In this document: positions 1 through 64,000 of the stretch, one piece after another
How positions within the stretch are numbered: position 1 is the stretch's first letter
How the letters are laid out: every line of letters starts with the position of its first letter
Origin: Rubellicoccus peritrichatus
GTDB lineage: Bacteria > Verrucomicrobiota > Verrucomicrobiia > Opitutales > Cerasicoccaceae
DNA: 64,000 bases
Direction: 5' to 3'
Assembly: GCF_033100135.1 (NCBI RefSeq)
Contig: NZ_CP136920.1
Coordinates: forward strand, 1 to 64,000
Translations under genes and position numbers: made by a program
Notes under the pieces: generated by a model
The model's input: the letters and a program-made list of their open reading frames with translations, nothing else
Told to the model about the DNA's origin: nothing
Database searches by the model: none

Positions 1-1395
1 ATGACTCAAGACACTCAAGCCCCCACTCTTTGGGACGCCGTTAAAACCGATTTCCGAGACCTATTTCCTGATGATGTATACCGCACCTGGTTCGAGCCAA
101 TGTCATGCCTCGACGAACGCGAAGACAGCATTACATTAGGTGTGCCTAATGACTTCGCTGCAATATGGGTTCAGGATAATTATCAAGACCTCATCACGCG
201 CCGTCTTGGGATGGCCGCAGGCCGCAGCATGTCTCTACGATTTGAAGTAGCAGATAACGGCGAACCTGAACTCGAAGAAATCGAGACGTCCTATGAAACA
301 ACGGAGCGAGTCAAACCTCGCATCCAGCCCGCACGCATTCCAACCATTGCCGAACGCAATCTGGGCTTCGTCCTCAATCCAAAGAACACCTTCAATAACT
401 TTGTCGTGGGTTCAGGTAATCAACTGGCGCATGCTGCCAGTATTGCCATAGCGAACGAGCCTGCCAAGGCATACAACCCGCTTTTCCTATACGGAGATAA
501 CGGTTTGGGCAAAACACACCTGATGCAGGCGGTTGCTCAACATACGCTCAACTCCAATAACGAAGCGCGCATTGCCTACATTTCGACAGAGACCTTTACG
601 AATGAATTCATCAGCGCGATTCAGGATAATACCGTCACTCGCTTTCGCCAACGATATCGCCAAGTCGACGTTCTCTTAATCGACGATGTCCACTTCCTTT
701 CCGGTAAAGAACGTATTCAGGAAGAATTTTTCCATACATTTAACGTCCTCTTTGAATCGCAAAAACAAATCGTTCTATCGAGCGACCGACCAGCAAGTGA
801 AATTGCCAAGCTTGAGAACCGGCTTGTATCCCGTTTCCAATGGGGACTCGTTGCCGACATTCAAGCACCGGATTTCGAAACACGACTGGCGATTCTGACA
901 AAGAAGGCTCAGGCAATGGGCATCGATGTTTCCGACGAAGTGCTGCAGTTCCTCGCTGAACGCGTTGCACGCAATGTCCGGCGAATGGAAGGTGCACTCA
1001 CTCGAGTTGCCGGCTATGCCTCCCTGATAGAAGGAAAGATCGATATTGAAGTGGTTGAAAAACTACTTGGCGACATCCTCCAGGAAGAAGCACAAAACCA
1101 AATTACGATTGAGAAGATCCAGGAGAAGGTGGCGGACTACTATAAACTGCGTCTTTCCGACATGGTCAGCAAACGTCGACCAGCCAACATTGCCTTTCCA
1201 CGACAAATCGCAATGTCTCTTAGCCGTACATTGACAAGTCATTCGCTTCAGGAAATCGGCCAATCATTTGGCGGACGAGATCACGGCACTGTTATTCACG
1301 CATGTAAAACAGTTGAAAACATGATGGAACAGGATGACTCAGTTTCCAGGGCTATTGAATATCTTCAAAAGCAACTGACAAGCTCGAGACACTAA
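1..1395 (+). CDS. dnaA: Chromosomal replication initiator DnaA
   Basis: DnaA binds DnaA boxes at oriC, opens the duplex with ATP and loads the helicase. The 464-residue length is normal. An N-terminal interaction domain (about 1-85) begins with a WDAVK...FRDLF pattern. The AAA+ domain has Walker A GDNGLGKTH with Lys171 and Walker B LLIDDV with Asp228/Asp229. The C-terminal domain carries the DnaA signature GGRDHGTVIHACKTVE that reads the DnaA box. The start codon is base 1, so the record was probably rotated to begin at dnaA and the upstream region is not visible. The next gene is on the opposite strand, so there is no dnaA-dnaN-recF operon here. No cluster of DnaA boxes was seen just downstream. 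Confidence 0.98.
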   Translation: MTQDTQAPTLWDAVKTDFRDLFPDDVYRTWFEPMSCLDEREDSITLGVPNDFAAIWVQDNYQDLITRRLGMAAGRSMSLRFEVADNGEPELEEIETSYETTERVKPRIQPARIPTIAERNLGFVLNPKNTFNNFVVGSGNQLAHAASIAIANEPAKAYNPLFLYGDNGLGKTHLMQAVAQHTLNSNNEARIAYISTETFTNEFISAIQDNTVTRFRQRYRQVDVLLIDDVHFLSGKERIQEEFFHTFNVLFESQKQIVLSSDRPASEIAKLENRLVSRFQWGLVADIQAPDFETRLAILTKKAQAMGIDVSDEVLQFLAERVARNVRRMEGALTRVAGYASLIEGKIDIEVVEKLLGDILQEEAQNQITIEKIQEKVADYYKLRLSDMVSKRRPANIAFPRQIAMSLSRTLTSHSLQEIGQSFGGRDHGTVIHACKTVENMMEQDDSVSRAIEYLQKQLTSSRH

Positions 1396-1415
1396 GGTGA
1401 CAAGTTTCGTCAGCG

Positions 1416-2180
1416 TCATTGCTTAGTCGTCATCTGGGCGACTGTGATGTTCTCGCGTGCTATCAGACCGTTTTGATCGATCACAACTATCGTGGGGAGT
1501 GCAGTCACTCCCCACTGCTTGACGATTTCACCGCGTGGATCCAATGCCATCGGCCAGGTGATCCCCAGCTGCTCCTCGATACTGTTAAGAGTCCGACCAC
1601 TACTCTCCATACTGACTCCAATCAGCTCTACTCCTTGTTTCTTCATCGATGGGTAAATGGAAACAAGACGCTGCACCTCCTCGATAGACATAGGAGCTCT
1701 TGAGCTCCAAAATACAACCATGACCATTTTGCCTCGCAGGGACTGAAGAGAGACACGCTCAGGACTACCCTGAATTTTGGCACTTAATGGAGGGGCCGCA
1801 TCACCACGCTTCAGTTTAGCAAGTCCGGGATGCGGTGGCTGATTTTGGCTGGTCTGCTTTTGCACCTGCTGAGGTGCTGTTTTCTTTTTAGTTACAGTAG
1901 GCTTCGGTTCAGCCTTGCGAGTCGAAACCGTTTTGACTTCAGAGCGCTTCCCGCCATTTGGAAATTTTTCAAGTACCTCTGTCTGGCTCTCTGCACTGAA
2001 CTGCTCGAGAGAGATCAAAGTTCTGCCACCAGAATCTTTTTTCAACACCACCATGCCATTACGGCAGGAAACGAGTTCAGCCTCCACCAAATCACCGTTT
2101 TTCATCTTCCAGCTTTTCGCCGACAAACAAGGCATTACGATTAAAATCAGGAGAAAACCAAGGATTGTTGGCCTGAGCAT
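1416..2180 (-). CDS. Exported SHD1-thioredoxin-fold protein lacking the CxxC motif
   Basis: This is a 254-residue protein with a signal peptide (about 1-21). An SHD1-like segment (about 22-75, starting WKMKNGDLVEAEL) is followed by a Lys/Gln/Pro-rich linker and a TlpA/AhpC-type thioredoxin fold (about 125-254). The fold keeps the strand before the active site (MVMVVFW) and the cis-Pro loop (TALPTIVVID). Where TlpA proteins have WCxxC, this one reads WSSRA (Trp158-Ala162), so both redox cysteines are gone. It should therefore not be a thiol oxidoreductase; a binding or chaperone-like periplasmic role is inference. SHD1-thioredoxin fusions are familiar in Planctomycetes and Verrucomicrobia. It is convergent with dnaA (20-bp gap) and divergent from hemH. 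Confidence 0.8.
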   Translation of the reverse strand: MLRPTILGFLLILIVMPCLSAKSWKMKNGDLVEAELVSCRNGMVVLKKDSGGRTLISLEQFSAESQTEVLEKFPNGGKRSEVKTVSTRKAEPKPTVTKKKTAPQQVQKQTSQNQPPHPGLAKLKRGDAAPPLSAKIQGSPERVSLQSLRGKMVMVVFWSSRAPMSIEEVQRLVSIYPSMKKQGVELIGVSMESSGRTLNSIEEQLGITWPMALDPRGEIVKQWGVTALPTIVVIDQNGLIARENITVAQMTTKQ

Positions 2181-2326
2181 AAAACGACAGATACTTCATT
2201 AATCTTTCGAAGTCGAGCCCTCAGCTCAGCTCCTTGATAGAAGAAATAGCCTCAAAAACCGTCTCATTTGGAAAAAAACGATGAAACCGCTTTACGCATT
2301 GAATAAGAGGGATTTAGTCAAAGCTT

Positions 2327-3364
2327 ATGTCTGACCAAGCAGTGCTGCTTTTGAATCTCGGTTCACCAAAATCTACAGAGGTGGCGGATGTTCGATCCTA
2401 TTTGAAGGAATTCTTGCTCGATGAACGCGTTATCGATGCACCAACCCCGATTCGTAACCTGGTAGTCAGAGGCCTGATTCTGCCTACCCGCCCCCCAAAG
2501 TCAGCAGCGGCATATAAGCGGGTCTGGACTGATGAAGGCTCACCATTGCTTGTAACGAGCTTTAATCAACAAAAGCTTTTGCAGGAAGTCGTCGATATGC
2601 CAATCGCTTTGGCTATGCGCTACGGTGAACCATCAATTGCCAATGTGATTGGAGACTTGGTTTCCAAAGGCATCAAAAAACTCTTCGTCATGCCGCTATA
2701 CCCGCACTACGCGATGAGCAGTTACGAAACCGTTGTGGTTCGAGTCATGGAGGAAGTGCAACAGCAGGCGCCAAACATGGAAACAACGCTCCTTCAGCCC
2801 TTCTATAAAGATGAAGATTATATCGAAGCACTTGTTGGTCGTTCTCAACCCTGGCTAGAGAAGGATTATGATATGCTGTTGTTTTCTTTTCACGGCATTC
2901 CGGAGAGGCATTTGAGAAAAAGTGACCCCAGTCATGCTCACTGCCTCACAACCAAAGATTGCTGCAATCACTGTCATCCGGCGCATGCCACTTGCTACCG
3001 GCATCAGTGCTTTGAAACAGTAAAGGCTTTTGTGGCAAAAGCAGGTATTCCCGAGTCCAAGTATAAAGTATCGTTCCAATCACGTCTGGGTCGAGATCCA
3101 TGGCTCAAGCCCTACACGGACTTTGTGCTGAAAGACTTCCCGAAAGAAGGAGTCAAAAAGCTACTGGTCATGTGCCCTGCCTTCATCTCAGACTGTCTTG
3201 AGACCGTTGAAGAAATATCCATGGAAGGGAAAGAAGACTTCCTTGAAGCCGGCGGAGAGACATTTGAACAAATTCCCTGCCTCAATGACCACGAAATATG
3301 GATCTCATGGATGGCCAACCGTATTAATGCCTGGGCCAGGGAGACTGCCCAGCAAGCCAGCTAG
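2327..3364 (+). CDS. hemH: Ferrochelatase
   Basis: The enzyme inserts Fe(II) into protoporphyrin IX (or coproporphyrin III in the coproporphyrin-dependent route) in the last steps of haem synthesis. The 345-residue protein opens with the family start AVLLLNLGSPKS. It has the catalytic segment FSFHGIPERH (His189) and the second metal-side segment CPAFISDCLETVEEI. Right after the active-site His comes a Cys/His-rich stretch (about residues 203-228, six Cys: HC, DCC, HC, TC, QC), absent from the E. coli enzyme but seen in many Bacteroidota-type ferrochelatases. No other haem gene is adjacent. A 146-bp gap with the divergent SHD1-thioredoxin gene should hold both promoters. Confidence 0.95.
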   Translation: MSDQAVLLLNLGSPKSTEVADVRSYLKEFLLDERVIDAPTPIRNLVVRGLILPTRPPKSAAAYKRVWTDEGSPLLVTSFNQQKLLQEVVDMPIALAMRYGEPSIANVIGDLVSKGIKKLFVMPLYPHYAMSSYETVVVRVMEEVQQQAPNMETTLLQPFYKDEDYIEALVGRSQPWLEKDYDMLLFSFHGIPERHLRKSDPSHAHCLTTKDCCNHCHPAHATCYRHQCFETVKAFVAKAGIPESKYKVSFQSRLGRDPWLKPYTDFVLKDFPKEGVKKLLVMCPAFISDCLETVEEISMEGKEDFLEAGGETFEQIPCLNDHEIWISWMANRINAWARETAQQAS

Positions 3365-3368
3365 GGAC

Positions 3369-3491
3369 TTATGGCATAATCGCCAAAAGAACTGTCGCGA
3401 GAATAATAATCGCTACAATTTGGACGACTTGAGGGACAAACCGTTTCTTTGCTTCAGTTGACATGTCTATTTTATCGGCACTTATATTCAT
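3369..3491 (-). CDS. Small single-pass membrane peptide (40 aa), unrecognised
   Basis: This is a short reading frame on the minus strand between hemH and the thioesterase gene. It encodes a polar N-terminus (MNISADKIDMSTEAKKRF) followed by one hydrophobic helix (VPQVVQIVAIIILATVLLAIMP) and a stop. A strong Shine-Dalgarno-like AAGGAAGG (complement of 3500-3507) lies 8 bases upstream of the first ATG. A second in-frame ATG at 3464 would give 31 residues. Positive charges before the helix suggest an N-in orientation. It ends 5 bases after the hemH stop on the other strand. I recognise no family. Support comes from the ribosome site and the membrane-helix composition. Confidence 0.5.
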   Translation of the reverse strand: MNISADKIDMSTEAKKRFVPQVVQIVAIIILATVLLAIMP

Positions 3492-3544
3492 AGATTAAGC
3501 CTTCCTTAACAATAAGATGAACTAAATCCCCCATTTATTCCGAA

Positions 3545-4000
3545 ATGTCCAAAACCTCTCAACATACCTATCGACGACGCGTCGAGTTCTCGGAAACCGA
3601 CATGGCGGGCATTGTTCATTTTTCGAACTTTTTTCGCTGGATGGAAGCGGCTGAAGCCAGTTTGTTCCGCGACCTTAGTATCCCCCTCTTTCAAATCTCA
3701 GGAGATCACCACGGCGGATGGCCCAGAGTCCGAGCATCATGCTCCTACCATGCCCCGATTTACTTCGAGGATGAGGTTGAGATCAAACTTTCGATCAAGG
3801 CAATTAAGATCCGGGCGATCGAATACGCGTTTCGATTCTACAAAGTTACTGAAAGCGATAAGCAGCACATTGCCAGCGGCGAAATGACAACCGTTTTTGC
3901 CAGAAAAGCAAAAGAAGATGGCAAACTGGAGTCTATGAGTATTCCTAAAGAGCTCCTCGACCAGATAGAGGATGCTTCCCCTGAGGCATTGAAAGCTTAG
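3545..4000 (+). CDS. Acyl-CoA thioesterase, hot-dog fold (YbgC/4HBT type)
   Basis: The predicted role is hydrolysis of acyl-CoA or acyl-ACP thioesters in the cytoplasm. The 151-residue length is typical of single hot-dog-domain thioesterases. The N-terminal signature FSETDMAGIVHFSNFFRWME matches the 4HBT pattern, with Asp19 as the predicted catalytic residue and His25 in the usual position. A strand-rich half (YHAPIYFEDEVEIKLSIK) follows. It lies 25 bp upstream of the MoeB-like gene on the same strand, so the two may be co-transcribed. The substrate cannot be read from sequence. Confidence 0.88.
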   Translation: MSKTSQHTYRRRVEFSETDMAGIVHFSNFFRWMEAAEASLFRDLSIPLFQISGDHHGGWPRVRASCSYHAPIYFEDEVEIKLSIKAIKIRAIEYAFRFYKVTESDKQHIASGEMTTVFARKAKEDGKLESMSIPKELLDQIEDASPEALKA

Positions 4001-4025
4001 TTTTTTCACTAACAGAATTTGGCAT

Positions 4026-5174
4026 ATGCTTAATCCAGAAGAACTAGCCCGTTACTCACGTCATTTGCGACTCTCCGAAATTGGCACAGAAGAACAGGAA
4101 AAACTCAAGAACGCCAAAGTTCTACTTATTGGAATGGGCGGACTTGGCAGTCCAGCGTCACTTTACCTCGCTGCGGCCGGAGTTGGAACACTTGGCCTGG
4201 CAGATTTCGACAAAGTCGAGCTGCATAACCTGCAACGCCAGGTCATTCACACTGAAGCATGGTTGAACAAACCAAAAATCGATTCAGCCAGTGAACAATT
4301 ACTGGCCATGAACGGTTCACTCAATCTGCGACACCACCCAGAAGGCGTCACAGTTGAAAATGCTGTCAGCCTGTTTTCCGAATACGACGTCATCGTCGAT
4401 GGCACAGACAATTTCCCCACCCGCTATTTGAACAACGATGCAGCCTATTTCGCAGGAAAGCCACTGGTTTATGGCAGCGTCTTTCAGTTTGAAGGCCAGG
4501 TTTCCGTATTCCATCCAACCGGAGGTGGCCCATGCTACCGTTGTTTGTTTCCAGAAATGCCGGAGCCAGGCAGTGTCCCCAACTGCGATCAAGCAGGTGT
4601 GGTGGGTGCACTCTGTGGCATCATTGGCAGTTTTCAGGCGATGGAAGCCATGAAGCTCCTTATGGGCATTGGTGAATCCTTGATGGGTAAGCTTCTTGTA
4701 ATCGACACACTGGGTACAAGACAAAGGCAGATTGCATTGAAACGTGATCCAGCTTGCCCGTTATGTGGATCCAATCCCAAAATCACTGACATCCGAGCAG
4801 AAAACTACGCTTTCACCTGTGAACCCGAGCAAACCATGGAACAAAATAACGAAATCCCTATGGAAGTGAGTGTCGATGAAGCATACGCTTTTCGCCAAAA
4901 CAACCCAGACACCATCTTCCTTGATGTTCGGGAAGATTTCGAAATCGCGATCTGTATGATTTCCGGTGCCAGACATATTCCAATGAGCCAGCTTGGTGAG
5001 CGATTTAAAGAAGTCCCGTCAGACGAACCTGTTCTCGTTTACTGCCATCACGGCATGCGCAGCCTGAATGTCACGGAAGCCTTGCGGGCCAGAGGTTTCT
5101 CCCAAGTCCAAAGCGTGCTTGGTGGAATCGACGCCTGGGCGGCAAAATTCGACTCCAACATGGCGCGATATTAA
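4026..5174 (+). CDS. moeB: MoeB/ThiF-type adenylyltransferase fused to a rhodanese domain
   Basis: The enzyme adenylates the C-terminal Gly-Gly of a sulfur-carrier protein (MoaD or ThiS type); the fused rhodanese then supplies persulfide sulfur, as in MoeZ and MOCS3. Residues 1-265 form the E1-like domain, with the entry segment ELARYSRHLRL, the nucleotide loop GMGGLGSPASLYLAAAGVG, zinc-binding pairs CYRC and CPLC, and the NCDQAGVVGALCG segment. The rhodanese domain (about 275-382) has active-site loop CHHGMRS. The length of 382 is normal for the fusion. No moaD, moaE or thiS is in the window, so the partner is unknown. It is convergent with the RodZ-like gene (19-bp gap). Confidence 0.88.
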   Translation: MLNPEELARYSRHLRLSEIGTEEQEKLKNAKVLLIGMGGLGSPASLYLAAAGVGTLGLADFDKVELHNLQRQVIHTEAWLNKPKIDSASEQLLAMNGSLNLRHHPEGVTVENAVSLFSEYDVIVDGTDNFPTRYLNNDAAYFAGKPLVYGSVFQFEGQVSVFHPTGGGPCYRCLFPEMPEPGSVPNCDQAGVVGALCGIIGSFQAMEAMKLLMGIGESLMGKLLVIDTLGTRQRQIALKRDPACPLCGSNPKITDIRAENYAFTCEPEQTMEQNNEIPMEVSVDEAYAFRQNNPDTIFLDVREDFEIAICMISGARHIPMSQLGERFKEVPSDEPVLVYCHHGMRSLNVTEALRARGFSQVQSVLGGIDAWAAKFDSNMARY

Positions 5175-5193
5175 AGCGCTTCAATTGAATGCT

Positions 5194-6057
5194 CTAATTC
5201 TCCGCACCATCAAGCCCGAGCTTGATCTGGCCAATTCCCTGTGAAGGTGAAGTAATTTTCTGACCATTAAGCTCGATCGTGATCTTATCAATGTCCGAGC
5301 TGACAACACGGACTGGCCCTTGACGTGAAATAATAATCTCCTCACCAGCACTCATTGAACGGCCAAAGAGCTTCTCACGATCAATGTCCTGGCGAACCAT
5401 CACATTCAGGACATCGTCATTTGCTATAATTTTAAAGTCACCTGTTCCAACGCCAAGATCAGCTCCGCCAGAAGTGTCAGGCAATGCATCTCCTTGAACT
5501 ACTGTTGCAGGATCCCCGACAATTTCATCTGCTGCATCATCTCCACCAGCAATGGCCTGAATCAGTAAAGCAACAAGTGCGACGACGATGAACCCGCCGA
5601 CAAAGATCAAACCGATCTTCCAATAAAGCGTGGCATCAGACTGAGTATCGATGGATTCGGCTGGTGCGCCAGTCATTGGGGCACTCGCAGCGGCAGCACG
5701 TTTGGCCGTGGTATGCTCACCAAATGGCGGTTCACTATCTGCCCCACCGATGGGCTTAGTCTGCTCCGGCAGATCCATGCGCCCAAAAAATTCTTTGTTC
5801 TCACGTTTGTTCAGCTTGCTGTTCCCAAGCATGACCGCGTTGTAGTCGGTCATGATTTTCTCGACATCAAGCTTCAGGTAACGTGCATATACCTTGAGAA
5901 AACCACTTCGATATACCTCTGGTAAATCGAAGTCATAGTTGTTATTCTCGTAATTGAGGAGAAAGTCACTGCGCACTTTCGTGGCCTCGGCAGCTTCCCG
6001 TACAGATATTCCCTGTCGCTTGCGCGCCTCTTCCAATCTCTCTCCTATATTTGGCAT
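5194..6057 (-). CDS. rodZ: RodZ-like HTH membrane protein
   Basis: RodZ-type proteins link the MreB cytoskeleton to the inner membrane and wall-elongation machinery. This 287-residue protein has a cytoplasmic helix-turn-helix (about 4-70, GERLEEARKRQGISVREAAEATKV segment, with the YRSGFLKVYARYLKLD portion typical of the family). A linker, one transmembrane helix (about 145-168) and a periplasmic C-terminal domain of DUF4115 type (about 205-285) follow. It lies downstream of ftsK on the same strand, separated by 183 bp that hold an inverted repeat, so separate transcription is possible. RodZ assignment rests on architecture; a wall-unrelated HTH membrane regulator is the alternative. Confidence 0.75.
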   Translation of the reverse strand: MPNIGERLEEARKRQGISVREAAEATKVRSDFLLNYENNNYDFDLPEVYRSGFLKVYARYLKLDVEKIMTDYNAVMLGNSKLNKRENKEFFGRMDLPEQTKPIGGADSEPPFGEHTTAKRAAAASAPMTGAPAESIDTQSDATLYWKIGLIFVGGFIVVALVALLIQAIAGGDDAADEIVGDPATVVQGDALPDTSGGADLGVGTGDFKIIANDDVLNVMVRQDIDREKLFGRSMSAGEEIIISRQGPVRVVSSDIDKITIELNGQKITSPSQGIGQIKLGLDGAEN

Positions 6058-6154
6058 TTTTTTCTTAATTGAAACAATTGCGGTTCGGGCGCAAGGAGTA
6101 AGTGCCCGGACTTTGCAATGTCATGGATATTTTTTAAAATCAGGTCAAATCAGA

Positions 6155-6223
6155 GAAGGCAGAAGTAAGAAGAAATCTGCAACGATAATTATGCCAAACA
6201 TATTCCTTACGACTTCTGCCTTC
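6155..6223. repeat. Inverted repeat between ftsK and the RodZ-like gene
   Basis: GAAGGCAGAAGT at 6155-6166 is the perfect complement of ACTTCTGCCTTC at 6212-6223, giving a 12-bp stem with a 45-base loop. No T-run follows on the minus strand, so a simple intrinsic terminator is unlikely. It may be a dispersed repeat or an mRNA 3'-end hairpin for ftsK. Confidence 0.6.
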
Positions 6224-6240
6224 ATACTTCTAACGCTTAC

Positions 6241-8841
6241 TTAAAGTGAATCGAGATCGCGAAGAATTTCACGCGGACTTGAGCCATTTTCCGGCCCGAC
6301 GATGCCTTCGTCCTCAAGTATCTCCATAATACGCGCGGCGCGGTTGTAACCAATCTTAAGGCGACGTTGCAGCATGGAAGTGGATGCACGCTTGGTTGTT
6401 TTGAGTACTCCGATCGCATCCGGTACCAATTCATCCTCGTAAGTCCCAGCAGCTGCGCCGGTTTCTTCACCTTCTTCACCTGCCGACTCTACCGCAGCCT
6501 GAATGGCCTCATCGAAAACCGGTGGTCCATTTTTCTCGTGGACAAACTCGACAATGCCATTGATTTCCTCGTCTGAAACAAAAGCACCCTGAGCTCTGAC
6601 CAGACTATGAGAACCGGGTGGCACAAAAAGCATGTCTCCCTTGCCAATCAGCGCTTCTGCGCCGCCAGTATCAAGGATGGTCCGGCTGTCGACTTTGGAA
6701 GCGACCTTAAAAGAAATACGAGTGGGGAGATTGGCTTTAATCACTCCGGTGATGACATTTACAGACGGCCGCTGTGTTGCCAGGATCAAGTGAATGCCGG
6801 CAGCACGAGCGAGCTGGGCCAAACGCGCAACTCCGGTTTCAATATCCTGCGGCGCGACCATCATAAGGTCAGCCAGCTCATCAATAATGCAGACAATGTA
6901 AGGCAACTTGCCCTCAGGAATCTCCAACTCAAGATCGCGTGGCACTTCCATCGTAGCAGCTGCTGCGCGCTCTTCTGGAGACATCTCAGAAGAAAGCTCC
7001 CGGTCCAGCTTCTCAGCTGCCGCTTTTTCCTCCTTCTCTTTAACGACTTTGGAGTTGAAACCAGCGATGTTGCGAACACCGACCTTCGCAAAAATCTGAT
7101 AGCGACGCTCCATCTCGCGCAAAAGATACTTCAGTGCACCAGGAACCTTCTTGGGTTCGGTCACAACCGGAATCAGCATGTGAGGCAGCTGATTGTAAAT
7201 CTGCATCTCGACGACTTTCGGGTCGACCATGATGAAGCGTAGGTCGTCCGGACTACTGTGATAAAGGAGCGATGCAATAACCGCATTGATACAGACTGTT
7301 TTACCGGAACCAGTCGAACCAGCGATCAACATGTGAGGCATTTTGGTCAAATCCTCCACAATCGGCTTCCCAGTGACGTCCTTACCAAGAACGATTGGAA
7401 TTTCGGCACTGGACTCACCCCATGACTTGGATTCGACAATCTCCTTCATCCGGACCGCAAGCGGGTTCTTGTTCGGAACCTCGATCCCAACTGTGCCTTT
7501 GCCAGGAACCGGGGCCAGAATACGAACTGCGAGTGCCTTGAGCCCCAGGGCAATATTCTTGTCGAGGCTTGCTATCTTTTCGACACGGACCCCTGGAGCG
7601 GGCTTAACCTCATAACGTGTAATCACTGGCCCGGTCTGGACTGAGCTTGGCTCAACCTTAACATTGAATTCGTTCAGCGTCTGAACAAGGGCTTCCGCTG
7701 TTTCGCTGTAATCTTCTTTGGTTTCGCCTTCAGCTGGAGGAATTGGATCTGCCAATAAATCGACTTTGGGAAACGTGTAATCGCCTCGGCGATCCGGTAG
7801 CTGCACTTCGGCTCGCTCGGTTTGCTCTGCCTCAACAATCTTGATGCCAGGCTTCTTTGGAACTACTAGAGTTGGCTTAGCTGAGGCTGCCGCTTTATCA
7901 GGAGCCGCCGCAGGTGCGGGTGCGGGCACATCCTTGGCCGGCTTTTTCTTGGGCATGAGAAAGCGCGTGCCCTTCTTTTTCGTCGGCTGCTCGTCCTCTT
8001 CAGATGATAAAGCAGGATCTTTCTTAGCTTCATCCGGATTAAAGCCTTCCAAAACGGACTCCCCAGCTCGTAACTCCTTTTTCTTTGGCTCAGACGGCTT
8101 TGGGGCAGCGACAAAACGGGTTTCGCTTTTCTTCTTTTTCTCAACCTTGGCTGAAGCCATGCTCTGCTTTTGCTTCTGCTTATCCTTTTTCTTCTGAGCC
8201 CGCTGCTCATGCCAATTTTCCACTGAGCGCGTTAGGTTATCTGTGGCCAGGAATACAATCCCAAACACTAAAGCGACGGCCAGCACGAGCGTGGTCCCAA
8301 ACGGACCAATATAGTGCGTGAACCACTCATTATAAAGTAGTTGCCCAACCGTACCGCCCATCCCATTGAAAAAATAACGGGTTTCGGTAGGAACCTCATC
8401 GCCAGAAAGAATCTCCACTTCCTGAGCGACATCAGCTGACTGCTGCGGCTCAAGATACGTCTCTATCAAATTGGCAAACCCACAGAGTGAGACAATGATG
8501 ACTAATGATGCGACACAGAGCCTGAACCCGACTCGACTCGCCTTCTTAAATATAAGTAAGTAGGCAATCCAGAATAACAGGACTGGTATTAAGGTCGCGA
8601 CGAGACCAAACAAATAGACGGAATTACCAGCAAGGAAAACACCGACATTACCTGCCGGATTTTGCGAGGGATCCGCCCCCGAATTGACTTGATTCCATTG
8701 GCCGGCCTCAAAAAAGAACAAAGCTACAAAATAGAGCAGGCTAATAGCTAGGATCAGGAGACCCCAAAATGGATGCGACTGAGGCTTACGAGGAGCGAAA
8801 GTCGTCTTTTTCTGTGCCGTCTTCTTTTTAAACAACCCCAT
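6241..8841 (-). CDS. ftsK: DNA translocase FtsK/SpoIIIE
   Basis: The septal DNA pump clears chromosome ends and activates XerCD at dif. The 866-residue protein has about four N-terminal transmembrane helices (within 1-205), a charged Lys/Ala/Pro-rich linker (about 210-345), an alpha/beta motor and a C-terminal winged-helix gamma domain (about 800-866, ending SMLQRRLKIGYNRAARIMEI) that reads KOPS-type sites. Walker A is AGSTGSGKTVC with Lys514; Walker B is IVCIIDELADLM. A charged Glu/Ala-rich insertion (about 597-640) interrupts the motor after GVRNIAGFN. It is divergent from manA across 290 bp. Confidence 0.95.
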   Translation of the reverse strand: MGLFKKKTAQKKTTFAPRKPQSHPFWGLLILAISLLYFVALFFFEAGQWNQVNSGADPSQNPAGNVGVFLAGNSVYLFGLVATLIPVLLFWIAYLLIFKKASRVGFRLCVASLVIIVSLCGFANLIETYLEPQQSADVAQEVEILSGDEVPTETRYFFNGMGGTVGQLLYNEWFTHYIGPFGTTLVLAVALVFGIVFLATDNLTRSVENWHEQRAQKKKDKQKQKQSMASAKVEKKKKSETRFVAAPKPSEPKKKELRAGESVLEGFNPDEAKKDPALSSEEDEQPTKKKGTRFLMPKKKPAKDVPAPAPAAAPDKAAASAKPTLVVPKKPGIKIVEAEQTERAEVQLPDRRGDYTFPKVDLLADPIPPAEGETKEDYSETAEALVQTLNEFNVKVEPSSVQTGPVITRYEVKPAPGVRVEKIASLDKNIALGLKALAVRILAPVPGKGTVGIEVPNKNPLAVRMKEIVESKSWGESSAEIPIVLGKDVTGKPIVEDLTKMPHMLIAGSTGSGKTVCINAVIASLLYHSSPDDLRFIMVDPKVVEMQIYNQLPHMLIPVVTEPKKVPGALKYLLREMERRYQIFAKVGVRNIAGFNSKVVKEKEEKAAAEKLDRELSSEMSPEERAAAATMEVPRDLELEIPEGKLPYIVCIIDELADLMMVAPQDIETGVARLAQLARAAGIHLILATQRPSVNVITGVIKANLPTRISFKVASKVDSRTILDTGGAEALIGKGDMLFVPPGSHSLVRAQGAFVSDEEINGIVEFVHEKNGPPVFDEAIQAAVESAGEEGEETGAAAGTYEDELVPDAIGVLKTTKRASTSMLQRRLKIGYNRAARIMEILEDEGIVGPENGSSPREILRDLDSL

Positions 8842-9131
8842 CGGTTAAGGAGAAAAAGTTAGGAGCACGCAAACCTGAACACAAGTCATAAGCCCAATTA
8901 GCAATAATTTAGCAGATATCTGCATTTTCTTTACAAAATCTCATTCATTAACACTTGTCCAGCAAGGACTTGAGTCACATTTCAATCACATTTGATCACT
9001 GTTTTCGCAATCTGCCCAAAACTCCGCAAGCCACTCAATTCTTTCTCCTCGTGCATACAGTTCATAGTTTCAAAGACAATTTCATGCGCAGGGTTGACCC
9101 GCCCCTCCCAACTTCCTAATCCTAGCCAAGT
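8842..9131. other. Divergent intergenic region between ftsK and manA
   Basis: These 290 bp must hold the promoters of both flanking genes. No clear -10/-35 pair, operator or hairpin could be assigned by eye, and no convincing short gene was seen. Confidence 0.5.
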
Positions 9132-10082
9132 ATGCGCTTTTACAAGTTCAAGCCGATCTATCAGGAACGCGTTTGGGGTGGTCGTGGCCTCTCTGAAAAA
9201 CTAGGCCGCAGTCTGCCCGAAGGCGGCCCCATCGGTGAAAGTTGGGAAATCGTGGATCGGCCGGAAGCTCAGTCGATCGTCGACGGCGGGCCTGCTGATG
9301 GAAAAACAATCCGTGCTCTAATTGAGACGGATGCCATGAATGTCATGGGACCCAATTGGGAGGCACAGACACATTTCCCCATCCTGGTCAAATGGCTAGA
9401 TTGCCAGGAGCGACTGAGCCTGCAGGTTCACCCTCCGGCAAACATAGCGCCTGAATTAGGTGGTGAACCGAAAACTGAAAACTGGTATGTGGCCGAATGC
9501 GAAGCCGATGCGGCCTTACTCGTTGGCCTGAAAGATGGAGTCACCCGCGATGAATTTGACTCCGCGCTTCGCAACAATGAGTTGGAACCACTAGTCCAGA
9601 GCATTCCAACACAAAAAGGACTTTCCATGTTTGTCCCAAGTGGCCGAATACACGCAATCGACGGCGGTAATCTCATTCTCGAGATTCAGCAGAACTCCGA
9701 TACCACCTACCGCGTTTATGACTGGGGGCGGATCGGACTGGATGGTAAACCACGCCAGATTCACGTCGAGGAATCACTGAAGAGCATCGACTTCAACGAC
9801 TTCGAACCCAAACCCATATTGCCCGAGCCAGGTGCTCAAAACCTGGTTGAAAGCCCGGTCTTCAATCTCGAAAAGCGCGACATTGCTGCTGGTGAGAGTT
9901 TAAGTTTCAACGGCGGCGAAGAGCCTCGCTTAGTCGGAGTTGTCAGCGGGCGCTTAATCGACAGCGCAGACGGCGCAGCGATCGAAAAGGCCGATAATGT
10001 TCTCCTGCCCTACGCTTCAGACTTCAGCTTCACCGCAGAGAGCGACACTGTTGTCGTCATAACCAGTGGCTTTGGCGGCTGA
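9132..10082 (+). CDS. manA: Mannose-6-phosphate isomerase, class I
   Basis: The zinc enzyme interconverts fructose-6-phosphate and mannose-6-phosphate, feeding GDP-mannose synthesis or mannose catabolism. The 316-residue length fits the short bacterial class I form. Visible family features are the N-terminal RVWGGRGLSEKLGR, the zinc-site segments SLQVHPP and EIQQNSDTTYRVYDW, and the PSGRIHAIDGG loop. A cupin-like C-terminal domain completes it. The next gene starts 21 bp downstream on the same strand, so a manA-AsmA-like-grpE-dnaJ run is possible, although its functions are unrelated. Confidence 0.92.
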   Translation: MRFYKFKPIYQERVWGGRGLSEKLGRSLPEGGPIGESWEIVDRPEAQSIVDGGPADGKTIRALIETDAMNVMGPNWEAQTHFPILVKWLDCQERLSLQVHPPANIAPELGGEPKTENWYVAECEADAALLVGLKDGVTRDEFDSALRNNELEPLVQSIPTQKGLSMFVPSGRIHAIDGGNLILEIQQNSDTTYRVYDWGRIGLDGKPRQIHVEESLKSIDFNDFEPKPILPEPGAQNLVESPVFNLEKRDIAAGESLSFNGGEEPRLVGVVSGRLIDSADGAAIEKADNVLLPYASDFSFTAESDTVVVITSGFGG

Positions 10083-10103
10083 TAGATATAAAACTTTCCC
10101 ACC

Positions 10104-10937
10104 GTGAACCCCTTCAAGCTCATCACCAAACCCTTCGGTTGCCTTTGCAGTCTGATAGGCGGGATAATTTTGTTTTGCATCCTGCTGTTGATACTTGGAG
10201 TCGCCCTGTTCAACCGACTGTTTCCCGGTATCGTCGAAGAGTATGTTGAAATCCGTGGTGGATTTCCCGTTCGAATCGATGAAGCCAATTGGGATCTGCT
10301 CGGGTCGGCTTTTGATATTGAAGACGTTGTGGTCGAAAATCCTCCTAATTTCCCTGAAAAGGATTTCCTTCACATCCGCAGCCTGACGATGGAAGCGAGC
10401 CCGAATGAGGTTCTGCATGCCATCAATAAAAAGGAAACTCACATCAAGAGGCTGGAATTGGATATTGAGCGCTTTAATTGGGTTCTAACGGACGGCGGAA
10501 GCACGAATCTTGGCCTTTTCGCCAAGGCAGTGGAAGAAGAAGCCGAAGCCCGAACTGAAACCAAAACAGAAACAGCAGCCGAACCCGCGACTTCAGATCA
10601 GGATAACACACCATCTGGGGTAACTGTTCAAACCTGGGTCATCCGTATCGGAACGATTGAAGTGAGCGATTACTCGCGTGGTCCGGTTCAGCGCGAAAAA
10701 ATTGTCCTGAATTATGAGCGTGAATTCCATGACGCTCCAGGCGCCAAAACAGTGATCGAAGCCGTAGCCAAAGACATGGCCAGCTACCGTCTAGAGCCCG
10801 TAATAACACGATTACTTGCCTCCATCTTCATGATCCCCGACGTCTCAAAACTGGCCGGAAAGATAGAATCTTCGACCGATTGGCTGGAAAAACAGACGGA
10901 TTCTTTCAGAAATGTCTTTGACGAAGCGCAAGAATAA
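10104..10937 (+). CDS. AsmA-like membrane-anchored protein
   Basis: This 277-residue protein starts at GTG. It has one N-terminal transmembrane helix (about 12-38, very hydrophobic) followed by a periplasmic domain resembling the N-terminus of AsmA/DUF748 proteins (FPVRIDEANWDLLGSAFDIEDVVVENPPNFPEKDFLHIRSL). That family is linked to envelope lipid transport and outer-membrane assembly. A Glu/Thr-rich linker (about 145-175) and a second beta-rich segment follow. It is far shorter than full AsmA or TamB proteins, so it is at most a single-repeat relative. It sits between manA and grpE with gaps of 21 and 28 bp. Confidence 0.65.
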   Translation: MNPFKLITKPFGCLCSLIGGIILFCILLLILGVALFNRLFPGIVEEYVEIRGGFPVRIDEANWDLLGSAFDIEDVVVENPPNFPEKDFLHIRSLTMEASPNEVLHAINKKETHIKRLELDIERFNWVLTDGGSTNLGLFAKAVEEEAEARTETKTETAAEPATSDQDNTPSGVTVQTWVIRIGTIEVSDYSRGPVQREKIVLNYEREFHDAPGAKTVIEAVAKDMASYRLEPVITRLLASIFMIPDVSKLAGKIESSTDWLEKQTDSFRNVFDEAQE

Positions 10938-10965
10938 GTAAATTACGCCTCTTTTAAAAGGCACC

Positions 10966-11535
10966 ATGACAGAAGAAGAACAACAGGAACAAGAAGAGAA
11001 CTCGACCGTATCTGAAACAGAAGATGCGCAAACGGAGTCTGCGGAAGCCAAGACACCGGAAGAAGGTCTTTTCGCCGAGCTTGAGAAAGCCCAGGCCGAT
11101 GCAATGGCCGCCAGAGACGGTTACCTCCGCACCGTAGCGGATATGGAAAATCTCCGTAAGCGTTTTGCCCGTGAAAAAGAAGAAATTCGTCGTCGTGCAG
11201 CATCAGACTTGATTGAAGACCTGCTACCGGCTCTTGATAACCTCGAAATCGGTCTTGCCAGTGCGGCAAACCACCCGGAAGCCTCCGACGTGGCCAAAGG
11301 TTTTGAATTCGTCGCCACTCAGATCGGCCAGATTCTTCAACAGCATGGTCTGGAGCGTGTCTCACCTGCGCCAGGTGAGCCATTTGATCACAGTTTGCAC
11401 GAAGCAGTGGCACACGAAGCGAGCGATGAAATTGAAGATCACCAGGTCATCAAAGTTATGCGTGTGGGCTACAGTCTCAATGAACGCCTGCTTCGGCCTG
11501 CATCCGTCGTCGTGTCCTCTGGCGCCGAAAAATAA
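10966..11535 (+). CDS. grpE: Nucleotide exchange factor GrpE
   Basis: GrpE releases ADP from DnaK in the Hsp70 cycle. The 189-residue protein has an acidic N-terminus (Glu/Gln-rich, about 1-40), a long coiled-coil helix (about 45-95, containing YLRTVADMENLRKRFAREKEE), and a C-terminal beta domain with the family segment GLERVSPAPGEPFDHSLHEAV. It lies 112 bp upstream of dnaJ. No dnaK or hrcA is in the window, and no CIRCE palindrome (TTAGCACTC/GAGTGCTAA) is seen upstream, so heat control must work another way. Confidence 0.95.
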   Translation: MTEEEQQEQEENSTVSETEDAQTESAEAKTPEEGLFAELEKAQADAMAARDGYLRTVADMENLRKRFAREKEEIRRRAASDLIEDLLPALDNLEIGLASAANHPEASDVAKGFEFVATQIGQILQQHGLERVSPAPGEPFDHSLHEAVAHEASDEIEDHQVIKVMRVGYSLNERLLRPASVVVSSGAEK

Positions 11536-11647
11536 AAAATCCGGTTTTGCGCGATTCTTGCTAGGGAGAAGTTTGGCCTACCTGCCATGCTGATAATGCC
11601 TTTAAAGATCCCAATGCAAGGAACAGACCGATAAAATACCTTTTAGA

Positions 11648-12796
11648 ATGATGACCAAAGCTGACTTTTACGAAGTCCTGGGTGTGACCCGGGAAGCAGA
11701 CGGAACTGAGATCAAAAAAGCCTACCGCAAGCTAGCTGTTCAATGGCATCCGGACAAAAACCCGGATAACCCCGAAGCGCTGGCCAAATTCCAGGAGATT
11801 TCCGAAGCTTACGAGGTCCTGAAGGATGACGATAAGCGCGCTGCATATGACCGCTTTGGACATTCAGCCTTTCAACAAGGTGGCGGCGGTGGTGGTGCCG
11901 GCGGTTTTCACGATCCTATGGACATCTTCCGCGAAGTCTTTGGCGGAGGCGGTGGCGGCGGAGGCGGCATCTTTGAAGACTTCTTCGGCGGTGGCGGCGG
12001 ACGAGGAGGCCCTCAACAAGGCAATGACCTTCGCTACGACATGGAAATCAGCCTGGAGGAAGCAGCTGAAGGTGTTGAAAAAGAAATTTCCTACCGACGC
12101 AATGTCAGCTGTGGTGAGTGTTCCGGTAGCGGAGCAGCACCCGGGAGCTCTCCAACTACCTGTGGAACCTGCGGCGGTGCTGGTCGTGTAGTCTCTTCAC
12201 GTGGCTTTTTCCAAGTCCAACAAGTTTGCCCAGCCTGTCAGGGTGCCGGAACTGTAATCGACAGTCCATGTGGCAGCTGCCACGGCGGCGGCACGGTCAA
12301 GGAAACCAGCAAGCTGAAAGTCCGCATCCCGGCGGGTGTTGACACCGGCAGTAAGCTGCGATCTTCCGGTGGCGGTGAGGCTGGCCCCAAAGGTGGGCCT
12401 AACGGAGACCTTTACATCGTCCTGCATGTTCAAGAGCACGAAGTTTTTGAGCGGCATGATCAGGATCTGTTCTGCTTGATTCCGATTAAATTTACATTGG
12501 CCGCACTTGGCGGAACGATCGACGTCCCTACCCTTACCGGCAAAGCAGCGCTCAAAATTCCATCAGGCACTCAAAGCGGGACTACATTCCGCCTTCGTGG
12601 AAAAGGCATGCCATCGCTTCGCGGCAGCTCTCATGGCGACCAGCTCGTCCGCGTCGAAATCGAAGTTCCAAAAAAGCTCAACCACGACCAACGCCACAAG
12701 CTGGAAGAATTCGCTACTGCCTGTGGTGACGCTGACAGCCCGGTAAGCGAATCCTTCTTTGAAAAAGCAAAGAAGTGGCTGCACGGAGACGATTGA
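11648..12796 (+). CDS. dnaJ: Chaperone DnaJ
   Basis: This Hsp40 co-chaperone stimulates DnaK ATPase and delivers clients. The 382-residue protein has full type I architecture: a J-domain (3-70) with HPD at residues 34-36, a Gly/Phe-rich region (about 76-122) with long glycine runs, four zinc-binding CxxCxGxG motifs ([32 protein letters not shown]), and the C-terminal client-binding domains. Two consecutive ATGs (MM) are present, and either could start the protein. It follows grpE on the same strand. Confidence 0.97.
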
Positions 12797-12803
12797 TTTG
12801 TAT

Positions 12804-12950
12804 ATTGCCACAGAGGCACAGAGAACTCAGAGCTAGATGCTCTGAATTACTTATTTGACGGAATTAAAGGAATCTAATGTTCCAAGAAGTCCTTTAATTC
12901 TGACTTAAAACTGTGTCATGCTCTGTGTTCTCTGTAACACTGTGGCAAAT
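12804..12950. repeat. Dispersed CACAGAG-type hairpin repeat
   Basis: This imperfect palindrome fills the dnaJ-rfaE2 gap. The outer arms are 12804-12833 (ATTGCCACAGAGG...) and 12920-12950 (complementary, with a few mismatches). An inner perfect 10-bp stem is GAATTAAAGG (12861-12870) with CCTTTAATTC (12891-12900). The arm is built of repeated CACAGAG-like units. Related sequence occurs at 17179-17268, and similar repeats are common in many Verrucomicrobia and Planctomycetes genomes. It ends 8 bp before the rfaE2 start. Confidence 0.75.
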
Positions 12951-12958
12951 CCTATATT

Positions 12959-13459
12959 ATGAAACTCTCGAATCCCAAGTTGCTTTCACTCGAAGATGCT
13001 ATTGCCCATCGCAATGCTTTAAAGGCTGAGGGGAAATCTGTTGTCCTAACCAACGGATGTTTCGATCTGCTCCATACTGGCCACATCTACTATCTAAGAA
13101 AAGCTGCTGCGCTGGGTGACGCACTCTTCATTGCGATCAATGGTGATGCAAGCGTACAGGCTCTCAAAGGTCCGACACGCCCTGTGCAGAATGCAGAAGA
13201 ACGCGCCTATCTCCTCGGAGCAATTGACTTTGTTGATACGCTTTTTGTTTTTCACACCCCGCGATTAACAGCGGAAATTGAGACCATCAGGCCAGACATT
13301 TATGCCAAAGCCGGTGACTACACGCTAGATACTCTCAATCCAGAGGAACGCACCGCGCTTGAAGCTTGTGGAGCCGACATCCAATTCCTCCCCTTTCTGG
13401 AAGGCTACTCCACCACCAGTCTTATTGCAAAAATCGCAAAAGCAGCGGAGACATTCTAG
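12959..13459 (+). CDS. rfaE2: D-glycero-beta-D-manno-heptose 1-phosphate adenylyltransferase
   Basis: The cytidylyltransferase-fold enzyme makes ADP-heptose, or a related nucleotide sugar, for lipopolysaccharide core. The 166-residue protein corresponds to the C-terminal domain of HldE as a stand-alone protein. The nucleotide motif is NGCFDLLHTGH with HTGH at 39-42, and the late YSTTSLIAKI segment is the family ISTT-type loop. The kinase half (RfaE1) is not adjacent. The start lies immediately after the repeat element. Confidence 0.9.
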   Translation: MKLSNPKLLSLEDAIAHRNALKAEGKSVVLTNGCFDLLHTGHIYYLRKAAALGDALFIAINGDASVQALKGPTRPVQNAEERAYLLGAIDFVDTLFVFHTPRLTAEIETIRPDIYAKAGDYTLDTLNPEERTALEACGADIQFLPFLEGYSTTSLIAKIAKAAETF

Positions 13460-13485
13460 GCTGTGTTTTCAAACCTCGGTATTTC

Positions 13486-13515
13486 ATCTTTGGGCCTTTT
13501 CAAGGGCCTAAAGAT
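13486..13515 (+). terminator. Possible terminator hairpin after rfaE2
   Basis: ATCTTTGGGCCT pairs with GGGCCTAAAGAT (12 bp including two G-T pairs) around a 6-base loop, 26 bp after the rfaE2 stop. No T-run follows, so termination is uncertain. Confidence 0.4.
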
Positions 13516-13545
13516 TGAATGTGACTTTAAAGAGCACAGTGATGG

Positions 13546-13580
13546 AAGGTAGCGGCCAGCGTCCCGCTGGCCGCTACCTT
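13546..13580. repeat. Perfect 16-bp hairpin
   Basis: AAGGTAGCGGCCAGCG (13546-13561) is followed by a 3-base loop and its perfect complement (13565-13580). It is GC-rich with no T-run and looks like a REP-type dispersed hairpin rather than a terminator. Confidence 0.7.
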
Positions 13581-13661
13581 TCGATTGCGACATTGCTCCC
13601 CAGCAAAGTAGGTTTGAAGACACTGCCCAGGGCTAACGGACATTCAAGTAGTTCATATAGT

Positions 13662-13727
13662 GGGGCCTGAAGGGCTGACATAGTAAAAGCATTCAAGGAT
13701 ACAGGATATGTCAGCCCTTCAGGCCCC
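13662..13727. repeat. Perfect 21-bp hairpin
   Basis: The 21 bases at 13662-13682 (starting GGGGCCTGAAGGGCTGAC) are perfectly complementary to 13707-13727, with a 24-base AT-rich loop. It lies between rfaE2 and the small membrane-protein gene and has no T-run. It is of a different sequence family from the hairpin at 13546. Confidence 0.75.
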
Positions 13728-13740
13728 CATTGCTAAAAAA

Positions 13741-14040
13741 TTAAAATAAATCACGCGAATCACATCGCTTGGAAGTTTTACTTTTCTTCAAGCCAGCCAG
13801 GTGAAGGAACAAATCATACAATCCAGCATACTTGTAGTTCGGATCGGCATAATGCTCCATTACATAGAAACAGAAATAGTAAGCTCGGCAGAACGACCAA
13901 ATACAGAGAAAAAATAAAGCGATGACCTGCCACGAAATAACAGAGTAAAACAGAGCCAAAAGCAAACCCGCCGAAAGTCCACTGATCACCAGAAACAAGG
14001 CTGCTTTGATTTTCAATAATATTGGAGACTCAATATCCAT
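13741..14040 (-). CDS. Small membrane protein, unrecognised
   Basis: This 99-residue protein has two adjacent hydrophobic helices (about 10-32 and 35-58) and a basic C-terminal tail (KKSKTSKRCDSRDLF). The segment between (CRAYYFCFYVMEHYADPNYKYAG) is rich in aromatic residues. I recognise no family. Helix composition suggests a real gene, but no clear ribosome site precedes the ATG. The flanks are non-coding and repeat-rich, so it stands alone. Confidence 0.5.
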   Translation of the reverse strand: MDIESPILLKIKAALFLVISGLSAGLLLALFYSVISWQVIALFFLCIWSFCRAYYFCFYVMEHYADPNYKYAGLYDLFLHLAGLKKSKTSKRCDSRDLF

Positions 14041-14420
14041 GACTTAGTCGAAACGCTTATCATGATATAAATATCACTTAAAGGCAGCAGCCTCAGCATA
14101 TTCACATCACAATTCAAATTCACACAACAAATCAAAAATATCATTTATAAACACAATAGACTCACCAAAACAACAAAACCTTTGTTTACTAAACAACCCA
14201 ACAAACATAAGATACTCATCACAAGTAATTTATAATTTTTATGCAATTTCTATTGACGCCCCATTGAACCTCATCCATTCCTTGTCGCCTTTCCCATCCT
14301 ACAAAGAACCTAAACCCATTTTAAACATGTATTCATTTAGAACCAACAGCTTAGCCGGAGGCATCTGCCATGAGCGGCCTATGGCATCCATACCACAATC
14401 ACTCGGGAGCGATAATCCCA
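14041..14420. other. AT-rich non-coding stretch upstream of the structured RNA
   Basis: The first 200 bp are strongly AT-rich with no gene. A TTGACG at about 14253 could be a -35 element, but no good -10 lies 17 bases later. A small hairpin TGCCAT/ATGGCA occurs near 14368-14388. A 68-codon plus-strand frame (14264-14470) crosses the structured region and has no protein-like composition. Confidence 0.4.
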
Positions 14421-14529
14421 CTTGGGTTAAATCAAAACAGAACGAAGTGCACTTTAGGCACGACACTTAGGTAGTTCTAAAAACTTTGATTAAACCCAAG
14501 CAGCCAATGATCGGCACTTGGGTTTTTTT
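14421..14529 (+). ncRNA. Structured RNA with mutually exclusive terminator and antiterminator pairings
   Basis: There are three related segments. Segment 1 is CTTGGGTTAAATCAAA (14421-14436). Segment 2 is TTTGATTAAACCCAAG (14485-14500), complementary to segment 1 at 15 of 16 positions. Segment 3 is CTTGGGTTT (14517-14525), complementary to the end of segment 2 and followed by a T-run. Segment 2 can therefore pair with 1 or with 3. The nearest plus-strand gene is the tRNA about 300 bp on, so a cis-riboswitch for a protein gene is unlikely. A free small RNA is the more likely reading. No known RNA family was recognised. Confidence 0.5.
14492..14529 (+). terminator. Rho-independent terminator
   Basis: AAACCCAAG (14492-14500) pairs perfectly with CTTGGGTTT (14517-14525), with an inner GCC/GGC extension in the loop. 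The run of seven Ts spans 14523-14529. It ends a plus-strand transcript covering the structured RNA. Confidence 0.8.
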
Positions 14530-14826
14530 GTGCAATTCCGCCAACATTCTATCAGCGTCCCTTCTGCCGAACCAGAAGTGTAAAACGTCTTGTAAATGGC
14601 GCCCAAACCAAAAATTACATCATTTTGTGAGAGGGGCGGAGCCTGTCCTCAATAGTGGAATTTCACATGGCCGTATAGCCGCATTGATATAGCCAACTGC
14701 TTTAGAAACAGAAACCTGAAGGTTCGAATTTTTACATTTTCACTTCAACTTCCTATAACAATTATGGTCACTATCAAGCATACCATTTTGTTCAGGAAAA
14801 GAGGACCTAACTCCTGCCATCAAAAT

Positions 14827-14901
14827 GCAGCCATGATGTAATCGCCAGCATAGCGGACTTTTACTCCGCTTGTGAGGGTTTAAATCCCTCTGGCTGCACC
14901 A
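14827..14901 (+). tRNA. tRNA-Lys (anticodon UUU), atypical D and T loops
   Basis: A cloverleaf can be drawn with encoded CCA. The acceptor GCAGCCA/TGGCTGC has 7 perfect pairs, D-stem is ATGT/GCAT, anticodon stem GCGGA/TCCGC around loop CTTTTAC (anticodon TTT at 14860-14862), and T-stem GAGGG/CCCTC around loop TTTAAAT. U8-A14 and A15-U48 contacts are possible. Two near-invariant tertiary positions are changed: D-loop AATCGCCA has C in place of G19, and the T-loop has U in place of C56, so the G19-C56 contact is lost. It may be an unusual functional tRNA or a decaying copy. The stems are intact, which argues against advanced decay. Confidence 0.72.
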
Positions 14902-14948
14902 TTTCTTAGACAGTCTCTTAAACGCACACCAAGTAACCCTAACGACTT

Positions 14949-15024
14949 GGCGTTCCAAGCGAGCCGGAACGCCACTGACAATCGTCAGGAAATCCGGGGC
15001 TGGTCGGTCGTCCCGGCCAGCCCC
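14949..15024. repeat. Three consecutive hairpins after the tRNA gene
   Basis: GGCGTTCC/GGAACGCC (14949-14956 with 14966-14973), CTGAC/GTCAG (14975-14979 with 14984-14988) and GGGGCTGGTCGG/CCGGCCAGCCCC (14996-15007 with 15013-15024, one G-T pair) follow one another. No T-run is present on either strand. They lie between the tRNA and the sulfatase stop. Confidence 0.6.
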
Positions 15025-15096
15025 ACCTCTTTACTTAATAAGAATGCGAAGACAAGCCCACCATCATACTAGCAAACTATCAAGCAACGTAGATCA

Positions 15097-16707
15097 TCAT
15101 TTCACATGGACAACTGTGCTGGCCTCATCGCTATCTGCGTAGCCAATTCTTACCGCCTTGGTAATGACTTCATTGCGACCGGTCTTAAGCCTCAACGGCT
15201 CAGTATAGAGACGCCAGGAATCAGGCTCATCATCAGGAAACCTGTAGGCAACTGAAGCGCCTTCTGTTGGTGATTGTATCTGAAGGATAACCGGAGAATC
15301 ATATTCGATCGATGCATCGGCAAACTCAATCCCTGGGTGCTCCTCATTGATACATACGAAAACGGGAGCTACAGTCTGAGGCTGCTTCCCATCGGGATAC
15401 CAGCGCCGCACCATTTCCGCCTCGGGAATCTCTCCCATGTCACCAACATCGTTCAGCCACCGATCCATTTCCTTTTGCAACCTTTTCAGGTCATCTGCAA
15501 AAGCCGGATCCGCTGCCAGATTATTCAGTTCGTAAGGATCTGCTTCCGTATCGTAAAGTTCCTCCACTGAACGGACAGACTCAAACATGACTTGCTGAGT
15601 CTCATTTAATTCACCGTGCAAATGCAGTCGCCAAAGCTCCTGCATAATGGGATGCTGATTCAAGTAGTGCATCCATGGCAAACGGCTAAGATGAGGACAA
15701 TAATTACGAATATATTTAAACTTTTTGTCCCTCACTGCTCGAACCCGATCATAGCTCACGTCATGACGATCACGAGAGGCGTGAACATACTCCCTTGGTT
15801 CCGTCGCTTGCTTTGGCCCCAGAAAAGCCTGCCCCTGCATATGATAAGGGACCTCCAGACCAGCCAATGATAAAACCGTTGGAGCAAGATCAATCGTACT
15901 GACCAAATCATCGCTCACATTGTCAGGCGCAAGACTACCAGGCCAGCGCACAATCATCGGGACATGAATCCCGGAATCATAAGGCCAGCGTTTTCCCCGG
16001 GGCATCGGGCCATGGTCACTCCAATGAAAAATCACGGTATTCTCAGCAAGGCCGTCCTCCTCCAGTTGCTTTAAAAGCGTCCCAAGAATAGCATCATTGT
16101 TGGTGATGTGTGTATACATCCTGGCCATCGAATCACGAACCTTGGGTGTATCCGGAAAGTAAGGCGGTACGACCATATCTTCAGGATCATAAATCAGATC
16201 AATATGTTTTTTCTGCCACATCCCACTTTCATGTGAAGCTGCCAGATTGAACACTGAAAAGAATGGCTGGTCCGGATCTTTTCGATTACGCCAATGCGCA
16301 CTCAAGCTATGATCATCCCAGGCAGTCAGCGGAACATCGAACTGATAGTCAGTCTTAATATTGTTGGAACAATAGTAACCCGCAGCCCTGAGGTATTCCG
16401 GGAGACACTTAACATGCGCCGGAGTGACTGCCGAATATGGTGCAGGAAAATCCGGCAGCTCATGAGTGACCTGAGTTGTCCGCATATGATGTGTGCCAGC
16501 CGAAATCGCATACACTCCCGTGATGACGGCAAACCTTGCCGGGGCGCATACCCCCGCCGTAGAATAGGCACGCGGCCAACGGCAGCCATCAGTCGCAAGC
16601 TGATCCAAGTTGGGCGTACGCGCAACAGGATCACCATAGCAACCGTAGAAGGGATTGGTATCCTCAAAGGAAACCCACAGGATGTTTGGTCGTTTGGAAT
16701 CACTCAT
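15097..16707 (-). CDS. Sulfatase (formylglycine-dependent), cytosolic form
   Basis: The predicted role is hydrolysis of a sulfate ester, probably on a sulfated carbohydrate. I start the protein at the ATG at 16707 (MSDSKRPNILWVSFED), giving 536 residues; upstream codons of the open frame are not sulfatase-like. The formylglycine motif C-x-P-x-R is CAPAR with Cys54. Other family marks are EDTNPF near the N-terminus, HWSDHGPMPRGKRWPYDSGIHVPMI, and a C-terminal segment (about 460-536) resembling a chitobiase-type beta-sandwich add-on. There is no signal peptide, unusual for a polysaccharide sulfatase. No maturation enzyme gene or glycosidase is adjacent. Confidence 0.88.
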   Translation of the reverse strand: MSDSKRPNILWVSFEDTNPFYGCYGDPVARTPNLDQLATDGCRWPRAYSTAGVCAPARFAVITGVYAISAGTHHMRTTQVTHELPDFPAPYSAVTPAHVKCLPEYLRAAGYYCSNNIKTDYQFDVPLTAWDDHSLSAHWRNRKDPDQPFFSVFNLAASHESGMWQKKHIDLIYDPEDMVVPPYFPDTPKVRDSMARMYTHITNNDAILGTLLKQLEEDGLAENTVIFHWSDHGPMPRGKRWPYDSGIHVPMIVRWPGSLAPDNVSDDLVSTIDLAPTVLSLAGLEVPYHMQGQAFLGPKQATEPREYVHASRDRHDVSYDRVRAVRDKKFKYIRNYCPHLSRLPWMHYLNQHPIMQELWRLHLHGELNETQQVMFESVRSVEELYDTEADPYELNNLAADPAFADDLKRLQKEMDRWLNDVGDMGEIPEAEMVRRWYPDGKQPQTVAPVFVCINEEHPGIEFADASIEYDSPVILQIQSPTEGASVAYRFPDDEPDSWRLYTEPLRLKTGRNEVITKAVRIGYADSDEASTVVHVK

Positions 16708-17178
16708 AATGCTACTTTCGATAATCCTCATCAGTCCGAAGAAAATGGGCAAGGCAGAATGTCGAACACAATATTTCGTTGTGAGTGAACAAGATTTCGC
16801 TGTGAGTAAAGAGTATGCCATCACTTAGCATTTACTACTCAGCGCTCAGCATATCTAACTTGACTGTCAAAGAACGTTTACCGTCCGGCGATAAGTCTCG
16901 CGTAGAGTGCAACCTCCAGCTTTTGTTCGTCTAATCGTTTAAGACTTGAGCGGTCCCACACTTGCGCACCTGGGCAAGCGTGGCTGATTTTTCGGAACTA
17001 TAAAACAGCTCCTGCGACGACAGCCGAAAAACCACTCGTGGATAAGCTTCCAACACATCAACTCGGTCCCTGATTTAGATACTGAATCGAGTCCGATCCC
17101 GCCAAAGCAGAATCGAGTGACAAAAACCATTAATCACCATTCGTGTTTTCGGAAGCGCGACTATGGTGGACTAAAGGC
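16708..17178. other. Non-coding stretch upstream of the sulfatase gene
   Basis: No convincing gene. An inverted repeat has arms TTTTTCGG (16988-16995) and CCGAAAAA (17024-17031) with partly complementary flanks (GTGG/CCAC). A shorter CTTGC/GCAAG pair lies near 16961-16978. The sulfatase promoter should lie at the left end. Confidence 0.4.
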
Positions 17179-17268
17179 CTCGCGCAGAGACGCAAAGGCG
17201 CAGAGCAATACCTGAATACTCAATTCAGTGACACGATTCTTCTCTGCGTCTCCGTGCCTCTGCGCGAG
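17179..17268. repeat. Dispersed GCAGAG-type hairpin repeat, second copy
   Basis: The left arm at 17179-17205 (CTCGCGCAGAGACGC...) and right arm at 17242-17268 are imperfectly complementary; the outer 11 bp pair perfectly. The repeated CRCAGAG units relate it to the element at 12804-12950. It is not coding. Confidence 0.7.
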
Positions 17269-17390
17269 AACTGAAATCACTGGATTTGTGTAATCGCAAA
17301 AGCAGATAAGAAAATCACTTAACAATAAGCTCCTGTATATTCGATGTGCATTCATGCCACCGATTATAACATACCCAAAAGATCCGTCAA

Positions 17391-17480
17391 TTGATCGGCT
17401 TGATACTCTTGATATGTTTGATCATTTGGATCATTTGGTTTCCTTTGATAGCTTTGATATACTTGATATATTGGATAAAA
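17391..17480. repeat. Degenerate 9-bp tandem repeat (TTGATAnnn)
   Basis: Ten contiguous 9-base units start at 17391, 17400, 17409, 17418, 17427, 17436, 17445, 17454, 17463 and 17472. Most read TTGAT(A/C)NNN, with TGGAT variants. The last unit abuts the pulA terminator. Read as protein it would be a purely hydrophobic peptide, and I do not call a gene. Confidence 0.75.
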
Positions 17481-17510
17481 AAACACCTTCCCGGATCTCA
17501 GGGAAGGTGT
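17477..17510 (-). terminator. pulA: Rho-independent terminator of the pullulanase gene
   Basis: On the minus strand ACACCTTCCC pairs perfectly with GGGAAGGTGT (10 bp, 8-base loop) and is followed by seven Ts (As at 17477-17483). It lies 24 bp past the pulA stop. Confidence 0.92.
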
Positions 17511-17533
17511 CATCTGCACTTGTTTAAAGCACC

Positions 17534-20404
17534 TCAATCTTTGTATAGCACGGTAACCGCAGTCCCCTCGGCCAAAATACTTCCCGAGACTATGCGATCA
17601 TTTCCCTCAGCCGGATCCGCTTTTTCGATCGCAACTTTCCAGGTTCCCGCTGGAAGCGTGATGGTTGTATTTGGGCCCGAATTATAGATCACATAAATTT
17701 CACTCCAGGTATCACCATTGTTTCCAGCACCAAAGATGTGATTTACAATCACACTGGCAAACGGACTGAACGTGCTGACATTATTGGTGATCTCCTGCCA
17801 GGTATTCATCCGAAAACCAGGATGAGCCAGGCGATACCCAATCACATCCTGATAGTAATTGAAGATATCAATATTATCGACCTTCAGTTGCCAGTCAAAC
17901 TGGTTCACACTGTCCGGTGATTTATAGCTGTCACGAATCCCCTGCTTGGTCCGTAGCATCTCTTCACCGCCATGCAGAAAAGGAATCCCCTGTGAGGTCA
18001 GCACCATGCCATTGGCAAAGGTTGTAATGCGCTTCTTGTAAACCGGATCACTCACGTTATTGAGAGTAGCCCAAGCCTCAATCTTGTCCCAGAGGCAAAG
18101 ATTATCATGCGCGGAGACATAATTGATGGATTGCTCCGGATCGATGGCGAACATCGAATCCCAAGTGCTGACTGTCTGAGTCGGATTGTAGGAAAAGCGA
18201 ATCCCACCGCGACTACCGACTTGTATCTCCCATATATTGCCCACTTGATTAAAGGCAAAGCCACCGCCAGTACCGTCGTCGTTATTCCCTTTAATGGCCT
18301 CACGATACTTAGGATTAAAACAACCGACATGCGAATCCGCAATTAAACCAACGGTGCCAAGGCGCACGCGATCAGCTTCATCCGGATCAGTTGCAAAGCC
18401 ATTCCATGGTTCACCGTAGATGAGCAAGTCACGATCTGGATACTTTGCATGCAGGTAGCTGGCCCAAGCTTCAACATCGTCGTAATCAAAGATGCCGATC
18501 AGATCAAAGCGGAACCCGTCGACCCCGATCTCTTCAACCCAGTATTCAAGCGAATCACGAATCATACGACTGACCATTGCAACGCGTGGGTTAATTGAGT
18601 TACCAGTCCCAGCGAGGCCAACAGTACCCGGTGCGTTGGTGTTGAAGTAATCCAAAGTGATATCGGAAAACATGCGCTCGCCATCGGGATGTACGAACTG
18701 GCGCCCCCCATTACCATCATCAGTTTCAATAACCCAGGTATGGTTATAAACCACATCCATGATTACGCGAATGCCATTGGCGTGCAGTTCGTCGATCATT
18801 GTTTTCAACTCTTCAATCCGTCCCAGATAGTCCATCGGATCGACAGCATAACGTTCTTCCGGGACATTGAAGTTCTCCGGATCGTAACCCCAGTTATAGC
18901 AGCCAGGAGCATCCTCCGGGTCCTTGGCAGAGCACGTTCCATAATCATACATCGGCAAAAGCTGCACATGCGTGACACCCAGGTCTTTCAAGTGCTGCAA
19001 ACCAGTACTGACGCCATTAAATGAAGTGCCCGGCTGAACCATGCCAAGAAACTTGCCACGCTTGTTTGCATCAACTCCAGAAGAGGAATGGATCGTAAAG
19101 TCGCGAACATGCACTTCGTAGATGATCGCATCCTCACGTTCGGCCAAAGCAGGCGGTGCCACACGTCCGCCGACAGGATCTGTCAGACTCAGATCGACAA
19201 CGATATTGGTATCCGTCCCCGGGATGACCATGCGGCCATATGGATCACGCACTTGCACATCATCAATGAGAAAGTAATACTCGAACAGATTCAGATCACC
19301 GTAAATCTGAATAGCGTAGACATCCGTGTAACCATTCCCATCAGGTTGCTTGAGCAAGGTAAAAGTATCACCGTCAATCGACAATTTGACGTTGCTCGTA
19401 TCCGGTGACCAAATCGCAAACGTCGTCATCTCCTTGCTGTAATCGTATCCCAGCTGAATAAGCTCGGCAGCACTCAGTAATTCTGTCGTGTAAGCCAGGG
19501 TATCATCATTAAAGGTAATCCGATAACGACCCGCAGTGATTGCAATATCGGCACCACCAACTTCGGTAACACCATCCTGTTGATTGTCGCCGTAAAATTC
19601 CGACCAATCACCAAAGCGGTCGAACTTAAAACGATCCGATGCCTGCCCTAGAAAATTTGCTTCAATTTCCCAGGTATGATCGCCAACAAAAGTCATTGGA
19701 GCCGATCCCCATCCATTGATGGTGCCGCGCAAATAAACTTGGTTAAAGTTTTTTGCGCTCATGTTCACAACACTGTATTCCAGTGTTTCATCGTTCAGAA
19801 TAATAACATAATCGCCGGCTTCAGTAATTGCGATATCACCCCCGTTAAGCTCAACCTTACCATCCGCAGCTGTATCGCCCAGTTTCCCGGACCAGTCCTG
19901 CGATGAGTCAAAGACAAAGCGATCGCCAGGATTGCCGACAAAAGTGACTTCAATTAACCATGTGTTGTGATCGACAAGCGCCATCTGCTGACTCAAATCA
20001 AAACTGTTTGGCGTTCCTCGAAAGAATACTTCCAGAAAGTTCCGCTTGTAGATAGTATACTCCAGCGTGGTATCGTTCAGCGTGATTCGATAATCCCCTG
20101 CCCCTTGCGGCACAAGGATATCTGCACCATCGGCTTCAGCGATACCGTCACCTTCGATATCACCATAATTTCCTGAGAAATCAAATGATGTATCGAATTT
20201 AAAACGATCCGGATTTCCAGTCCCGTTAAACGAAACATCCGTCAGCCATAGATTATCAGAAACAAGAACCATAGCCTGTGTATTCCAACTATTACTCGTT
20301 CCCCTATAGTTAAGTTGGGTGAAGTTACTAACTTGAGCATACGCCAGACTACCCAGTATGAAGGTGCCCGCGGTAAGTATTTGATAAATGAACCTTTTTT
20401 TCAT
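17534..20404 (-). CDS. pulA: Secreted type I pullulanase (GH13) with three N-terminal carbohydrate-binding repeats
   Basis: The enzyme cleaves alpha-1,6 branches in starch, glycogen or pullulan. The 956-residue protein has a signal peptide (about 1-23, ending AYA). Three related beta-sandwich repeats of about 95 residues follow (about 27-310, each with F-RG-T-N-W...DRF-FD...GDY-ITLND-TLEY), then a CBM48-like segment and the GH13 barrel. The pullulanase hallmark YNWGYDP is present. Catalytic residues are Asp634 (GFRFDLIG) and Glu665 (YGEPWNG), with the third acid in VSAHDN. AGGA about 10 bases upstream of ATG is a plausible ribosome site. It is divergent from the GH31 gene, and together they would convert extracellular alpha-glucan to glucose. 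Confidence 0.93.
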   Translation of the reverse strand: MKKRFIYQILTAGTFILGSLAYAQVSNFTQLNYRGTSNSWNTQAMVLVSDNLWLTDVSFNGTGNPDRFKFDTSFDFSGNYGDIEGDGIAEADGADILVPQGAGDYRITLNDTTLEYTIYKRNFLEVFFRGTPNSFDLSQQMALVDHNTWLIEVTFVGNPGDRFVFDSSQDWSGKLGDTAADGKVELNGGDIAITEAGDYVIILNDETLEYSVVNMSAKNFNQVYLRGTINGWGSAPMTFVGDHTWEIEANFLGQASDRFKFDRFGDWSEFYGDNQQDGVTEVGGADIAITAGRYRITFNDDTLAYTTELLSAAELIQLGYDYSKEMTTFAIWSPDTSNVKLSIDGDTFTLLKQPDGNGYTDVYAIQIYGDLNLFEYYFLIDDVQVRDPYGRMVIPGTDTNIVVDLSLTDPVGGRVAPPALAEREDAIIYEVHVRDFTIHSSSGVDANKRGKFLGMVQPGTSFNGVSTGLQHLKDLGVTHVQLLPMYDYGTCSAKDPEDAPGCYNWGYDPENFNVPEERYAVDPMDYLGRIEELKTMIDELHANGIRVIMDVVYNHTWVIETDDGNGGRQFVHPDGERMFSDITLDYFNTNAPGTVGLAGTGNSINPRVAMVSRMIRDSLEYWVEEIGVDGFRFDLIGIFDYDDVEAWASYLHAKYPDRDLLIYGEPWNGFATDPDEADRVRLGTVGLIADSHVGCFNPKYREAIKGNNDDGTGGGFAFNQVGNIWEIQVGSRGGIRFSYNPTQTVSTWDSMFAIDPEQSINYVSAHDNLCLWDKIEAWATLNNVSDPVYKKRITTFANGMVLTSQGIPFLHGGEEMLRTKQGIRDSYKSPDSVNQFDWQLKVDNIDIFNYYQDVIGYRLAHPGFRMNTWQEITNNVSTFSPFASVIVNHIFGAGNNGDTWSEIYVIYNSGPNTTITLPAGTWKVAIEKADPAEGNDRIVSGSILAEGTAVTVLYKD

Positions 20405-20880
20405 TTTCGATCATCCTATTTGAGATTTATTCGGCATCAGCGATGAGATCTCAACTGGCTTAATACATCCCGCAAAATCTGGTAATCCGTTTCGGCTTGG
20501 ACAGTTGAAGCAGAGGCAATCATTCACCTCAAAATCCAACATTCACTCCATCATTAAACTACAGTGAATTGTATTTTCAAAATAGTCCAATCACCCTACA
20601 ACCCCCTATTTGTACTGTCCAATCGCTTTCCACTTTAAGGATTTTCATCCTATCTTACAGTTGGGAATGTAACAGCGGGACACACTTCATTCAACTAACC
20701 CTTAACCCTAACTCAGAGGTGTTTTTCGTTCGGGCTCGTTCAATAAAGCAAGCAGAGACAACAGTAATTCGAGTCTATTTAAAAATGCTAGATACAGGGA
20801 TATATCCACATAATCAGGTAATCCCTTTCCATCACTAACAAACGATCTAAAAACCAATACACAGAACCAGGTAAATCGCC
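20405..20880. promoter_or_regulatory. Divergent promoter region of pulA and the GH31 gene
   Basis: These 476 bp must carry both promoters of the alpha-glucan genes. A short palindrome TATTTTCAAAATA lies at 20572-20584 near the middle and could be an operator. No copy of the LacI-type site found at 29378 is visible here, so separate regulation is likely. No short gene was supported. Confidence 0.45.
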
Positions 20881-23800
20881 ATGATACCAATACTAAACAA
20901 AATAGGGAATCCCCTAAACATACGAAAACGGAGGGTCGGCGTCTTCATTGCACTGCTCGCAGTCAGTTGGAGCACGTCCCTTTTCAGTCAAACCACCACA
21001 GTGGGATCCGTTACATCGGCCACCACACAAATCGAATCCGGAAAGGAGAAGGCAGTATTCGGACTGAGCACGGGCGGCACTTGTGAAGTCATTCCATATG
21101 CACCTGATCTTATCCGCGTTAAATTTGACTGGGGTGGAATCGAAGCACACGAAGACATTGCCATCGACCGGCCACTGGCAAACTGGAGCGCTTTCCCGGT
21201 CACCTTCACCGATGGTGCGGTTTATACAATTGAAACCGATGAACTGATTGTTGAGGTAACCAAAAGCCCTAACATCAAGATCGACTTCAAGGACAAGACC
21301 CAGAGCAGTCAATATCTCCTGAAAGACAAACGTATGGAGTATGACACGGGTTATGATCCCTACAACGACAGCACATTCCAGCTGCTGAAAAACAGCAACG
21401 ATATCGCCTCGTGGTATCGCGTGCGTGTCGTTAAGGAAAGCCCCGCCAATGAGTCTTACTTTGGGTTGGGCGAAGTTCCCTTTCAATTGAATCGTCGCGG
21501 TCAGGTCGTTCAAGGATGGAACTCGGACTCATTCTTCTGGAATGATCAAAAGAACCCGATGTACATGACCATGCCTTTCATGTATGGTGTGCAAAGCCCG
21601 ACCGGAAACCATCCGGGGTTTGCTTATGGTCTGTTTTGGAATAACCCGTCGCGTCCTAATTTCATGTTCCAAAAGGAACGCCCTTTTGGTGGCGCTCAAC
21701 GCAATGCATTGAACACGGTTAACGATCAGTTCTCTTTCGAGGCAACTGAAGGTTATGTCGACTACTTCTTCTTCGGAGGCGGTGCAAACCACACTCCTTC
21801 AGAGGTCCTGACTCGTTATACCGAGCTGACCGGTATGCCAGCTTTGCCAGCCAAGTGGGCATTGGGGCATCACCTGTCACGCTGGACTTATACAGAAGAC
21901 CAGATGCGCAACATCGTGGCCACTGCGCGGAATCAAAACTATCCTCTCGACGCGATCTACTTCGACATCGATTACATGGATAGTGACCCACACATCGTGC
22001 CACCTGGAGGCACCTTCCAGGACAACGAATACCGCGGCAACAATGACATGCGTCAGTTGACCTTCCAGGATGATCCGAATAACCCGAACTACTGGTTCAA
22101 GGACGGAGTCAGTTTGATCAGCCACCTGCACGCAAACAATGTTAAAACCGTACCATTGATCGAGGCATGGCTCGCCACCGCCGATCCGCTCTGGACTGAG
22201 GCCAACAACCTGTCTCACTTCATTAAAAATAACAACGGCAGCGCATCCATTGCCTGGCTCTTCTTCGGTGATGTTTCCTATCTCGACTTCACCAGCACAG
22301 CAATGTCCGACTGGTGGAAGGCCAAACAAAAGAACTACCTGAATACCTACGCTTTCGATGGTATCTGGAATGACTTGAATGAGCAGGCTGATGAACGTGA
22401 CACCGTTCAGGATTCACAACCGATTCCCCTAAATGGTCTCTACTGGAATGATGGACGTTATGGCTCCAGCACAAACGACTATCGTCGCCAGCAGATGTAT
22501 ATGAAGAACACTTACAATGTTTATCAAGCTGCCAATACATATGATACACTTGCCGAACAGTATCCGAACACACGGCCGTTCGTGTTATCCCGTGCTGGGT
22601 GGCCCGGCATTCAGCGCTATGCATTCAACTGGAGTGGTGACAATGTAAACGAAAGCGCCGGTGGCGCCTACGGACAAGCCCCAAGCATAAGAGTTGGCTT
22701 GAGCACGATGATTTCCGGACAGGTCTTCTTCGGTCATGACCTTGGCGGATTCCTCGGCAGCGTCAGCAGCGAGTCGATGACCCGTTGGGCACAGTGGTGC
22801 AGTCTCATGCCTTTCTTCCGCAATCACTCAGGAAAATGGGATCAGCTACGCGAGCCATGGACTTACGCCAATGCCAATGAAATCAAGGAAGCGATCGAGT
22901 TCCGCTACGAGATCATGCCCTATTTCTATTCACTTGCTTATCGTGCATCAACAACTGGGCTTCCAATGAACAGTCCATTGTTCTTCTCTTACCCGAATGA
23001 TCCCCAGACACACACTGCGGGCAGCGATCTCGATTTCATGGTAGGACCATACATGCTCGCATCACCGATTCATCAGACTGGTTCAACGCAGCGCAGTACC
23101 TATCTGCCAAGCGGAACAAACTGGTATTACTGGCACGATGATTCCCTGCACACTGGTGGCTCAACTGTGGTTAAGTCCGCACCATTGAATGTGATTCCAC
23201 TCTATGTTCCGGAAGGCGCGATTGTTCCAACTGGACCCGTCTCACAATATGCCAACGAATTCAAACCACTGGAGCTGACCATCCACGCATGGCCAAGCGC
23301 AAACAGCACGAGCTTCACGCTCTATGAAGACGATGGCGAGACCTTCGATCACCAGTCCGGCGAGTATGCCATCACCGAATTGACGAATTCAATTTCAAAT
23401 GGCACCTGGACCTTCACGATCGGAGCCAAGCAAGGTACTTATGATCACGGACACACCTCGTACATGGTTGTACGCCATGCCATTGATGCACCGACATCCG
23501 TCCAGATCAACAGCCTCGCAGCAACTTCGTTCGGTAGCCTCGGTGCATTGCAGGGAGCAAGCTCCGGTTACTACTATGACAATAGTTCGCAGCAGCTCTA
23601 TGTAAAAACTGATGAAACGAACCAGGCCGTAACGATCACCGCAGGTGATAATTCAGCAAATCAGATAACAGTCTATTATATCACAGACTTCGCAAACCTC
23701 ATTCACTACGATGCAGGCATTGATGGCAGCTGGACTACGTTCCCGGGTGAAGCCCTGTCCAGCAGCGCATTCGCTGGCGTGAAGACATTCACCATCAATG

Positions 23801-25050
23801 ATACAAGTGCTGAGTTTGCCTTCACTGATGACGGTACTAACTGGGACAACAATGGCGGCGGCAACTACATCATCAACTCGCCAGGCACTTACACAGTTGA
23901 TCCGGTTTCGAGCACGATTGTCAGTGGTCAGCCACAGACGTTCACCGTCCATTACCTGCCTCCAGCAGGCTGGGCAGCCGGCAAGATGCACTATCGTGCA
24001 AATGGTGGTGACTGGACCGTATATCCCGGCGTTGATATGATTACCAGTACAGCTGACAGTAATTACTTCGAGCTGAGCGTTTACGCGAACTCACTCACAG
24101 AAATCGCATTCAACGACGGTGGTGTTCAGTCCGAAAACAACAACGGCAGCAACTACACCATCGCCACACCTGGCACTTATACGATCGACTCGACTGACAA
24201 TTCAGTCTCAAGCGGCCCTCCAGGAGGTATCAAACTGTTCTATGAAACATCATGGAACCCGGCTTATGTTCACTACAATGCCGATGGCAATGGCTGGACA
24301 ACGCTCCCTGGCGCTCAGATGCAGGCAACGGCCTTGTCGAACTTCAAGTACATTGAGATCAGTGCAGACACGCTCGAGTTTGTCTTCAACGATGGTAATG
24401 GAACCTTCGACAACAACAATGGCCTCAACTACAACATCACACAGCCTGGTTTATACACAATCGGTTTTGGGGGTAACCTGCTTCCCGACTACAATCCGAT
24501 TCGCATCCAAATCTATTACGAATCACAGCTCACACCGCAGACACACATTCATTACAATGTGGATAACTCGGGGTGGACTACAGTTCCCGGTGATCTGATG
24601 GTCGATGACGACGACTTCCCAGGTTATACCTACGCATCGATTGAAGGCTCGACTATCGAGTTTGCCTTCACCGACGACGGCACCAACTGGGAGAATAACA
24701 ACAACAATAACTACACGATCAACGCTCCTGGAATCTATTCAGTTGATCCAGCCACGAACACAGTGACCTCCGGCTATCCAGCAGTAACCATCTACTATGC
24801 AACGAGCTGGACCAATGCCAATATCCACTTCAACGCAGACAGCAGCGGGTGGACAGCAGTACCTGGTGTGGCAATGGACAACAGCACAGTGGCAGGTTAT
24901 AAGGTCGTTACAATCGATGCGACCAACATTGAATTCGCCTTCAATGACAATGGTGGCATCTGGGACAGTAATGGCGGCCTTAACTACAATGTTTCTGGCA
25001 AGGGAATATACACGGTTGATAACGGTGTTATCACCGAGGGGAAGCCTTGA
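20881..25050 (+). CDS. Secreted GH31 alpha-glucosidase with five C-terminal CBM25-like repeats
   Basis: The predicted role is release of glucose or a related sugar from alpha-glucan non-reducing ends. The 1,389-residue protein has an N-terminal signal (about 1-37; basic IRKRR then a hydrophobic core). The GH31 beta-sandwich and barrel follow, with nucleophile Asp498 in IWNDLNEQ and acid/base Asp587 in FNWSGDN. The typical RAGWPGIQRYA and FFRNHS segments are also present. From about residue 927 to the end are five tandem repeats of about 93 residues, each with YY...(I/V)H(Y/F)NADGNGWTT.PG...FAF-DDG..WDNN.G.NY.I..PG.YTV, which match starch-binding CBM25. A strong terminator follows. Confidence 0.93.
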   Translation: MIPILNKIGNPLNIRKRRVGVFIALLAVSWSTSLFSQTTTVGSVTSATTQIESGKEKAVFGLSTGGTCEVIPYAPDLIRVKFDWGGIEAHEDIAIDRPLANWSAFPVTFTDGAVYTIETDELIVEVTKSPNIKIDFKDKTQSSQYLLKDKRMEYDTGYDPYNDSTFQLLKNSNDIASWYRVRVVKESPANESYFGLGEVPFQLNRRGQVVQGWNSDSFFWNDQKNPMYMTMPFMYGVQSPTGNHPGFAYGLFWNNPSRPNFMFQKERPFGGAQRNALNTVNDQFSFEATEGYVDYFFFGGGANHTPSEVLTRYTELTGMPALPAKWALGHHLSRWTYTEDQMRNIVATARNQNYPLDAIYFDIDYMDSDPHIVPPGGTFQDNEYRGNNDMRQLTFQDDPNNPNYWFKDGVSLISHLHANNVKTVPLIEAWLATADPLWTEANNLSHFIKNNNGSASIAWLFFGDVSYLDFTSTAMSDWWKAKQKNYLNTYAFDGIWNDLNEQADERDTVQDSQPIPLNGLYWNDGRYGSSTNDYRRQQMYMKNTYNVYQAANTYDTLAEQYPNTRPFVLSRAGWPGIQRYAFNWSGDNVNESAGGAYGQAPSIRVGLSTMISGQVFFGHDLGGFLGSVSSESMTRWAQWCSLMPFFRNHSGKWDQLREPWTYANANEIKEAIEFRYEIMPYFYSLAYRASTTGLPMNSPLFFSYPNDPQTHTAGSDLDFMVGPYMLASPIHQTGSTQRSTYLPSGTNWYYWHDDSLHTGGSTVVKSAPLNVIPLYVPEGAIVPTGPVSQYANEFKPLELTIHAWPSANSTSFTLYEDDGETFDHQSGEYAITELTNSISNGTWTFTIGAKQGTYDHGHTSYMVVRHAIDAPTSVQINSLAATSFGSLGALQGASSGYYYDNSSQQLYVKTDETNQAVTITAGDNSANQITVYYITDFANLIHYDAGIDGSWTTFPGEALSSSAFAGVKTFTINDTSAEFAFTDDGTNWDNNGGGNYIINSPGTYTVDPVSSTIVSGQPQTFTVHYLPPAGWAAGKMHYRANGGDWTVYPGVDMITSTADSNYFELSVYANSLTEIAFNDGGVQSENNNGSNYTIATPGTYTIDSTDNSVSSGPPGGIKLFYETSWNPAYVHYNADGNGWTTLPGAQMQATALSNFKYIEISADTLEFVFNDGNGTFDNNNGLNYNITQPGLYTIGFGGNLLPDYNPIRIQIYYESQLTPQTHIHYNVDNSGWTTVPGDLMVDDDDFPGYTYASIEGSTIEFAFTDDGTNWENNNNNNYTINAPGIYSVDPATNTVTSGYPAVTIYYATSWTNANIHFNADSSGWTAVPGVAMDNSTVAGYKVVTIDATNIEFAFNDNGGIWDSNGGLNYNVSGKGIYTVDNGVITEGKP

Positions 25051-25074
25051 TTAGCAGATAGGCAGCAACATAAC

Positions 25075-25110
25075 AAAACGCGCAACGGCCAGACCGTTGC
25101 GCGTTTTTTT
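25075..25110 (+). terminator. Rho-independent terminator after the GH31 gene
   Basis: AAAACGCGCAACGG (25075-25088) pairs perfectly with CCGTTGCGCGTTTT (25094-25107) over 14 bp with a 5-base loop; the T-run covers 25104-25110. Confidence 0.95.
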
Positions 25111-25163
25111 ATTACAAATGAAGCAAGCGATCCACTTAAAGATCAGAGTAAAAAGAGTCAGGT

Positions 25164-25868
25164 TTATCTCCGCCTTCTGCGACGAACAATAACGAAAGCG
25201 CAAACCAAACCTGCAAATGTCAGTGCAGTAAGACCTGGCTCGGGAATGGTGCCTGCAAGAACCACGTTATCATATCCGATGTAACGTGTTCCACTATCGG
25301 AAAGCCCATAGAGGGCAAAAGCGACATTGGTGACTGAGTTATCAATATTTACTGTAACTTGCGTCCAATCCTGGGAAAAACCTCCGCCCGGGCTGCTTGC
25401 CAATGTAACACCACCAGGAACAACATTATTCAAATTGGTGTCTGGAATGATCAATGCATCGGTCCCGTTCGTCGTGGTGGATACCAAATAGCCAATCTCC
25501 GGGACATTACTTTGTCCGGCCCAGAAGAAGGTTAAGTCCACGTCGGCATATGCAGAGACGTCAATACTCTCAAAAACAATCCAGCCGCGTGTGGTCGTGG
25601 TAAAAGCTGCATTCCCATCCATGTCGCGCCCTCCCCAGAACTGAGCACCATCAGGAGCGGTATTAAAATTGAAACTGACCATTGATGGCGTTTCCGCCCA
25701 GGTATCACCACCAGAATTAAAAGTGGCATTGGGATCCAAACCGTAAGTCCAGCTGTCACCAGCGGTGCCTTCAAAGCTATTTGAAACAATCTCAACGGCC
25801 TGGACCGTTATTCCACAAAGCGGAAATGCTGCGAGTAAAAGAAAGGGTAATCGAATGGTTGTGAGCAT
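25164..25868 (-). CDS. PEP-CTERM surface protein, copy 1
   Basis: This 234-residue exported protein has a signal peptide (about 1-24) and a Gly/Asn/Thr-rich beta-sandwich body resembling a jelly-roll (WTYGLDPNATFN, RGWIVFESIDVS, QDWTQVTVNIDNSVTNVAFALYG). It ends in a complete PEP-CTERM sorting tail: IPEPG, a hydrophobic helix and RRRRRR. PEP-CTERM proteins are processed by exosortase and usually serve in the extracellular matrix; no exosortase gene is in the window. The next protein upstream is a close paralogue, so this is a tandem duplication. The biological partner is unknown. Confidence 0.85.
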   Translation of the reverse strand: MLTTIRLPFLLLAAFPLCGITVQAVEIVSNSFEGTAGDSWTYGLDPNATFNSGGDTWAETPSMVSFNFNTAPDGAQFWGGRDMDGNAAFTTTTRGWIVFESIDVSAYADVDLTFFWAGQSNVPEIGYLVSTTTNGTDALIIPDTNLNNVVPGGVTLASSPGGGFSQDWTQVTVNIDNSVTNVAFALYGLSDSGTRYIGYDNVVLAGTIPEPGLTALTFAGLVCAFVIVRRRRRR

Positions 25869-25952
25869 ATTGGAGTCGTGTGTAGGGATGGCATTGTAGC
25901 CGCAAAAGCCCTCAAATGTAAACTCTAATGCTCACACCTCCCACTAAACATG

Positions 25953-25995
25953 AAAACCCAACAAAGTCCCTTACTCACTAGAGGCTTTGTTGGGT
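25953..25995 (-). terminator. Rho-independent terminator between the PEP-CTERM genes
   Basis: ACCCAACAAAG (25956-25966) pairs perfectly with CTTTGTTGGGT (25985-25995). On the minus strand it is followed by a short T-run (As at 25953-25956). It would end the transcript of the 26067-26759 gene. Confidence 0.75.
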
Positions 25996-26066
25996 GTGTG
26001 ATCTATTGTCCAATATCAAGCTTCTCTCGATGGCATTAGAGAAGCCTGAACCCACTCAATAGAAAC

Positions 26067-26759
26067 TTACTTTACTCTCCGGCGGCGAATGACAGCAAAG
26101 GTGCAAATCAGACCTGCAAATGCCAGAGCCGTAACCCCAGGCTCAGGGATTGATGCGAGAACAACGTCGTCGAATCCAAGATAGCGAGTGCCCCCAGTTG
26201 AGAGGCCATATAACGCGAAAGCGATATTTGTAACCGAATCATCTATGTCGATAGTGACCTGAGTCCAATCCTGGGAAAATCCTCCACCTGGGGTAGCCGC
26301 AAGGGTAACACCTCCCGTAACAATGTTATTCAAATTTGTGTCTGGAACGATCAAGGCATCAGTACCATTCGTTGTGGTAGATACCAAATAACCGATTTCA
26401 TTGACGTTGCTCTGACCTGACCAGAAAAAACTTAATTCTACGCCCGTGTCCGATGATATATCAATGCTTTCAAATACTATCCAACCACGAGTCGTACTGG
26501 TGAAAGCTGCATTACCGTCCATATCGCGCCCGCCCCAGAACTGAGAACCATCAGGTGCCGTATTAAAGCTAAACCCAGCCATTGACGCTGTTTCGGCCCA
26601 AGTATCACCACTGGCATTAAAAGTCGCATTCGGATCTAAGCCGTAAGTCCAGGTACCGCTACCTTCAAAACTTTGAGAAACAATGGTGCTCTGTCCCTGA
26701 GACGAAACCATCGTCAACAGTAACGCGGTGGTGGATAGTAGTGCTATTTTTCTAAACAT
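26067..26759 (-). CDS. PEP-CTERM surface protein, copy 2
   Basis: This 230-residue paralogue of the preceding protein has the same order: a signal peptide (about 1-22), beta-rich body and C-terminal IPEPG, hydrophobic helix and RRRRVK. Long stretches are near-identical to copy 1, such as TAPDG.QFWGGRDMDGNAAF and YLVSTTTNGTDALI. The largest differences are in the signal peptide and a small deletion near the N-terminus (about residue 32). A LacI-type operator-like site lies about 115 bp upstream of its start (26875-26884), and copy 2 ends in its own terminator. Confidence 0.85.
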   Translation of the reverse strand: MFRKIALLSTTALLLTMVSSQGQSTIVSQSFEGSGTWTYGLDPNATFNASGDTWAETASMAGFSFNTAPDGSQFWGGRDMDGNAAFTSTTRGWIVFESIDISSDTGVELSFFWSGQSNVNEIGYLVSTTTNGTDALIVPDTNLNNIVTGGVTLAATPGGGFSQDWTQVTIDIDDSVTNIAFALYGLSTGGTRYLGFDDVVLASIPEPGVTALAFAGLICTFAVIRRRRVK

Positions 26760-26872
26760 AGGTATTTGGGGTTATATTTTAACTGGGAAGCCTTGCTCAA
26801 GAGGCATTAATCGTAAAACTGATCTATAGCTTTGATAAGTAAGCCTATTTCATTTTCCATATAGATACCCAT

Positions 26873-26888
26873 ACTATTACGTATGCGC
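26873..26888. promoter_or_regulatory. LacI-type operator-like site
   Basis: The core TATTACGTAT (26875-26884) matches the centre of the perfect palindrome at 29378-29393 in 9 of 10 positions. It lies between the GH172 stop and the PEP-CTERM copy 2 start. Confidence 0.4.
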
Positions 26889-26898
26889 AAGAAAAAAA

Positions 26899-28053
26899 TC
26901 AAATAATCTCCAAACAGTCACGATCAAGTAGCTCTGGGAAAGGAGCCGTCGGAAGCGTCTGATACCAGTAAGCCACAGACGCAATATCGTCCCGAAGCGG
27001 AAGGTAGCGGCCGCCACTGCGCCAACCAAGCGCCTGAATCGTCACTGCCAGACGCTTTCTGAATCGAATGGGATCCGGGATATGCCAGCGGTACATGCTA
27101 AAGCGCAGTTGCGAATCATAAAGGCCATCCGGCCTCATGACATGCGGCACTCCCATATAAGGGGTGGAAAACTCCTGATATCGGGCATTCTGCTTATCTT
27201 CAAAATTGTAGGAACCTCCAAAGTAATCCTCAGTCCCTGTTCCACAAATCGTCGGGAATGAGTCACCTCCGTGCTCAGCTATAGCAGCCTCGGTAGCGAC
27301 ACCTTCAGGGATATCATCATCAATATAAAATTTGATCTCCCCTTCTCCCCACCAGCCAGCATTGTTCACGCCCCAGGCCAAGTAGGTCCCTGCATAATGC
27401 CCTTGGCCGTTGAGCCCATCAACAATCGTATAAACACGCTCATACGGAACAGGGTTTACCCTGCGAAACTGCGCATGAAAGTAGGCCACATTATCCGGAA
27501 CTGGCTCGAGACTATAATTGACCTGGTAGAACAAAATCATGTCCTTGTCCGGATTTCGATTTTCGAGCGTCATACGAAATCGTTTGCGGAAAGGCATTGG
27601 CCAAAAGCAGTTGAATCCACTCCCCGGATTCAGGCACACAGCCTGCGAGTTCAGCTGGGCAAACCGATCCGGTTTCGTGAAGGCAGATGCATAGAAATCG
27701 CCCAATGGGCATTCAACCGAAGGATGCTCCTGATCATCATAATAGATGCGCAGAATCATGTCACGATAAGCGACAAAAGCGGTCGTCATCCAGATGGACT
27801 GCACACAACCAGGCCCTTCAATATCCGCGATAGTAAAGGTCTCCAGAGCTTTAATTGGCTGGTTTGGACTCACCTTCCAGCCTTGGCTCAGCTCTCGACA
27901 GGCCTGATTCCCGCCAGGGTCATCCTTGCCCGGAGGCAAGGCTCGCCCTCCACCAGCGACCTTACCATTGGGATTTTCTGAAGAAATAGAGCGGCTTTCG
28001 CCATTAGAAAGATAGGCAAGAGTGCCAAGGCTATTATTTAAACTGTGATTCAT
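26899..28053 (-). CDS. GH172 family protein (DUF2961)
   Basis: Characterised GH172 enzymes include difructose-dianhydride I synthase/hydrolase and exo-acting D-arabinofuranosidases. This 384-residue protein has the family start (LGTLAYLSNGESRSISSENP), the GWKV...ADIEGPGCVQSIWMT segment, and the catalytic-region motif GTGTEDYFGGSYNF. There is no signal peptide, so it should act in the cytoplasm. With GH32 and GH94 genes nearby, a fructan-derived oligosaccharide is a reasonable but unproven substrate. An operator-like site lies about 50 bp upstream of its start. Confidence 0.88.
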   Translation of the reverse strand: MNHSLNNSLGTLAYLSNGESRSISSENPNGKVAGGGRALPPGKDDPGGNQACRELSQGWKVSPNQPIKALETFTIADIEGPGCVQSIWMTTAFVAYRDMILRIYYDDQEHPSVECPLGDFYASAFTKPDRFAQLNSQAVCLNPGSGFNCFWPMPFRKRFRMTLENRNPDKDMILFYQVNYSLEPVPDNVAYFHAQFRRVNPVPYERVYTIVDGLNGQGHYAGTYLAWGVNNAGWWGEGEIKFYIDDDIPEGVATEAAIAEHGGDSFPTICGTGTEDYFGGSYNFEDKQNARYQEFSTPYMGVPHVMRPDGLYDSQLRFSMYRWHIPDPIRFRKRLAVTIQALGWRSGGRYLPLRDDIASVAYWYQTLPTAPFPELLDRDCLEII

Positions 28054-28100
28054 TAGGGGGATAAGACTTTGTAAACTATAAAGGAATTCTAATTTTTAGC

Positions 28101-28117
28101 GCAATCGTAATAGTTGC
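28101..28117. promoter_or_regulatory. LacI-type operator-like site upstream of the GH172 gene
   Basis: GCAATCGTAATAGTTGC has a central CG and a right half TAATAG identical to the half-site of the palindrome at 29378; the left half is diverged. It is 48 bp before the GH172 start codon, in a promoter-proximal position. Confidence 0.45.
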
Positions 28118-28244
28118 ATTAGATTCCTCTCTTTGCCTCATCTATACAAGGATAAAATCACGGCACAGCCAACTACGGCCCATAAAAAGAGCCAAAAATG
28201 ACTCCAATAAGCGCAAAAACAGCCTCAGCGTAATAGCAAAACAA

Positions 28245-29273
28245 TCAGGACTTTCCGGACACTGGCCCCATCGACCTACGGAGAATCAGCTCCGAACGCA
28301 TTTGCTGGATTCGAATCGGAGAGTCAAAGTCCTTCATTCGATTCTGCAGCATGTCATAAATCGTCTTGGCCATCTCTGTTCGATCAATGCGGATCGTTGA
28401 AAGACCAATGGCCTCAGCCTGATCGACATCATCACTACCAAGCAAAGAGAGATCCTCCGGAACTTTCAGGCCCAAACTGGTAGCCTCACTATAGATCGAG
28501 GCAGCAGTCTGATCATTAAATGCAACCACTGCCGAAGGCCGCCTCCCCATGACACGCCACTTACTGAAAGCACGCGGGCCCGCTTCCTTCCCGGGAACAT
28601 GCAGAACGGACAACTCTTCATCAAACTCTATTCCCAACTCCTCAAGCACCTTGTAAAGCATGGCCAGCTTACCTACAGATTTAGGTGCCGTCGCCGCAGT
28701 CCCAACATAAGCCACTTTTTTGTGCCCCACATCCCGTAGGTACATCATCGCCTGACGCAGGCTAAGCCGATAATCAACGCCGAGACTATCAAACTCATTG
28801 GCGTAGTTATCATAGATAAAAAGCAATGGGTATCGCCAGGATTTAAGCTTCCGGTAAAGGTCTATATTCTTCTTATCAGGGACAGGGTTCACGATCAAAG
28901 CATCCGTCTCCCCCGCTGACCAGTGAAGGATTGTATTGGCCTCACGCTCAACCGAGGCATGCGTCAAAGCAAGACTTGAAGCCACCCCCGAGTCTGCCAT
29001 GACCAAATCGAGCTGCTCATAAAGCTCCGAGTAATTCGTATTACGCAGATTCGGTAGAATGATCCCAATCCGGCCCGTATAGCCTCGCTTAAAGTTACGG
29101 GCAGAAGGATTCGGATGATAACCAATTTCACCAGCTGCCTTGAGTATCTTCTCACGCGTAGCCTCACTAATACCACCACGGCCATTAAAAGCACGAGAGA
29201 TGGCACCTTGCGAAAAACCAGTCAATTTCACAAGATCACCTACAGTTGGGCGCTTTCCCTTTAACTTATCCAT
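28245..29273 (-). CDS. LacI-family transcriptional regulator
   Basis: This is a sugar-responsive repressor. The 342-residue length is typical. The helix-turn-helix and hinge (about 8-60: TVGDLVKLTGFSQGAISRAFNGRGGIS...REKILKAAGEIGYHPNPSAR) are intact. The periplasmic-binding-protein-like effector domain follows (RIGIILPNL..., DDVDQAEAIGLSTIRIDR). It is divergent from the GH94 gene and shares with it a 142-bp region holding a perfect 16-bp palindrome with central CG, the expected type of LacI operator. Probable targets are itself, GH94-GH39-like, GH172 and perhaps PEP-CTERM copy 2. Confidence 0.92.
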   Translation of the reverse strand: MDKLKGKRPTVGDLVKLTGFSQGAISRAFNGRGGISEATREKILKAAGEIGYHPNPSARNFKRGYTGRIGIILPNLRNTNYSELYEQLDLVMADSGVASSLALTHASVEREANTILHWSAGETDALIVNPVPDKKNIDLYRKLKSWRYPLLFIYDNYANEFDSLGVDYRLSLRQAMMYLRDVGHKKVAYVGTAATAPKSVGKLAMLYKVLEELGIEFDEELSVLHVPGKEAGPRAFSKWRVMGRRPSAVVAFNDQTAASIYSEATSLGLKVPEDLSLLGSDDVDQAEAIGLSTIRIDRTEMAKTIYDMLQNRMKDFDSPIRIQQMRSELILRRSMGPVSGKS

Positions 29274-29377
29274 ATAGCAACGATTGACTTAAAAACGTAA
29301 TATATAAGGCAACGCAGCAGAAGAATACAATGCCTTAACACTCCAGAACTCACTAATTTCATCTAGATTTTATCATT

Positions 29378-29393
29378 GCTATTACGTAATAGC
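29378..29393. promoter_or_regulatory. Perfect 16-bp palindromic operator
   Basis: GCTATTACGTAATAGC is a complete palindrome with central CG in the LacI/GH94 divergent region, the best candidate binding site for the adjacent LacI protein. Confidence 0.7.
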
Positions 29394-29401
29394 TATTTAA
29401 G

Positions 29402-29415
29402 GCTATAACGTAAGC
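29402..29415. promoter_or_regulatory. Second operator-like site abutting the GH94 start
   Basis: GCTATAACGTAAGC resembles the palindrome at 29378 and ends at the base before the GH94 ATG, where no Shine-Dalgarno sequence is seen. Confidence 0.5.
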
Positions 29416-31731
29416 ATGGACAATATCGCAGAAATTCAACCACCTCACATAAAGCACGCCACCCATACACCAGTCAGCCCATGGGGATACTTTGACAACG
29501 AAACCAAGGAATTCGTTCTTGAGACTCCATTTGCCCCACGCCACTGGAAAAACATTCTTTGGAACAAAACCTTTAACGCTCAGCCCAATCAGGCATCAGG
29601 CGGGATCAGCTACCTCCGCGAAAAAGACGGTCGCATTATCCTATTGAACTGGAGTGGTGAGAAATACATCTATCTCCAGAACTTGAAGACGGGACAGATC
29701 TTCAACCCTGGATTCAGTCCGATCTGCGACAAAAGCTTTTCCGCATTCGAATGCCGTTATGGCCTCAGCACCAGCACAACACGAATTGAGCAGCATGGAC
29801 TGAAGGTGGAGGTTGTTCAAAGCGTTGATTCGAAAAAGGCTCAAGAGTACTTTGAACTTTCACTCAACAACCTCCGCAGCAATTCAGAGTCATGGCGGAT
29901 TATCTTCTTTGCCGACCTCAACCTCAGCGCCGGCGATGGAAAATTTGGAGCCGACGATTACTTTGCTGGTAGCACATCGCAGGGATCAAGACGTCTGGAA
30001 ATCACTAACAAAAGCATCCCCGACGGATCTCACACTGCCTTCCTCGAATGCGACCATACTTTTGGCGACTCACTTTTTGACCTGAACGATTTCACCGGAG
30101 TCTATGGCTCTATCGCACGCCCTGAAGCCCTCCTCGAAAACTGGCCTACGGAAACAAGGCCCATTCAATCCCCAGCCCTCGCAGGCTATATTGATTGTGA
30201 ACTGGCACCGCATACGAATAAATCCATGCTATTCACACTCGGGCTCGTCTCCAAAGACCAACAAAGCAGCAGCTCTCTTTCGACAAAATCCCAAGTCGAA
30301 TCCTCCCGCCAAAAACAAACCGACTGGTTCAAAAATCTCTACGAGCAAATCGAAGTCGCAACTCCCGATGCCGAGTTTGATCTCTTCGTCAACACTTGGA
30401 TAAAGCACCAACTGACCTACTGTGCATACTGGAACCGAGGCTGGGGCAAAGGCTTTCGTGACAGCAATCAGGATGCATGGGCCTTCACTTTATTGGACCC
30501 GGCACGGTCACGCGATATGATCCTCGATTGCCTGCCCTACCAATACGCCGACGGTAGGACTGTCCGCCGCTGGGCACCAATCGTTCGCGACCAATACAAT
30601 GACGGCGGCACATGGTTAATTTTTGCCACCCATGCATACCTTTCAGAAACAGGAGATACGGATATATTAAATCACGTATCTCCATTTTTCGAATCCGATG
30701 AATCCGGCTCAGTTTACGAACACCTAAAGCGTGGTGCTGACTACCTCTGGGATAATCGCGGCGACCGCGGTCTCTGCCTCATGCCTTTTGGGGATTGGAA
30801 TGACCGCCTCACTGGCATCGGAAAAGACGGCAAGGGACAAAGCGTATGGACAACGATGGCTCTGCTCGAATCACTCAAAAAACTTGAAGAGATCGCACGC
30901 CTGACCAACAAGTCTGAAGACGTCACATGCTTTTCCGAACGGCACACCTGCCTCCTCGAAGTGCTTCGTAAAGAAGCCTGGAATGGCAAATGGTACAGTC
31001 GCGCATTTAATGACGCAGGAGATCCGGTTGGCTCACCTGATTGTGCCGAAGGCGCTATCTATCTCCTGCCTCAAGCATGGAGTATTCTTTGTGGAATCGC
31101 AACTGATGAACAAATTCCTCAACTCATAAAAGCCGTTCACGAGGAATTAGAAACCGTCCACGGCTTCCGCTTGCTATCGCCTCCCTACTCCAAATATGAC
31201 CCCAGTATCGGGCACCTCAGTGCCACTCCTCCTGGACAATTGGAAAACGGGGGCAACTATTGTCACGGAACCATGTTCATGGCCTATGCGCTTTGCATGG
31301 CAAAGCATACGGACTACGCACTGGATATCTTTAAGAAGATATTCCCGACCAACCCGGACAACCCACCAGCCGTATCGCGACAGGAACCATTCTCATTGAC
31401 CAACTCCTACTTTGCGCCTGAGTCAGGCGAGCTTGCAGGTCGCTCATTGTTTTCCTGGAGAACTGGTACGGCGGGGTGGGCTTTCCGCTGCGCCATCGAA
31501 GGCATTATGGGAGTAAAAGCCGACATCAATGGCCTGGAAGTACGCGGAGATCTTCCATCGGGCTGGAACCAGGCTTCGATGACCCGGACCATGCGCGGTA
31601 AGAAATTAAATATCATTTGGCAGAAAACTGGCGAAGTATCCCGCACCCTAAACGGAGTTCCCGTTGGTAATGACGCACTCGATCCCGATGCATGGCCCAA
31701 AGATACCAACGAACTCAACATTACATTCTAA
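29416..31731 (+). CDS. GH94-type glycoside phosphorylase
   Basis: GH94 enzymes split beta-linked disaccharides with phosphate, such as cellobiose or chitobiose, yielding a sugar 1-phosphate in the cytoplasm. This 771-residue protein has no signal peptide and shows the N-terminal beta-sandwich (WGYFDNETKEFVLETPFAPRHWKN). The substrate-site motif GFRDSNQD spans residues 347-353. GDWNDRL contains the predicted general acid Asp463, corresponding to the DWND of cellobiose phosphorylase. The C-terminal part has the GTAGWAFRCAIEGIMG segment. It is somewhat short for GH94 and the substrate is unknown. It is followed 104 bp on by the GH39-like gene. Confidence 0.87.
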   Translation: MDNIAEIQPPHIKHATHTPVSPWGYFDNETKEFVLETPFAPRHWKNILWNKTFNAQPNQASGGISYLREKDGRIILLNWSGEKYIYLQNLKTGQIFNPGFSPICDKSFSAFECRYGLSTSTTRIEQHGLKVEVVQSVDSKKAQEYFELSLNNLRSNSESWRIIFFADLNLSAGDGKFGADDYFAGSTSQGSRRLEITNKSIPDGSHTAFLECDHTFGDSLFDLNDFTGVYGSIARPEALLENWPTETRPIQSPALAGYIDCELAPHTNKSMLFTLGLVSKDQQSSSSLSTKSQVESSRQKQTDWFKNLYEQIEVATPDAEFDLFVNTWIKHQLTYCAYWNRGWGKGFRDSNQDAWAFTLLDPARSRDMILDCLPYQYADGRTVRRWAPIVRDQYNDGGTWLIFATHAYLSETGDTDILNHVSPFFESDESGSVYEHLKRGADYLWDNRGDRGLCLMPFGDWNDRLTGIGKDGKGQSVWTTMALLESLKKLEEIARLTNKSEDVTCFSERHTCLLEVLRKEAWNGKWYSRAFNDAGDPVGSPDCAEGAIYLLPQAWSILCGIATDEQIPQLIKAVHEELETVHGFRLLSPPYSKYDPSIGHLSATPPGQLENGGNYCHGTMFMAYALCMAKHTDYALDIFKKIFPTNPDNPPAVSRQEPFSLTNSYFAPESGELAGRSLFSWRTGTAGWAFRCAIEGIMGVKADINGLEVRGDLPSGWNQASMTRTMRGKKLNIIWQKTGEVSRTLNGVPVGNDALDPDAWPKDTNELNITF

Positions 31732-31743
31732 GAGCTATCAACA

Positions 31744-31810
31744 GGTAGGACGCAGTCTCCAGACAAGCCGAGCGTCATGGTGGCGGCTTGTCTGGAGACT
31801 GCGCCCTACC
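31744..31810. repeat. 27-bp hairpin repeat, complete copy
   Basis: The left arm at 31744-31770 and right arm at 31784-31810 are complementary at 26 of 27 positions around a 13-base loop; the core is CAGTCTCCAGACAAGCCG. A related single arm occurs at 34167-34194. It lies between two co-oriented sugar genes and has no T-run. Confidence 0.8.
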
Positions 31811-31835
31811 AACCTTCATCTCAATTAATTTCCCT

Positions 31836-34136
31836 ATGACTAAAACACTATCCATCATCCTTGCCTGTATGGCATCCCTGTCTCTTCTCTCAGCTGATTC
31901 CGCGCCACTCATCAATGGCGTTCCATTTTCCATCAGTGTATCTGGAGAAAACACAACAGACCCCGGAGATAAGATCTCGAGAGAAGTGAAATTCACCAAC
32001 ACATCGGGACTGCCAATCCAGGCAACAATCAGCATGTCCGTCCAAGTCGACTCAAGCTTCTTCGACGGTACACCACCACCTGCCTCCGGAAGCGAAATGG
32101 ACCTGCCAATGGTTGGTGAAGAGGTAGACTTTATTGAGCAGGACCTGAATCTTCCGCCCAAAGGAGAACAGACCATCACCCTTACCACCAACAAACCACT
32201 AAGCGTTGGTTACTATTTCGTCGGAATCAAAGCAACAGCCTCCGAAGTAACCGAGTTGTTTTATGACAAACAGTTTGTTCTTCATGAAAAACTGGATGAG
32301 TTGCCCGCGGACTCACGGTTCGGCATGAACTCTTCAAACCCCGCTCTGATCGACAACTTGCGCCGCCTTGGTGTTGGCTGGATACGATTCGAAAACCTGA
32401 AGTGGGCTTTTGTAAATCCTCGCGAGGATTATTACGCTTACGACGGATCGGTTGCACCATGGAATGTCGACCAGGACGCTATGGTCAAAGATTACACCGA
32501 TGCGGGATTCAATTTTGTTGGCTACTTTTTCCTCACTCCACACTGGGCAACTTCAGCACCAGCATCAACTCCCAGAAGACGGCAACTGAACTATCCGCCA
32601 AAGAAAAATGAATACTACGCCGATGCGGTCTTTCAAACCGTGGCACGATTCGGATCAGAAAAACACCCTGCCGGTGTTTTAAAAACTGAAGACAAAGCAT
32701 CTGGAAAAGGCGGCCTCACTCTCCTTGAACTTTGGAATGAGCCTAATCTCAACAATCCAAACTGGGGCTTCTGGGTTGGCACCATGGCAGAGTACTTTGA
32801 AATGTTTCGGCCTGCCGCAGAGGCCGCCAGAAAAGCTGACCCGAATGTGATGATCTCACATGCCAGTTATGCGGGCATCGCCCCCGAGCAAGTCGACTTG
32901 CTTCGCACCTACACTTATGCAGATGGAAAAACTCCGCTCGATTTCACCGACATCATCAACGTCCACTATTACAGCGGTAAACAACTTCCCGAAATTGCGA
33001 CCATTGATCCCAATGCCAATCGCACGGGCGCTCAACTGGAAGGCGCCCGGACTTATGAGGAAAACCTGATCGACCTGAACGCATGGCGTAACCACTTTAA
33101 ACCCGAAGCCGAAATCTGGTTAACAGAAACCGGGAATGATGTCGGGGGCAAAATCGGTAGCACACTCCGCATGCAGGCCGCAAAGATTCCACGCTGTGTG
33201 ATGATGGCACTGGCGGAAGGCATCGACCGGGTTTTTCTTTACCGTGAGGCTGGATCAAAGCCCGCACATCATGCAGGAGCCGGAATCATCACCGACGAAG
33301 GTGAGGTACGCCCGTCATGGCTCAGCATGGCTACGATGATTCGTCAACTCGACGGCGCTGGTGTCAATGAAGGCATTCGCCTGCCCTACCCGAACGACAA
33401 CGTGCGCCTGTATCTATGGAACACTAACCAGGGACTCGTCCTCAGTGCGTGGAGCGTTAAAGGTGAAGACAAGGTGAAGCTCGGCCTTGGCAATGTAACA
33501 AAAACTGATGCTTTTGGTCATAAGAGTAAAGCAGATCTCAACGGCGAATGGGAGGTAACAGAATTCCCCATTTATTTATCCAGCATCAGCAATAACAGCG
33601 GAATCACCAAGCTAAAGAATCAGGCACTCGCAGTAAAAGAAAAACGTGAACAGGAAATCGAAGCTTCAAAAGACTTAAAAGCTTATCTGTTTGATTTTGG
33701 GACAAAAGACTACGGTGGACTCCTCCAGGGCAAAGGCCTGATCCGTCCATTCATTCCAATTACCAGTAAAGACGAGTATTCAGCATCGAAAGGTTACGGC
33801 TTCACCACACCAGGCACAAATGACACCGACGACGCCCAGAAGCGTATGCTTCCACTCCTCCGCGACCAGACGCGTTTTAGCAAAAAAACTGAATTCAAGT
33901 TCAACGTTGATGCAGGAACGTATCGCCTGGAAGGTTTTGCCAAACCATCGGGCAATAATGCAACCGAGGCCATCATCAAAGGCATTCAAAAGGGAGAAGC
34001 TAAATTCGGACTTTTAGCACCTCAGGGTGCAGAACCAAACTTCGGTGGCACCATCACAACAACTGGCGGGCCGTTAACGCTTCAATTCTCAAAAGACATC
34101 AACGTCGCCTGGATTTCGCTCATCGAAGCAAAATAA
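31836..34136 (+). CDS. Secreted clan GH-A glycoside hydrolase (GH39-like)
   Basis: A retaining hydrolase with predicted acid/base Glu302 (ELWNEPN) and nucleophile Glu431 (IWLTETG), the clan GH-A pattern. I start at 31836 (MTKTLSIILACMASLSLLSA), which gives a clean signal peptide and 766 residues; the earlier ATG at 31788 falls inside the hairpin repeat. An N-terminal beta-sandwich (about 25-145) precedes the barrel (RFGMNSSNPALIDNLRRLGVGWIR to about 530). The C-terminal part includes a Lys/Glu-rich helix and another beta domain. Family GH39 is the closest resemblance by eye, but GH5- or GH79-like relatives are not excluded. It probably shares the GH94 transcript. Confidence 0.75.
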   Translation: MTKTLSIILACMASLSLLSADSAPLINGVPFSISVSGENTTDPGDKISREVKFTNTSGLPIQATISMSVQVDSSFFDGTPPPASGSEMDLPMVGEEVDFIEQDLNLPPKGEQTITLTTNKPLSVGYYFVGIKATASEVTELFYDKQFVLHEKLDELPADSRFGMNSSNPALIDNLRRLGVGWIRFENLKWAFVNPREDYYAYDGSVAPWNVDQDAMVKDYTDAGFNFVGYFFLTPHWATSAPASTPRRRQLNYPPKKNEYYADAVFQTVARFGSEKHPAGVLKTEDKASGKGGLTLLELWNEPNLNNPNWGFWVGTMAEYFEMFRPAAEAARKADPNVMISHASYAGIAPEQVDLLRTYTYADGKTPLDFTDIINVHYYSGKQLPEIATIDPNANRTGAQLEGARTYEENLIDLNAWRNHFKPEAEIWLTETGNDVGGKIGSTLRMQAAKIPRCVMMALAEGIDRVFLYREAGSKPAHHAGAGIITDEGEVRPSWLSMATMIRQLDGAGVNEGIRLPYPNDNVRLYLWNTNQGLVLSAWSVKGEDKVKLGLGNVTKTDAFGHKSKADLNGEWEVTEFPIYLSSISNNSGITKLKNQALAVKEKREQEIEASKDLKAYLFDFGTKDYGGLLQGKGLIRPFIPITSKDEYSASKGYGFTTPGTNDTDDAQKRMLPLLRDQTRFSKKTEFKFNVDAGTYRLEGFAKPSGNNATEAIIKGIQKGEAKFGLLAPQGAEPNFGGTITTTGGPLTLQFSKDINVAWISLIEAK

Positions 34137-34512
34137 TACAGCCCTGAAAGGGCAACTTAAGCAGCAGGGAGCAGTCTCCAGGCAAGCCGCCACCCTAGTC
34201 TTAATCCTCATCTTTGAACCATACGCATCACCCTCTCGCAAGATCACTTGATGACACTAATGAGATGGTTTTGTCTTTCATTTGGATGACGGTTAAATGC
34301 TTATGTCAATAATCCCAACAGGTGGGTTTATTTTAAAATATTTAATACTGAATTATACTATTTATGAGTCTTTTAAAGAAAATGCATATTCGATAAAGCC
34401 TTCATAATTCGATTTGTGACTTTAAATGTAGCATATACTCAAAATTTTATCCCATAAAACCTATTTCAATGAAGAGTCTTTAAATACACAATAATCCCAG
34501 CCCCCTCATTCT
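34137..34512. other. Non-coding stretch after the GH39-like gene
   Basis: The left end holds a diverged single arm of the hairpin repeat (34167-34194, GGGAGCAGTCTCCAGG...). The rest is strongly AT-rich with no supported gene, clear terminator or operator. It separates a plus-strand gene from the minus-strand GH32 gene. Confidence 0.5.
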
Positions 34513-35979
34513 TTAATTCCAAATGGACCGAAGCGTTTGGAGTTCAAGAAAGGAAAGCTTCACTTGTCCCCCTAGGCTGGTCAGGCTCAAGTTATCACCA
34601 TTTGGATCAAAATTGATCTGCTGACTGAAGGAGAAAACACCATCATCAGAGAAAATCTCGATAGATGACCAGTCGACCAATACACGTAGCTTTAGAATGC
34701 CGTCCGCATTGGGTTTAAGTGGTACTGACTTTTCTTTGTTTTCGCCTCTGATCAAGGCGGTGTAGTTTAAGATTTCCGACTCCAACTCATAAACATATTC
34801 AATATTAGTGACGTTGAATATAATGCTGGACGCAAAGGCGTTGTTTAGATCGATGACAAGAGTCATGTCGAAGGCTTTGGATTTGACCCCGGTCAAGATG
34901 TTCTCACTGCCCAATTCGATATTGGATTTGCGGATTGGGTCACCAACATAGAGTTTTTTGATTTCATCTATTGGTGTGCGGGTAACGCACATTTTACTAT
35001 CTCGTGTTACAAGCCCCAACTCGACTGGAAATGTTGCATTCCGCTCCCATTTCTCTTCACCAACACCACCGTTCCAATGGTCGTTCCAGGCAATCTGTAT
35101 GTATTTCTTTTCGGGCAGGTTATGTGGAAAAAAGGTCTGCGCTGCATAAAAATCTGGTCCGCAGTCCATCATAAGTGGTTCAGCCTTGTTTTCGTCCGTA
35201 AAGCTCGTTCCATCAAAGTTACCGACAAGATAACTTCCGTTGGCATCATAAAGGACCCATTTCATCCGGTCGCCATCGCCATCAAGCGGTAGCTCAACGA
35301 GATCAGGACATTCAAACCCGAAATGGATGTTACTAAGCCTTTCCCATTGGATTAGATCTCTCGAACCATAGAAAGTCGTGCCATTCTCGTAGATCGCCAT
35401 AACCCACTTCTGCTCTCGTTCATACCAAATGACGCAAGGATCACGTGGATCAACCCCTTCAGTGGCATTAGCCACAGGATTATTTTCGTAATTATTCCAA
35501 GTTTTCCCGTCATCATTACTCCAGGCGATGCAAGTACCAACCTTGGTTCCGGTGTAGATTGCAACCAGCGCAGGTTCAGGCGAACCAGTGATTTTTTTGG
35601 CTGCCTCTCCCTCGACAAAAACGCCGCTTCCAGAATAGACCTCTTTGCCGCTGGCATTACGCACCGCATCCTTTGGCAAAAAGGTATCCTGCGGCACAAG
35701 GGCAACTCCTCTATCGTCCCAGTGCACCAGATCCTGGCTCGTGGCATACCCTCCATGCCTTGCATTTCGACCCCACTGATAAAGCATGTGATAAGTGCCA
35801 TCATGATAAATAAGGGCATTGATATCATTCATCCATTCATTTTTGGGACTAAAATGAAACTGAGGCCTGAAATCCTCCTTGTAGTCAGAAGGCGTTGAGA
35901 AGGGATCGTAAGGAGGCGCTCCTAGTGCACCGATATTCCATGGGCTCTTCGCTCCATCTGGATTGTTATCGTTTTGCAT
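34513..35979 (-). CDS. GH32 beta-fructosidase-like enzyme
   Basis: GH32 enzymes hydrolyse or transfer beta-fructofuranosyl groups (sucrose, levan, inulin). The 488-residue protein has the five-blade propeller and C-terminal beta-sandwich. Predicted nucleophile Asp52 is in EWMNDINAL, the RDP motif is GVDPRDPCVIW, and the acid/base is in FECPDLVELP. The usual WMNDPNG is altered to WMNDINA (Pro to Ile, Gly to Ala), so specificity may be unusual. No signal peptide is seen, suggesting a cytoplasmic enzyme. It lies 33 bp downstream of the PAS-AraC gene on the same strand, consistent with one transcript. Confidence 0.9.
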   Translation of the reverse strand: MQNDNNPDGAKSPWNIGALGAPPYDPFSTPSDYKEDFRPQFHFSPKNEWMNDINALIYHDGTYHMLYQWGRNARHGGYATSQDLVHWDDRGVALVPQDTFLPKDAVRNASGKEVYSGSGVFVEGEAAKKITGSPEPALVAIYTGTKVGTCIAWSNDDGKTWNNYENNPVANATEGVDPRDPCVIWYEREQKWVMAIYENGTTFYGSRDLIQWERLSNIHFGFECPDLVELPLDGDGDRMKWVLYDANGSYLVGNFDGTSFTDENKAEPLMMDCGPDFYAAQTFFPHNLPEKKYIQIAWNDHWNGGVGEEKWERNATFPVELGLVTRDSKMCVTRTPIDEIKKLYVGDPIRKSNIELGSENILTGVKSKAFDMTLVIDLNNAFASSIIFNVTNIEYVYELESEILNYTALIRGENKEKSVPLKPNADGILKLRVLVDWSSIEIFSDDGVFSFSQQINFDPNGDNLSLTSLGGQVKLSFLELQTLRSIWN

Positions 35980-36012
35980 AATCTAACCTGCTGTTACAAA
36001 TATATCCATTTT

Positions 36013-36765
36013 TTACCCTGCTCGATACTGCTGGCGATAAGCATTTGGAGAAATCCCCGTCACCTTGTGGAAGTTTCTGCTAAAATGACTCTGATCATAG
36101 AACCCAACCATGTAGGCAATTTCAGACAAGGGGTGCTCCGTCTGGACAAGTAAGTTGCGCGCTTGCTGGACTCTCAGCGTGAGCAAGTAAGCGGTTGGTG
36201 TCAGCCGTAATAGTTCACGGAATTTCCGATTAAAAAGCGTCGATGAAATCCCTGCCAGATCAGCCATATCTTTCATCGATACTATTTCGCTGTAGTGTTG
36301 TTCCATGTATTCGATGGCGGGTTTTAATATCCCAAAACGTTTGGCCTCTTCTTCCGGTGTTTCAATCGGATACATGACCCCCGCAATACCGGAAACCTTG
36401 CCTGTGCGATCCCACAGGGGTACTTTACTGGATATATACCACTTAGGAAGACCGCCAATGTGAGGAACCAGCCAGGTTTGGTTTAAGATAGGCACACCAC
36501 CCTGCATGACCCGCATGTCTTCGGCAATGTAGGCTTCGGCCAACGCGGGCGGATGGAAATCACGGTCGGTTTTTCCGATCAAATCATCCAAGCGCTCATT
36601 CCCATATACTTCAAGCATCTGGACATTCACATAGGTGAATCGACTCTCCTTATTTTTCGCATAGAAATAAGCATTCGGGAGCACTTCAAAGAGTGTCAAC
36701 AAGCTATAAGCATTGGGCTTTGCCTTGAAAAAATCGCGACTAAAAGAATCAAACTGCCTGATCAT
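36013..36765 (-). CDS. AraC-family regulator with N-terminal PAS domain
   Basis: A transcription factor of 250 residues. The PAS-type sensor (about 25-130: FYAKNKESRFTYVNVQMLEVYGNERLDDLIGKTDRDF...) precedes two AraC helix-turn-helix motifs (about 150-248: MKDMADLAGISSTLFNRKFRELLRLTPTAYLLTLRVQQAR and IAYMVGFYDQSHFSRNFHKVTGISPNAYR). This architecture is common in Verrucomicrobia and Lentisphaerae sugar loci. It is upstream of GH32 in the same orientation and divergent from the isomerase-like gene across 80 bp, so either may be its target. Confidence 0.88.
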   Translation of the reverse strand: MIRQFDSFSRDFFKAKPNAYSLLTLFEVLPNAYFYAKNKESRFTYVNVQMLEVYGNERLDDLIGKTDRDFHPPALAEAYIAEDMRVMQGGVPILNQTWLVPHIGGLPKWYISSKVPLWDRTGKVSGIAGVMYPIETPEEEAKRFGILKPAIEYMEQHYSEIVSMKDMADLAGISSTLFNRKFRELLRLTPTAYLLTLRVQQARNLLVQTEHPLSEIAYMVGFYDQSHFSRNFHKVTGISPNAYRQQYRAG

Positions 36766-36845
36766 TGTGTCAAAATATACAAAAACTTGTCCCTTGCTTA
36801 CAAGACAAAGCCATGCCGATTGTGCTAATATGGGCGTTGAAAAGC

Positions 36846-37688
36846 ATGAAACTTGGAATCATTAATAGCGCGTTCAGCCAAGTCGGTATGGACACAGAGA
36901 CAGGCCTGAACCATATTGCAGATATTGGTTTCGATACGGTTGATATTTTCACCGAAGCTGTCGGCATTACACACAAAGAGATCAATCTCGTTACACAAAC
37001 CTGCTCCAAGCGAGATTTGCCCATTGCTTCGGTGCCGGTAGTCTCTGCCGGTCTTATTGACTTTAATGATCCAGTGCGCGCCTTCCATGTTGATCGTTGT
37101 AAGAAATTCGTCGATCTCGCGCAGACATGGGGCGCAGGCAACATTCTCCTAGTCCTCGGTGAATATATTTGGCAGAAAGAAGTGATTCCGCCTTCCGCGC
37201 AATGGCAGTGGGCGATAGAAGGCTGCCGCGAAATCGGTGATTACGCCGATAAGGCAGGCGTCGATATTGCACTGGAGCTGGAACCATTCCGCCTGAGCCT
37301 GCTAAATAGTATTGGATCGATGAGGCAGTTCATCCTGGATTGTGACCACCCAAGAGTGAAGGCCAATATCGACATCAGTCACCTGGTTCTTGCAGATGAG
37401 GGGCCCAAGGAATTGGCTGGGCTCAGAGATATGGCAATTCATGTTCATATCAGTGATTGCGATGGTAAAGTACACGGCGATTTGCCACCAGGCCGTGGTG
37501 TAGTGAAGTTTGCGCCATACCTTCAGGCGATCAAAGAACTTCATATCGACGGTGTCGTCTCGATCGAATTGGAATACTCTCCGGAACCCGATAAAATAGT
37601 GGAATGGGTAACCGAGGCCTACAGCACGACAGCGAAACTAATGGATCTGGTTGACTTGCGCCCACTAAGCAGCCTCGAACCCGTTTAA
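36846..37688 (+). CDS. Sugar phosphate isomerase/epimerase-like TIM barrel
   Basis: A xylose-isomerase-like barrel of about 280 residues, started at the ATG at 36846 (MKLGIINSAFSQ); the earlier in-frame ATG at 36765 overlaps the regulator start and adds a non-family leader. Family marks include VDIFTEAVG, VDIALELEPF, VKANIDISHL, MAIHVHISDCDGKVHGDLPPGRG and GVVSIELEYS, whose acidic and His residues usually bind a metal. In described clusters such proteins can act with Gfo/Idh/MocA dehydrogenases and DUF1080 in 3-keto-glycoside chemistry. The exact reaction is not readable from sequence. The next gene starts 11 bp downstream. Confidence 0.8.
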   Translation: MKLGIINSAFSQVGMDTETGLNHIADIGFDTVDIFTEAVGITHKEINLVTQTCSKRDLPIASVPVVSAGLIDFNDPVRAFHVDRCKKFVDLAQTWGAGNILLVLGEYIWQKEVIPPSAQWQWAIEGCREIGDYADKAGVDIALELEPFRLSLLNSIGSMRQFILDCDHPRVKANIDISHLVLADEGPKELAGLRDMAIHVHISDCDGKVHGDLPPGRGVVKFAPYLQAIKELHIDGVVSIELEYSPEPDKIVEWVTEAYSTTAKLMDLVDLRPLSSLEPV

Positions 37689-37699
37689 TACCATTTACC

Positions 37700-38812
37700 A
37701 TGAGTGACAAGCAATATGGCGTAAGTGCAGAAAAGTCGACTGGTGAGGTTGCCGCGCCAGCTCTTGACTACATGCCGCGTGTCCCTGAATCCTATAAACC
37801 CAAGATCGGATTAATCGGGGCTGGCAATATCTCCAGCTTTCATCTTACCGCATATAAAGCACTGGGATTGGATGTAACGGCAATTTGTGACCAATTTCCG
37901 AAAAGCGCCGAAGCGAAACAGCGCGAATTCTATCCTGATGCGATAGTGTATACGGATTATCGCAAGCTTCTGGAAGATGCCGCGATTGAAGTCGTTGACA
38001 TCACAACGCATCCTGATGTGCGGTTTGAGATTATCGAAGCTGCCTTGCGTGCCAACAAACATGTGCTCAGTCAGAAGCCATTCGTAACTGATCTGGCACA
38101 AGGGCGACATTTGATTGATCTGGCAGAGAAGCATGGAGTCAAACTGGCGGTAAATCAGAATGGACGCTGGGCACCGCATTTCCGTTACATGACTCTTGCT
38201 GTCGATCAAGGCCTCATCGGCACTGTCAACACGATTGATTTCTCCCTTCAGTGGGATCAGACATGGATCGCCGGCAATGAGGGTTTTGAAAGCATTCGCC
38301 ATATGGTATTGTATGATTTCGCAATTCACTGGTTTGACATCACCTGCCGAATCATGAAAGGGCGCAGGCCTAAAACCGTCTATGCGGCAATCAACCGCTT
38401 CGCCGAGCAGGTTTATCGACCAGCTGCACTGGCTCATGTCGTTATTGATTACGACGATGCGCAGGTTAGAATGAACTTCAATGCCCACAATACCTATGGT
38501 GAAGAAGATGCGACCACAATAGCTGGAACTCGTGGATTACTTCGTTCACGCGGGCCGCGCCTAACGGAGCAGTCCGTAAACCTCTATACGGATGCAGGCC
38601 AGGCATCACCGAAGCTGCAAGGGCATTGGTTTGAAAATGGATTCCAGGGATCGATGGGAGAATTGTTATGCGCAATCGACGAAGACCGGGAGCCGGAGCA
38701 TTCAGCAAGAGATAACCTATCAAGTCTTGAGTTATGTTTTGCCGCGCTAGCGAGTGCGGATTCCGGGCATTCAGTAAAGCCGGGCAGCGTAATGATTGCT
38801 GCAGAAAACTAA
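37700..38812 (+). CDS. Gfo/Idh/MocA oxidoreductase, cytosolic
   Basis: An NAD(P)-dependent sugar dehydrogenase of 370 residues. The Rossmann fingerprint is KIGLIGAGNISSFHLTAYKALG (residues 35-56). The family segment HVLSQKPFVTDLAQG and catalytic-half motif IHWFDITCRIMKG follow. An extra N-terminal segment of about 30 residues (MSDKQYGVSAEKSTGEVAAP) precedes the Rossmann fold. No signal peptide, so it is cytosolic. It is co-directional with the isomerase-like gene (11-bp gap), the second oxidoreductase and the DUF1080 gene. Confidence 0.88.
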   Translation: MSDKQYGVSAEKSTGEVAAPALDYMPRVPESYKPKIGLIGAGNISSFHLTAYKALGLDVTAICDQFPKSAEAKQREFYPDAIVYTDYRKLLEDAAIEVVDITTHPDVRFEIIEAALRANKHVLSQKPFVTDLAQGRHLIDLAEKHGVKLAVNQNGRWAPHFRYMTLAVDQGLIGTVNTIDFSLQWDQTWIAGNEGFESIRHMVLYDFAIHWFDITCRIMKGRRPKTVYAAINRFAEQVYRPAALAHVVIDYDDAQVRMNFNAHNTYGEEDATTIAGTRGLLRSRGPRLTEQSVNLYTDAGQASPKLQGHWFENGFQGSMGELLCAIDEDREPEHSARDNLSSLELCFAALASADSGHSVKPGSVMIAAEN

Positions 38813-38892
38813 AGCATCATACATTATCAATTAGCATTTAATTATCAAATCTACCCTCCAATTAAAGAGAAATTTTTAAACGATTTAATGAA

Positions 38893-40191
38893 ATGAAGAC
38901 CAATCGGAGAACTTTTCTGAAGTATAGCGGAATCGCCATGGCGAGCTTTCCAGCAATTATACCTTCGCGTGTATTTGGTGCAAATGCTCCGTCCAAGAAG
39001 ATTACGCTGGGCTTTATCGGCATGGGCGGACAGGGAATACAGTTGAACTTGAAAATGTTCTTAAATGAACCCGACTGTCAGGTGTTAACGGTTTGTGATG
39101 CCTACATGGATCGTGCACACAAGGCGCAGCAGATCGTCAAAGAGTTTTATGGCAACAACGACTGTAAGGCAGTCCAGGATTTCCGGGAAATCCTGGACGA
39201 TCCGTCGATTGATGCAGTAGTGATATCCACTCCGGATCACTGGCATGTGCCGATGTCAATAATGGCCATGGAGGCGGGCAAAGATGTCTTTTGTGAAAAG
39301 CCCACACTGAATATCCAGCAAGGGCGCATGTTTGCCGATGCGTTTGCTGCCAGTGATTGCGTGTTTCAAACAGGACTCGAAGACCGGTCGTTGATACACT
39401 TTCATAAGATGGTCGAATGGGTGAAAAACGGAGAGATCGGAACACTGGAGCAGGTCAATGTTCAGATGCCTGCAGGCGTTGACTTCCCACTTGAGGATGC
39501 GATGGAGCCACCTGCCGACCTCGACTGGAACTTATGGCAGGGGCCTGCAGCATTCCACCCGTTTACGAAACACCGGACAGGCTCTTATAACTGGCGCAAC
39601 AACAGTCTTTACTCCAAAGGTGTGATCCTTGATATGGGAGCGCATCTGGTAGACACAGCCCAGATGGCTGTGAATGATTCAAATGTTTGCCCGATTGAAG
39701 CTTTTGGCACCGGTGACATTCCAGTTGGACGGGCAACCGATGTCCCTATCACATATAATCTTAACTACCGTTACTCCAATGGTGCAGAAGTAAACGTGAA
39801 AGATAGCGGTAAAGGTTATTGGGATCCCAAGGGTTGCCATATAGAATTCATTGGAGATAAAGGATGGATCCGCCAGAAGGGCTGGGGAGGCGCAATCAAA
39901 GCAAGCGACAAATCGATCCTCAGGACGAGATACAAGCCCGAAGAATCCAAGCACTTTCCACTCCCGCCTCGCGAACAGCGCAATTTCCTGGATTGTGTGA
40001 GATCACGCAAACGCACAACCTACCCTGCCATTGATATGCATGACATATCCACAACACTTCACATGGGCGTCATATCCATTGAGCTTGGGCGTAAGCTGAA
40101 ATGGGATTCAAAGAAAGAAATGTTTATAAATGATACAGAGGCAAACCAACTAGCGAAAAACCCGACACCCCGCGACTGGGAAAGTGCATGA
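38893..40191 (+). CDS. Gfo/Idh/MocA oxidoreductase with Tat signal
   Basis: A second sugar dehydrogenase, 432 residues. The N-terminus is a twin-arginine signal ([10 protein letters not shown] then a hydrophobic run to about residue 28), so it should be exported folded with its cofactor. The Rossmann segment is [12 protein letters not shown], followed by the FCEKPTL motif and [20 protein letters not shown]. Exported Gfo/Idh/MocA proteins with Tat signals are abundant in Verrucomicrobia and Planctomycetes. Together with DUF1080 it suggests periplasmic oxidation of a sugar, in contrast to the cytosolic paralogue. Confidence 0.88.
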
Positions 40192-40263
40192 ACAGCAATA
40201 TGAATCGTACGGCAACATGACTCAATTGAAGCATACGGACGAAATCACTCTCTTTAAATAATC

Positions 40264-41055
40264 ATGAAGTCAGTTATCCTAACTTTGGTGATTTGTCTCG
40301 TTTCCATTACCGCTCATGCAGAGGAAGGTTTCCATCGCTTTAAAAATCCGGGCTATGACCAAAATCCACTGATTCCCGGCTCCAAATGGAAGATCCACGA
40401 CAATGACCGCCCGACCCCTCCGAGGGTGATTCCGGGCAGCTACGTGGAGCAAGGTGTAAAAGCAGCACCAGAAGATGCAGAGATTCTCTTTGACGGAACT
40501 TCACTGGAAAACTTTTGGAATAACGAATGGATCCTCAAGGACGGTTACGTGGTGGCGGGCAAAGGAGGCCTTACCTCGCGAAAGGCTTATGGCGATTGCC
40601 AACTGCACATTGAATGGCGTACGCCGGATCCATCAGTCGCAATCAAAAATGCGAGAATGGGTAATAGTGGTATCTATTTCATGGGACGCTATGAGCTACA
40701 AATATTTGATTCCTATTCATGCGAAATTTATCCCGACGGATCCGCCGCCGCCCTGTATGGTCAAACGCCACCCTTATTCAATGTGTCTCGAAAACCAGGT
40801 GAATGGCAGACTTTTGACATCCATTTCAAAGCCCCGGTTTTCGAGGACAATAAACTCGTTTCACCTGCCAGCATGACTGTCTTGCATAATGGAGTCTTCG
40901 TGCAGATTAACACGGAGCTAACTGGCCCTACCAGTCACAACAAGCCGGAACTCTACAGCCCGCATAAGCCGCGTCTGGCTTTTTTCCTTCAGGGCGGCAA
41001 GAGCCCGGTCGAGTATCGCAATATATGGATTCGTGACTTATCGCTGAAAGAATAG
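40264..41055 (+). CDS. Secreted DUF1080 (3-keto-disaccharide hydrolase domain) protein
   Basis: A 263-residue protein with a signal peptide (about 1-19, ending AHA). The rest is one DUF1080 domain with the family marks ILFDGTSLENFW, YGDCQLHIEWRTP, GNSGIYFMGRYELQI, AAALYGQTPPLFN and GEWQTFDIHF. Members act on C3-oxidised glycosides, cleaving or hydrating them after a Gfo/Idh/MocA enzyme has made the 3-keto sugar. Its place at the end of the isomerase/dehydrogenase run supports that role. It is convergent with the giant protein gene, with a 13-bp gap. Confidence 0.88.
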   Translation: MKSVILTLVICLVSITAHAEEGFHRFKNPGYDQNPLIPGSKWKIHDNDRPTPPRVIPGSYVEQGVKAAPEDAEILFDGTSLENFWNNEWILKDGYVVAGKGGLTSRKAYGDCQLHIEWRTPDPSVAIKNARMGNSGIYFMGRYELQIFDSYSCEIYPDGSAAALYGQTPPLFNVSRKPGEWQTFDIHFKAPVFEDNKLVSPASMTVLHNGVFVQINTELTGPTSHNKPELYSPHKPRLAFFLQGGKSPVEYRNIWIRDLSLKE

Positions 41056-41068
41056 GAGTTGAATAGCT

Positions 41069-44000
41069 CTAGTTACTCGGGACCAAGCGAGCGCGGAAGA
41101 AGGCCCCATCGAGGTCCTTAAAGATTAGTGTATCCACATTTTCCATACCTTCAGAAGTGTCCTCGGTGGTTTCATTGATTATCTCGAAGTCTTCGATAAG
41201 GTTCCATTCCCGGAGATCGGTGGAGAACTCGTAGACAACACCGACACCGGTGTGCTCCTTGCTTCGTTCGTGAGTGAGCTGAATGACCGGGCTGCCTGAT
41301 TCGGGCTTAACCTCGAAGCGGACCTTTGCGAAGGAGTCGCTTGGGGAATAGCCAAAGTAGAAGGCTTTAACCAATCGACTGTCAGCGGCATCGAAGCTTC
41401 CATAGATCCCGGTCCCGATGACGCCCTCTGGGCCGCCGGTGTCTTTGGCTACTAATGTGAAGTCTCGAATCGTGCCTGATCCACCAGATTTGGTAATGCC
41501 GACATAGCGCAGTGATCCATAAAGTCCAGAAGATGCGGTGACTGGTCCACTGACTGAAACACCATTTACAAAGAACTCCATCGTCCAGTTGGCAGCAACA
41601 GCTGCCCTGGTATCAAGAACGATTTTAACCGGAACAAACCCGGCATCGGGGACGTTGACTGCCGCAACGGTTGTGTTCGTTCCGGTGAAGGCATTTTCTA
41701 CGTAAGCGACACGCCCATTGTTTTCAGATGGAACACGAATCGATGCGAAGTCTGAATCGTCTACTACATTGAGATGATCGTTTGGGTTGTATTGCGCGAA
41801 GCTGATGGCGATCCCGGAGTCTGCGTCGCCCGTCGTGCATTCCACCTCGGCACTGAGAGTATAGATGTAGTCCGGTCGTATGGTTAAAGGCAACCAAAGA
41901 CCCGTATCGTCCTGGCTGCTGATGACTTCGCCGTCAGCACGGAAGGCAGTGGATGAGGAGTCCGCGTTGTCCCAGACTGCGTCATCAGTATTGAGGCTTG
42001 GGGATTCTCCGAGGAGTGCCTGACCATTTGCTCCTCCGAAGTAGTCAAGATAGGTGAGGTCAATAGGCTGTGATACACTGAATGACTGGGCCGTGCTGCT
42101 CCAGCTGCTGCCGTCTGCATTCGTTGCGTGGATACGATAGTGGTAGGTCATGCCTTCGATCAAGTCGTCGAGAACGACAGAGAAATCGCCAACACTTTGC
42201 GTCCCAAGATTGATGGAGTGATACCATTTTTTCGAATCATTGATACCATCGACCAGACCGTAATAAATAGCAATTTCCGTGGCTTGATTGCCGTCGTCGA
42301 TGAGGCTACCCTTAAAACGAGCCTTGCCATTGGAAACCGCACTGGCGGATAGAGCTTCGACTACTGGCGGCTGAGGAGCGAGGGTGGTGAAGCTCATCGC
42401 CGAGCTGAACGCGCTACCGGCACTATTTTCCGCGTAGAGGCGGTAGTGATAGGTGCTGTCCGCATCCAGACCTGTAAGGGTAACACTAAAGATGCTGTCT
42501 TGATTACCAAGATCGATAGAGGCATCCCATCCACTGGTGGTTTCGCCTTGATCCGCACTACCCAAAAGCAGGATCACATTCGGTGTTTCGCCACCGGTGT
42601 CCGTCACTTCGGCATGAACATCTGCAGTCGTCTTCGTTATCCCCATCGTGGCTTGTGCAACGATGCTCGGCGAGGAAGAAGGATTTCTTGCCGTGAAGCT
42701 AAAGTCTCTAACCGCACCCCCTCCTGTGTTTCTGGAAAGTCCAATGTAGCGGATATCACCAAAGTCACCATCGCTAACCATGCCAGGGTCTCGAACGGAG
42801 ACTCCATCAATAAAGAATTCCATGGTCCAATTAGCGGAGTCGGCATCAGTTGCATCGAGCACGATACTGACATGCACGTATCCATAATCGGGAACATAAT
42901 CAGTCGGAATCGTGGATGCTCCTGCGCTTCTTGTCCCTGTATAGGTGATAATGTTTCGGCCTTCTCCTTCAGATTTGATGAGAGCCGTGCCATAGGAATT
43001 TACACTCGTTGTATTCCAATGATTATTGGCATCGTATTGGGCATATGAGAGCGCAATTCCCTCGTTTCCTCGGTCTGAAATAATATCCGCACTTAGGGTG
43101 TAGACTTTCCCCTGAACAGGTGTGAATGGTAGCCAAATGCCTCTGCGCTTATTGGTGCCGATATAGCCATCGTCGTAGAAATAGCTAGCCCCGGAACTGT
43201 CGTTTTCCCAAACCTCAGAGCCCAAAGTATAATCGGGAGTGATTCCATTCATATGCACTCGTGATTCATTATTGAAACGATGTAAGTAGACGAGTCCGGC
43301 GTCCGGAGCGGCAACAAATTGCTGGGCAGTATCACTCCAGTTTTCGCCACCAGCGTTACTGACATGGATTCGATAGTAATATGTTGCGTTTGGCGTGAGG
43401 CCTTCAAGTAGAGTGCTTACACGACCGTTTCGGTGCTCTCCAATCTCGATCGCGTTTGCCCAGTTTCCAGCCACGTTGCCTCCGTCACTGTTTCCGTAGT
43501 AGAAAGTGACAGTTGTAGGATCATTACCATCGTCTGTGATATTGCCCTGAACCCTTGCAGTCGTCGAGAGAATCGCTAAGGCTGGTTTCGCCTCCACGAT
43601 CGGTTCACGCAGTTCGAGTGTCGTGAAGGTTTCCGTGGTATCGGCAAAAAATCCGCCCGCACTATTCTCGACGTAGAAGCGGTAGTAGTAGGTCGTGTTG
43701 TCGGACAGCGCGTCCAGTATGTGTGAGAAATCTCTGGAATGAATGCCGAGATCAATTTGTCCGTCCCAACCAAAGGTGGGGCCTTGATCCGTCAGACCGT
43801 AGAAGAGAGTGATCCTAGGCGATTGCCCTGCAGCCTCGATTACCTCGCCGTTGAGCGTCGCGGTGAAAACGGTAATATCCGTTGCTTCGTTAACCGTGAT
43901 TTCAGGCAATCCAATTGCTGGCGGTGCGACGGTTACGGTGATGGTGCCTCCGGAATTTTCGAAAAAAGGTGAGTAATCGCGACCGTTCAGATTTGAGAGA

Positions 44001-47000
44001 TCAATCGCGCCAGGGTTGTTCGCAGTATCGAGTGTATAAGTTCCTGTGGAAAAGTAGTCCTTATCAACGGTTAAGTTCGTCACGGCAATATCTCCACTAA
44101 GGACGAATCGGTTGCCATTGCCTACAATGTTCATGGCAAAGGAGGCGTCTTCGATTGCGATGTCTTGGGTGAGATCCAGAGGAGTAGAGGATTGATGCAA
44201 TCCACCAATTTGAAGCAAGCCGGTAAACCCGGTCATATCTCCAACGTTTAATTGCGACTCTCCGCCGCCATTCTTCGACCAAATCAGTTCGCCATCTCCA
44301 ATCATGGTATTGGCGGTAAAATGAGCACCGCTCCGGTTTTCGCGATAGGTTAGCTTGCCGGATTCCAGAACATGGATCTCATTGAAGGCCACGGTGTCGT
44401 AGCTAGCGTAGACTTGGAGTTCGCTTCCCTCGTAGAGCGTGATATCATTAAAGGTGATCGAGTCTTCGATTCTGATTTGTTTACTAAGCAAAGTGTTATC
44501 TGCATCAAAGCTCCATCCATCGCTGAAATCAAAGCGCAGGTTATCGTCAATAATGGCGATGTCGCCTACGCCTGGGATGCTACCGCGATCCCAGGAAGCC
44601 GCACTCATATCAACGTTACTCTGGATCGATATATAGATCGAGTCTTCCGGATTCTTGGTCGCGAAAACGCCTAAGTCGGACCAGACACTGTTCCCAAAAT
44701 TCTGAGCGTAGATGCGATAGTTATAAGCGCGATAAGGATCTAAGCCCGTGATGAGTTGACTGAAGTCGCCGTCTACATAACCGAGGTCGAACTCGTGATC
44801 CCAGCCGCTCGTCGTGTTGCCTCTATCCTGCACACCAAAGAAGATTCTGACGCGCGGGGTATCGCCACCCGTGTCGTCCACTCGACCGTTAATCGTCGCG
44901 CTGGTCGTGGTGAGATCGGTAACGGGTAATACTGTAAAGCTGGGCGGATCAATGGGTGTCGTACTAGCGGTTCGGAAAGAAGCGGCCGTGGGCGAGAATG
45001 TTTCCCCAGCAGCATTTTCGGCATGGACGCGATAATAGTAGGTGGTCAGCTCGCTAAGACCGGTAAGGGTGGTGGTGAAGCTACCTCCACGGGTTCCTAA
45101 GTCGGCTACGCCATCCCATCCGACTGTCGTTTCGCCGCGATCTTCCGAGCCGTAGTAGACCTTAATCCTGGGATTCTCTCTGCCGTTGTCGATGACGTTG
45201 CCTTTGACTCTCGCTGTTGTCGGGTTGATTTGATCCGGGTTTTGAACGACCACCGTTGCCGGCTCGGGAACTTGTCCAACCACAATAATGTTATCAACGC
45301 CCATCCATCGGGACAAGCTTCTGCCACTTACCTCAATCCAAACGTATTTAACATCAGAAGGAATGTCGTAGGTTCGGATGAACGGGCCAGTGCTCGCGAA
45401 GTCTGTTTTAAAGAACAGCTCCTGCACCTCAATATCGCCATTTTCCAGCTCCATGTGGATTTTCGAGCGATAAAAACTACTGCGGCTGTAATTGCCGACG
45501 TATAGTTGCATCTCAGCGGCAATACGACAGTTCGAATAAGCACTGACGTCGATTGGGTCGCTGTAATACCACCAACTGCTGATGCTTAATCCGCTACCCC
45601 GCGTATCGACTATAAAGGCTTCCTGTCCCAGCGGATCATTTAACTCAGTGACGCCAGCCTTTACCGAATCGCGATCCTCCTCGATGTCGGCAATAAATGG
45701 CCAGAAAGGAACTTCACGATTGGGCGCCGAAGACTCGGTGTATCTGCGTTCTCCTGAACCTTTAACGAGGCCTTCACCCATGCCGTTAAAGTCCTGGGCC
45801 GCAATAATGACGTGATTATCCAGACGGTCGAGCTGCGCCCATGTTAACATAGCCTCATCAGCAGAGATAATTTCCACCTCAAAAGAGTCTTGATTATAAG
45901 CGCCCCCGGGGCCTTCAACGGTCATGACCACGAAATGATTTCCCACTGGCAGCGTCACATAAGGATTCTCGCCCGTTGCTACGACATTGCCCTCGATTTC
46001 CCAAGTGTAGTTTGCCGGGGTGACGCCATTCCCACCACTGCCACTGCCATCGAACTCCACCATACAGAAGCCATCTTGATCGTAGTCGACGAGCTGCTGA
46101 TCGACGCCTGCGTCAGCCGTCGGAGCGGTGTCATCCACTCCCTCAAAGACATCGACTTCAAACTGGCTCTGCGAACTATTGCCCTGGAAGTCGGTCGTTG
46201 TAAGCGTAATGATATAGAAACCTGGGGTGAGCTCTACGGTTTGAATATAATCCGATCCAGTCGAAAGGACGTTGTTGCTTTGATCGGTCCAGGTGTAGGT
46301 TTCAATCGCGATGTTGTCCGTGCTGGCTGAGCCATCGAGCGTAACGGTTGCCGTTCCACTGCGATCATCGTCAATCACCACTACATTTGATCCTGCATGC
46401 GCCACGGGATCTTCAGTATCGCCCGCCGCAGTAAGTGTCGTTATCACAAGAGGCTCAGGCGTCCAATATTCAAGCATGGCGCCAACCGGATTCTGGACAT
46501 ACGCTCGCGTGTAGTAGACGCCATCCGGCGCCAGGCCTTCGATCACGTATTCGAGCGGGTCCAGGGAATCGCTGGCTGGGAACGTATGGCTGTGATCCCA
46601 GTTAGCCGGGTCCATTCCTCCGTCTTCATCGCCGTAGTAGATTGTAAGGACCGATCCAATAGGACCTGTTTTAACCAGGTGATTATGAATCAAAGCTGAA
46701 GTCCCGTCGACATTCACGGCTTCCTGATAGACGCCAGGCTGTTCGGTGATTTGTTTAATCCCGTTTTGACGGGCCAGAGTAAGCCGCCCGGCAAAGGTCT
46801 GTGGATTCACTTTGTTCACGTGCGACCACATTTGCACACTATCGATCAAACCGGGAAAACGAGTCGCGGGATCCAGCACATCACTGTCAATCGATCCGAT
46901 GCCGACGTGGAAGCTTCGGGTGTCCAGATCCTTGTTTCCCAGAGTGTGATCGCCGTTTGATGTCAGCCAGATATTCTGAGTCGGTTCATAGAGGTGAAGC

Positions 47001-50000
47001 AGTGTCTTATCGTCTCCGTCACCGTTCCTGCGCCTTTCAAACATGATGAAATAATCCGTGCCTTCATTGAGAAAGATGTCAGAGCGGCCGTTGGAGTCGT
47101 TCATTGCATAGATCGCATTTCCCCAGTCGGCAGATGTGAAAAACAGGGTGTTTTTCCACTCGCCACCAACGTCCAAACGACGGACTCCGAAATCGAAATC
47201 ATAAAGGGCCGACAATACTACGTAATGCGCGTCTTCGTCCGGCAATGTATCATTCAGACGAATCCATGCTGAAGTAATATAGCTACCGTCACGAATACGT
47301 TCTTCTATACGACTCGATGTTTCACGGTCGACCAAATGCGGATTATCGGCGAATACCCAAGCCTTATTGGCATCAAGGCTGTAATTGCTGAACGGAGCAA
47401 TACCTTCGCTTGACCATCCAGCCGGATCAGTCATTTCCGCATCCGCGGAAAACCCATTCATGCCGTGATTCTGCACAACGGTGCCCGATCCATTTTCCAG
47501 TTTATAGTGTATGCCCTGGTCTTCGTGATCCGGGAAAGGCGCCGGATCAGGACCGAGAACCATAGCCGGATCAGCGGTAAAGTCATAAGAGCGATAAGGT
47601 TGCACGAGCCCATTTGCGCTTTCGTACTCATTGAGCTCGTCGATAATAAACTCAAAGAAATATTCAGCCTCACCGTATCGGTCGTCCCAAGTCACGATGT
47701 CGTTCTCACCTCTGAGCAAGAGCGCCTTGAAACCAGGAAGAAATTTGCTGATCTCCTCTGGTGTCCCCCTTGAAAGATCGTAATATTCATGCCAACGGGC
47801 TACCTTATTAAAGAAAGTTTGCTGCCCAGATAACCCCTGAAGCCTTCCATTGCTGAATCGACTGAGGACGCTGTTGATGTCATCCGCAATCGTGCCCAGC
47901 TCTTCCACCGTAAAAGTTTCGGTGAGGATATCCATCGTCTGCGACTCATAGACGTGGCCACCAGCACCCTGATATCCCTGATCTCGAGGATAAACACCCC
48001 CTGAGACATCATCGCCCAGGATATCCAGAATTTGTTGAAACTGAGCATCGCTAATGTGGTCGCGAACGTTATTAATATCATCTTGAACGTTACCATACAT
48101 AGCGTTACGCGCAGTGTTACTGGTCTCCATCACGTAGCAATCAAGGAGCGCCATGAAGTGAGGCGCGAGGTCGGGGCCAGAGAGTCGGCTTAACGCCCGA
48201 AAAGCGCCAACTCGCACAAACCAGACGTATTCATATTCCAAGAGCGGAAGCAGAGCATCGACGTTGTCGCGGACAATATCTGTCGGCATTTTATTCATAG
48301 CCCAGGTGGCTGCGTCCAGCTCCCAGTGATCGGAATCAGGGTCGCGAAGTATATCGAGAACGTATGGCGCCATTCGGCGATAGTCATCTGAGTCGTAATC
48401 GAAGTCTTCAAAATCTGAGAGAAAAAAAGGCGCCAGCCCGGTGATTCCTTTGAGGCCTGCAGTGCGGACGCGGGCATCATCGCTTTCCATGGCTTCGATA
48501 ACAAGATCCACGGCCGGATCGGTCAGGTCATTGTCGGGGTCACCGTCGAAATTAACGGGGTCGAGGTTGGCATCAGTTGCGCGGTGACCAATAGCCATGG
48601 ACGCATGATAGCGAACCTTAGGATGCCAATGGCGCATGTGCTTGCGAATGTCGTCTAGCGAACTATTGGTCTTCCACTCGCCCATCCAGTCTCCATAGTC
48701 GGCGTCGGTGTAACCTTCAGCATGAGTGATGAGGAAATACTCGTGATGTTTGGGAATGACTTCTGGAACGTGGCGGATAACACTGTGGACCGTGGGAGGC
48801 GCACCGGTCATGCGCAGTTGGTTGCGAGCTGCGGTATAATTGAGCCCCACCATGGCCCCCCAGCTATTGTTACTGTAACGGGTCGAACTAAAGGCAGGCA
48901 GCAACGTGAACGTACCGTCGTAGTCCCGGCAGAGTTCAAAATACCAACGCATGGTGTCCATCATGTAGCGATAGGAATCGTCATCCCCATTCAGGCCGCT
49001 GGTGATAGAGCGCCAAAGGACATTGCCAAAGTTTCCTGAGTGTCCGCCTTCGAAATTGTCGGCATTGTAGCCATCCATCGCCCCGATCATTTTGGCGGCG
49101 GAAGCGTAGGGCTCATTCAGCATGGAAAGACCGGCGCCAATTAACGAGAGCTTACCATTAACGGCTCCTCCTTCACTATAGCGGTGGTCACCATAAATCG
49201 GGGCGCCAACACCCGCCGTCTGATAGTAATATCGGAGAGACTTCTCAAAGTCAGCATCGGTCATGTCGACTCCACATTCGCGCGCAAGAGCAACACCGAC
49301 GAAAACCTGGCCACCAACCGCGTTTACCAGCCCGCTGCCAACGTAGTCCGCTTGAACGTACCCAGTTTGCCCGACCGACCAGCCATGACCCCACCCACCG
49401 ACGGATTCAGTTGCGAAGGCTTTATTGACGAAGTTCTGCAAATTCGGAAGGACTCTCGTATCACCGGTCCGGATACAATACTCTGCCAACGCAATGTTTT
49501 GAAGAGAACTGTACCAATTATTTGTGCGGCTATTATTAGCGCCAGTTCTTACCTCTTGGACATCTAAGCTATCCATTAAAGTCCGAACCGCATCCAGGTG
49601 CTCTTCTTCTCCAGTTGAGAGCAGAAAAAGTGCGATAAAGGACGACATATGGCCACCCGATTTCCAGGTCAGCCAGTCGTTAATCATCGCTACATACTTA
49701 TCCCCTGTTTTTTGGATAATAAGATCCGACTTCGGGCAGCTCTTTGGCCAGGTAGCACTGTAAGCGGTGTTGGTTATCGCCAGTTGCACGGTTCTATCTT
49801 CGCGACTTCCACCGCGCTCAACATCAAAGACAATTTGACCATCACCAGCCTCTGAATCGGTTATCGCGTTACCCAAGGCTACACGAGGATCGTGATGTCT
49901 GCCACTGTCTATATTTGTGAAATAACTATCTGCAAGCGAGGTGCCATTGACAGCCCAAATTTTGTCACCGACTTCGATGAAGCCATCGGCTGGGCCGCCG

Positions 50001-50155
50001 CCACGGACATCTGTAACGGTAACGTAATCATCGCCGGAGTCCCAATCAGCGGTAAATCCCGTTGGGCCGACTTGAAAGGGGTGGTTACTGACGGCCTGGG
50101 CTCTGGAAGCTCCAAGAACAAAAATGAGCAAAAGAAAAATTGGCCAACGCTTCAT
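41069..50155 (-). CDS. Giant secreted multidomain protein, paralogue 1
   Basis: About 3,028 residues, started at 50155 (MKRWPIFLLLIFVLGASRAQA, a clear signal peptide); an open frame extends 17 codons upstream. Order: PDZ-like (about 24-125), an alpha/alpha toroid-like domain resembling DUF6288 (130-480), HEAT-like repeats (500-760), LamG-like (880-1115), a degenerate FN3-like copy, two PKD-like domains (1245-1430), a beta-rich segment, FN3-like copies 1-2, an adhesin-like beta region (1830-2070), FN3-like 3-4, LamG-like, FN3-like 5-6, LamG-like and a C-terminal module (2915-3028). FN3-like units show VxIYYGxxDxG...WDxxIDLG...TTYYYRxYAEN. No transmembrane anchor or known sorting tail is seen. 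Function unknown; adhesion, glycan binding or a surface enzyme is possible. Confidence 0.85.
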   Translation of the reverse strand: MKRWPIFLLLIFVLGASRAQAVSNHPFQVGPTGFTADWDSGDDYVTVTDVRGGGPADGFIEVGDKIWAVNGTSLADSYFTNIDSGRHHDPRVALGNAITDSEAGDGQIVFDVERGGSREDRTVQLAITNTAYSATWPKSCPKSDLIIQKTGDKYVAMINDWLTWKSGGHMSSFIALFLLSTGEEEHLDAVRTLMDSLDVQEVRTGANNSRTNNWYSSLQNIALAEYCIRTGDTRVLPNLQNFVNKAFATESVGGWGHGWSVGQTGYVQADYVGSGLVNAVGGQVFVGVALARECGVDMTDADFEKSLRYYYQTAGVGAPIYGDHRYSEGGAVNGKLSLIGAGLSMLNEPYASAAKMIGAMDGYNADNFEGGHSGNFGNVLWRSITSGLNGDDDSYRYMMDTMRWYFELCRDYDGTFTLLPAFSSTRYSNNSWGAMVGLNYTAARNQLRMTGAPPTVHSVIRHVPEVIPKHHEYFLITHAEGYTDADYGDWMGEWKTNSSLDDIRKHMRHWHPKVRYHASMAIGHRATDANLDPVNFDGDPDNDLTDPAVDLVIEAMESDDARVRTAGLKGITGLAPFFLSDFEDFDYDSDDYRRMAPYVLDILRDPDSDHWELDAATWAMNKMPTDIVRDNVDALLPLLEYEYVWFVRVGAFRALSRLSGPDLAPHFMALLDCYVMETSNTARNAMYGNVQDDINNVRDHISDAQFQQILDILGDDVSGGVYPRDQGYQGAGGHVYESQTMDILTETFTVEELGTIADDINSVLSRFSNGRLQGLSGQQTFFNKVARWHEYYDLSRGTPEEISKFLPGFKALLLRGENDIVTWDDRYGEAEYFFEFIIDELNEYESANGLVQPYRSYDFTADPAMVLGPDPAPFPDHEDQGIHYKLENGSGTVVQNHGMNGFSADAEMTDPAGWSSEGIAPFSNYSLDANKAWVFADNPHLVDRETSSRIEERIRDGSYITSAWIRLNDTLPDEDAHYVVLSALYDFDFGVRRLDVGGEWKNTLFFTSADWGNAIYAMNDSNGRSDIFLNEGTDYFIMFERRRNGDGDDKTLLHLYEPTQNIWLTSNGDHTLGNKDLDTRSFHVGIGSIDSDVLDPATRFPGLIDSVQMWSHVNKVNPQTFAGRLTLARQNGIKQITEQPGVYQEAVNVDGTSALIHNHLVKTGPIGSVLTIYYGDEDGGMDPANWDHSHTFPASDSLDPLEYVIEGLAPDGVYYTRAYVQNPVGAMLEYWTPEPLVITTLTAAGDTEDPVAHAGSNVVVIDDDRSGTATVTLDGSASTDNIAIETYTWTDQSNNVLSTGSDYIQTVELTPGFYIITLTTTDFQGNSSQSQFEVDVFEGVDDTAPTADAGVDQQLVDYDQDGFCMVEFDGSGSGGNGVTPANYTWEIEGNVVATGENPYVTLPVGNHFVVMTVEGPGGAYNQDSFEVEIISADEAMLTWAQLDRLDNHVIIAAQDFNGMGEGLVKGSGERRYTESSAPNREVPFWPFIADIEEDRDSVKAGVTELNDPLGQEAFIVDTRGSGLSISSWWYYSDPIDVSAYSNCRIAAEMQLYVGNYSRSSFYRSKIHMELENGDIEVQELFFKTDFASTGPFIRTYDIPSDVKYVWIEVSGRSLSRWMGVDNIIVVGQVPEPATVVVQNPDQINPTTARVKGNVIDNGRENPRIKVYYGSEDRGETTVGWDGVADLGTRGGSFTTTLTGLSELTTYYYRVHAENAAGETFSPTAASFRTASTTPIDPPSFTVLPVTDLTTTSATINGRVDDTGGDTPRVRIFFGVQDRGNTTSGWDHEFDLGYVDGDFSQLITGLDPYRAYNYRIYAQNFGNSVWSDLGVFATKNPEDSIYISIQSNVDMSAASWDRGSIPGVGDIAIIDDNLRFDFSDGWSFDADNTLLSKQIRIEDSITFNDITLYEGSELQVYASYDTVAFNEIHVLESGKLTYRENRSGAHFTANTMIGDGELIWSKNGGGESQLNVGDMTGFTGLLQIGGLHQSSTPLDLTQDIAIEDASFAMNIVGNGNRFVLSGDIAVTNLTVDKDYFSTGTYTLDTANNPGAIDLSNLNGRDYSPFFENSGGTITVTVAPPAIGLPEITVNEATDITVFTATLNGEVIEAAGQSPRITLFYGLTDQGPTFGWDGQIDLGIHSRDFSHILDALSDNTTYYYRFYVENSAGGFFADTTETFTTLELREPIVEAKPALAILSTTARVQGNITDDGNDPTTVTFYYGNSDGGNVAGNWANAIEIGEHRNGRVSTLLEGLTPNATYYYRIHVSNAGGENWSDTAQQFVAAPDAGLVYLHRFNNESRVHMNGITPDYTLGSEVWENDSSGASYFYDDGYIGTNKRRGIWLPFTPVQGKVYTLSADIISDRGNEGIALSYAQYDANNHWNTTSVNSYGTALIKSEGEGRNIITYTGTRSAGASTIPTDYVPDYGYVHVSIVLDATDADSANWTMEFFIDGVSVRDPGMVSDGDFGDIRYIGLSRNTGGGAVRDFSFTARNPSSSPSIVAQATMGITKTTADVHAEVTDTGGETPNVILLLGSADQGETTSGWDASIDLGNQDSIFSVTLTGLDADSTYHYRLYAENSAGSAFSSAMSFTTLAPQPPVVEALSASAVSNGKARFKGSLIDDGNQATEIAIYYGLVDGINDSKKWYHSINLGTQSVGDFSVVLDDLIEGMTYHYRIHATNADGSSWSSTAQSFSVSQPIDLTYLDYFGGANGQALLGESPSLNTDDAVWDNADSSSTAFRADGEVISSQDDTGLWLPLTIRPDYIYTLSAEVECTTGDADSGIAISFAQYNPNDHLNVVDDSDFASIRVPSENNGRVAYVENAFTGTNTTVAAVNVPDAGFVPVKIVLDTRAAVAANWTMEFFVNGVSVSGPVTASSGLYGSLRYVGITKSGGSGTIRDFTLVAKDTGGPEGVIGTGIYGSFDAADSRLVKAFYFGYSPSDSFAKVRFEVKPESGSPVIQLTHERSKEHTGVGVVYEFSTDLREWNLIEDFEIINETTEDTSEGMENVDTLIFKDLDGAFFRARLVPSN

Positions 50156-50747
50156 CAACAGCTCATGCATTACAAAGTAATTACTGTATGATTTTGCGAT
50201 ATACATAAATAAAGTAGTTTCGTAATTTATAGTAACATTATGAAGCAGTTAACTAATTCGCATTATGGAGGCTTGCAGCACCGCTTGTAGGCTTATAATC
50301 CCATTAAGATAAAGCCTCCCGGTCAACCTAACTAGGCCTTAGTGACTGCTTTTAGTGAAGTTTTTATGAACATTAAGAAAACATTAAGATGCCTAAAATA
50401 ATGGATCTCTACCGGCTCAATATGGCCATTGTGCCCTGATCAACCGCATACAAAGAAGGCATGGTCTTTGATAAACCATGGTTTGGCCTTCCTTTAACCG
50501 TATCTCATTAAATATATAGCACTAGCCAGGGCTCAATCGCCATTTTCGAGCTAGTCGCCCGCACTGGCTGGAGGTTGACTTTGCCATTTAACACAGCGCA
50601 AACAAAAGTCATTTGCGAACCTGAAACCACATTATCAGAAATTACACTATGAGCTTTGGATATTATTTATAATCATAGAATTAACAACCATCTAAAAAAA
50701 CGACTGGCGAACCTTGCAATGTGACAATTGATGTAAATCATGCCCGC
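50156..50747. other. Divergent intergenic region between giant paralogue 1 and the beta-barrel gene
   Basis: These 592 bp have no supported gene. They hold AT-rich promoter-like sequence and short inverted repeats, including GAAGGC/GCCTTC (50455-50460 with 50486-50491), AGGCTT/AAGCCT near 50288 and an ACCATGGT palindrome near 50476. Both flanking promoters should lie here. Confidence 0.45.
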
Positions 50748-51473
50748 ATGAATATCTTTAAGTTGCGCTATCAATTGGCCATTTTAACCTTATGTTTCAG
50801 TGCCCAATTAGCCCACAGCCAGAACACCAGCACGGTTTTCAGCCCCAATGTAACCAAAGGAGCCAGCGCTATAGAATACAGATTTGCTTATGATCCGGAT
50901 TTAGGTGACATCGCTCAGAGAATCCACTATCAATATGGAATCACGGACCAATGGCGGCTTCGCGGCATCATTCAAGTTAACAATACCCAGAACCGATCAT
51001 TACAGTTCCAGTATTTTCGCATGGAGGCGCTATGGCAATTTCTTAAAGCCGAAGACTATGGCTTCGATAGTGGCCTCCGCTTTGAAATACAAATCCCCGA
51101 CCGCAACGATTATCCATACCGGGCACGGATTGCGTGGACCGGTGCAGTCGACCTCACTGACGCATGGGAACTGCGCGGCAACTTTCTACTCGGACGCGAA
51201 TTCGGGCCAGACCGAGATTCCGGGATAACTCCCGAGGGCCGGGCAGAAGTCAACTACAGCATCAACAAATATCTTACCGGGGCGGTCGATTACTTCGCCG
51301 ACCTCAACACGACAGTAGACTCAGGCTCGTTCAATGAACAGGAACATCAGCTTGGACCGCTGCTGAAATTCAAATTTGACAAAGGGTGGAAAGGCTACGC
51401 AGGTGCCTTATTCGGATTGTCCAAAGAAGCACCGCAGGTTGAGTATCGAATAATGATGTCCTATAACTTTTAA
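50748..51473 (+). CDS. Small outer-membrane beta-barrel protein
   Basis: 241 residues from the ATG at 50748 (MNIFKLRYQLAILTLCFSAQLAHSQ is a good signal peptide); an earlier in-frame ATG at 50721 only adds nine polar residues. The body is alternating beta-strand sequence with many aromatics (IEYRFAYDPDLGDIAQRIHYQYG, FDSGLRFEIQIPDRN, YRARIAWTGAVDL), ending in SYNF, a C-terminal Phe as expected for a BAM-inserted barrel. About 10-12 strands are likely. No family recognised. It lies between giant paralogue 1 and the metalloprotease gene, convergent with the latter, which suggests a surface role. Confidence 0.7.
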   Translation: MNIFKLRYQLAILTLCFSAQLAHSQNTSTVFSPNVTKGASAIEYRFAYDPDLGDIAQRIHYQYGITDQWRLRGIIQVNNTQNRSLQFQYFRMEALWQFLKAEDYGFDSGLRFEIQIPDRNDYPYRARIAWTGAVDLTDAWELRGNFLLGREFGPDRDSGITPEGRAEVNYSINKYLTGAVDYFADLNTTVDSGSFNEQEHQLGPLLKFKFDKGWKGYAGALFGLSKEAPQVEYRIMMSYNF

Positions 51474-51531
51474 AATTTGTTTTAGCGTAGCCGATTTAAT
51501 AATCGAAATTCACCAGAGAACAGGCCACTAC

Positions 51532-54500
51532 CTAGGAGCCATCATAAGGAGCCAATCGAATTCTGAAAAATTGATACGTCCCACTGTCCGTAGGGACATC
51601 CATTTCGACGCTTTCCATATCGTCTGAGAGATTCTGAAGACTTTCAGCATCAAATACGTTGTAGATGTGCCAATCCACAAGATTTGCTGAGCGTTCGTAA
51701 ACCGCCAGAACACCATTATGATTTTTGTATCTATCGTACTTAAGTGTCACAGAATCTTCACCAAACTGAAGATCGACTTTGGGATTCCGTGCAAGATCCG
51801 GCGATAGACCGAAGAAATATGCTTTGAGTAGATTTCCACCAGCGTCAGGGAAGTTACTTAGAGCCGCAGTTGCTTTGTCGACCGGTGGTGTCGTGTCGGG
51901 CAGCTGATCGTCCACCGTAAGGGTGAAGTCTTTAATACCGCCCCCAACGTCGCTAGTCTTACCTAAACCGACGTAGGCGATGTCACCATAGGAACCACTG
52001 GCAACCGTCTCCGGACCGCGAACCGATTCACCATCGATGAAGAACTCCATCGTCCAGTTGGCGGCATCCGCATCGGTTGCATCCAGAACGATACTGACAG
52101 GCACATCGCCAAAGTCGGGCACCTCACTGGTGTCAACGCTCTGCTCTCCGCTGCTGTAAATGCCCGTGCTGGTGAATGCTTCGCGGTTGAAGCTTTCGCC
52201 CAGTATTTCAACGTAGCCGTAAACTTTGTTAGCCTTCGGATAGTAGTTTCCATTTTCTTCGGCAAAACTAAGCAAGAAACCAAACCTAGCATCGTCATGA
52301 TACTCAACATCGAGAATTGCGCTCAAGGTGTAGATATTGCCCGCGGTGGGCGCAAATGGCAGAAAGATACTATTGTGGCCAACATCCGCCGTAAAAGAGC
52401 CATCGGCATAAAAGCCATTGTTCGAGGAATTATGGTTTTCCCATACTTCGGAGGCCGGCGTTATGTCAGGCATTGAGCCCAGGAGCTCCGTGCCGGCGAG
52501 ATCATCCAATATGTCCAAATAAAGAACGTCAGGATCAAGGCTGACGCGGAAACTCTGCGCGTTACTGCTCCAGCTTTCGCCAGTCAAATTGGAGGCATGA
52601 ATCCGATAGTAGTAAGTCATGCCTTCAATGAAATCGCTTACTACCATTGAAAAAGCGCCTTCCGTGACCTCCCCGAACGAGGTCGAATGATACCACTTAC
52701 TTGGATTTTCTCCGCCATCGACGAGCCCATAGTAAATTGTGGCGGAGGTACTCGAACCGCCGTCATTGACAAGCATGCCATTTAAGCGCGCCCTGGTTCC
52801 ATAGATACCAGTCGCAGGTCGAACCTCAACCGTAGCCGTTTCTGGGACAAAGGGGTCTCCCGTCGGCTCGCTAATACTTACCCGGTGCGTATCGACGGTC
52901 ACACCACCCTTTTCATCACTTACGGTTAGTGTAATGTCATAGACACCCGCTGCTGGAAACGTATAGGTCAAGGATTCCCCTTCGGACAAAACGTTGCTGT
53001 CCCCATTATCCACGTTCCAAATAGTAATCAAGTCATCGCCATTGAGATCCTCAAGCGTTGCCGTGAACGTGAGATCCGCTCCGACATCGGCTTTGGTCGG
53101 ACCATCATCAATAGACACACTCGGGGCGAGGTTGGAGGGAAAAAAGCTGTCCGATTCGACCAAACTTGTGGCTCTCGTAGTCTCATAGAAGGTTTTAATG
53201 AATCTCCCGCCGCCAAAAGTCATGTCTCCGACCGGATCCCAACTCTCGAAGCCAGGACTGAAAGCAAACGGAGTGACTGGTGATTCTGTCCAGTTGATTC
53301 CATCCTCGGAAATAAGGTATACAAAAGTATCATTGGTTTCACGGTGAAATGCCACAAGGAGATCTCCATTTGATGCCAAGGAGTCAGTATGATTATTATG
53401 AGCGTAGGGCAAGCCGTCTACTTGCGTCCACGTAAGCCCGAGATCCGTGGAATAGTAGATCCCAACGCTGGAAAAGCCCATCACGAATACACCATGATGA
53501 TAAAGAACGTGAACCGGTTTGCCATAGCCTGTTGACGGATCGAACTCGGAGAATTGGTTGGTCCAACTAGCACCGTCCGTAGAGCGCCATACGCCCGAAT
53601 CCGAAATAGCGATGAAGACGCCACCGCCAAAGCCAATCTGTGTGATGTCCTCAGAGGTAGGCGCCGAGGCGGTTGTCCAACTGGAGGCATCGCTGGAGTA
53701 TTGAATCAACCCGCCATTGCCCACCGCAACAAAGAGGCCATCACCATAAGCGATATCATTCAGTGATTCGGTTTCTCCGGTTGTTTGACTGGTCCAGTTG
53801 TAGCCGTCGGAAGATGTATTAATGTAACTATTACTGCCGCCATCGCCACCAGTGATGATGTATAAACCGTCAACGTAGATACCGTCGTTGTTTTCGGAGT
53901 TGGTAGTTCTGAAATGAATCCAGTTGTAGCCGTCCAATGAAGTCGAAATCCTATTGTTGCTGCTGGTGGACGTCATGACAAAACGACCATTCAGGTTTTC
54001 GATGTAATCATTTTTATAGGTTTCATCGACCTCGTGGGCTGACCAGTTGGTTAGGCCGTCCACGATGCTAATGGTTTCCGACAGGACGACTACACCGCCT
54101 TTTTTGTCACTTATGGTTACGGAAAGCTCGTAGGCCCCGGAGGCTCCCCAATTGTGGTCAAGGGAGCTCGTGCTTTCGTGAATAGCTCCATCGTCGGTGT
54201 TCCAATGGTAGACAAGCTCATCGCTATCCAGGTCCAATACGTCGTTGACGGTAAAAGTGTAGGTTTTATTCGGCTCCATGTATTCGGGTATCGTCATCCC
54301 CGAAGCGGTAGGCGCATTGTTAGCTGGATCGGAACCAAACTCGATCTGCACGTCCAGCCACTCATCCGGATGCGTCCCGCCTTTCGCGATTGTCGTGATG
54401 TAAAAATCTCCTACGAAGTCGTAGTAGGTTTGACCAATCAGGAGTGGAGCGTCTTTGGAGTCGTCTCTATAGTGCTCACTCTCTGGTGTCATATCGATGA

Positions 54501-56310
54501 GAATGGCGCGATCGGCAAGACTAGTCTGTTGCCAGTTGATATAAGCACCATTGCGGAAGTAATCATTGTAGTTCGCCCGATAGCCAACCCACAGATACTG
54601 AGACCCCGTGCGATTGCGTTTAATACGGATACCCCGTAGCAATGATTCCGTAGTGCCCGCATCATCGAGTTGATAAATTCGGTAAACGCCCGAATCATCC
54701 ACCGCATCGTCCTGATTGAGGAAGTCCCAATGCACGCCAGCTTCGAACCACTGCAAGCGATTCCGCGCCTGAGGGTGAAAAAAAGCTTCGTCGTAATCTG
54801 CGATCCCCATAAAGTCAGTGATGTCTCCGTATTCCAGCCTATCGCCAATACCGTTGGCGACGTTACCGTTCGTTACGGTTGGGTCGGTTACTCTGGTTAG
54901 GTCAACATCCCATAAGTTGGCGTGTCTTAGGCCGTAATTATGCCCGAATTCATGGATAAAAATATCGGGGTCATCACGGTGCTGAACCCATTGACCGCGC
55001 CCGCCAACTTCTGCCCGCCCTGTCCAACTCAGCCAAAGAGCTGGCATGTGAATACCGATTATATCGTAGTCGTATTCGTTAAACCCAGGATTAGCCACAC
55101 GATAAACGCTTAGTGCGTGACTATATATATAGCGATGCGCTATGGAAGAGCTGATTGCCTGATAATAAGTGGCGTCATGCGGCAGTCGAACCACGCTCCC
55201 TGGCACCTCGTAGTCCAACGAAGTTTTTCCAAAGGACATATCTTCGAAAACATCCGAAGTCCGCTGAAGAATACCTTCGAGTTCGCTTTGCGAAATTTTT
55301 GCTCCTGACCGATCAGCAAAATCTACTCGAAGGTAGAGCACTTTTTTGACGCCGTGAGTCGTGTCCATGGATACCAGTTCCGAACCCTCAAGAGCATCGG
55401 CCACTGATGTGGCGCCCAGGAAGCCTTCGGTAAAATACGCCGTTTCAAAAAGGATGTCTGCCCGGCTGTCCGGTCCGATTGGTTCATCCAAAAGAGCCAG
55501 CTCTTCGTTAAGCATCAGCAAGGATTCTTCCGCAGCAAAGAGCACCCGGCGGTTCCCCATCAAAGCAGTCACCGGCGCTTCTCCTAATGGCTCTCCGGTT
55601 CGCAAATCAATAGTAGGGTCAGGGTTAATGATCGGCAGATGCGACAACGTGTCTGCATCCTCTGTGCTGAGAGGTTGCATAGGATTTTCCCGCACTGCTG
55701 AGAACTCATCCAGAGTGATGCCCTGTAGCGAGATGTTCGCTTTGCTGGTGTGTGCAAGGCGGCGACCGTAGACACTTGCCACGTAATAATCACCGTCGAA
55801 TTCAAGATTGTAGCTGGTTGTTCCGTGACCGTGGTCAAAGTTACAAGTCGGCAGAACGGTTAGTGAAGCGACCTTGGAAAACGGCTTCTCGACGAAAGGA
55901 ACAAGCTCCTGAGGCAGACGCTCATAGTCAGTCCAAGTGATCGATTCTTCCAGCGCTTGCTCGGGGTCTTGCTGAATAAGCAGCTTCATTCGCTGGTAGC
56001 GGTGCTGCAGCATGTCCAGGACTTGATTGTCGACTACCAGCTTGTCCGACGCCAGCCATTCAGTGAAACTTTTTGCTACCTCCGGATGTATGGATGAAGA
56101 CGGGATAAGCTCGGCTGATTGCTGCTGACTTAAGTCAGGGTGATGCTCGCAGCCATGAGTACAGGAATGATGTTCTTCTATGGATGCTTCGACTACCTTC
56201 TGTGAGCTTACCATTCGTTCACCCAAGGGTCGCTTCAACAATATGGTAGTAAGTGCAACAATGCATAACATTAAAAAGAGTACAACTGCTGATTGACGTT
56301 TTACATACAT
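51532..56310 (-). CDS. Secreted zinc metalloprotease (M6/M11-like) with PKD, FN3-like and C-terminal modules
   Basis: 1,592 residues. An N-terminal hydrophobic signal or anchor (about 6-28) is followed by a His/Cys cluster (HHSCTHGCEHH, about 47-57), a propeptide-like region (to about 330), and a gametolysin/M6-like protease domain. The zinc site is HEFGHNYGLRH with His453, Glu454, His457 and His463; the downstream ITDFMGIADYDE looks like the Met-turn. Then come a PKD-like domain (680-760), a Gly/Trp-rich propeller-like repeat region (765-1070, units such as YGDGLFVAVGNGG), another PKD-like, one FN3-like copy (1155-1255), a LamG-like domain and the C-terminal module (1490-1592). The last three match the end of giant paralogue 1. 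It lies 47 bp downstream of giant paralogue 2. Confidence 0.85.
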   Translation of the reverse strand: MYVKRQSAVVLFLMLCIVALTTILLKRPLGERMVSSQKVVEASIEEHHSCTHGCEHHPDLSQQQSAELIPSSSIHPEVAKSFTEWLASDKLVVDNQVLDMLQHRYQRMKLLIQQDPEQALEESITWTDYERLPQELVPFVEKPFSKVASLTVLPTCNFDHGHGTTSYNLEFDGDYYVASVYGRRLAHTSKANISLQGITLDEFSAVRENPMQPLSTEDADTLSHLPIINPDPTIDLRTGEPLGEAPVTALMGNRRVLFAAEESLLMLNEELALLDEPIGPDSRADILFETAYFTEGFLGATSVADALEGSELVSMDTTHGVKKVLYLRVDFADRSGAKISQSELEGILQRTSDVFEDMSFGKTSLDYEVPGSVVRLPHDATYYQAISSSIAHRYIYSHALSVYRVANPGFNEYDYDIIGIHMPALWLSWTGRAEVGGRGQWVQHRDDPDIFIHEFGHNYGLRHANLWDVDLTRVTDPTVTNGNVANGIGDRLEYGDITDFMGIADYDEAFFHPQARNRLQWFEAGVHWDFLNQDDAVDDSGVYRIYQLDDAGTTESLLRGIRIKRNRTGSQYLWVGYRANYNDYFRNGAYINWQQTSLADRAILIDMTPESEHYRDDSKDAPLLIGQTYYDFVGDFYITTIAKGGTHPDEWLDVQIEFGSDPANNAPTASGMTIPEYMEPNKTYTFTVNDVLDLDSDELVYHWNTDDGAIHESTSSLDHNWGASGAYELSVTISDKKGGVVVLSETISIVDGLTNWSAHEVDETYKNDYIENLNGRFVMTSTSSNNRISTSLDGYNWIHFRTTNSENNDGIYVDGLYIITGGDGGSNSYINTSSDGYNWTSQTTGETESLNDIAYGDGLFVAVGNGGLIQYSSDASSWTTASAPTSEDITQIGFGGGVFIAISDSGVWRSTDGASWTNQFSEFDPSTGYGKPVHVLYHHGVFVMGFSSVGIYYSTDLGLTWTQVDGLPYAHNNHTDSLASNGDLLVAFHRETNDTFVYLISEDGINWTESPVTPFAFSPGFESWDPVGDMTFGGGRFIKTFYETTRATSLVESDSFFPSNLAPSVSIDDGPTKADVGADLTFTATLEDLNGDDLITIWNVDNGDSNVLSEGESLTYTFPAAGVYDITLTVSDEKGGVTVDTHRVSISEPTGDPFVPETATVEVRPATGIYGTRARLNGMLVNDGGSSTSATIYYGLVDGGENPSKWYHSTSFGEVTEGAFSMVVSDFIEGMTYYYRIHASNLTGESWSSNAQSFRVSLDPDVLYLDILDDLAGTELLGSMPDITPASEVWENHNSSNNGFYADGSFTADVGHNSIFLPFAPTAGNIYTLSAILDVEYHDDARFGFLLSFAEENGNYYPKANKVYGYVEILGESFNREAFTSTGIYSSGEQSVDTSEVPDFGDVPVSIVLDATDADAANWTMEFFIDGESVRGPETVASGSYGDIAYVGLGKTSDVGGGIKDFTLTVDDQLPDTTPPVDKATAALSNFPDAGGNLLKAYFFGLSPDLARNPKVDLQFGEDSVTLKYDRYKNHNGVLAVYERSANLVDWHIYNVFDAESLQNLSDDMESVEMDVPTDSGTYQFFRIRLAPYDGS

Positions 56311-56357
56311 GAAGAATAATGGGGTTTGAAATTATGATTTAGTATCAGTGTTCGGCA

Positions 56358-59300
56358 TTAAGGGGTAGTGCCATTGTTAATCTGAATACGGATGAAAGTC
56401 TTTTCCCCAACTGAGGGCATTTCTATAGTTACACGTTCCATGCCTTCCGTTGTGTCTTCAGTGGTTTCAGTATAAGTTTCCAGCGGATGCCAATGGTCCA
56501 GGTCTAAGGAGTATTCGTATTGGACAGTGACTCCATCATGGTTTTTACGACGTTCGTAACGACTAGTAATCGTTGCTCCATCAGCTTTCATTTCTACATC
56601 AATTAATGAGGTAAAATCTGATTTCACAGGATCTCTCCCGAAGTAAAACTCCTTGATCATGCTCAGTCCATCGTTGTCGAAATCGATGTTTGGATTACTG
56701 CTTAACTCAGATTGTTGCTCATCTGTAAGAATCATTGCTGGCCAACTAGCAAAGTCGGGCTCCACGTTCTCTGCGACAAAACTGCCTGCAGTTTGAGAGA
56801 AGGTCGCCCCTTCCGAATTCTCAGCGAAGATTCGATAATAGTAGGTTTTCCCTTCCTCCAGACCGGTTATAAGGTGGTTGAACTCCGTTTCCACTACTAT
56901 CCCTAGATTCACAGAGTTGTCCCAGTTCCCGGGGATGTCTTCTCCATCCGACTCACCATAATAGAAAATGATATTTGGGTCTTCGCCACTAAGATTCATG
57001 GTGAGTTGCCCCCGGAGGTTTGCCTGATCCGGAGTGATCCCATCTGCCGGAATAACCTCAACTACAGGTTTGTTTGACAAGGTAACAAAGCTGGCCACTT
57101 CGGAGTAGGTTATTCCATGGGAATCTCTGGCACGGATTCGCGTGTAGTAACGCGTTCCTTCGTCTAACCCGGTGAAGCTGGTGCTAAAGTCTCCCACTTG
57201 ATGCCTGATGTTAGAACTGCGATTCCATCCTAATCCTACTGGCCCGGGGTCGCGAATTCCCAGATAGAAAAGTATGCGGGCTATGCCATCAGGGTCTGAA
57301 GTAGAAGTGATGACGCCGTTAATGGTTACTGAGTTGTAACTGATGGATTCGAATGAAACAAATGCAGCCGTGGGCGGTGGAATCTCTAAGGTTTTGAAGA
57401 GCTGGGCGTGACTGAAGGTGTTGCCTTCGGAATGTTCTGAGTAGATGCGGTAATAGTATTCGGTGTCGTCATCCAGCCCAGTGAGCTCCTGACTGAAGGC
57501 GCCATTCTGTATTCCAAGGTCAAAAGAGCCAAGCCAACCACTGGTGGTTTCGCCGCGATCGGTTTCCCCGTAGAAAATAGTGATATTCGGATCTTCACTG
57601 GTCATATTTACCGTGATCGCGCCACGAAGGTTTGCTGAACTAGTTGTCAGATTGTTAGCAGTTAAAATTTCGACAGTTGGCGGTGGGATGTCGACTGTGG
57701 TGAAGCTTGTTGCGGTCGAAGAAAATCTGGAGCCTTCAACATTTGCGGCCAGGAAGCGGTAGTAGTAAGTGGTGCCATTGCTCAAGCCATTCAGGTCGTA
57801 ATCGAATGGGCCACTTTGTGGCCCAAGATCAACAGCTACATCCCAATCATCGGCTTCTTCACCTTCATCGGATTGACCGTAGTAGAGTGTCAGGTTCGGG
57901 ATATCCGAACTGCCATTGAGGGAAACATCTCCCTGTAAAGTGGCCGAGGTTGTGGTAATGCTGGCCGCAGCCAAAGCGGTCGGGAGTGGAGCGGGAATGT
58001 CCACAGTTGTAAATTCGGCCGCGAACTCAGAGAACCGGGCGCCACCAGCATTTACTGCATAGATTCTATAATAATGTGCTGTTCCATTTCGCAAGCCTGT
58101 CAGCTCTACGCTAAAGGGGGCCGTTGGCAATATGCCCAAATGAACGGAACCGTCCCAACCGCTTGTCGTTTCACCACGATCACTTTCTCCATAGTAAATG
58201 GTGACACTTGGTGCGTCACCATCAGGATCAATAACCGCGCCATGAGCAAAGGCCGTTGTCTTAGTAATTTCAGTAGCAGGCAGCGCGGCCAAGGTTGGAC
58301 CAGGAAGATCAATTGTCTGAAAGCTCTCTTGGGTGGGTGAAATGTTTGAGCCCTGAGCATTCTCAGCATAGAGGCGATAGTAATAGGTTCGGCCGTCGTA
58401 TAAACCGGAGAGGTCATAACTGAACTCGCCGGATTGAATACCGAAATCAATCGAGCCATCCCAACCGTCGGTTACTTCGCCCTGGTCGGTTTCTCCATAA
58501 TATAACGTAACATATGGAGATTGCCCGCCCGTATCGGTCACCTCTCCATGTATGGTCGCGCCGTAACCTGTAATATTTGTCTCGGGATAACTGACAATTA
58601 TCGGCGCGGACATAGCAGGGGCTGCTTCGGTCACTGTTATGGAGCCATAGCGATCATTGAAGAATTGACTGTAATCTCGCCCATTGTAGTTCGACAGATC
58701 CGTTGCATCAGGATGGGCGAGAATTGACAGCGTGTAAGTACCAGCTTCAAAAACGTCGCCATTGATTGTTAAAGCAGTCACCGCAATATCGTCCCTGAGT
58801 GTATAGGTCGTTCCATCATCGAGAATTTCCATTGCGAAAGATGCATCCTCTGGAGCGATTTCGTGTTGGAGATTCACAGATGCGCCATTACTGGATCCAC
58901 CTCCGATAATGAGCCTTCCAGTGAATCCTGTCATATCCGGACAGATGATATCCGCATGGTCATAGACGCTCGAAGACGAACCTGGCCTCCACCAATACAA
59001 ATCCCCATCGCCGACGATCTTGTTTACGAAGATATCAAAATTGCTTCGACCACTACGATAAGTGATCACCCCTTCATGCACCGTGATTTGATCAAATCTC
59101 AGATCGGTGTGACTGCTATATTGGTTGATGGTACTTCCCTTATAAAGGATGACATCCTGAAAGGTGATCGAGTTCTCGACTCGAGCCTGATTGCTCAACG
59201 AAAGGACATCAGCATCAAAACTAGTGGAGTGGCCCATCTTGTATTGGAGGTATTTGTTCTGGATGGCAATGTCTCCAACATCAGGTATTGAGCCACGATC

Positions 59301-62300
59301 CCAAGATGCTGCCGTCATGCTGGTGTTGCTTTGAACAGAAATGAAAATAATGTCCCCTGGCGCCTGTGTGACAAAACTTTCCGCCGAGCCGGACCAGACG
59401 CCGCCTCGAAAATTCTCTGCGTAAGCACGATAGTAATAGATACGGTAGGGATCTAGATCCGTAATGGTGTGGCTAAATCCGGCTCCGTGTGGGCCAAGGT
59501 TAATTACGCCATCCCAGTTTTCAGCTGTCTCGCCGGCATCCTTAGTACCATAGTAGATGTAAACGGTTGGGTTTTCGCCACCAGTGTCGTCAACGCTGCC
59601 ATTTAAAGTAGCACTGGTAAGAAATACGTTGGTCGCAGCAGAGACAGAAACGGCCGGAAGCGCGACAGGGAGTATACTATCGGAACGGAAGCTCGACACT
59701 TCCGAGAAAATGCCGCCGCCGGAGTTCTCGGCGAAAATCCGATAGAAGTAATACGAGCGTTCATCCAATCCGCTGATAACTTGGCTAAAGCTACCGGATT
59801 GCAAACCAAGGTCGATCGAACCATCCCAGCCTGAATCAGATTCACCACGGTCTTCCTTGCCGTAGTAAAGAATAATGTTAGGCGCTTCCCCTCCGGTGTT
59901 AGTAACTTGTCCGCGAAGGTTGGCAGTCGTTGCTGTGATAGTATCTGCCTCCAGGATTCTAATCTCGGCGGCATTTAGAGCAACCGTGGTAAAGGTTGAT
60001 AGGTCTGAAAAAGTACTGCCGCCGAGATTATTACCATACACGCGATAGTGATAAGTGGTCCCTTGGTCCAGGGAACTGATTGTGCTGCTGAAGCTCCCAC
60101 TCTGAGTTCCCATGTCGATGCTATGATCCCATCCCAGTGTGCTGGCACCACGGTCGTTCTTACCGTAGTATATCGTAACGCTGGGAGTATCCCTTCCTTC
60201 ATCAGTCACCTCACCATTTAGTGTTGCCGTAAAGGAAGTGATGTCGCTTGCACCATCAGCTACGATTAGCGGGGCGGTGATATCAATTGTCTGAAAAACA
60301 CCTGCACTGGAGAAACTTTCGCCGCCACTATTTACAGAGTAGATTCGGAAATAGTAGGTAGTGCCTTCATTGAGCCCTGTGACTGTGGTACTAAAACTCC
60401 CATTACGAGTTCCCATATCCACCTCGTTTTCCCAGCCAATAGTTGATTCACCACGATCGGTGGTGCCATAAAATATCTTCACCAACGGGTTATCTTTACC
60501 ATTATCGGCCACGCGCCCACTGAGCCTCGCATCGTAAAAATCGATTCGGTCTGCGCCACTCAACGTCACGGTTGCTGGGGTCGCATTTTCTCCAACCAGC
60601 ATGATGTTATCCAGGCCGACCCATTGATAACGTGAATAGGTTTCGCCCTCAGCTTTTAGGTAGACGGAAACGGTATTATCCGGAAGGTCAGCCGACTCGA
60701 TCGTCGTGCCTCTGGAACCCATGTTGCCGTAGAGCCCGTAAAGTTGTATTTCAACGACACTATTGTCATCCAAGGTACAGACTGCTTTGGCGTTCGTGTT
60801 ATTCGTTGGGTAGTAGCTGGCGCTTCGGTCCAGCATAAGTGTTACAGATAGTGAGAGATTGATCGCCTCTTTCGGGACAATGATGGGTTCCGTAGTGAAT
60901 ACGAATTCGCCCCCACTGCCCGTTGGGATAAAGTAGAAGGCCTCGGATGCCGGGCGGAAATTCAAGGGAGGAACTCCCATTAAGGCAGTGTCGCGGCCAA
61001 GATTGCCAGCGTCACCAATCTTGTAGGCGGAGAACGGCCAGAAGTCAGCTTCACTATTGGGTGCGCCGGGGTCGGTGTAATCTCTTGAAATTGGGTCCAC
61101 TACAGCTTCATCGTTAATCCCGGTAAAGTCCTGAATGGCGAAGACGAAGTGATCGTCAATTTCATCATCGTCCATTTCAGTCCACCTTACGATGGCTTCT
61201 CTTTCGGAGAGAACTTCAACCTTCATCCAGTCCTGGTTAGTCGAGCCATCAGCGCCTTCGACGGTTAAAATGACGAAATGCTCACCATAGCCGAGTGATA
61301 CGAATGGATTAACACCCGTGGCAATGACCTGGCCCTTTGATTCCCAAGTATATGCCACCGGAGTAATGCCGTTGGATCCACTCTCATTGCCGTCAAGTTC
61401 AACCAGATAGGCGCCGTCTCTGTTATAATCGGAAACGATTTGATCGAGTCCTGCCTTAGCATTGGGCGCCGTGCTTACATTGCCATAAATAACGTCGATC
61501 TCAAGATGGCTCTGTGCCGTGTTGCCGTTGAAATCTTCCACTGTCAGGGTAAGCGTATGATACCCGTAGGGAACTTCCAGTGATTGGATCGAATTGGACC
61601 CGGTTGATAGAACAGCGCCGTTTTCATCAGTCCAAGTGTAAGACTGAATGCCAATGTTGTCAGAGCTTCCGCTTGCGTTAATGGATAGAGTCGCAAAGCC
61701 ATTACGATCCGAGTCCGTTTTGACGATGTTACTGAAGCTTGCTGCAACCGGTGGCTCTATATCGTCATCGATGTTTAAGGTTGAAAATACAATGGGTTGA
61801 GGGCTCCAGTATTCGAGCATCGCACCGTAGGGATTTTGGACATAAGCTCGAGCGTAATATGTTGTTTGCGGACTCAAACCGTTAAGGTAGGCCGTTCTTG
61901 AGGCCAGGGTTTGAGATCGGGAAAATGTGTATGAATGATCCCAGGCCGCCGGGTCCATCCCTCCATCACTCGTTCCATAGTAAACGGTCAGGAAGGAGCC
62001 ATTCGGGAGAACCCGAGCCAGCGTAGTATCGATACGCGCACTTATCCCATCAACATAACTTGGCTTGAGATATGCCGCCGGTTGTTCTTGCACTTGGTAG
62101 ATCGCATCTTGCCGGGCTAGAGTGTATTTCTCAGCGAAGTTTACTGGCGATGTGGAATGAACGCGCGACCACATTTGCACGGAGTCAATCAGTCCGGGAA
62201 AGCGGGTATCTGGATCGAGCACATCACTGTTGATTGAGCCAATACCGACATGGAATGAACGCGTATCTAAATTCTTATTACCCAGACCGGATCCATGGCC

Positions 62301-64000
62301 ACCATTCGAAGTCAGCCAGATGTTTTCAGTTGGTTCATAGAGATGTAGCAAGGTCTTGTCGTCGCCATCCCCATTGCGGTGACGCTCGAACATGATAAAG
62401 TAATTCTTACCTTCTTCCAAAAAGATATCAGGGCGGCCTGATGAGTCATTCATTGCATAGATGACATCGTTGCTTCCCCAATTGGAAGAATGAAAGAAGA
62501 GTGTATTCTTCCACTCTCCTGCGACATCCAAACGGCGAACACCAAAGTCGAAGTCATAAAGTGCAGAGAAGGCGACGTAGTGAGCGTCCTCATTCGGTAG
62601 TGTGTCATTCAGCCGAATCCAGCAGGTCGTCACATAAGAGCCATCTCGAATGCGATCTTCCATCCGGCCAGTCGTGACTCGGTTTCTTAGATGAGGATTA
62701 TCCGAAGCAACCCAGGCTATGTTCGCATCCAAACTATGGTTGCTGTAAGGTGCCAAACCAACATTGGACCAACCATTGGAATCTGTCATTTCTGCATCGG
62801 CGGAAGGGCCGTTCATCCCGTGATTGAGCACCAGGGTTCCAGAGCCCGCTTCCAGTTCATAATGAATTCCCTGGTCTTCATCATCAGGGAATGCTGCTGG
62901 CCCCAGAACGCTAGGGGGCTCTACGGTGAAGTAGTTGGATGTGGCAACGTCGGCAATCCCATTGGCAAGTTCATAACTTAGCACAACGTCCTCAGACCAG
63001 ATCGATAAATCCTCGGCATCGCCGGACTGCGAACCATTGTTAAAGTCGATGTATCTACCGTAACTGCCTGAAAGGATAGCTTTGAAACCCGGTACTAAAA
63101 AGAAGAAATTTTCATAACTCTCGTCCTCAAAATCGTTATCCCAATACCAATCGGCTAATTCATAGACCACAGCGTAACCGCCACTGGGTCCTTGAATCAG
63201 AGGGTTGGTTAACCGGCTTATCGATGCGTTGATGTCATCAGCCACCGTCTCCAACTCTTCGACGGAAAATGTTTCAAGCAAGACGTTCAGTGTTTGCGAA
63301 TCGTAATCGTATCCGCCCGATTTTTGATAAGCATAGTCCCGAGGATAATAGCCACCGACCAAATCGTCTCCCAAAATATCCCGAATGTTTTGGAGCTCAG
63401 CTTCGGTCAAGTAGGGGCGCGCCTTATCGATTGCCGAAATGACAGTCCATTGCATACTTACTCGTGGTTGATGGTGATATTCCTGGACATAAGCATCGAG
63501 TAGGTCCATCACATAGGGTTTGATATCGACACCCGAAAGTCGACCCAATGCCCTTACTGCGCCAAGGCGCACCCACCAGCTGTATTCGTAGTCAACGTAG
63601 GGAAGGATTGCATCGATGTTATCACGTATGATGTCGACAGGTACGACAACCATCGCCCAGGTCGCAGCATCTAGCTCCCAGTGGTCCGAATCCGGGTCGC
63701 GTAGAATATCCAGCACGTAGGGAGCCATGCGGCGATAGTCATCTTCGTCATATTTAAAGTCCGCGAAATCAGAGATGAAGAATCCGCGAAGCCCGGTAAT
63801 CGCTTTCAGTCCGGCGGTACGCACACGCGCATCATCACTCAAGATAGATTCAATGACGAGGTCGACTGCTGGGTCGGTCAGATCGTTGTCAGGATCGCCG
63901 TCGGAGTTCAAAGGACTCAGGTTGTCGTTGGTTGGGGATTCCCCCAAAGCAATCGAAGCGGCATAGCGAACCTTGGGGTGCCAGTGGTGCATGTGCTTGC
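56358..64000 (-). CDS. Giant secreted multidomain protein, paralogue 2 (partial, runs off the window)
   Basis: At least 2,547 residues; the N-terminus lies beyond the right end. The first ATG in view (63992) is internal: its upstream codons KH continue the alignment with paralogue 1 (KHMRHWHPKVRY). Order: HEAT-like repeats (64000-63200), LamG-like (62900-62150), a degenerate FN3-like copy, two PKD-like domains, a beta-rich segment (61200-60560), four FN3-like copies, an adhesin-like beta region (59350-58600), six further FN3-like copies (58590-56760) and the C-terminal module (56700-56361). The N-terminal PDZ and toroid domains are expected off-window. The HEAT region is nearly identical to paralogue 1 (RRMAPYVLDILRDPDSDHWE in both). 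It probably shares a transcript with the protease. Confidence 0.85.
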   Translation of the reverse strand, partial: KHMHHWHPKVRYAASIALGESPTNDNLSPLNSDGDPDNDLTDPAVDLVIESILSDDARVRTAGLKAITGLRGFFISDFADFKYDEDDYRRMAPYVLDILRDPDSDHWELDAATWAMVVVPVDIIRDNIDAILPYVDYEYSWWVRLGAVRALGRLSGVDIKPYVMDLLDAYVQEYHHQPRVSMQWTVISAIDKARPYLTEAELQNIRDILGDDLVGGYYPRDYAYQKSGGYDYDSQTLNVLLETFSVEELETVADDINASISRLTNPLIQGPSGGYAVVYELADWYWDNDFEDESYENFFFLVPGFKAILSGSYGRYIDFNNGSQSGDAEDLSIWSEDVVLSYELANGIADVATSNYFTVEPPSVLGPAAFPDDEDQGIHYELEAGSGTLVLNHGMNGPSADAEMTDSNGWSNVGLAPYSNHSLDANIAWVASDNPHLRNRVTTGRMEDRIRDGSYVTTCWIRLNDTLPNEDAHYVAFSALYDFDFGVRRLDVAGEWKNTLFFHSSNWGSNDVIYAMNDSSGRPDIFLEEGKNYFIMFERHRNGDGDDKTLLHLYEPTENIWLTSNGGHGSGLGNKNLDTRSFHVGIGSINSDVLDPDTRFPGLIDSVQMWSRVHSTSPVNFAEKYTLARQDAIYQVQEQPAAYLKPSYVDGISARIDTTLARVLPNGSFLTVYYGTSDGGMDPAAWDHSYTFSRSQTLASRTAYLNGLSPQTTYYARAYVQNPYGAMLEYWSPQPIVFSTLNIDDDIEPPVAASFSNIVKTDSDRNGFATLSINASGSSDNIGIQSYTWTDENGAVLSTGSNSIQSLEVPYGYHTLTLTVEDFNGNTAQSHLEIDVIYGNVSTAPNAKAGLDQIVSDYNRDGAYLVELDGNESGSNGITPVAYTWESKGQVIATGVNPFVSLGYGEHFVILTVEGADGSTNQDWMKVEVLSEREAIVRWTEMDDDEIDDHFVFAIQDFTGINDEAVVDPISRDYTDPGAPNSEADFWPFSAYKIGDAGNLGRDTALMGVPPLNFRPASEAFYFIPTGSGGEFVFTTEPIIVPKEAINLSLSVTLMLDRSASYYPTNNTNAKAVCTLDDNSVVEIQLYGLYGNMGSRGTTIESADLPDNTVSVYLKAEGETYSRYQWVGLDNIMLVGENATPATVTLSGADRIDFYDARLSGRVADNGKDNPLVKIFYGTTDRGESTIGWENEVDMGTRNGSFSTTVTGLNEGTTYYFRIYSVNSGGESFSSAGVFQTIDITAPLIVADGASDITSFTATLNGEVTDEGRDTPSVTIYYGKNDRGASTLGWDHSIDMGTQSGSFSSTISSLDQGTTYHYRVYGNNLGGSTFSDLSTFTTVALNAAEIRILEADTITATTANLRGQVTNTGGEAPNIILYYGKEDRGESDSGWDGSIDLGLQSGSFSQVISGLDERSYYFYRIFAENSGGGIFSEVSSFRSDSILPVALPAVSVSAATNVFLTSATLNGSVDDTGGENPTVYIYYGTKDAGETAENWDGVINLGPHGAGFSHTITDLDPYRIYYYRAYAENFRGGVWSGSAESFVTQAPGDIIFISVQSNTSMTAASWDRGSIPDVGDIAIQNKYLQYKMGHSTSFDADVLSLSNQARVENSITFQDVILYKGSTINQYSSHTDLRFDQITVHEGVITYRSGRSNFDIFVNKIVGDGDLYWWRPGSSSSVYDHADIICPDMTGFTGRLIIGGGSSNGASVNLQHEIAPEDASFAMEILDDGTTYTLRDDIAVTALTINGDVFEAGTYTLSILAHPDATDLSNYNGRDYSQFFNDRYGSITVTEAAPAMSAPIIVSYPETNITGYGATIHGEVTDTGGQSPYVTLYYGETDQGEVTDGWDGSIDFGIQSGEFSYDLSGLYDGRTYYYRLYAENAQGSNISPTQESFQTIDLPGPTLAALPATEITKTTAFAHGAVIDPDGDAPSVTIYYGESDRGETTSGWDGSVHLGILPTAPFSVELTGLRNGTAHYYRIYAVNAGGARFSEFAAEFTTVDIPAPLPTALAAASITTTSATLQGDVSLNGSSDIPNLTLYYGQSDEGEEADDWDVAVDLGPQSGPFDYDLNGLSNGTTYYYRFLAANVEGSRFSSTATSFTTVDIPPPTVEILTANNLTTSSANLRGAITVNMTSEDPNITIFYGETDRGETTSGWLGSFDLGIQNGAFSQELTGLDDDTEYYYRIYSEHSEGNTFSHAQLFKTLEIPPPTAAFVSFESISYNSVTINGVITSTSDPDGIARILFYLGIRDPGPVGLGWNRSSNIRHQVGDFSTSFTGLDEGTRYYTRIRARDSHGITYSEVASFVTLSNKPVVEVIPADGITPDQANLRGQLTMNLSGEDPNIIFYYGESDGEDIPGNWDNSVNLGIVVETEFNHLITGLEEGKTYYYRIFAENSEGATFSQTAGSFVAENVEPDFASWPAMILTDEQQSELSSNPNIDFDNDGLSMIKEFYFGRDPVKSDFTSLIDVEMKADGATITSRYERRKNHDGVTVQYEYSLDLDHWHPLETYTETTEDTTEGMERVTIEMPSVGEKTFIRIQINNGTTP

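What the first reader, a model, noticed from the sequence alone, without database searches (positions are those of the whole stretch)
14421..14529. Three-segment RNA switch-like structure without a downstream protein gene
Segment 14485-14500 can pair with 14421-14436 (15 of 16) or with the terminator arm at 14517-14525. This is antiterminator/terminator logic, but no plus-strand protein gene follows for over 6 kb. It may be a free small RNA (a 6S-like or unknown class) or a remnant leader. An additional AAACCCA near 14310 could also pair with the terminator arm.
Basis: partly seen in the sequence, partly recalled or inferred. Interest (0 to 1): 0.5.

Follow-up and report, generated by a model that had tools for sequence, protein, structure and literature searches.

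The report
Orphan bistable terminator before tRNA-Lys
A short stretch of this bacterial genome can, as RNA, fold either into a stop signal for transcription or into a helix that cancels it; no relatives were found and its role is untested, so it is a mildly interesting candidate regulatory RNA and not a demonstrated new switch.

Summary
Arm 14485-14500 pairs 15 of 16 with 14421-14436; its last nine bases also pair with 14517-14525, an intrinsic-terminator arm running into a T-tract (14523-14529). Chance does not explain it: 0 of 300 shuffles had such an arrangement, and 0 of 5000 shuffled upstreams reached 15 of 16. Of 21 terminator-like hairpins in the window, this one is least likely to form at equilibrium in a 110-nt transcript (P 0.014). 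The two states have similar energies (-30.6 against -29.2 kcal/mol).

A plus-strand gene does follow: an extra, unusual tRNA-Lys(UUU) at 14827-14901, with a promoter-like site of its own. 6S RNA is unlikely: the genome's 6S is elsewhere. No relative turned up in up to 372 genomes of the order, so compensatory changes cannot be tested.

Most likely it ends a lineage-specific short transcript (sRNA, or small mRNA with a doubtful 34-aa ORF), its terminator competing with an upstream helix. Gating of the tRNA-Lys is the boldest reading not excluded. There is no expression evidence. Interest is low to moderate.

The parts
14231..14236 (+). TATAAT, candidate -10 element without a good -35 (a start near 14243, inferred, would give a transcript of nearly 290 nt)
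   Evidence: relaxed scan, 9 of 12 matches, no shuffle control; the stricter scan found no promoter in 14040-15100, 0 against a mean of 1.9 in shuffles; weak
14301..14318 (+). upstream segment that can pair with the terminator's 3' arm (third competitor)
   Evidence: pair probability 0.97-0.98 in transcripts from 14250 or 14300 to 14532, lower (0.28, 0.45) from 14250 to 14560 or 14600; MFE of 14300-14532
14357..14474 (+). GGAGG (14357-14361) and a possible 34-aa ORF (14370-14474) whose stop lies in the loop of the long hairpin
   Evidence: 39 of 3000 shuffles of 14041-14531 show a comparable SD+ORF; codon use not coding-like; doubtful
14421..14436 (+). 5' arm of the competing helix P1 (antiterminator-like)
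   Evidence: 15 of 16 pairs with 14485-14500
14485..14500 (+). shared middle arm; 14492-14500 is also the 5' arm of the terminator
14503..14515 (+). small GCC/GGC hairpin forming the upper part of the terminator
   Evidence: present in the folds of both states
14517..14529 (+). 3' arm of the terminator (14517-14525) and T-run (14523-14529)
   Evidence: terminator-forced fold -29.2 kcal/mol for 14415-14532; isolated hairpin 14490-14532 -15.6 kcal/mol
14731..14759 (+). promoter-like TTTACA-17-TATAAC upstream of the tRNA
   Evidence: 10 of 12 matches in a relaxed scan without shuffle control; consensus match only, not in the stock scan
14827..14901 (+). extra tRNA-Lys(UUU) with encoded CCA and unusual D and T loops
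   Evidence: ARAGORN, Rfam tRNA 62.1 bits; canonical tRNA-Lys(UUU) at 2321651 and tRNA-Lys(CUU) at 5591610

Best explanation
A lineage-specific, plus-strand short transcription unit, either a regulatory RNA or a very small mRNA, begins somewhere in 14040-14420 and ends at the intrinsic terminator 14492-14529. Its terminator is bistable: the upstream strand 14421-14436 forms the helix P1 with 14485-14500 as soon as that arm is made, and the terminator can only form by displacing the outer 8-9 pairs of P1, because CACTTGGGTT is present twice. Termination and 3'-end formation should therefore depend on what happens to P1 (speed of transcription, a bound factor, or a ribosome on a leader ORF). Shown by sequence and in silico: the mutually exclusive pairings, their non-randomness and their similar energies. 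Inferred: that the region is transcribed, and that the competition is used for regulation.
For: Exact three-segment pairing and 10-nt direct repeat; chance tests 0 of 300 and 0 of 5000; P1 state -30.6 and terminator state -29.2 kcal/mol, with the inner seven pairs of P1 kept in both; saddle 9 to 12 kcal/mol above the P1 start states; P(terminator) 0.014 in a 110-nt transcript, against 0.89 or more for 18 of 21 terminator-like sites in the window; seven T's in a row; position in an intergenic stretch between a leftward gene with relatives (13741-14040) and the tRNA, about 1 kb from the rfaE2-like gene, which has its own inverted repeat at 13546-13580, also picked up as a terminator-like site at 13548-13578.
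Against: No transcript data. No homologue in 54 relatives or 372 genomes of the order by DNA, nor by a covariance model, so there is no evidence of selection on either helix. No convincing promoter. 14243-14531 as a whole is not unusually stable (z -0.69, 48 of 200 shuffles at least as stable), although 14300-14532 (z -3.02, 2 of 200) and 14415-14532 (z -2.65, 3 of 200) are. In a 290-nt context two other terminator-like sites of the 21 also have P below 0.03. The balance shifts with the ends chosen: for 14400-14560 the terminator pairing prevails (0.65 against 0.35).
Confidence: 0.5

Rival explanations
1. Decayed or fortuitous structure: a former attenuator/leader or simple inverted repeats in fast-evolving intergenic DNA, with no present function.
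For: No relatives in the collections searched; behind rfaE2 in nine other family members there is no similar DNA and no tRNA in the 3-kb loci scanned; no promoter in the strict scan.
Against: Both helices are almost perfect (15 of 16 and 9 of 9) with an intact T-run; decay would be expected to break them; chance is disfavoured by shuffles.
Confidence: 0.27
2. Transcription attenuator that gates readthrough into the tRNA-Lys(UUU) gene that starts 298 bases downstream of 14529.
For: The tRNA is the next recognised gene on the same strand; by equilibrium folding the antiterminator state prevails in most of the transcript lengths tried.
Against: A promoter-like TTTACA-17-TATAAC sits between terminator and tRNA, so readthrough need not be required; no aptamer or T-box match in Rfam.
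Confidence: 0.12
3. Ribosome-controlled attenuator or small-protein gene: a 34-aa ORF (14370-14474) with a GGAGG ends in the loop of P1; a ribosome on its middle codons would cover 14421-14436 and let the terminator form, whereas stalling at the early WHPYHNH codons would let P1 form (inference).
For: ORF and SD-like GGAGG eight bases before ATG; 39 of 3000 shuffles of 14041-14531 and 65 of 3000 of 14243-14531 have a comparable SD+ORF.
Against: Codon use of the ORF is not coding-like (-0.36 bits per codon on its own composition, against +0.10 to +0.28 for the 8 longest frames scored the same way; -0.18 on the region's composition); 5 of 27 long frames in the window show an SD core near a start in their first 80 codons; no biosynthetic gene downstream; no match of the peptide in plasmids; read by eye, TGCCAT/ATGGCA could put the start codon in a stem.
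Confidence: 0.11

Closest known systems
Transcription attenuators and riboswitch expression platforms (antiterminator/terminator; recalled)
   Same: Three segments, the middle one shared by two mutually exclusive helices, the second an intrinsic terminator.
   Different: No recognised aptamer or T-box, no regulated protein gene downstream, no homologues found.
Liberated attenuator sRNAs such as rnTrpL of Sinorhizobium meliloti (rnTrpL itself recalled; for PMC7298713 the search listing and start of abstract were seen)
   Same: A short terminated transcript with a possible leader ORF that could act by itself.
   Different: No amino-acid biosynthesis operon follows; the ORF is weakly supported.
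6S RNA (RF00013)
   Same: Long imperfect hairpin in a free RNA (superficial).
   Different: No Rfam 6S match here; the genome's 6S RNA is at 1740761-1740940.

Membership tests
Intrinsic (Rho-independent) terminator | G+C-containing hairpin directly followed by a T-run | tested here: met
   14492-14525, T-run 14523-14529; the loop is too long for the stock scan, which reported none
Antiterminator/terminator attenuator | upstream segment that pairs with the terminator's 5' arm, exclusive with the terminator | tested here: met
Antiterminator/terminator attenuator | regulated gene downstream in the same transcript | tested here: inconclusive
   only a tRNA-Lys with a promoter-like site of its own follows
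Antiterminator/terminator attenuator | covariation or conservation of both helices | tested here: inconclusive
   no homologue found by DNA or covariance model
Known riboswitch/T-box class in Rfam | covariance-model match at gathering score | tested here: not met
   only the tRNA matches; sub-threshold hits such as atoC, 22.9 bits against 50
6S RNA | RF00013 match at this locus | tested here: not met
   no match here; found at 1740761
Ribosome-mediated attenuator | translated leader peptide overlapping the switch | tested here: inconclusive
   34-aa ORF with GGAGG but atypical codon use
Small regulatory RNA | discrete transcript | not testable with these tools
   no expression data available

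The most novel reading that the evidence does not exclude
A protein-free genetic switch in which a bistable terminator gates transcription into a second, non-canonical tRNA-Lys(UUU) gene, so that supply of an extra lysine tRNA is controlled by RNA folding.
Probability: 0.08. Interest if true: 0.6.

Novelty: new member of a known kind. Interest (0 to 1): 0.27.

Why it matters
If transcribed and switchable, it would be an orphan attenuator outside the Rfam classes in the Verrucomicrobiota, and possibly a case of RNA-controlled tRNA supply. If not, it shows how a convincing three-segment fold can stand without any comparative support.

Tried and rejected
6S RNA: rejected because a 6S gene lies elsewhere in this genome, as also found in each of the 9 other family genomes searched. 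Known Rfam classes: only the tRNA passes; the sub-threshold hits at the element (MIR5269, atoC, NsiR1) are far below their cut-offs and reflect a long hairpin or a terminator.

Homologues: DNA 14220-14560 in 54 genomes (own only); 14300-14535 in the 10 family genomes at E up to 10 and in 372 genomes of the order (in the rows shown at most two candidates per genome were scored). Three foreign matches of 19-25 bases were read by eye: none has the competing 16-nt arm with the terminator. Covariance model R1, built from the window sequence alone: three weak foreign matches of 17.8-20.2 bits against 156.3 for self, in 372 genomes with strict filters. One search searched R1 in 25 sources (9 of the 80 loci among them): the same three, self, and self on the other strand (20.0 bits); I judged the three to be chance. 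The other 71 loci were not examined. The leftward 99-aa gene has matches in four other genomes of 87 (the G005 match holds a stop codon); the three clear ones show no such RNA beside them (read, R1 search); the fourth, weak one (L198) was not inspected. No match in phages or plasmids or, for two structure patterns, in viral contigs.

Repeat element: the own genome gave one copy at E up to 0.001; at E up to 10 11 matches, the best other one 26 bases long. A pattern for the terminator's upper part with two mismatches gave 18 places in the own genome, the element included, against 4 for the reversed control; these were not read one by one. One search read 13 places (1 own, 12 foreign); by eye none has the three-segment structure, though a few are ordinary terminators.

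tRNA-Lys: a generic pattern gave 53 places and missed the canonical gene; one place was fetched and holds no tRNA. The Rfam tRNA search then found it (150 of 269 candidates scored).

Literature: searches list papers on attenuators, riboswitches and ncRNA searches; only listings and starts of abstracts were seen, none was opened, and none names this element in what was seen. One search tested a guess at the organism's name (recalled) and settled nothing.

Full report
What is there. 14421-14436 and 14485-14500 form 15 of 16 Watson-Crick pairs. 14492-14500 also pairs perfectly with 14517-14525, and the 3' arm runs into seven T's at 14523-14529, three of them in the arm. Seen as DNA, CACTTGGGTT occurs twice, 96 bases apart, and both copies compete for the one AAACCCAAG between them.

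Is it chance? In 5000 dinucleotide shuffles of the 100 bases upstream of the shared arm, no partner reached 15 of 16; the best was 14, once. In 300 shuffles of 14041-15097, 6 had a terminator-like hairpin and none had one with a competing arm of 14 of 16 or better. Among 21 terminator-like sites on both strands of the window (some inverted repeats are counted on both strands), this is the only one with a competitor of 12 of 16 or better. Its hairpin forms with P 0.014 in a 110-nt transcript, whereas 18 of the 21 reach 0.89 or more; the other two low ones are 0.67 and 0.222. In a 290-nt context this site has 0.016, and two other sites also fall below 0.03. A 16-nt inverted repeat of this quality by itself is not rare: there are 7 places in the window. 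The unusual point is its overlap with a terminator.

Energetics. For 14415-14532 the best fold contains the long helix (-30.6 kcal/mol). The best fold with the terminator forced is -29.2 and keeps the inner seven pairs of the long helix. Without four outer pairs that borrow the terminator's 3' arm, the long-helix state is -27.6, that is, less stable than the terminator state. A direct path between the states climbs 9 to 12 kcal/mol. So the terminator must displace the outer 8-9 pairs of a helix that was made earlier; which state wins within the time that RNA polymerase spends on the T-run is a kinetic question that these tools cannot settle. The equilibrium also depends on the ends chosen: P1 prevails in most transcripts tried, but for 14400-14560 the terminator does (0.65). 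Stability against shuffles depends on the stretch: z -3.02 for 14300-14532, -2.65 for 14415-14532, but -0.69 for 14243-14531.

Surroundings. Upstream on the plus strand are grpE-, dnaJ- and rfaE2-like genes (named by resemblance, from memory), the last followed by inverted repeats at 13546-13580 and 13662-13727. A leftward 99-aa gene (13741-14040) has clear relatives in three other genomes of 87 searched (one with a stop codon inside the match) and one weak match, so it looks like a real gene; no Pfam model passes its cut-off for it. Upstream of that tRNA is TTTACA-17-TATAAC, 10 of 12 matches in a relaxed scan without a shuffle control; the stock scan requires a final T and reported no promoter in the region. 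Upstream of the element there is only a TATAAT without a good -35. The next plausible plus-strand protein gene of 80 aa or more starts at 20881, and a sulfatase-like gene (Pfam PF00884) runs leftward at 15097-16824.

The tRNA. The genome search gave 40 tRNA matches (150 of 269 candidates scored). ARAGORN names a canonical tRNA-Lys(UUU) at 2321651 and a tRNA-Lys(CUU) at 5591610. The window's copy is an extra one with D loop AATCGCCA and T loop TTTAAAT, where the canonical copy has a GG-bearing D loop and TTCGAGT (loops assigned by eye). Loss of the D-loop/T-loop contact is an inference from recalled tRNA structure.

Is it translated? A 34-aa ORF (14370-14474) starts eight bases after GGAGG and stops in the loop of the long hairpin. 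39 of 3000 shuffles of 14041-14531, and 65 of 3000 of 14243-14531, contain a comparable SD plus ORF. Its codon use scores -0.36 bits per codon on its own composition, against +0.10 to +0.28 for the 8 longest frames of the window scored the same way (-0.18 on the region's composition), and 5 of 27 long frames show an SD core near a start in their first 80 codons. An overlapping frame (47 aa from ATG at 14327, 68 aa from TTG) has no evident SD; the 47-aa peptide had three foreign matches, E 0.04-0.08, in 177 genomes. Translation is possible but poorly supported.

Relatives. None was found for the element: 1 of 54 genomes (own) by DNA; in 372 genomes of the order only three short matches that I read as chance; a covariance model built from this single sequence found itself and three matches of 17.8-20.2 bits. 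In nine other members of the family the 11-kb loci around and behind rfaE2 hold no similar DNA (one 23-base match at E 0.47), and the 3-kb loci around rfaE2 hold no tRNA (the 11-kb loci were not scanned for tRNAs). Nothing was found in phages, plasmids or, for two patterns, viral contigs.

Verdict. It is a real and non-random bistable terminator of unknown output. It works like an attenuator in geometry. It meets the terminator and competing-helix criteria, fails the 6S test, matches no Rfam class at its threshold, and is inconclusive on regulated gene, covariation and leader peptide. Most likely it ends a lineage-specific short RNA. Its novelty is that of a new member of a known kind, with interest about 0.27.

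Noticed in passing
14827-14901 (+): Extra tRNA-Lys(UUU) with encoded CCA but atypical D loop and T loop (TTTAAAT), beside a canonical tRNA-Lys(UUU) elsewhere in the genome; the stretch 14800-14930 has no DNA match at E up to 0.001 in nine other family genomes.
   Followed up: partly
L242 positions 61-130, genome position 1680657-1680726: A low-scoring tRNA match (40.3 bits) that ARAGORN gives an unassigned four-base anticodon; it is not among the matches at gathering threshold.
   Followed up: partly
14100-14399: Strongly G-poor plus strand (GC skew -0.51, GC 36%), a 300-base stretch between the leftward gene and the element.
   Followed up: no
13741-14040 (-): Small probable membrane protein (99 aa, hydrophobic stretches by eye) with scattered relatives in the order in other gene neighbourhoods.
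   Followed up: partly
13662-13727: Perfect 21-nt inverted repeat with a 24-nt loop between the rfaE2-like gene and the leftward gene.
   Followed up: no

Follow-up and report, generated by a model that had tools for sequence, protein, structure and literature searches.

The C-terminal tail shared by three very large predicted proteins of Rubellicoccus peritrichatus (GCF_033100135.1, contig NZ_CP136920.1) is a Verrucomicrobiota-wide domain of exported-looking proteins, so far nameless, and the three copies at this locus are near kin through local duplication, not components of a dedicated machine. The window, meaning the whole analysed stretch of 64,000 nucleotides (positions 1–64,000 of the contig), holds two giant genes, a metalloprotease gene and a beta-barrel gene that a sequence-only reading had joined into one export or attachment system. 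That reading was right that both giants and the protease end in one homologous module: the last ~100 residues align with 22 invariant columns, and tblastn with the P0003 tail recovered those of P0001 (42% identity, E 7e-14) and P0002 (31% identity, E 3e-10).

The tail domain and its carriers

Within the genome, 44 matches to the tail were found at E<1e-3 with a profile built from 12 copies and 52 at E<1e-6 with one built from 72, and at least 48 further copies lie outside the local locus and a third giant gene described below. The tail occurs mostly once per protein, and in the open frames read, nearly all copies examined stop 0–6 aa before the stop codon. The carriers are mutually unrelated and of extracellular type, including polysaccharide-directed proteins (a sialidase-type BNR protein with LamG, a GH16 with CBM96, a polysaccharide lyase), esterases, reprolysin- and matrixin-type proteases, a cyclophilin, and adhesin-like or repeat proteins with BspA-type leucine-rich repeats, cadherin-like domains or LTD. 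They range in length from 304 to 6515 aa with a median of 1025, the largest seen (~6500 aa) lying at genome ~2.571–2.591 Mb. A signal-peptide-like N-terminus, called solely by a crude hydropathy rule, was present in 34/40 carriers compared with 6/17 long control genes of the window. Searching plasmids by tblastn gave no match.

The profile search across the phylum, suggested in the sequence-only reading, found the tail to be widespread and not private to the locus, with matches at E≤1e-3 in 103 of 194 sampled Verrucomicrobiota genomes, many of which had at least 24 scored candidates. The best matches from 29 other genomes of the phylum all (29/29) ended within 16 aa of the stop codon. An Opitutaceae-derived alignment used to scan 84,980 GTDB species genomes yielded 157 confirmed loci, and the 80 that were kept were all titled Verrucomicrobiota or a subgroup of it, apart from one titled only “bacterium”; the named loci span Opitutaceae, Akkermansiaceae, Chthoniobacter, Verrucomicrobiales and Kiritimatiellales. 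Because all 80 are Verrucomicrobiota in this sense, restriction of the tail to the phylum is likely as judged by sequence searches with this narrow, Opitutaceae-biased query, and the narrowness of the alignment means that the named loci lean toward copies with the canonical loop or a TDVxYAV motif. Among full-length matches in closed frames at these loci, 73/82 end within 10 residues of the stop, and about one in ten is internal, in most cases with a further module or a second enzyme domain on its C-terminal side. A PHYxEVxxGPxAG-type module follows internal tails at three loci (L148, L155, L163), and a RAVGPxLxxxGV...VEVYEV module closes one protease homologue (L254). The apparent recurrence of these modules suggests that Verrucomicrobiota have several C-terminal tail families.

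The structure prediction that the earlier reading had proposed gave a confident fold. AlphaFold2 applied to the giant 2 tail with 72 aligned copies returned a mean pLDDT of 93.3 and a pTM of 0.84, with three short helices and then six strands. The domain, of ~110–135 residues, begins with a helical lead-in, continues through an EF-hand-type loop of 12 residues and closes with an Ig/FN3-like sandwich of six strands. In most copies the loop, DxDxDGxxNxxE, lies between helices with the spacing of an EF-hand loop, and the last strand ends with a conserved FxRLxV; the most conserved positions are W7, the loop, P45, W91 and F123-x-R125 of the last strand, while copies are otherwise highly divergent in sequence. 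All four acidic ligands characteristic of EF-hand and TSP3 loops (positions 1, 3 and 5, with E or D at 12) were found in 25/33 copies from this genome and 26/29 from the phylum, the loop counts in the conservation alignment being inflated by the search pattern. Among the three window copies all four occur only in giant 2, and the degenerate loops of giant 1 and the protease mean that calcium is not essential to every copy. The best solved structural neighbours were cytokine-receptor domains (VIA-align Z 7.8, rmsd 2.9 across 78 residues), and the best Foldseek E was 6e-3, with none below 1e-3; since Z is under 8 and no Foldseek E is significant, the claim is limited to a common sandwich arrangement. 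Sequence searches of the PDB gave only chance-level matches, EF-hand loops among them. No Pfam or NCBIfam model covers the tail in scans of 32 and 15 copies, respectively, two of the copies scanned against Pfam matching TSP3_bac. Matches to F5/8 type C occurred in 4 of the 32 (best E 5e-4, 20.6 bits against a cut-off of 28.2), and membership of that discoidin family was rejected on scores under the gathering cut-off. Literature searches, with most subscription papers outside their scope, returned no description of the tail or of DUF6288.

The locus and its local duplication

The four genes sit at the positions given in the sequence-only reading; features of the locus are given in Table 1.

Table 1. 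Genes and domains of the locus, in window coordinates.
Feature	Position	Strand	Description
Giant 1 (P0001)	41069..50206	-	3045 aa; signal-like N-terminus, PDZ-like, DUF6288, HEAT, PKD, FN3 repeats, tail
Giant 1 tail domain	41072..41395	-	EF-hand-type loop degenerate
Giant 1 C-terminal block	41072..42382	-	FN3-like, ~200-aa domain and tail
Giant 1 DUF6288 domain (PF19805)	48800..50023	-	Pfam
Barrel (P0004)	50748..51473	+	Phenol_MetA_deg-type outer-membrane beta-barrel; no tail
Metalloprotease (P0002)	51532..56310	-	1592 aa; secreted, metzincin-like, HExxHxxGxxH; PKD x2, FN3-like, tail
Metalloprotease tail domain	51535..51855	-	EF-hand-type loop degenerate
Metalloprotease C-terminal block	51535..52851	-	Local duplicate of giant 1 block (by sequence comparison)
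Giant 2 (P0003)	56358..64000, continues beyond window edge	-	~3.1 kaa open frame; HEAT, PKD, FN3 repeats, tail
Giant 2 tail domain	56361..56762	-	Helical lead-in, EF-hand-type loop DFDNDGLSMIKE, Ig-like sandwich

The two giants are paralogous as had been proposed (54% identity across 1347 aa), and FN3-like repeats are indeed common to them and the protease. Giant 2 starts near genome position 65645, outside the window, as does its DUF6288 domain. A third giant paralogue, 3763 aa long and ending in the same tail, is encoded at 4.24 Mb (genome ~4.244–4.255 Mb), next to ABC-transporter genes and a large autotransporter-like gene rich in glycine codons. DUF6288 scores above the Pfam gathering cut-off in all three giants (280, 309 and 253 bits), and a contig scan with a whole giant as query gave no confirmed match. 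The metzincin motif of P0002 reads HEFGHNYGLRH, in agreement with the consensus given in Table 1, and its M11 profile score of 19.4 bits is just below the cut-off of 21. P0004, encoded on the strand opposite to the giants and protease, is 250 aa long (241 aa counted from the first ATG) and matches Phenol_MetA_deg at 30.8 bits against a Pfam cut-off of 22 (E 4e-7).

Several features of the surroundings were observed. The gene dnaA (window 1–1395) opens both the window and the single contig, which places the locus ~41–66 kb into the contig and so perhaps close to the replication origin. Next to giant 2 on its upstream side, a gene at genome 65998–70581 encodes a 1527-aa esterase-like protein ending in a generic tail that is not close to the three window tails, so that four tail genes lie inside 30 kb. 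Starch-type genes at window 17534–25050, one alpha-amylase/pullulanase-like and one a GH31 with five CBM25, have no tail, and a 230-aa ORF ends in a weak PEP-CTERM match (20.2 bits, slightly under cut-off) at window 26079–26153. One tRNA was the sole RNA feature found, and an explanation by RNA features was rejected.

A 40-tail tree places the three tails of the window and that of the third giant on one side of a branch (99/93), and the tails of giant 1 and the protease are sisters (100/92). The likeness of these two extends over their last 440 residues (39–40% identity, E 1e-74), whereas protease homologues elsewhere align to the N-terminal and middle parts of the protease and not to the 440-residue block. 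As far as sequence comparison indicates, the block is a local duplication or exchange, and the close likeness of the three window tails is because of this event. AlphaFold with a two-sequence input returned a pLDDT of 50 for the 437-residue C-terminal block.

The earlier reading had proposed the protease as a possible maturase and the barrel as a possible port or anchor, and had named failure of the four genes to co-occur in relatives as one result that would end the idea of a system. We give hardly any credence to such a four-gene arrangement, although the genes are physically close and the tail is held in common. Among 132 genomes of the order, 6 have a barrel homologue, 25 a homologue of the protease and 17 DUF6288, strong DUF6288 scores being confined to a handful of the 17, and none of the barrel genomes other than R. 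peritrichatus itself appears in the protease or DUF6288 lists. Barrel neighbourhoods elsewhere had no giant, protease or DUF6288 genes and no conserved neighbours. Because barrel, protease and DUF6288 do not co-occur, the system idea fails; P0004, which itself ends without the tail, is judged not to be part of the tail system. Of 19 protease homologues elsewhere, 16, from several families, end in the tail and one has another module at its end, which makes the protease a tail carrier with nothing to mark it as a tail processor. The genome-wide occurrence of the tail likewise does not fit a system private to four genes.

Candidate functions of the tail

What survives of the earlier reading is a common export or attachment role, which is plausible because carriers look exported, the tail is C-terminal and it is no named sorting tail, yet this role would belong to the genome and the phylum and is not specific to the locus. 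The likeliest role, to which we give about even odds, is that of an export-associated docking or surface-retention domain, similar in function to the type IX CTD but unrelated to it in sequence. Under such a model Sec would export the carrier, the tail would then fold in the periplasm or outside the cell, calcium would stabilise the majority of copies, and the tail would be recognised by a common partner in the outer membrane region or in a surface matrix, so that cargo would be carried across or held at the cell surface; we infer the docking or sorting function, the calcium dependence and any partner machinery. In support of docking we count the copy number, C-terminal position, diverse carriers, signal-like N-termini, spread through the phylum and fold, together with the retention of loop ligands, the lack of overlap with PEP-CTERM and the retention of the tail on most protease homologues. 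Counted against it are the loss of loop ligands from two of the three copies at the locus and the internal copies, about one in ten, a pattern that a signal acting at a free C-terminus would not favour.

Much the same overall pattern would also be expected from a binding domain without a sorting role. A somewhat unlikely alternative is thus an accessory domain that binds a ligand, for example a glycan in the cell's own matrix or in the substrate, and that is placed last by chance and served by no sorting machinery. The predicted Ig-like sandwich, the action of many carriers on polysaccharides, the existence of internal copies and the sub-threshold matches to the galactose-binding-like F5/8 type C family would all fit, but such a domain does not readily account for near-absolute C-terminal placement in single copy on unrelated carriers, cyclophilin and LRR proteins included, and no sugar-binding family scored above cut-off. 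Distinctly improbable is a structural cap, protecting against proteolysis or closing the beta-rich chain of large exported proteins, in which the conserved residues would serve the core only. The strongest columns are aromatic or core-like plus the calcium loop, copies diverge strongly and median carrier size is large, as a cap would predict; however, carriers of only 300 aa also have the tail, and a cap would not need the one fold that is kept phylum-wide on unrelated proteins.

Exosortase offers a further candidate, with the tail as an alternative substrate signal of that pathway, since the exosortase family was found in 99/103 tail-positive and 45/91 tail-negative genomes in a comparison that ignores phylogeny and genome size. 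We think this very improbable. The genomes are not independent, so the correlation is not taken as proof, and common ancestry and lifestyle may be all that lies behind the association. Moreover, the tail and PEP-CTERM sit on different proteins, and one genome without an exosortase match (G113) has two good tails (best E 2e-14). G113 shares a family/genus code with several small Akkermansia-like genomes; Akkermansia belongs to Verrucomicrobiota.

Returning to the docking domain, a broader proposal, which we hold to be rather unlikely, is that Verrucomicrobiota possess an undescribed outer-membrane secretion or surface-attachment pathway of their own; if so, the tail would be its signal, carried by tens to hundreds of cargo proteins in each genome. 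One unnamed C-terminal domain that marks dozens of exported proteins in a genome would offer a way into how large enzymes and adhesins of Verrucomicrobiota reach the surface and stay there: it would predict the exported set, and could be used in reporter-fusion tests and in phylogenetic profiling for the machinery, as when PEP-CTERM led to exosortase. Some members of the phylum specialise in degrading sulfated algal polysaccharides (PMC8857213).

Comparison with known C-terminal systems

PEP-CTERM, which occurs in the same genome (~60 matches with a median open frame of 260 aa, and five exosortase matches), resembles the tail in being a C-terminal homology region on dozens of exported proteins. 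The tail differs as a folded soluble domain of more than 100 residues on different and larger carriers (median ~1025 versus 260 aa). Identification of the tail as PEP-CTERM was rejected on the lack of a PEP motif, membrane helix or basic end; no tail matched PF07589 in the Pfam scan, and the PEP-CTERM matches in the genome lie on other proteins, with no same-strand tail closer than 600 nt to any of them. Here the earlier reading, which held the tail to be neither PEP-CTERM nor another named sorting tail, agrees with the Pfam and NCBIfam scans.

Bacterial TSP3, EF-hand and dockerin domains share the DxDxDGxxNxxE loop, and the TSP3_bac matches noted above are in keeping with this, but in the tail a single loop is joined to an Ig-like sandwich, with no repeat array, and two of the three local tails have lost the loop. 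Likeness to FN3/Ig-like domains such as cytokine-receptor domains and beta-2-microglobulin extends to the general sandwich arrangement only, with Z below 8 and no Foldseek E below 1e-3.

In function the tail would resemble the type IX secretion CTD, a class defined in part by necessity and sufficiency for secretion and, in type A, by cleavage. Such CTDs are C-terminal on many Sec-exported Bacteroidota proteins of varied function and size, number dozens to hundreds per genome and are confined to one phylum (PMC10202324). Neither type A (PF18962/TIGR04183) nor type B (PF13585/TIGR04131) models matched in scans of 32 tails with Pfam and 15 with NCBIfam, and a search for SprA_N, of the T9SS core, found 0 of 194 genomes with the control genomes silent too. 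The tail is also unlike a CTD in its EF-hand-type loop in front, its occurrence in Verrucomicrobiota and not Bacteroidota, and its occasional internal copies. Nevertheless both are sandwiches of ~80 residues, and the tail too is C-terminal on many exported proteins of unrelated functions and very different sizes, with signal peptides by a crude heuristic, in tens to hundreds of copies per genome and apparently within one phylum, so that by analogy the tail perhaps works like a CTD.
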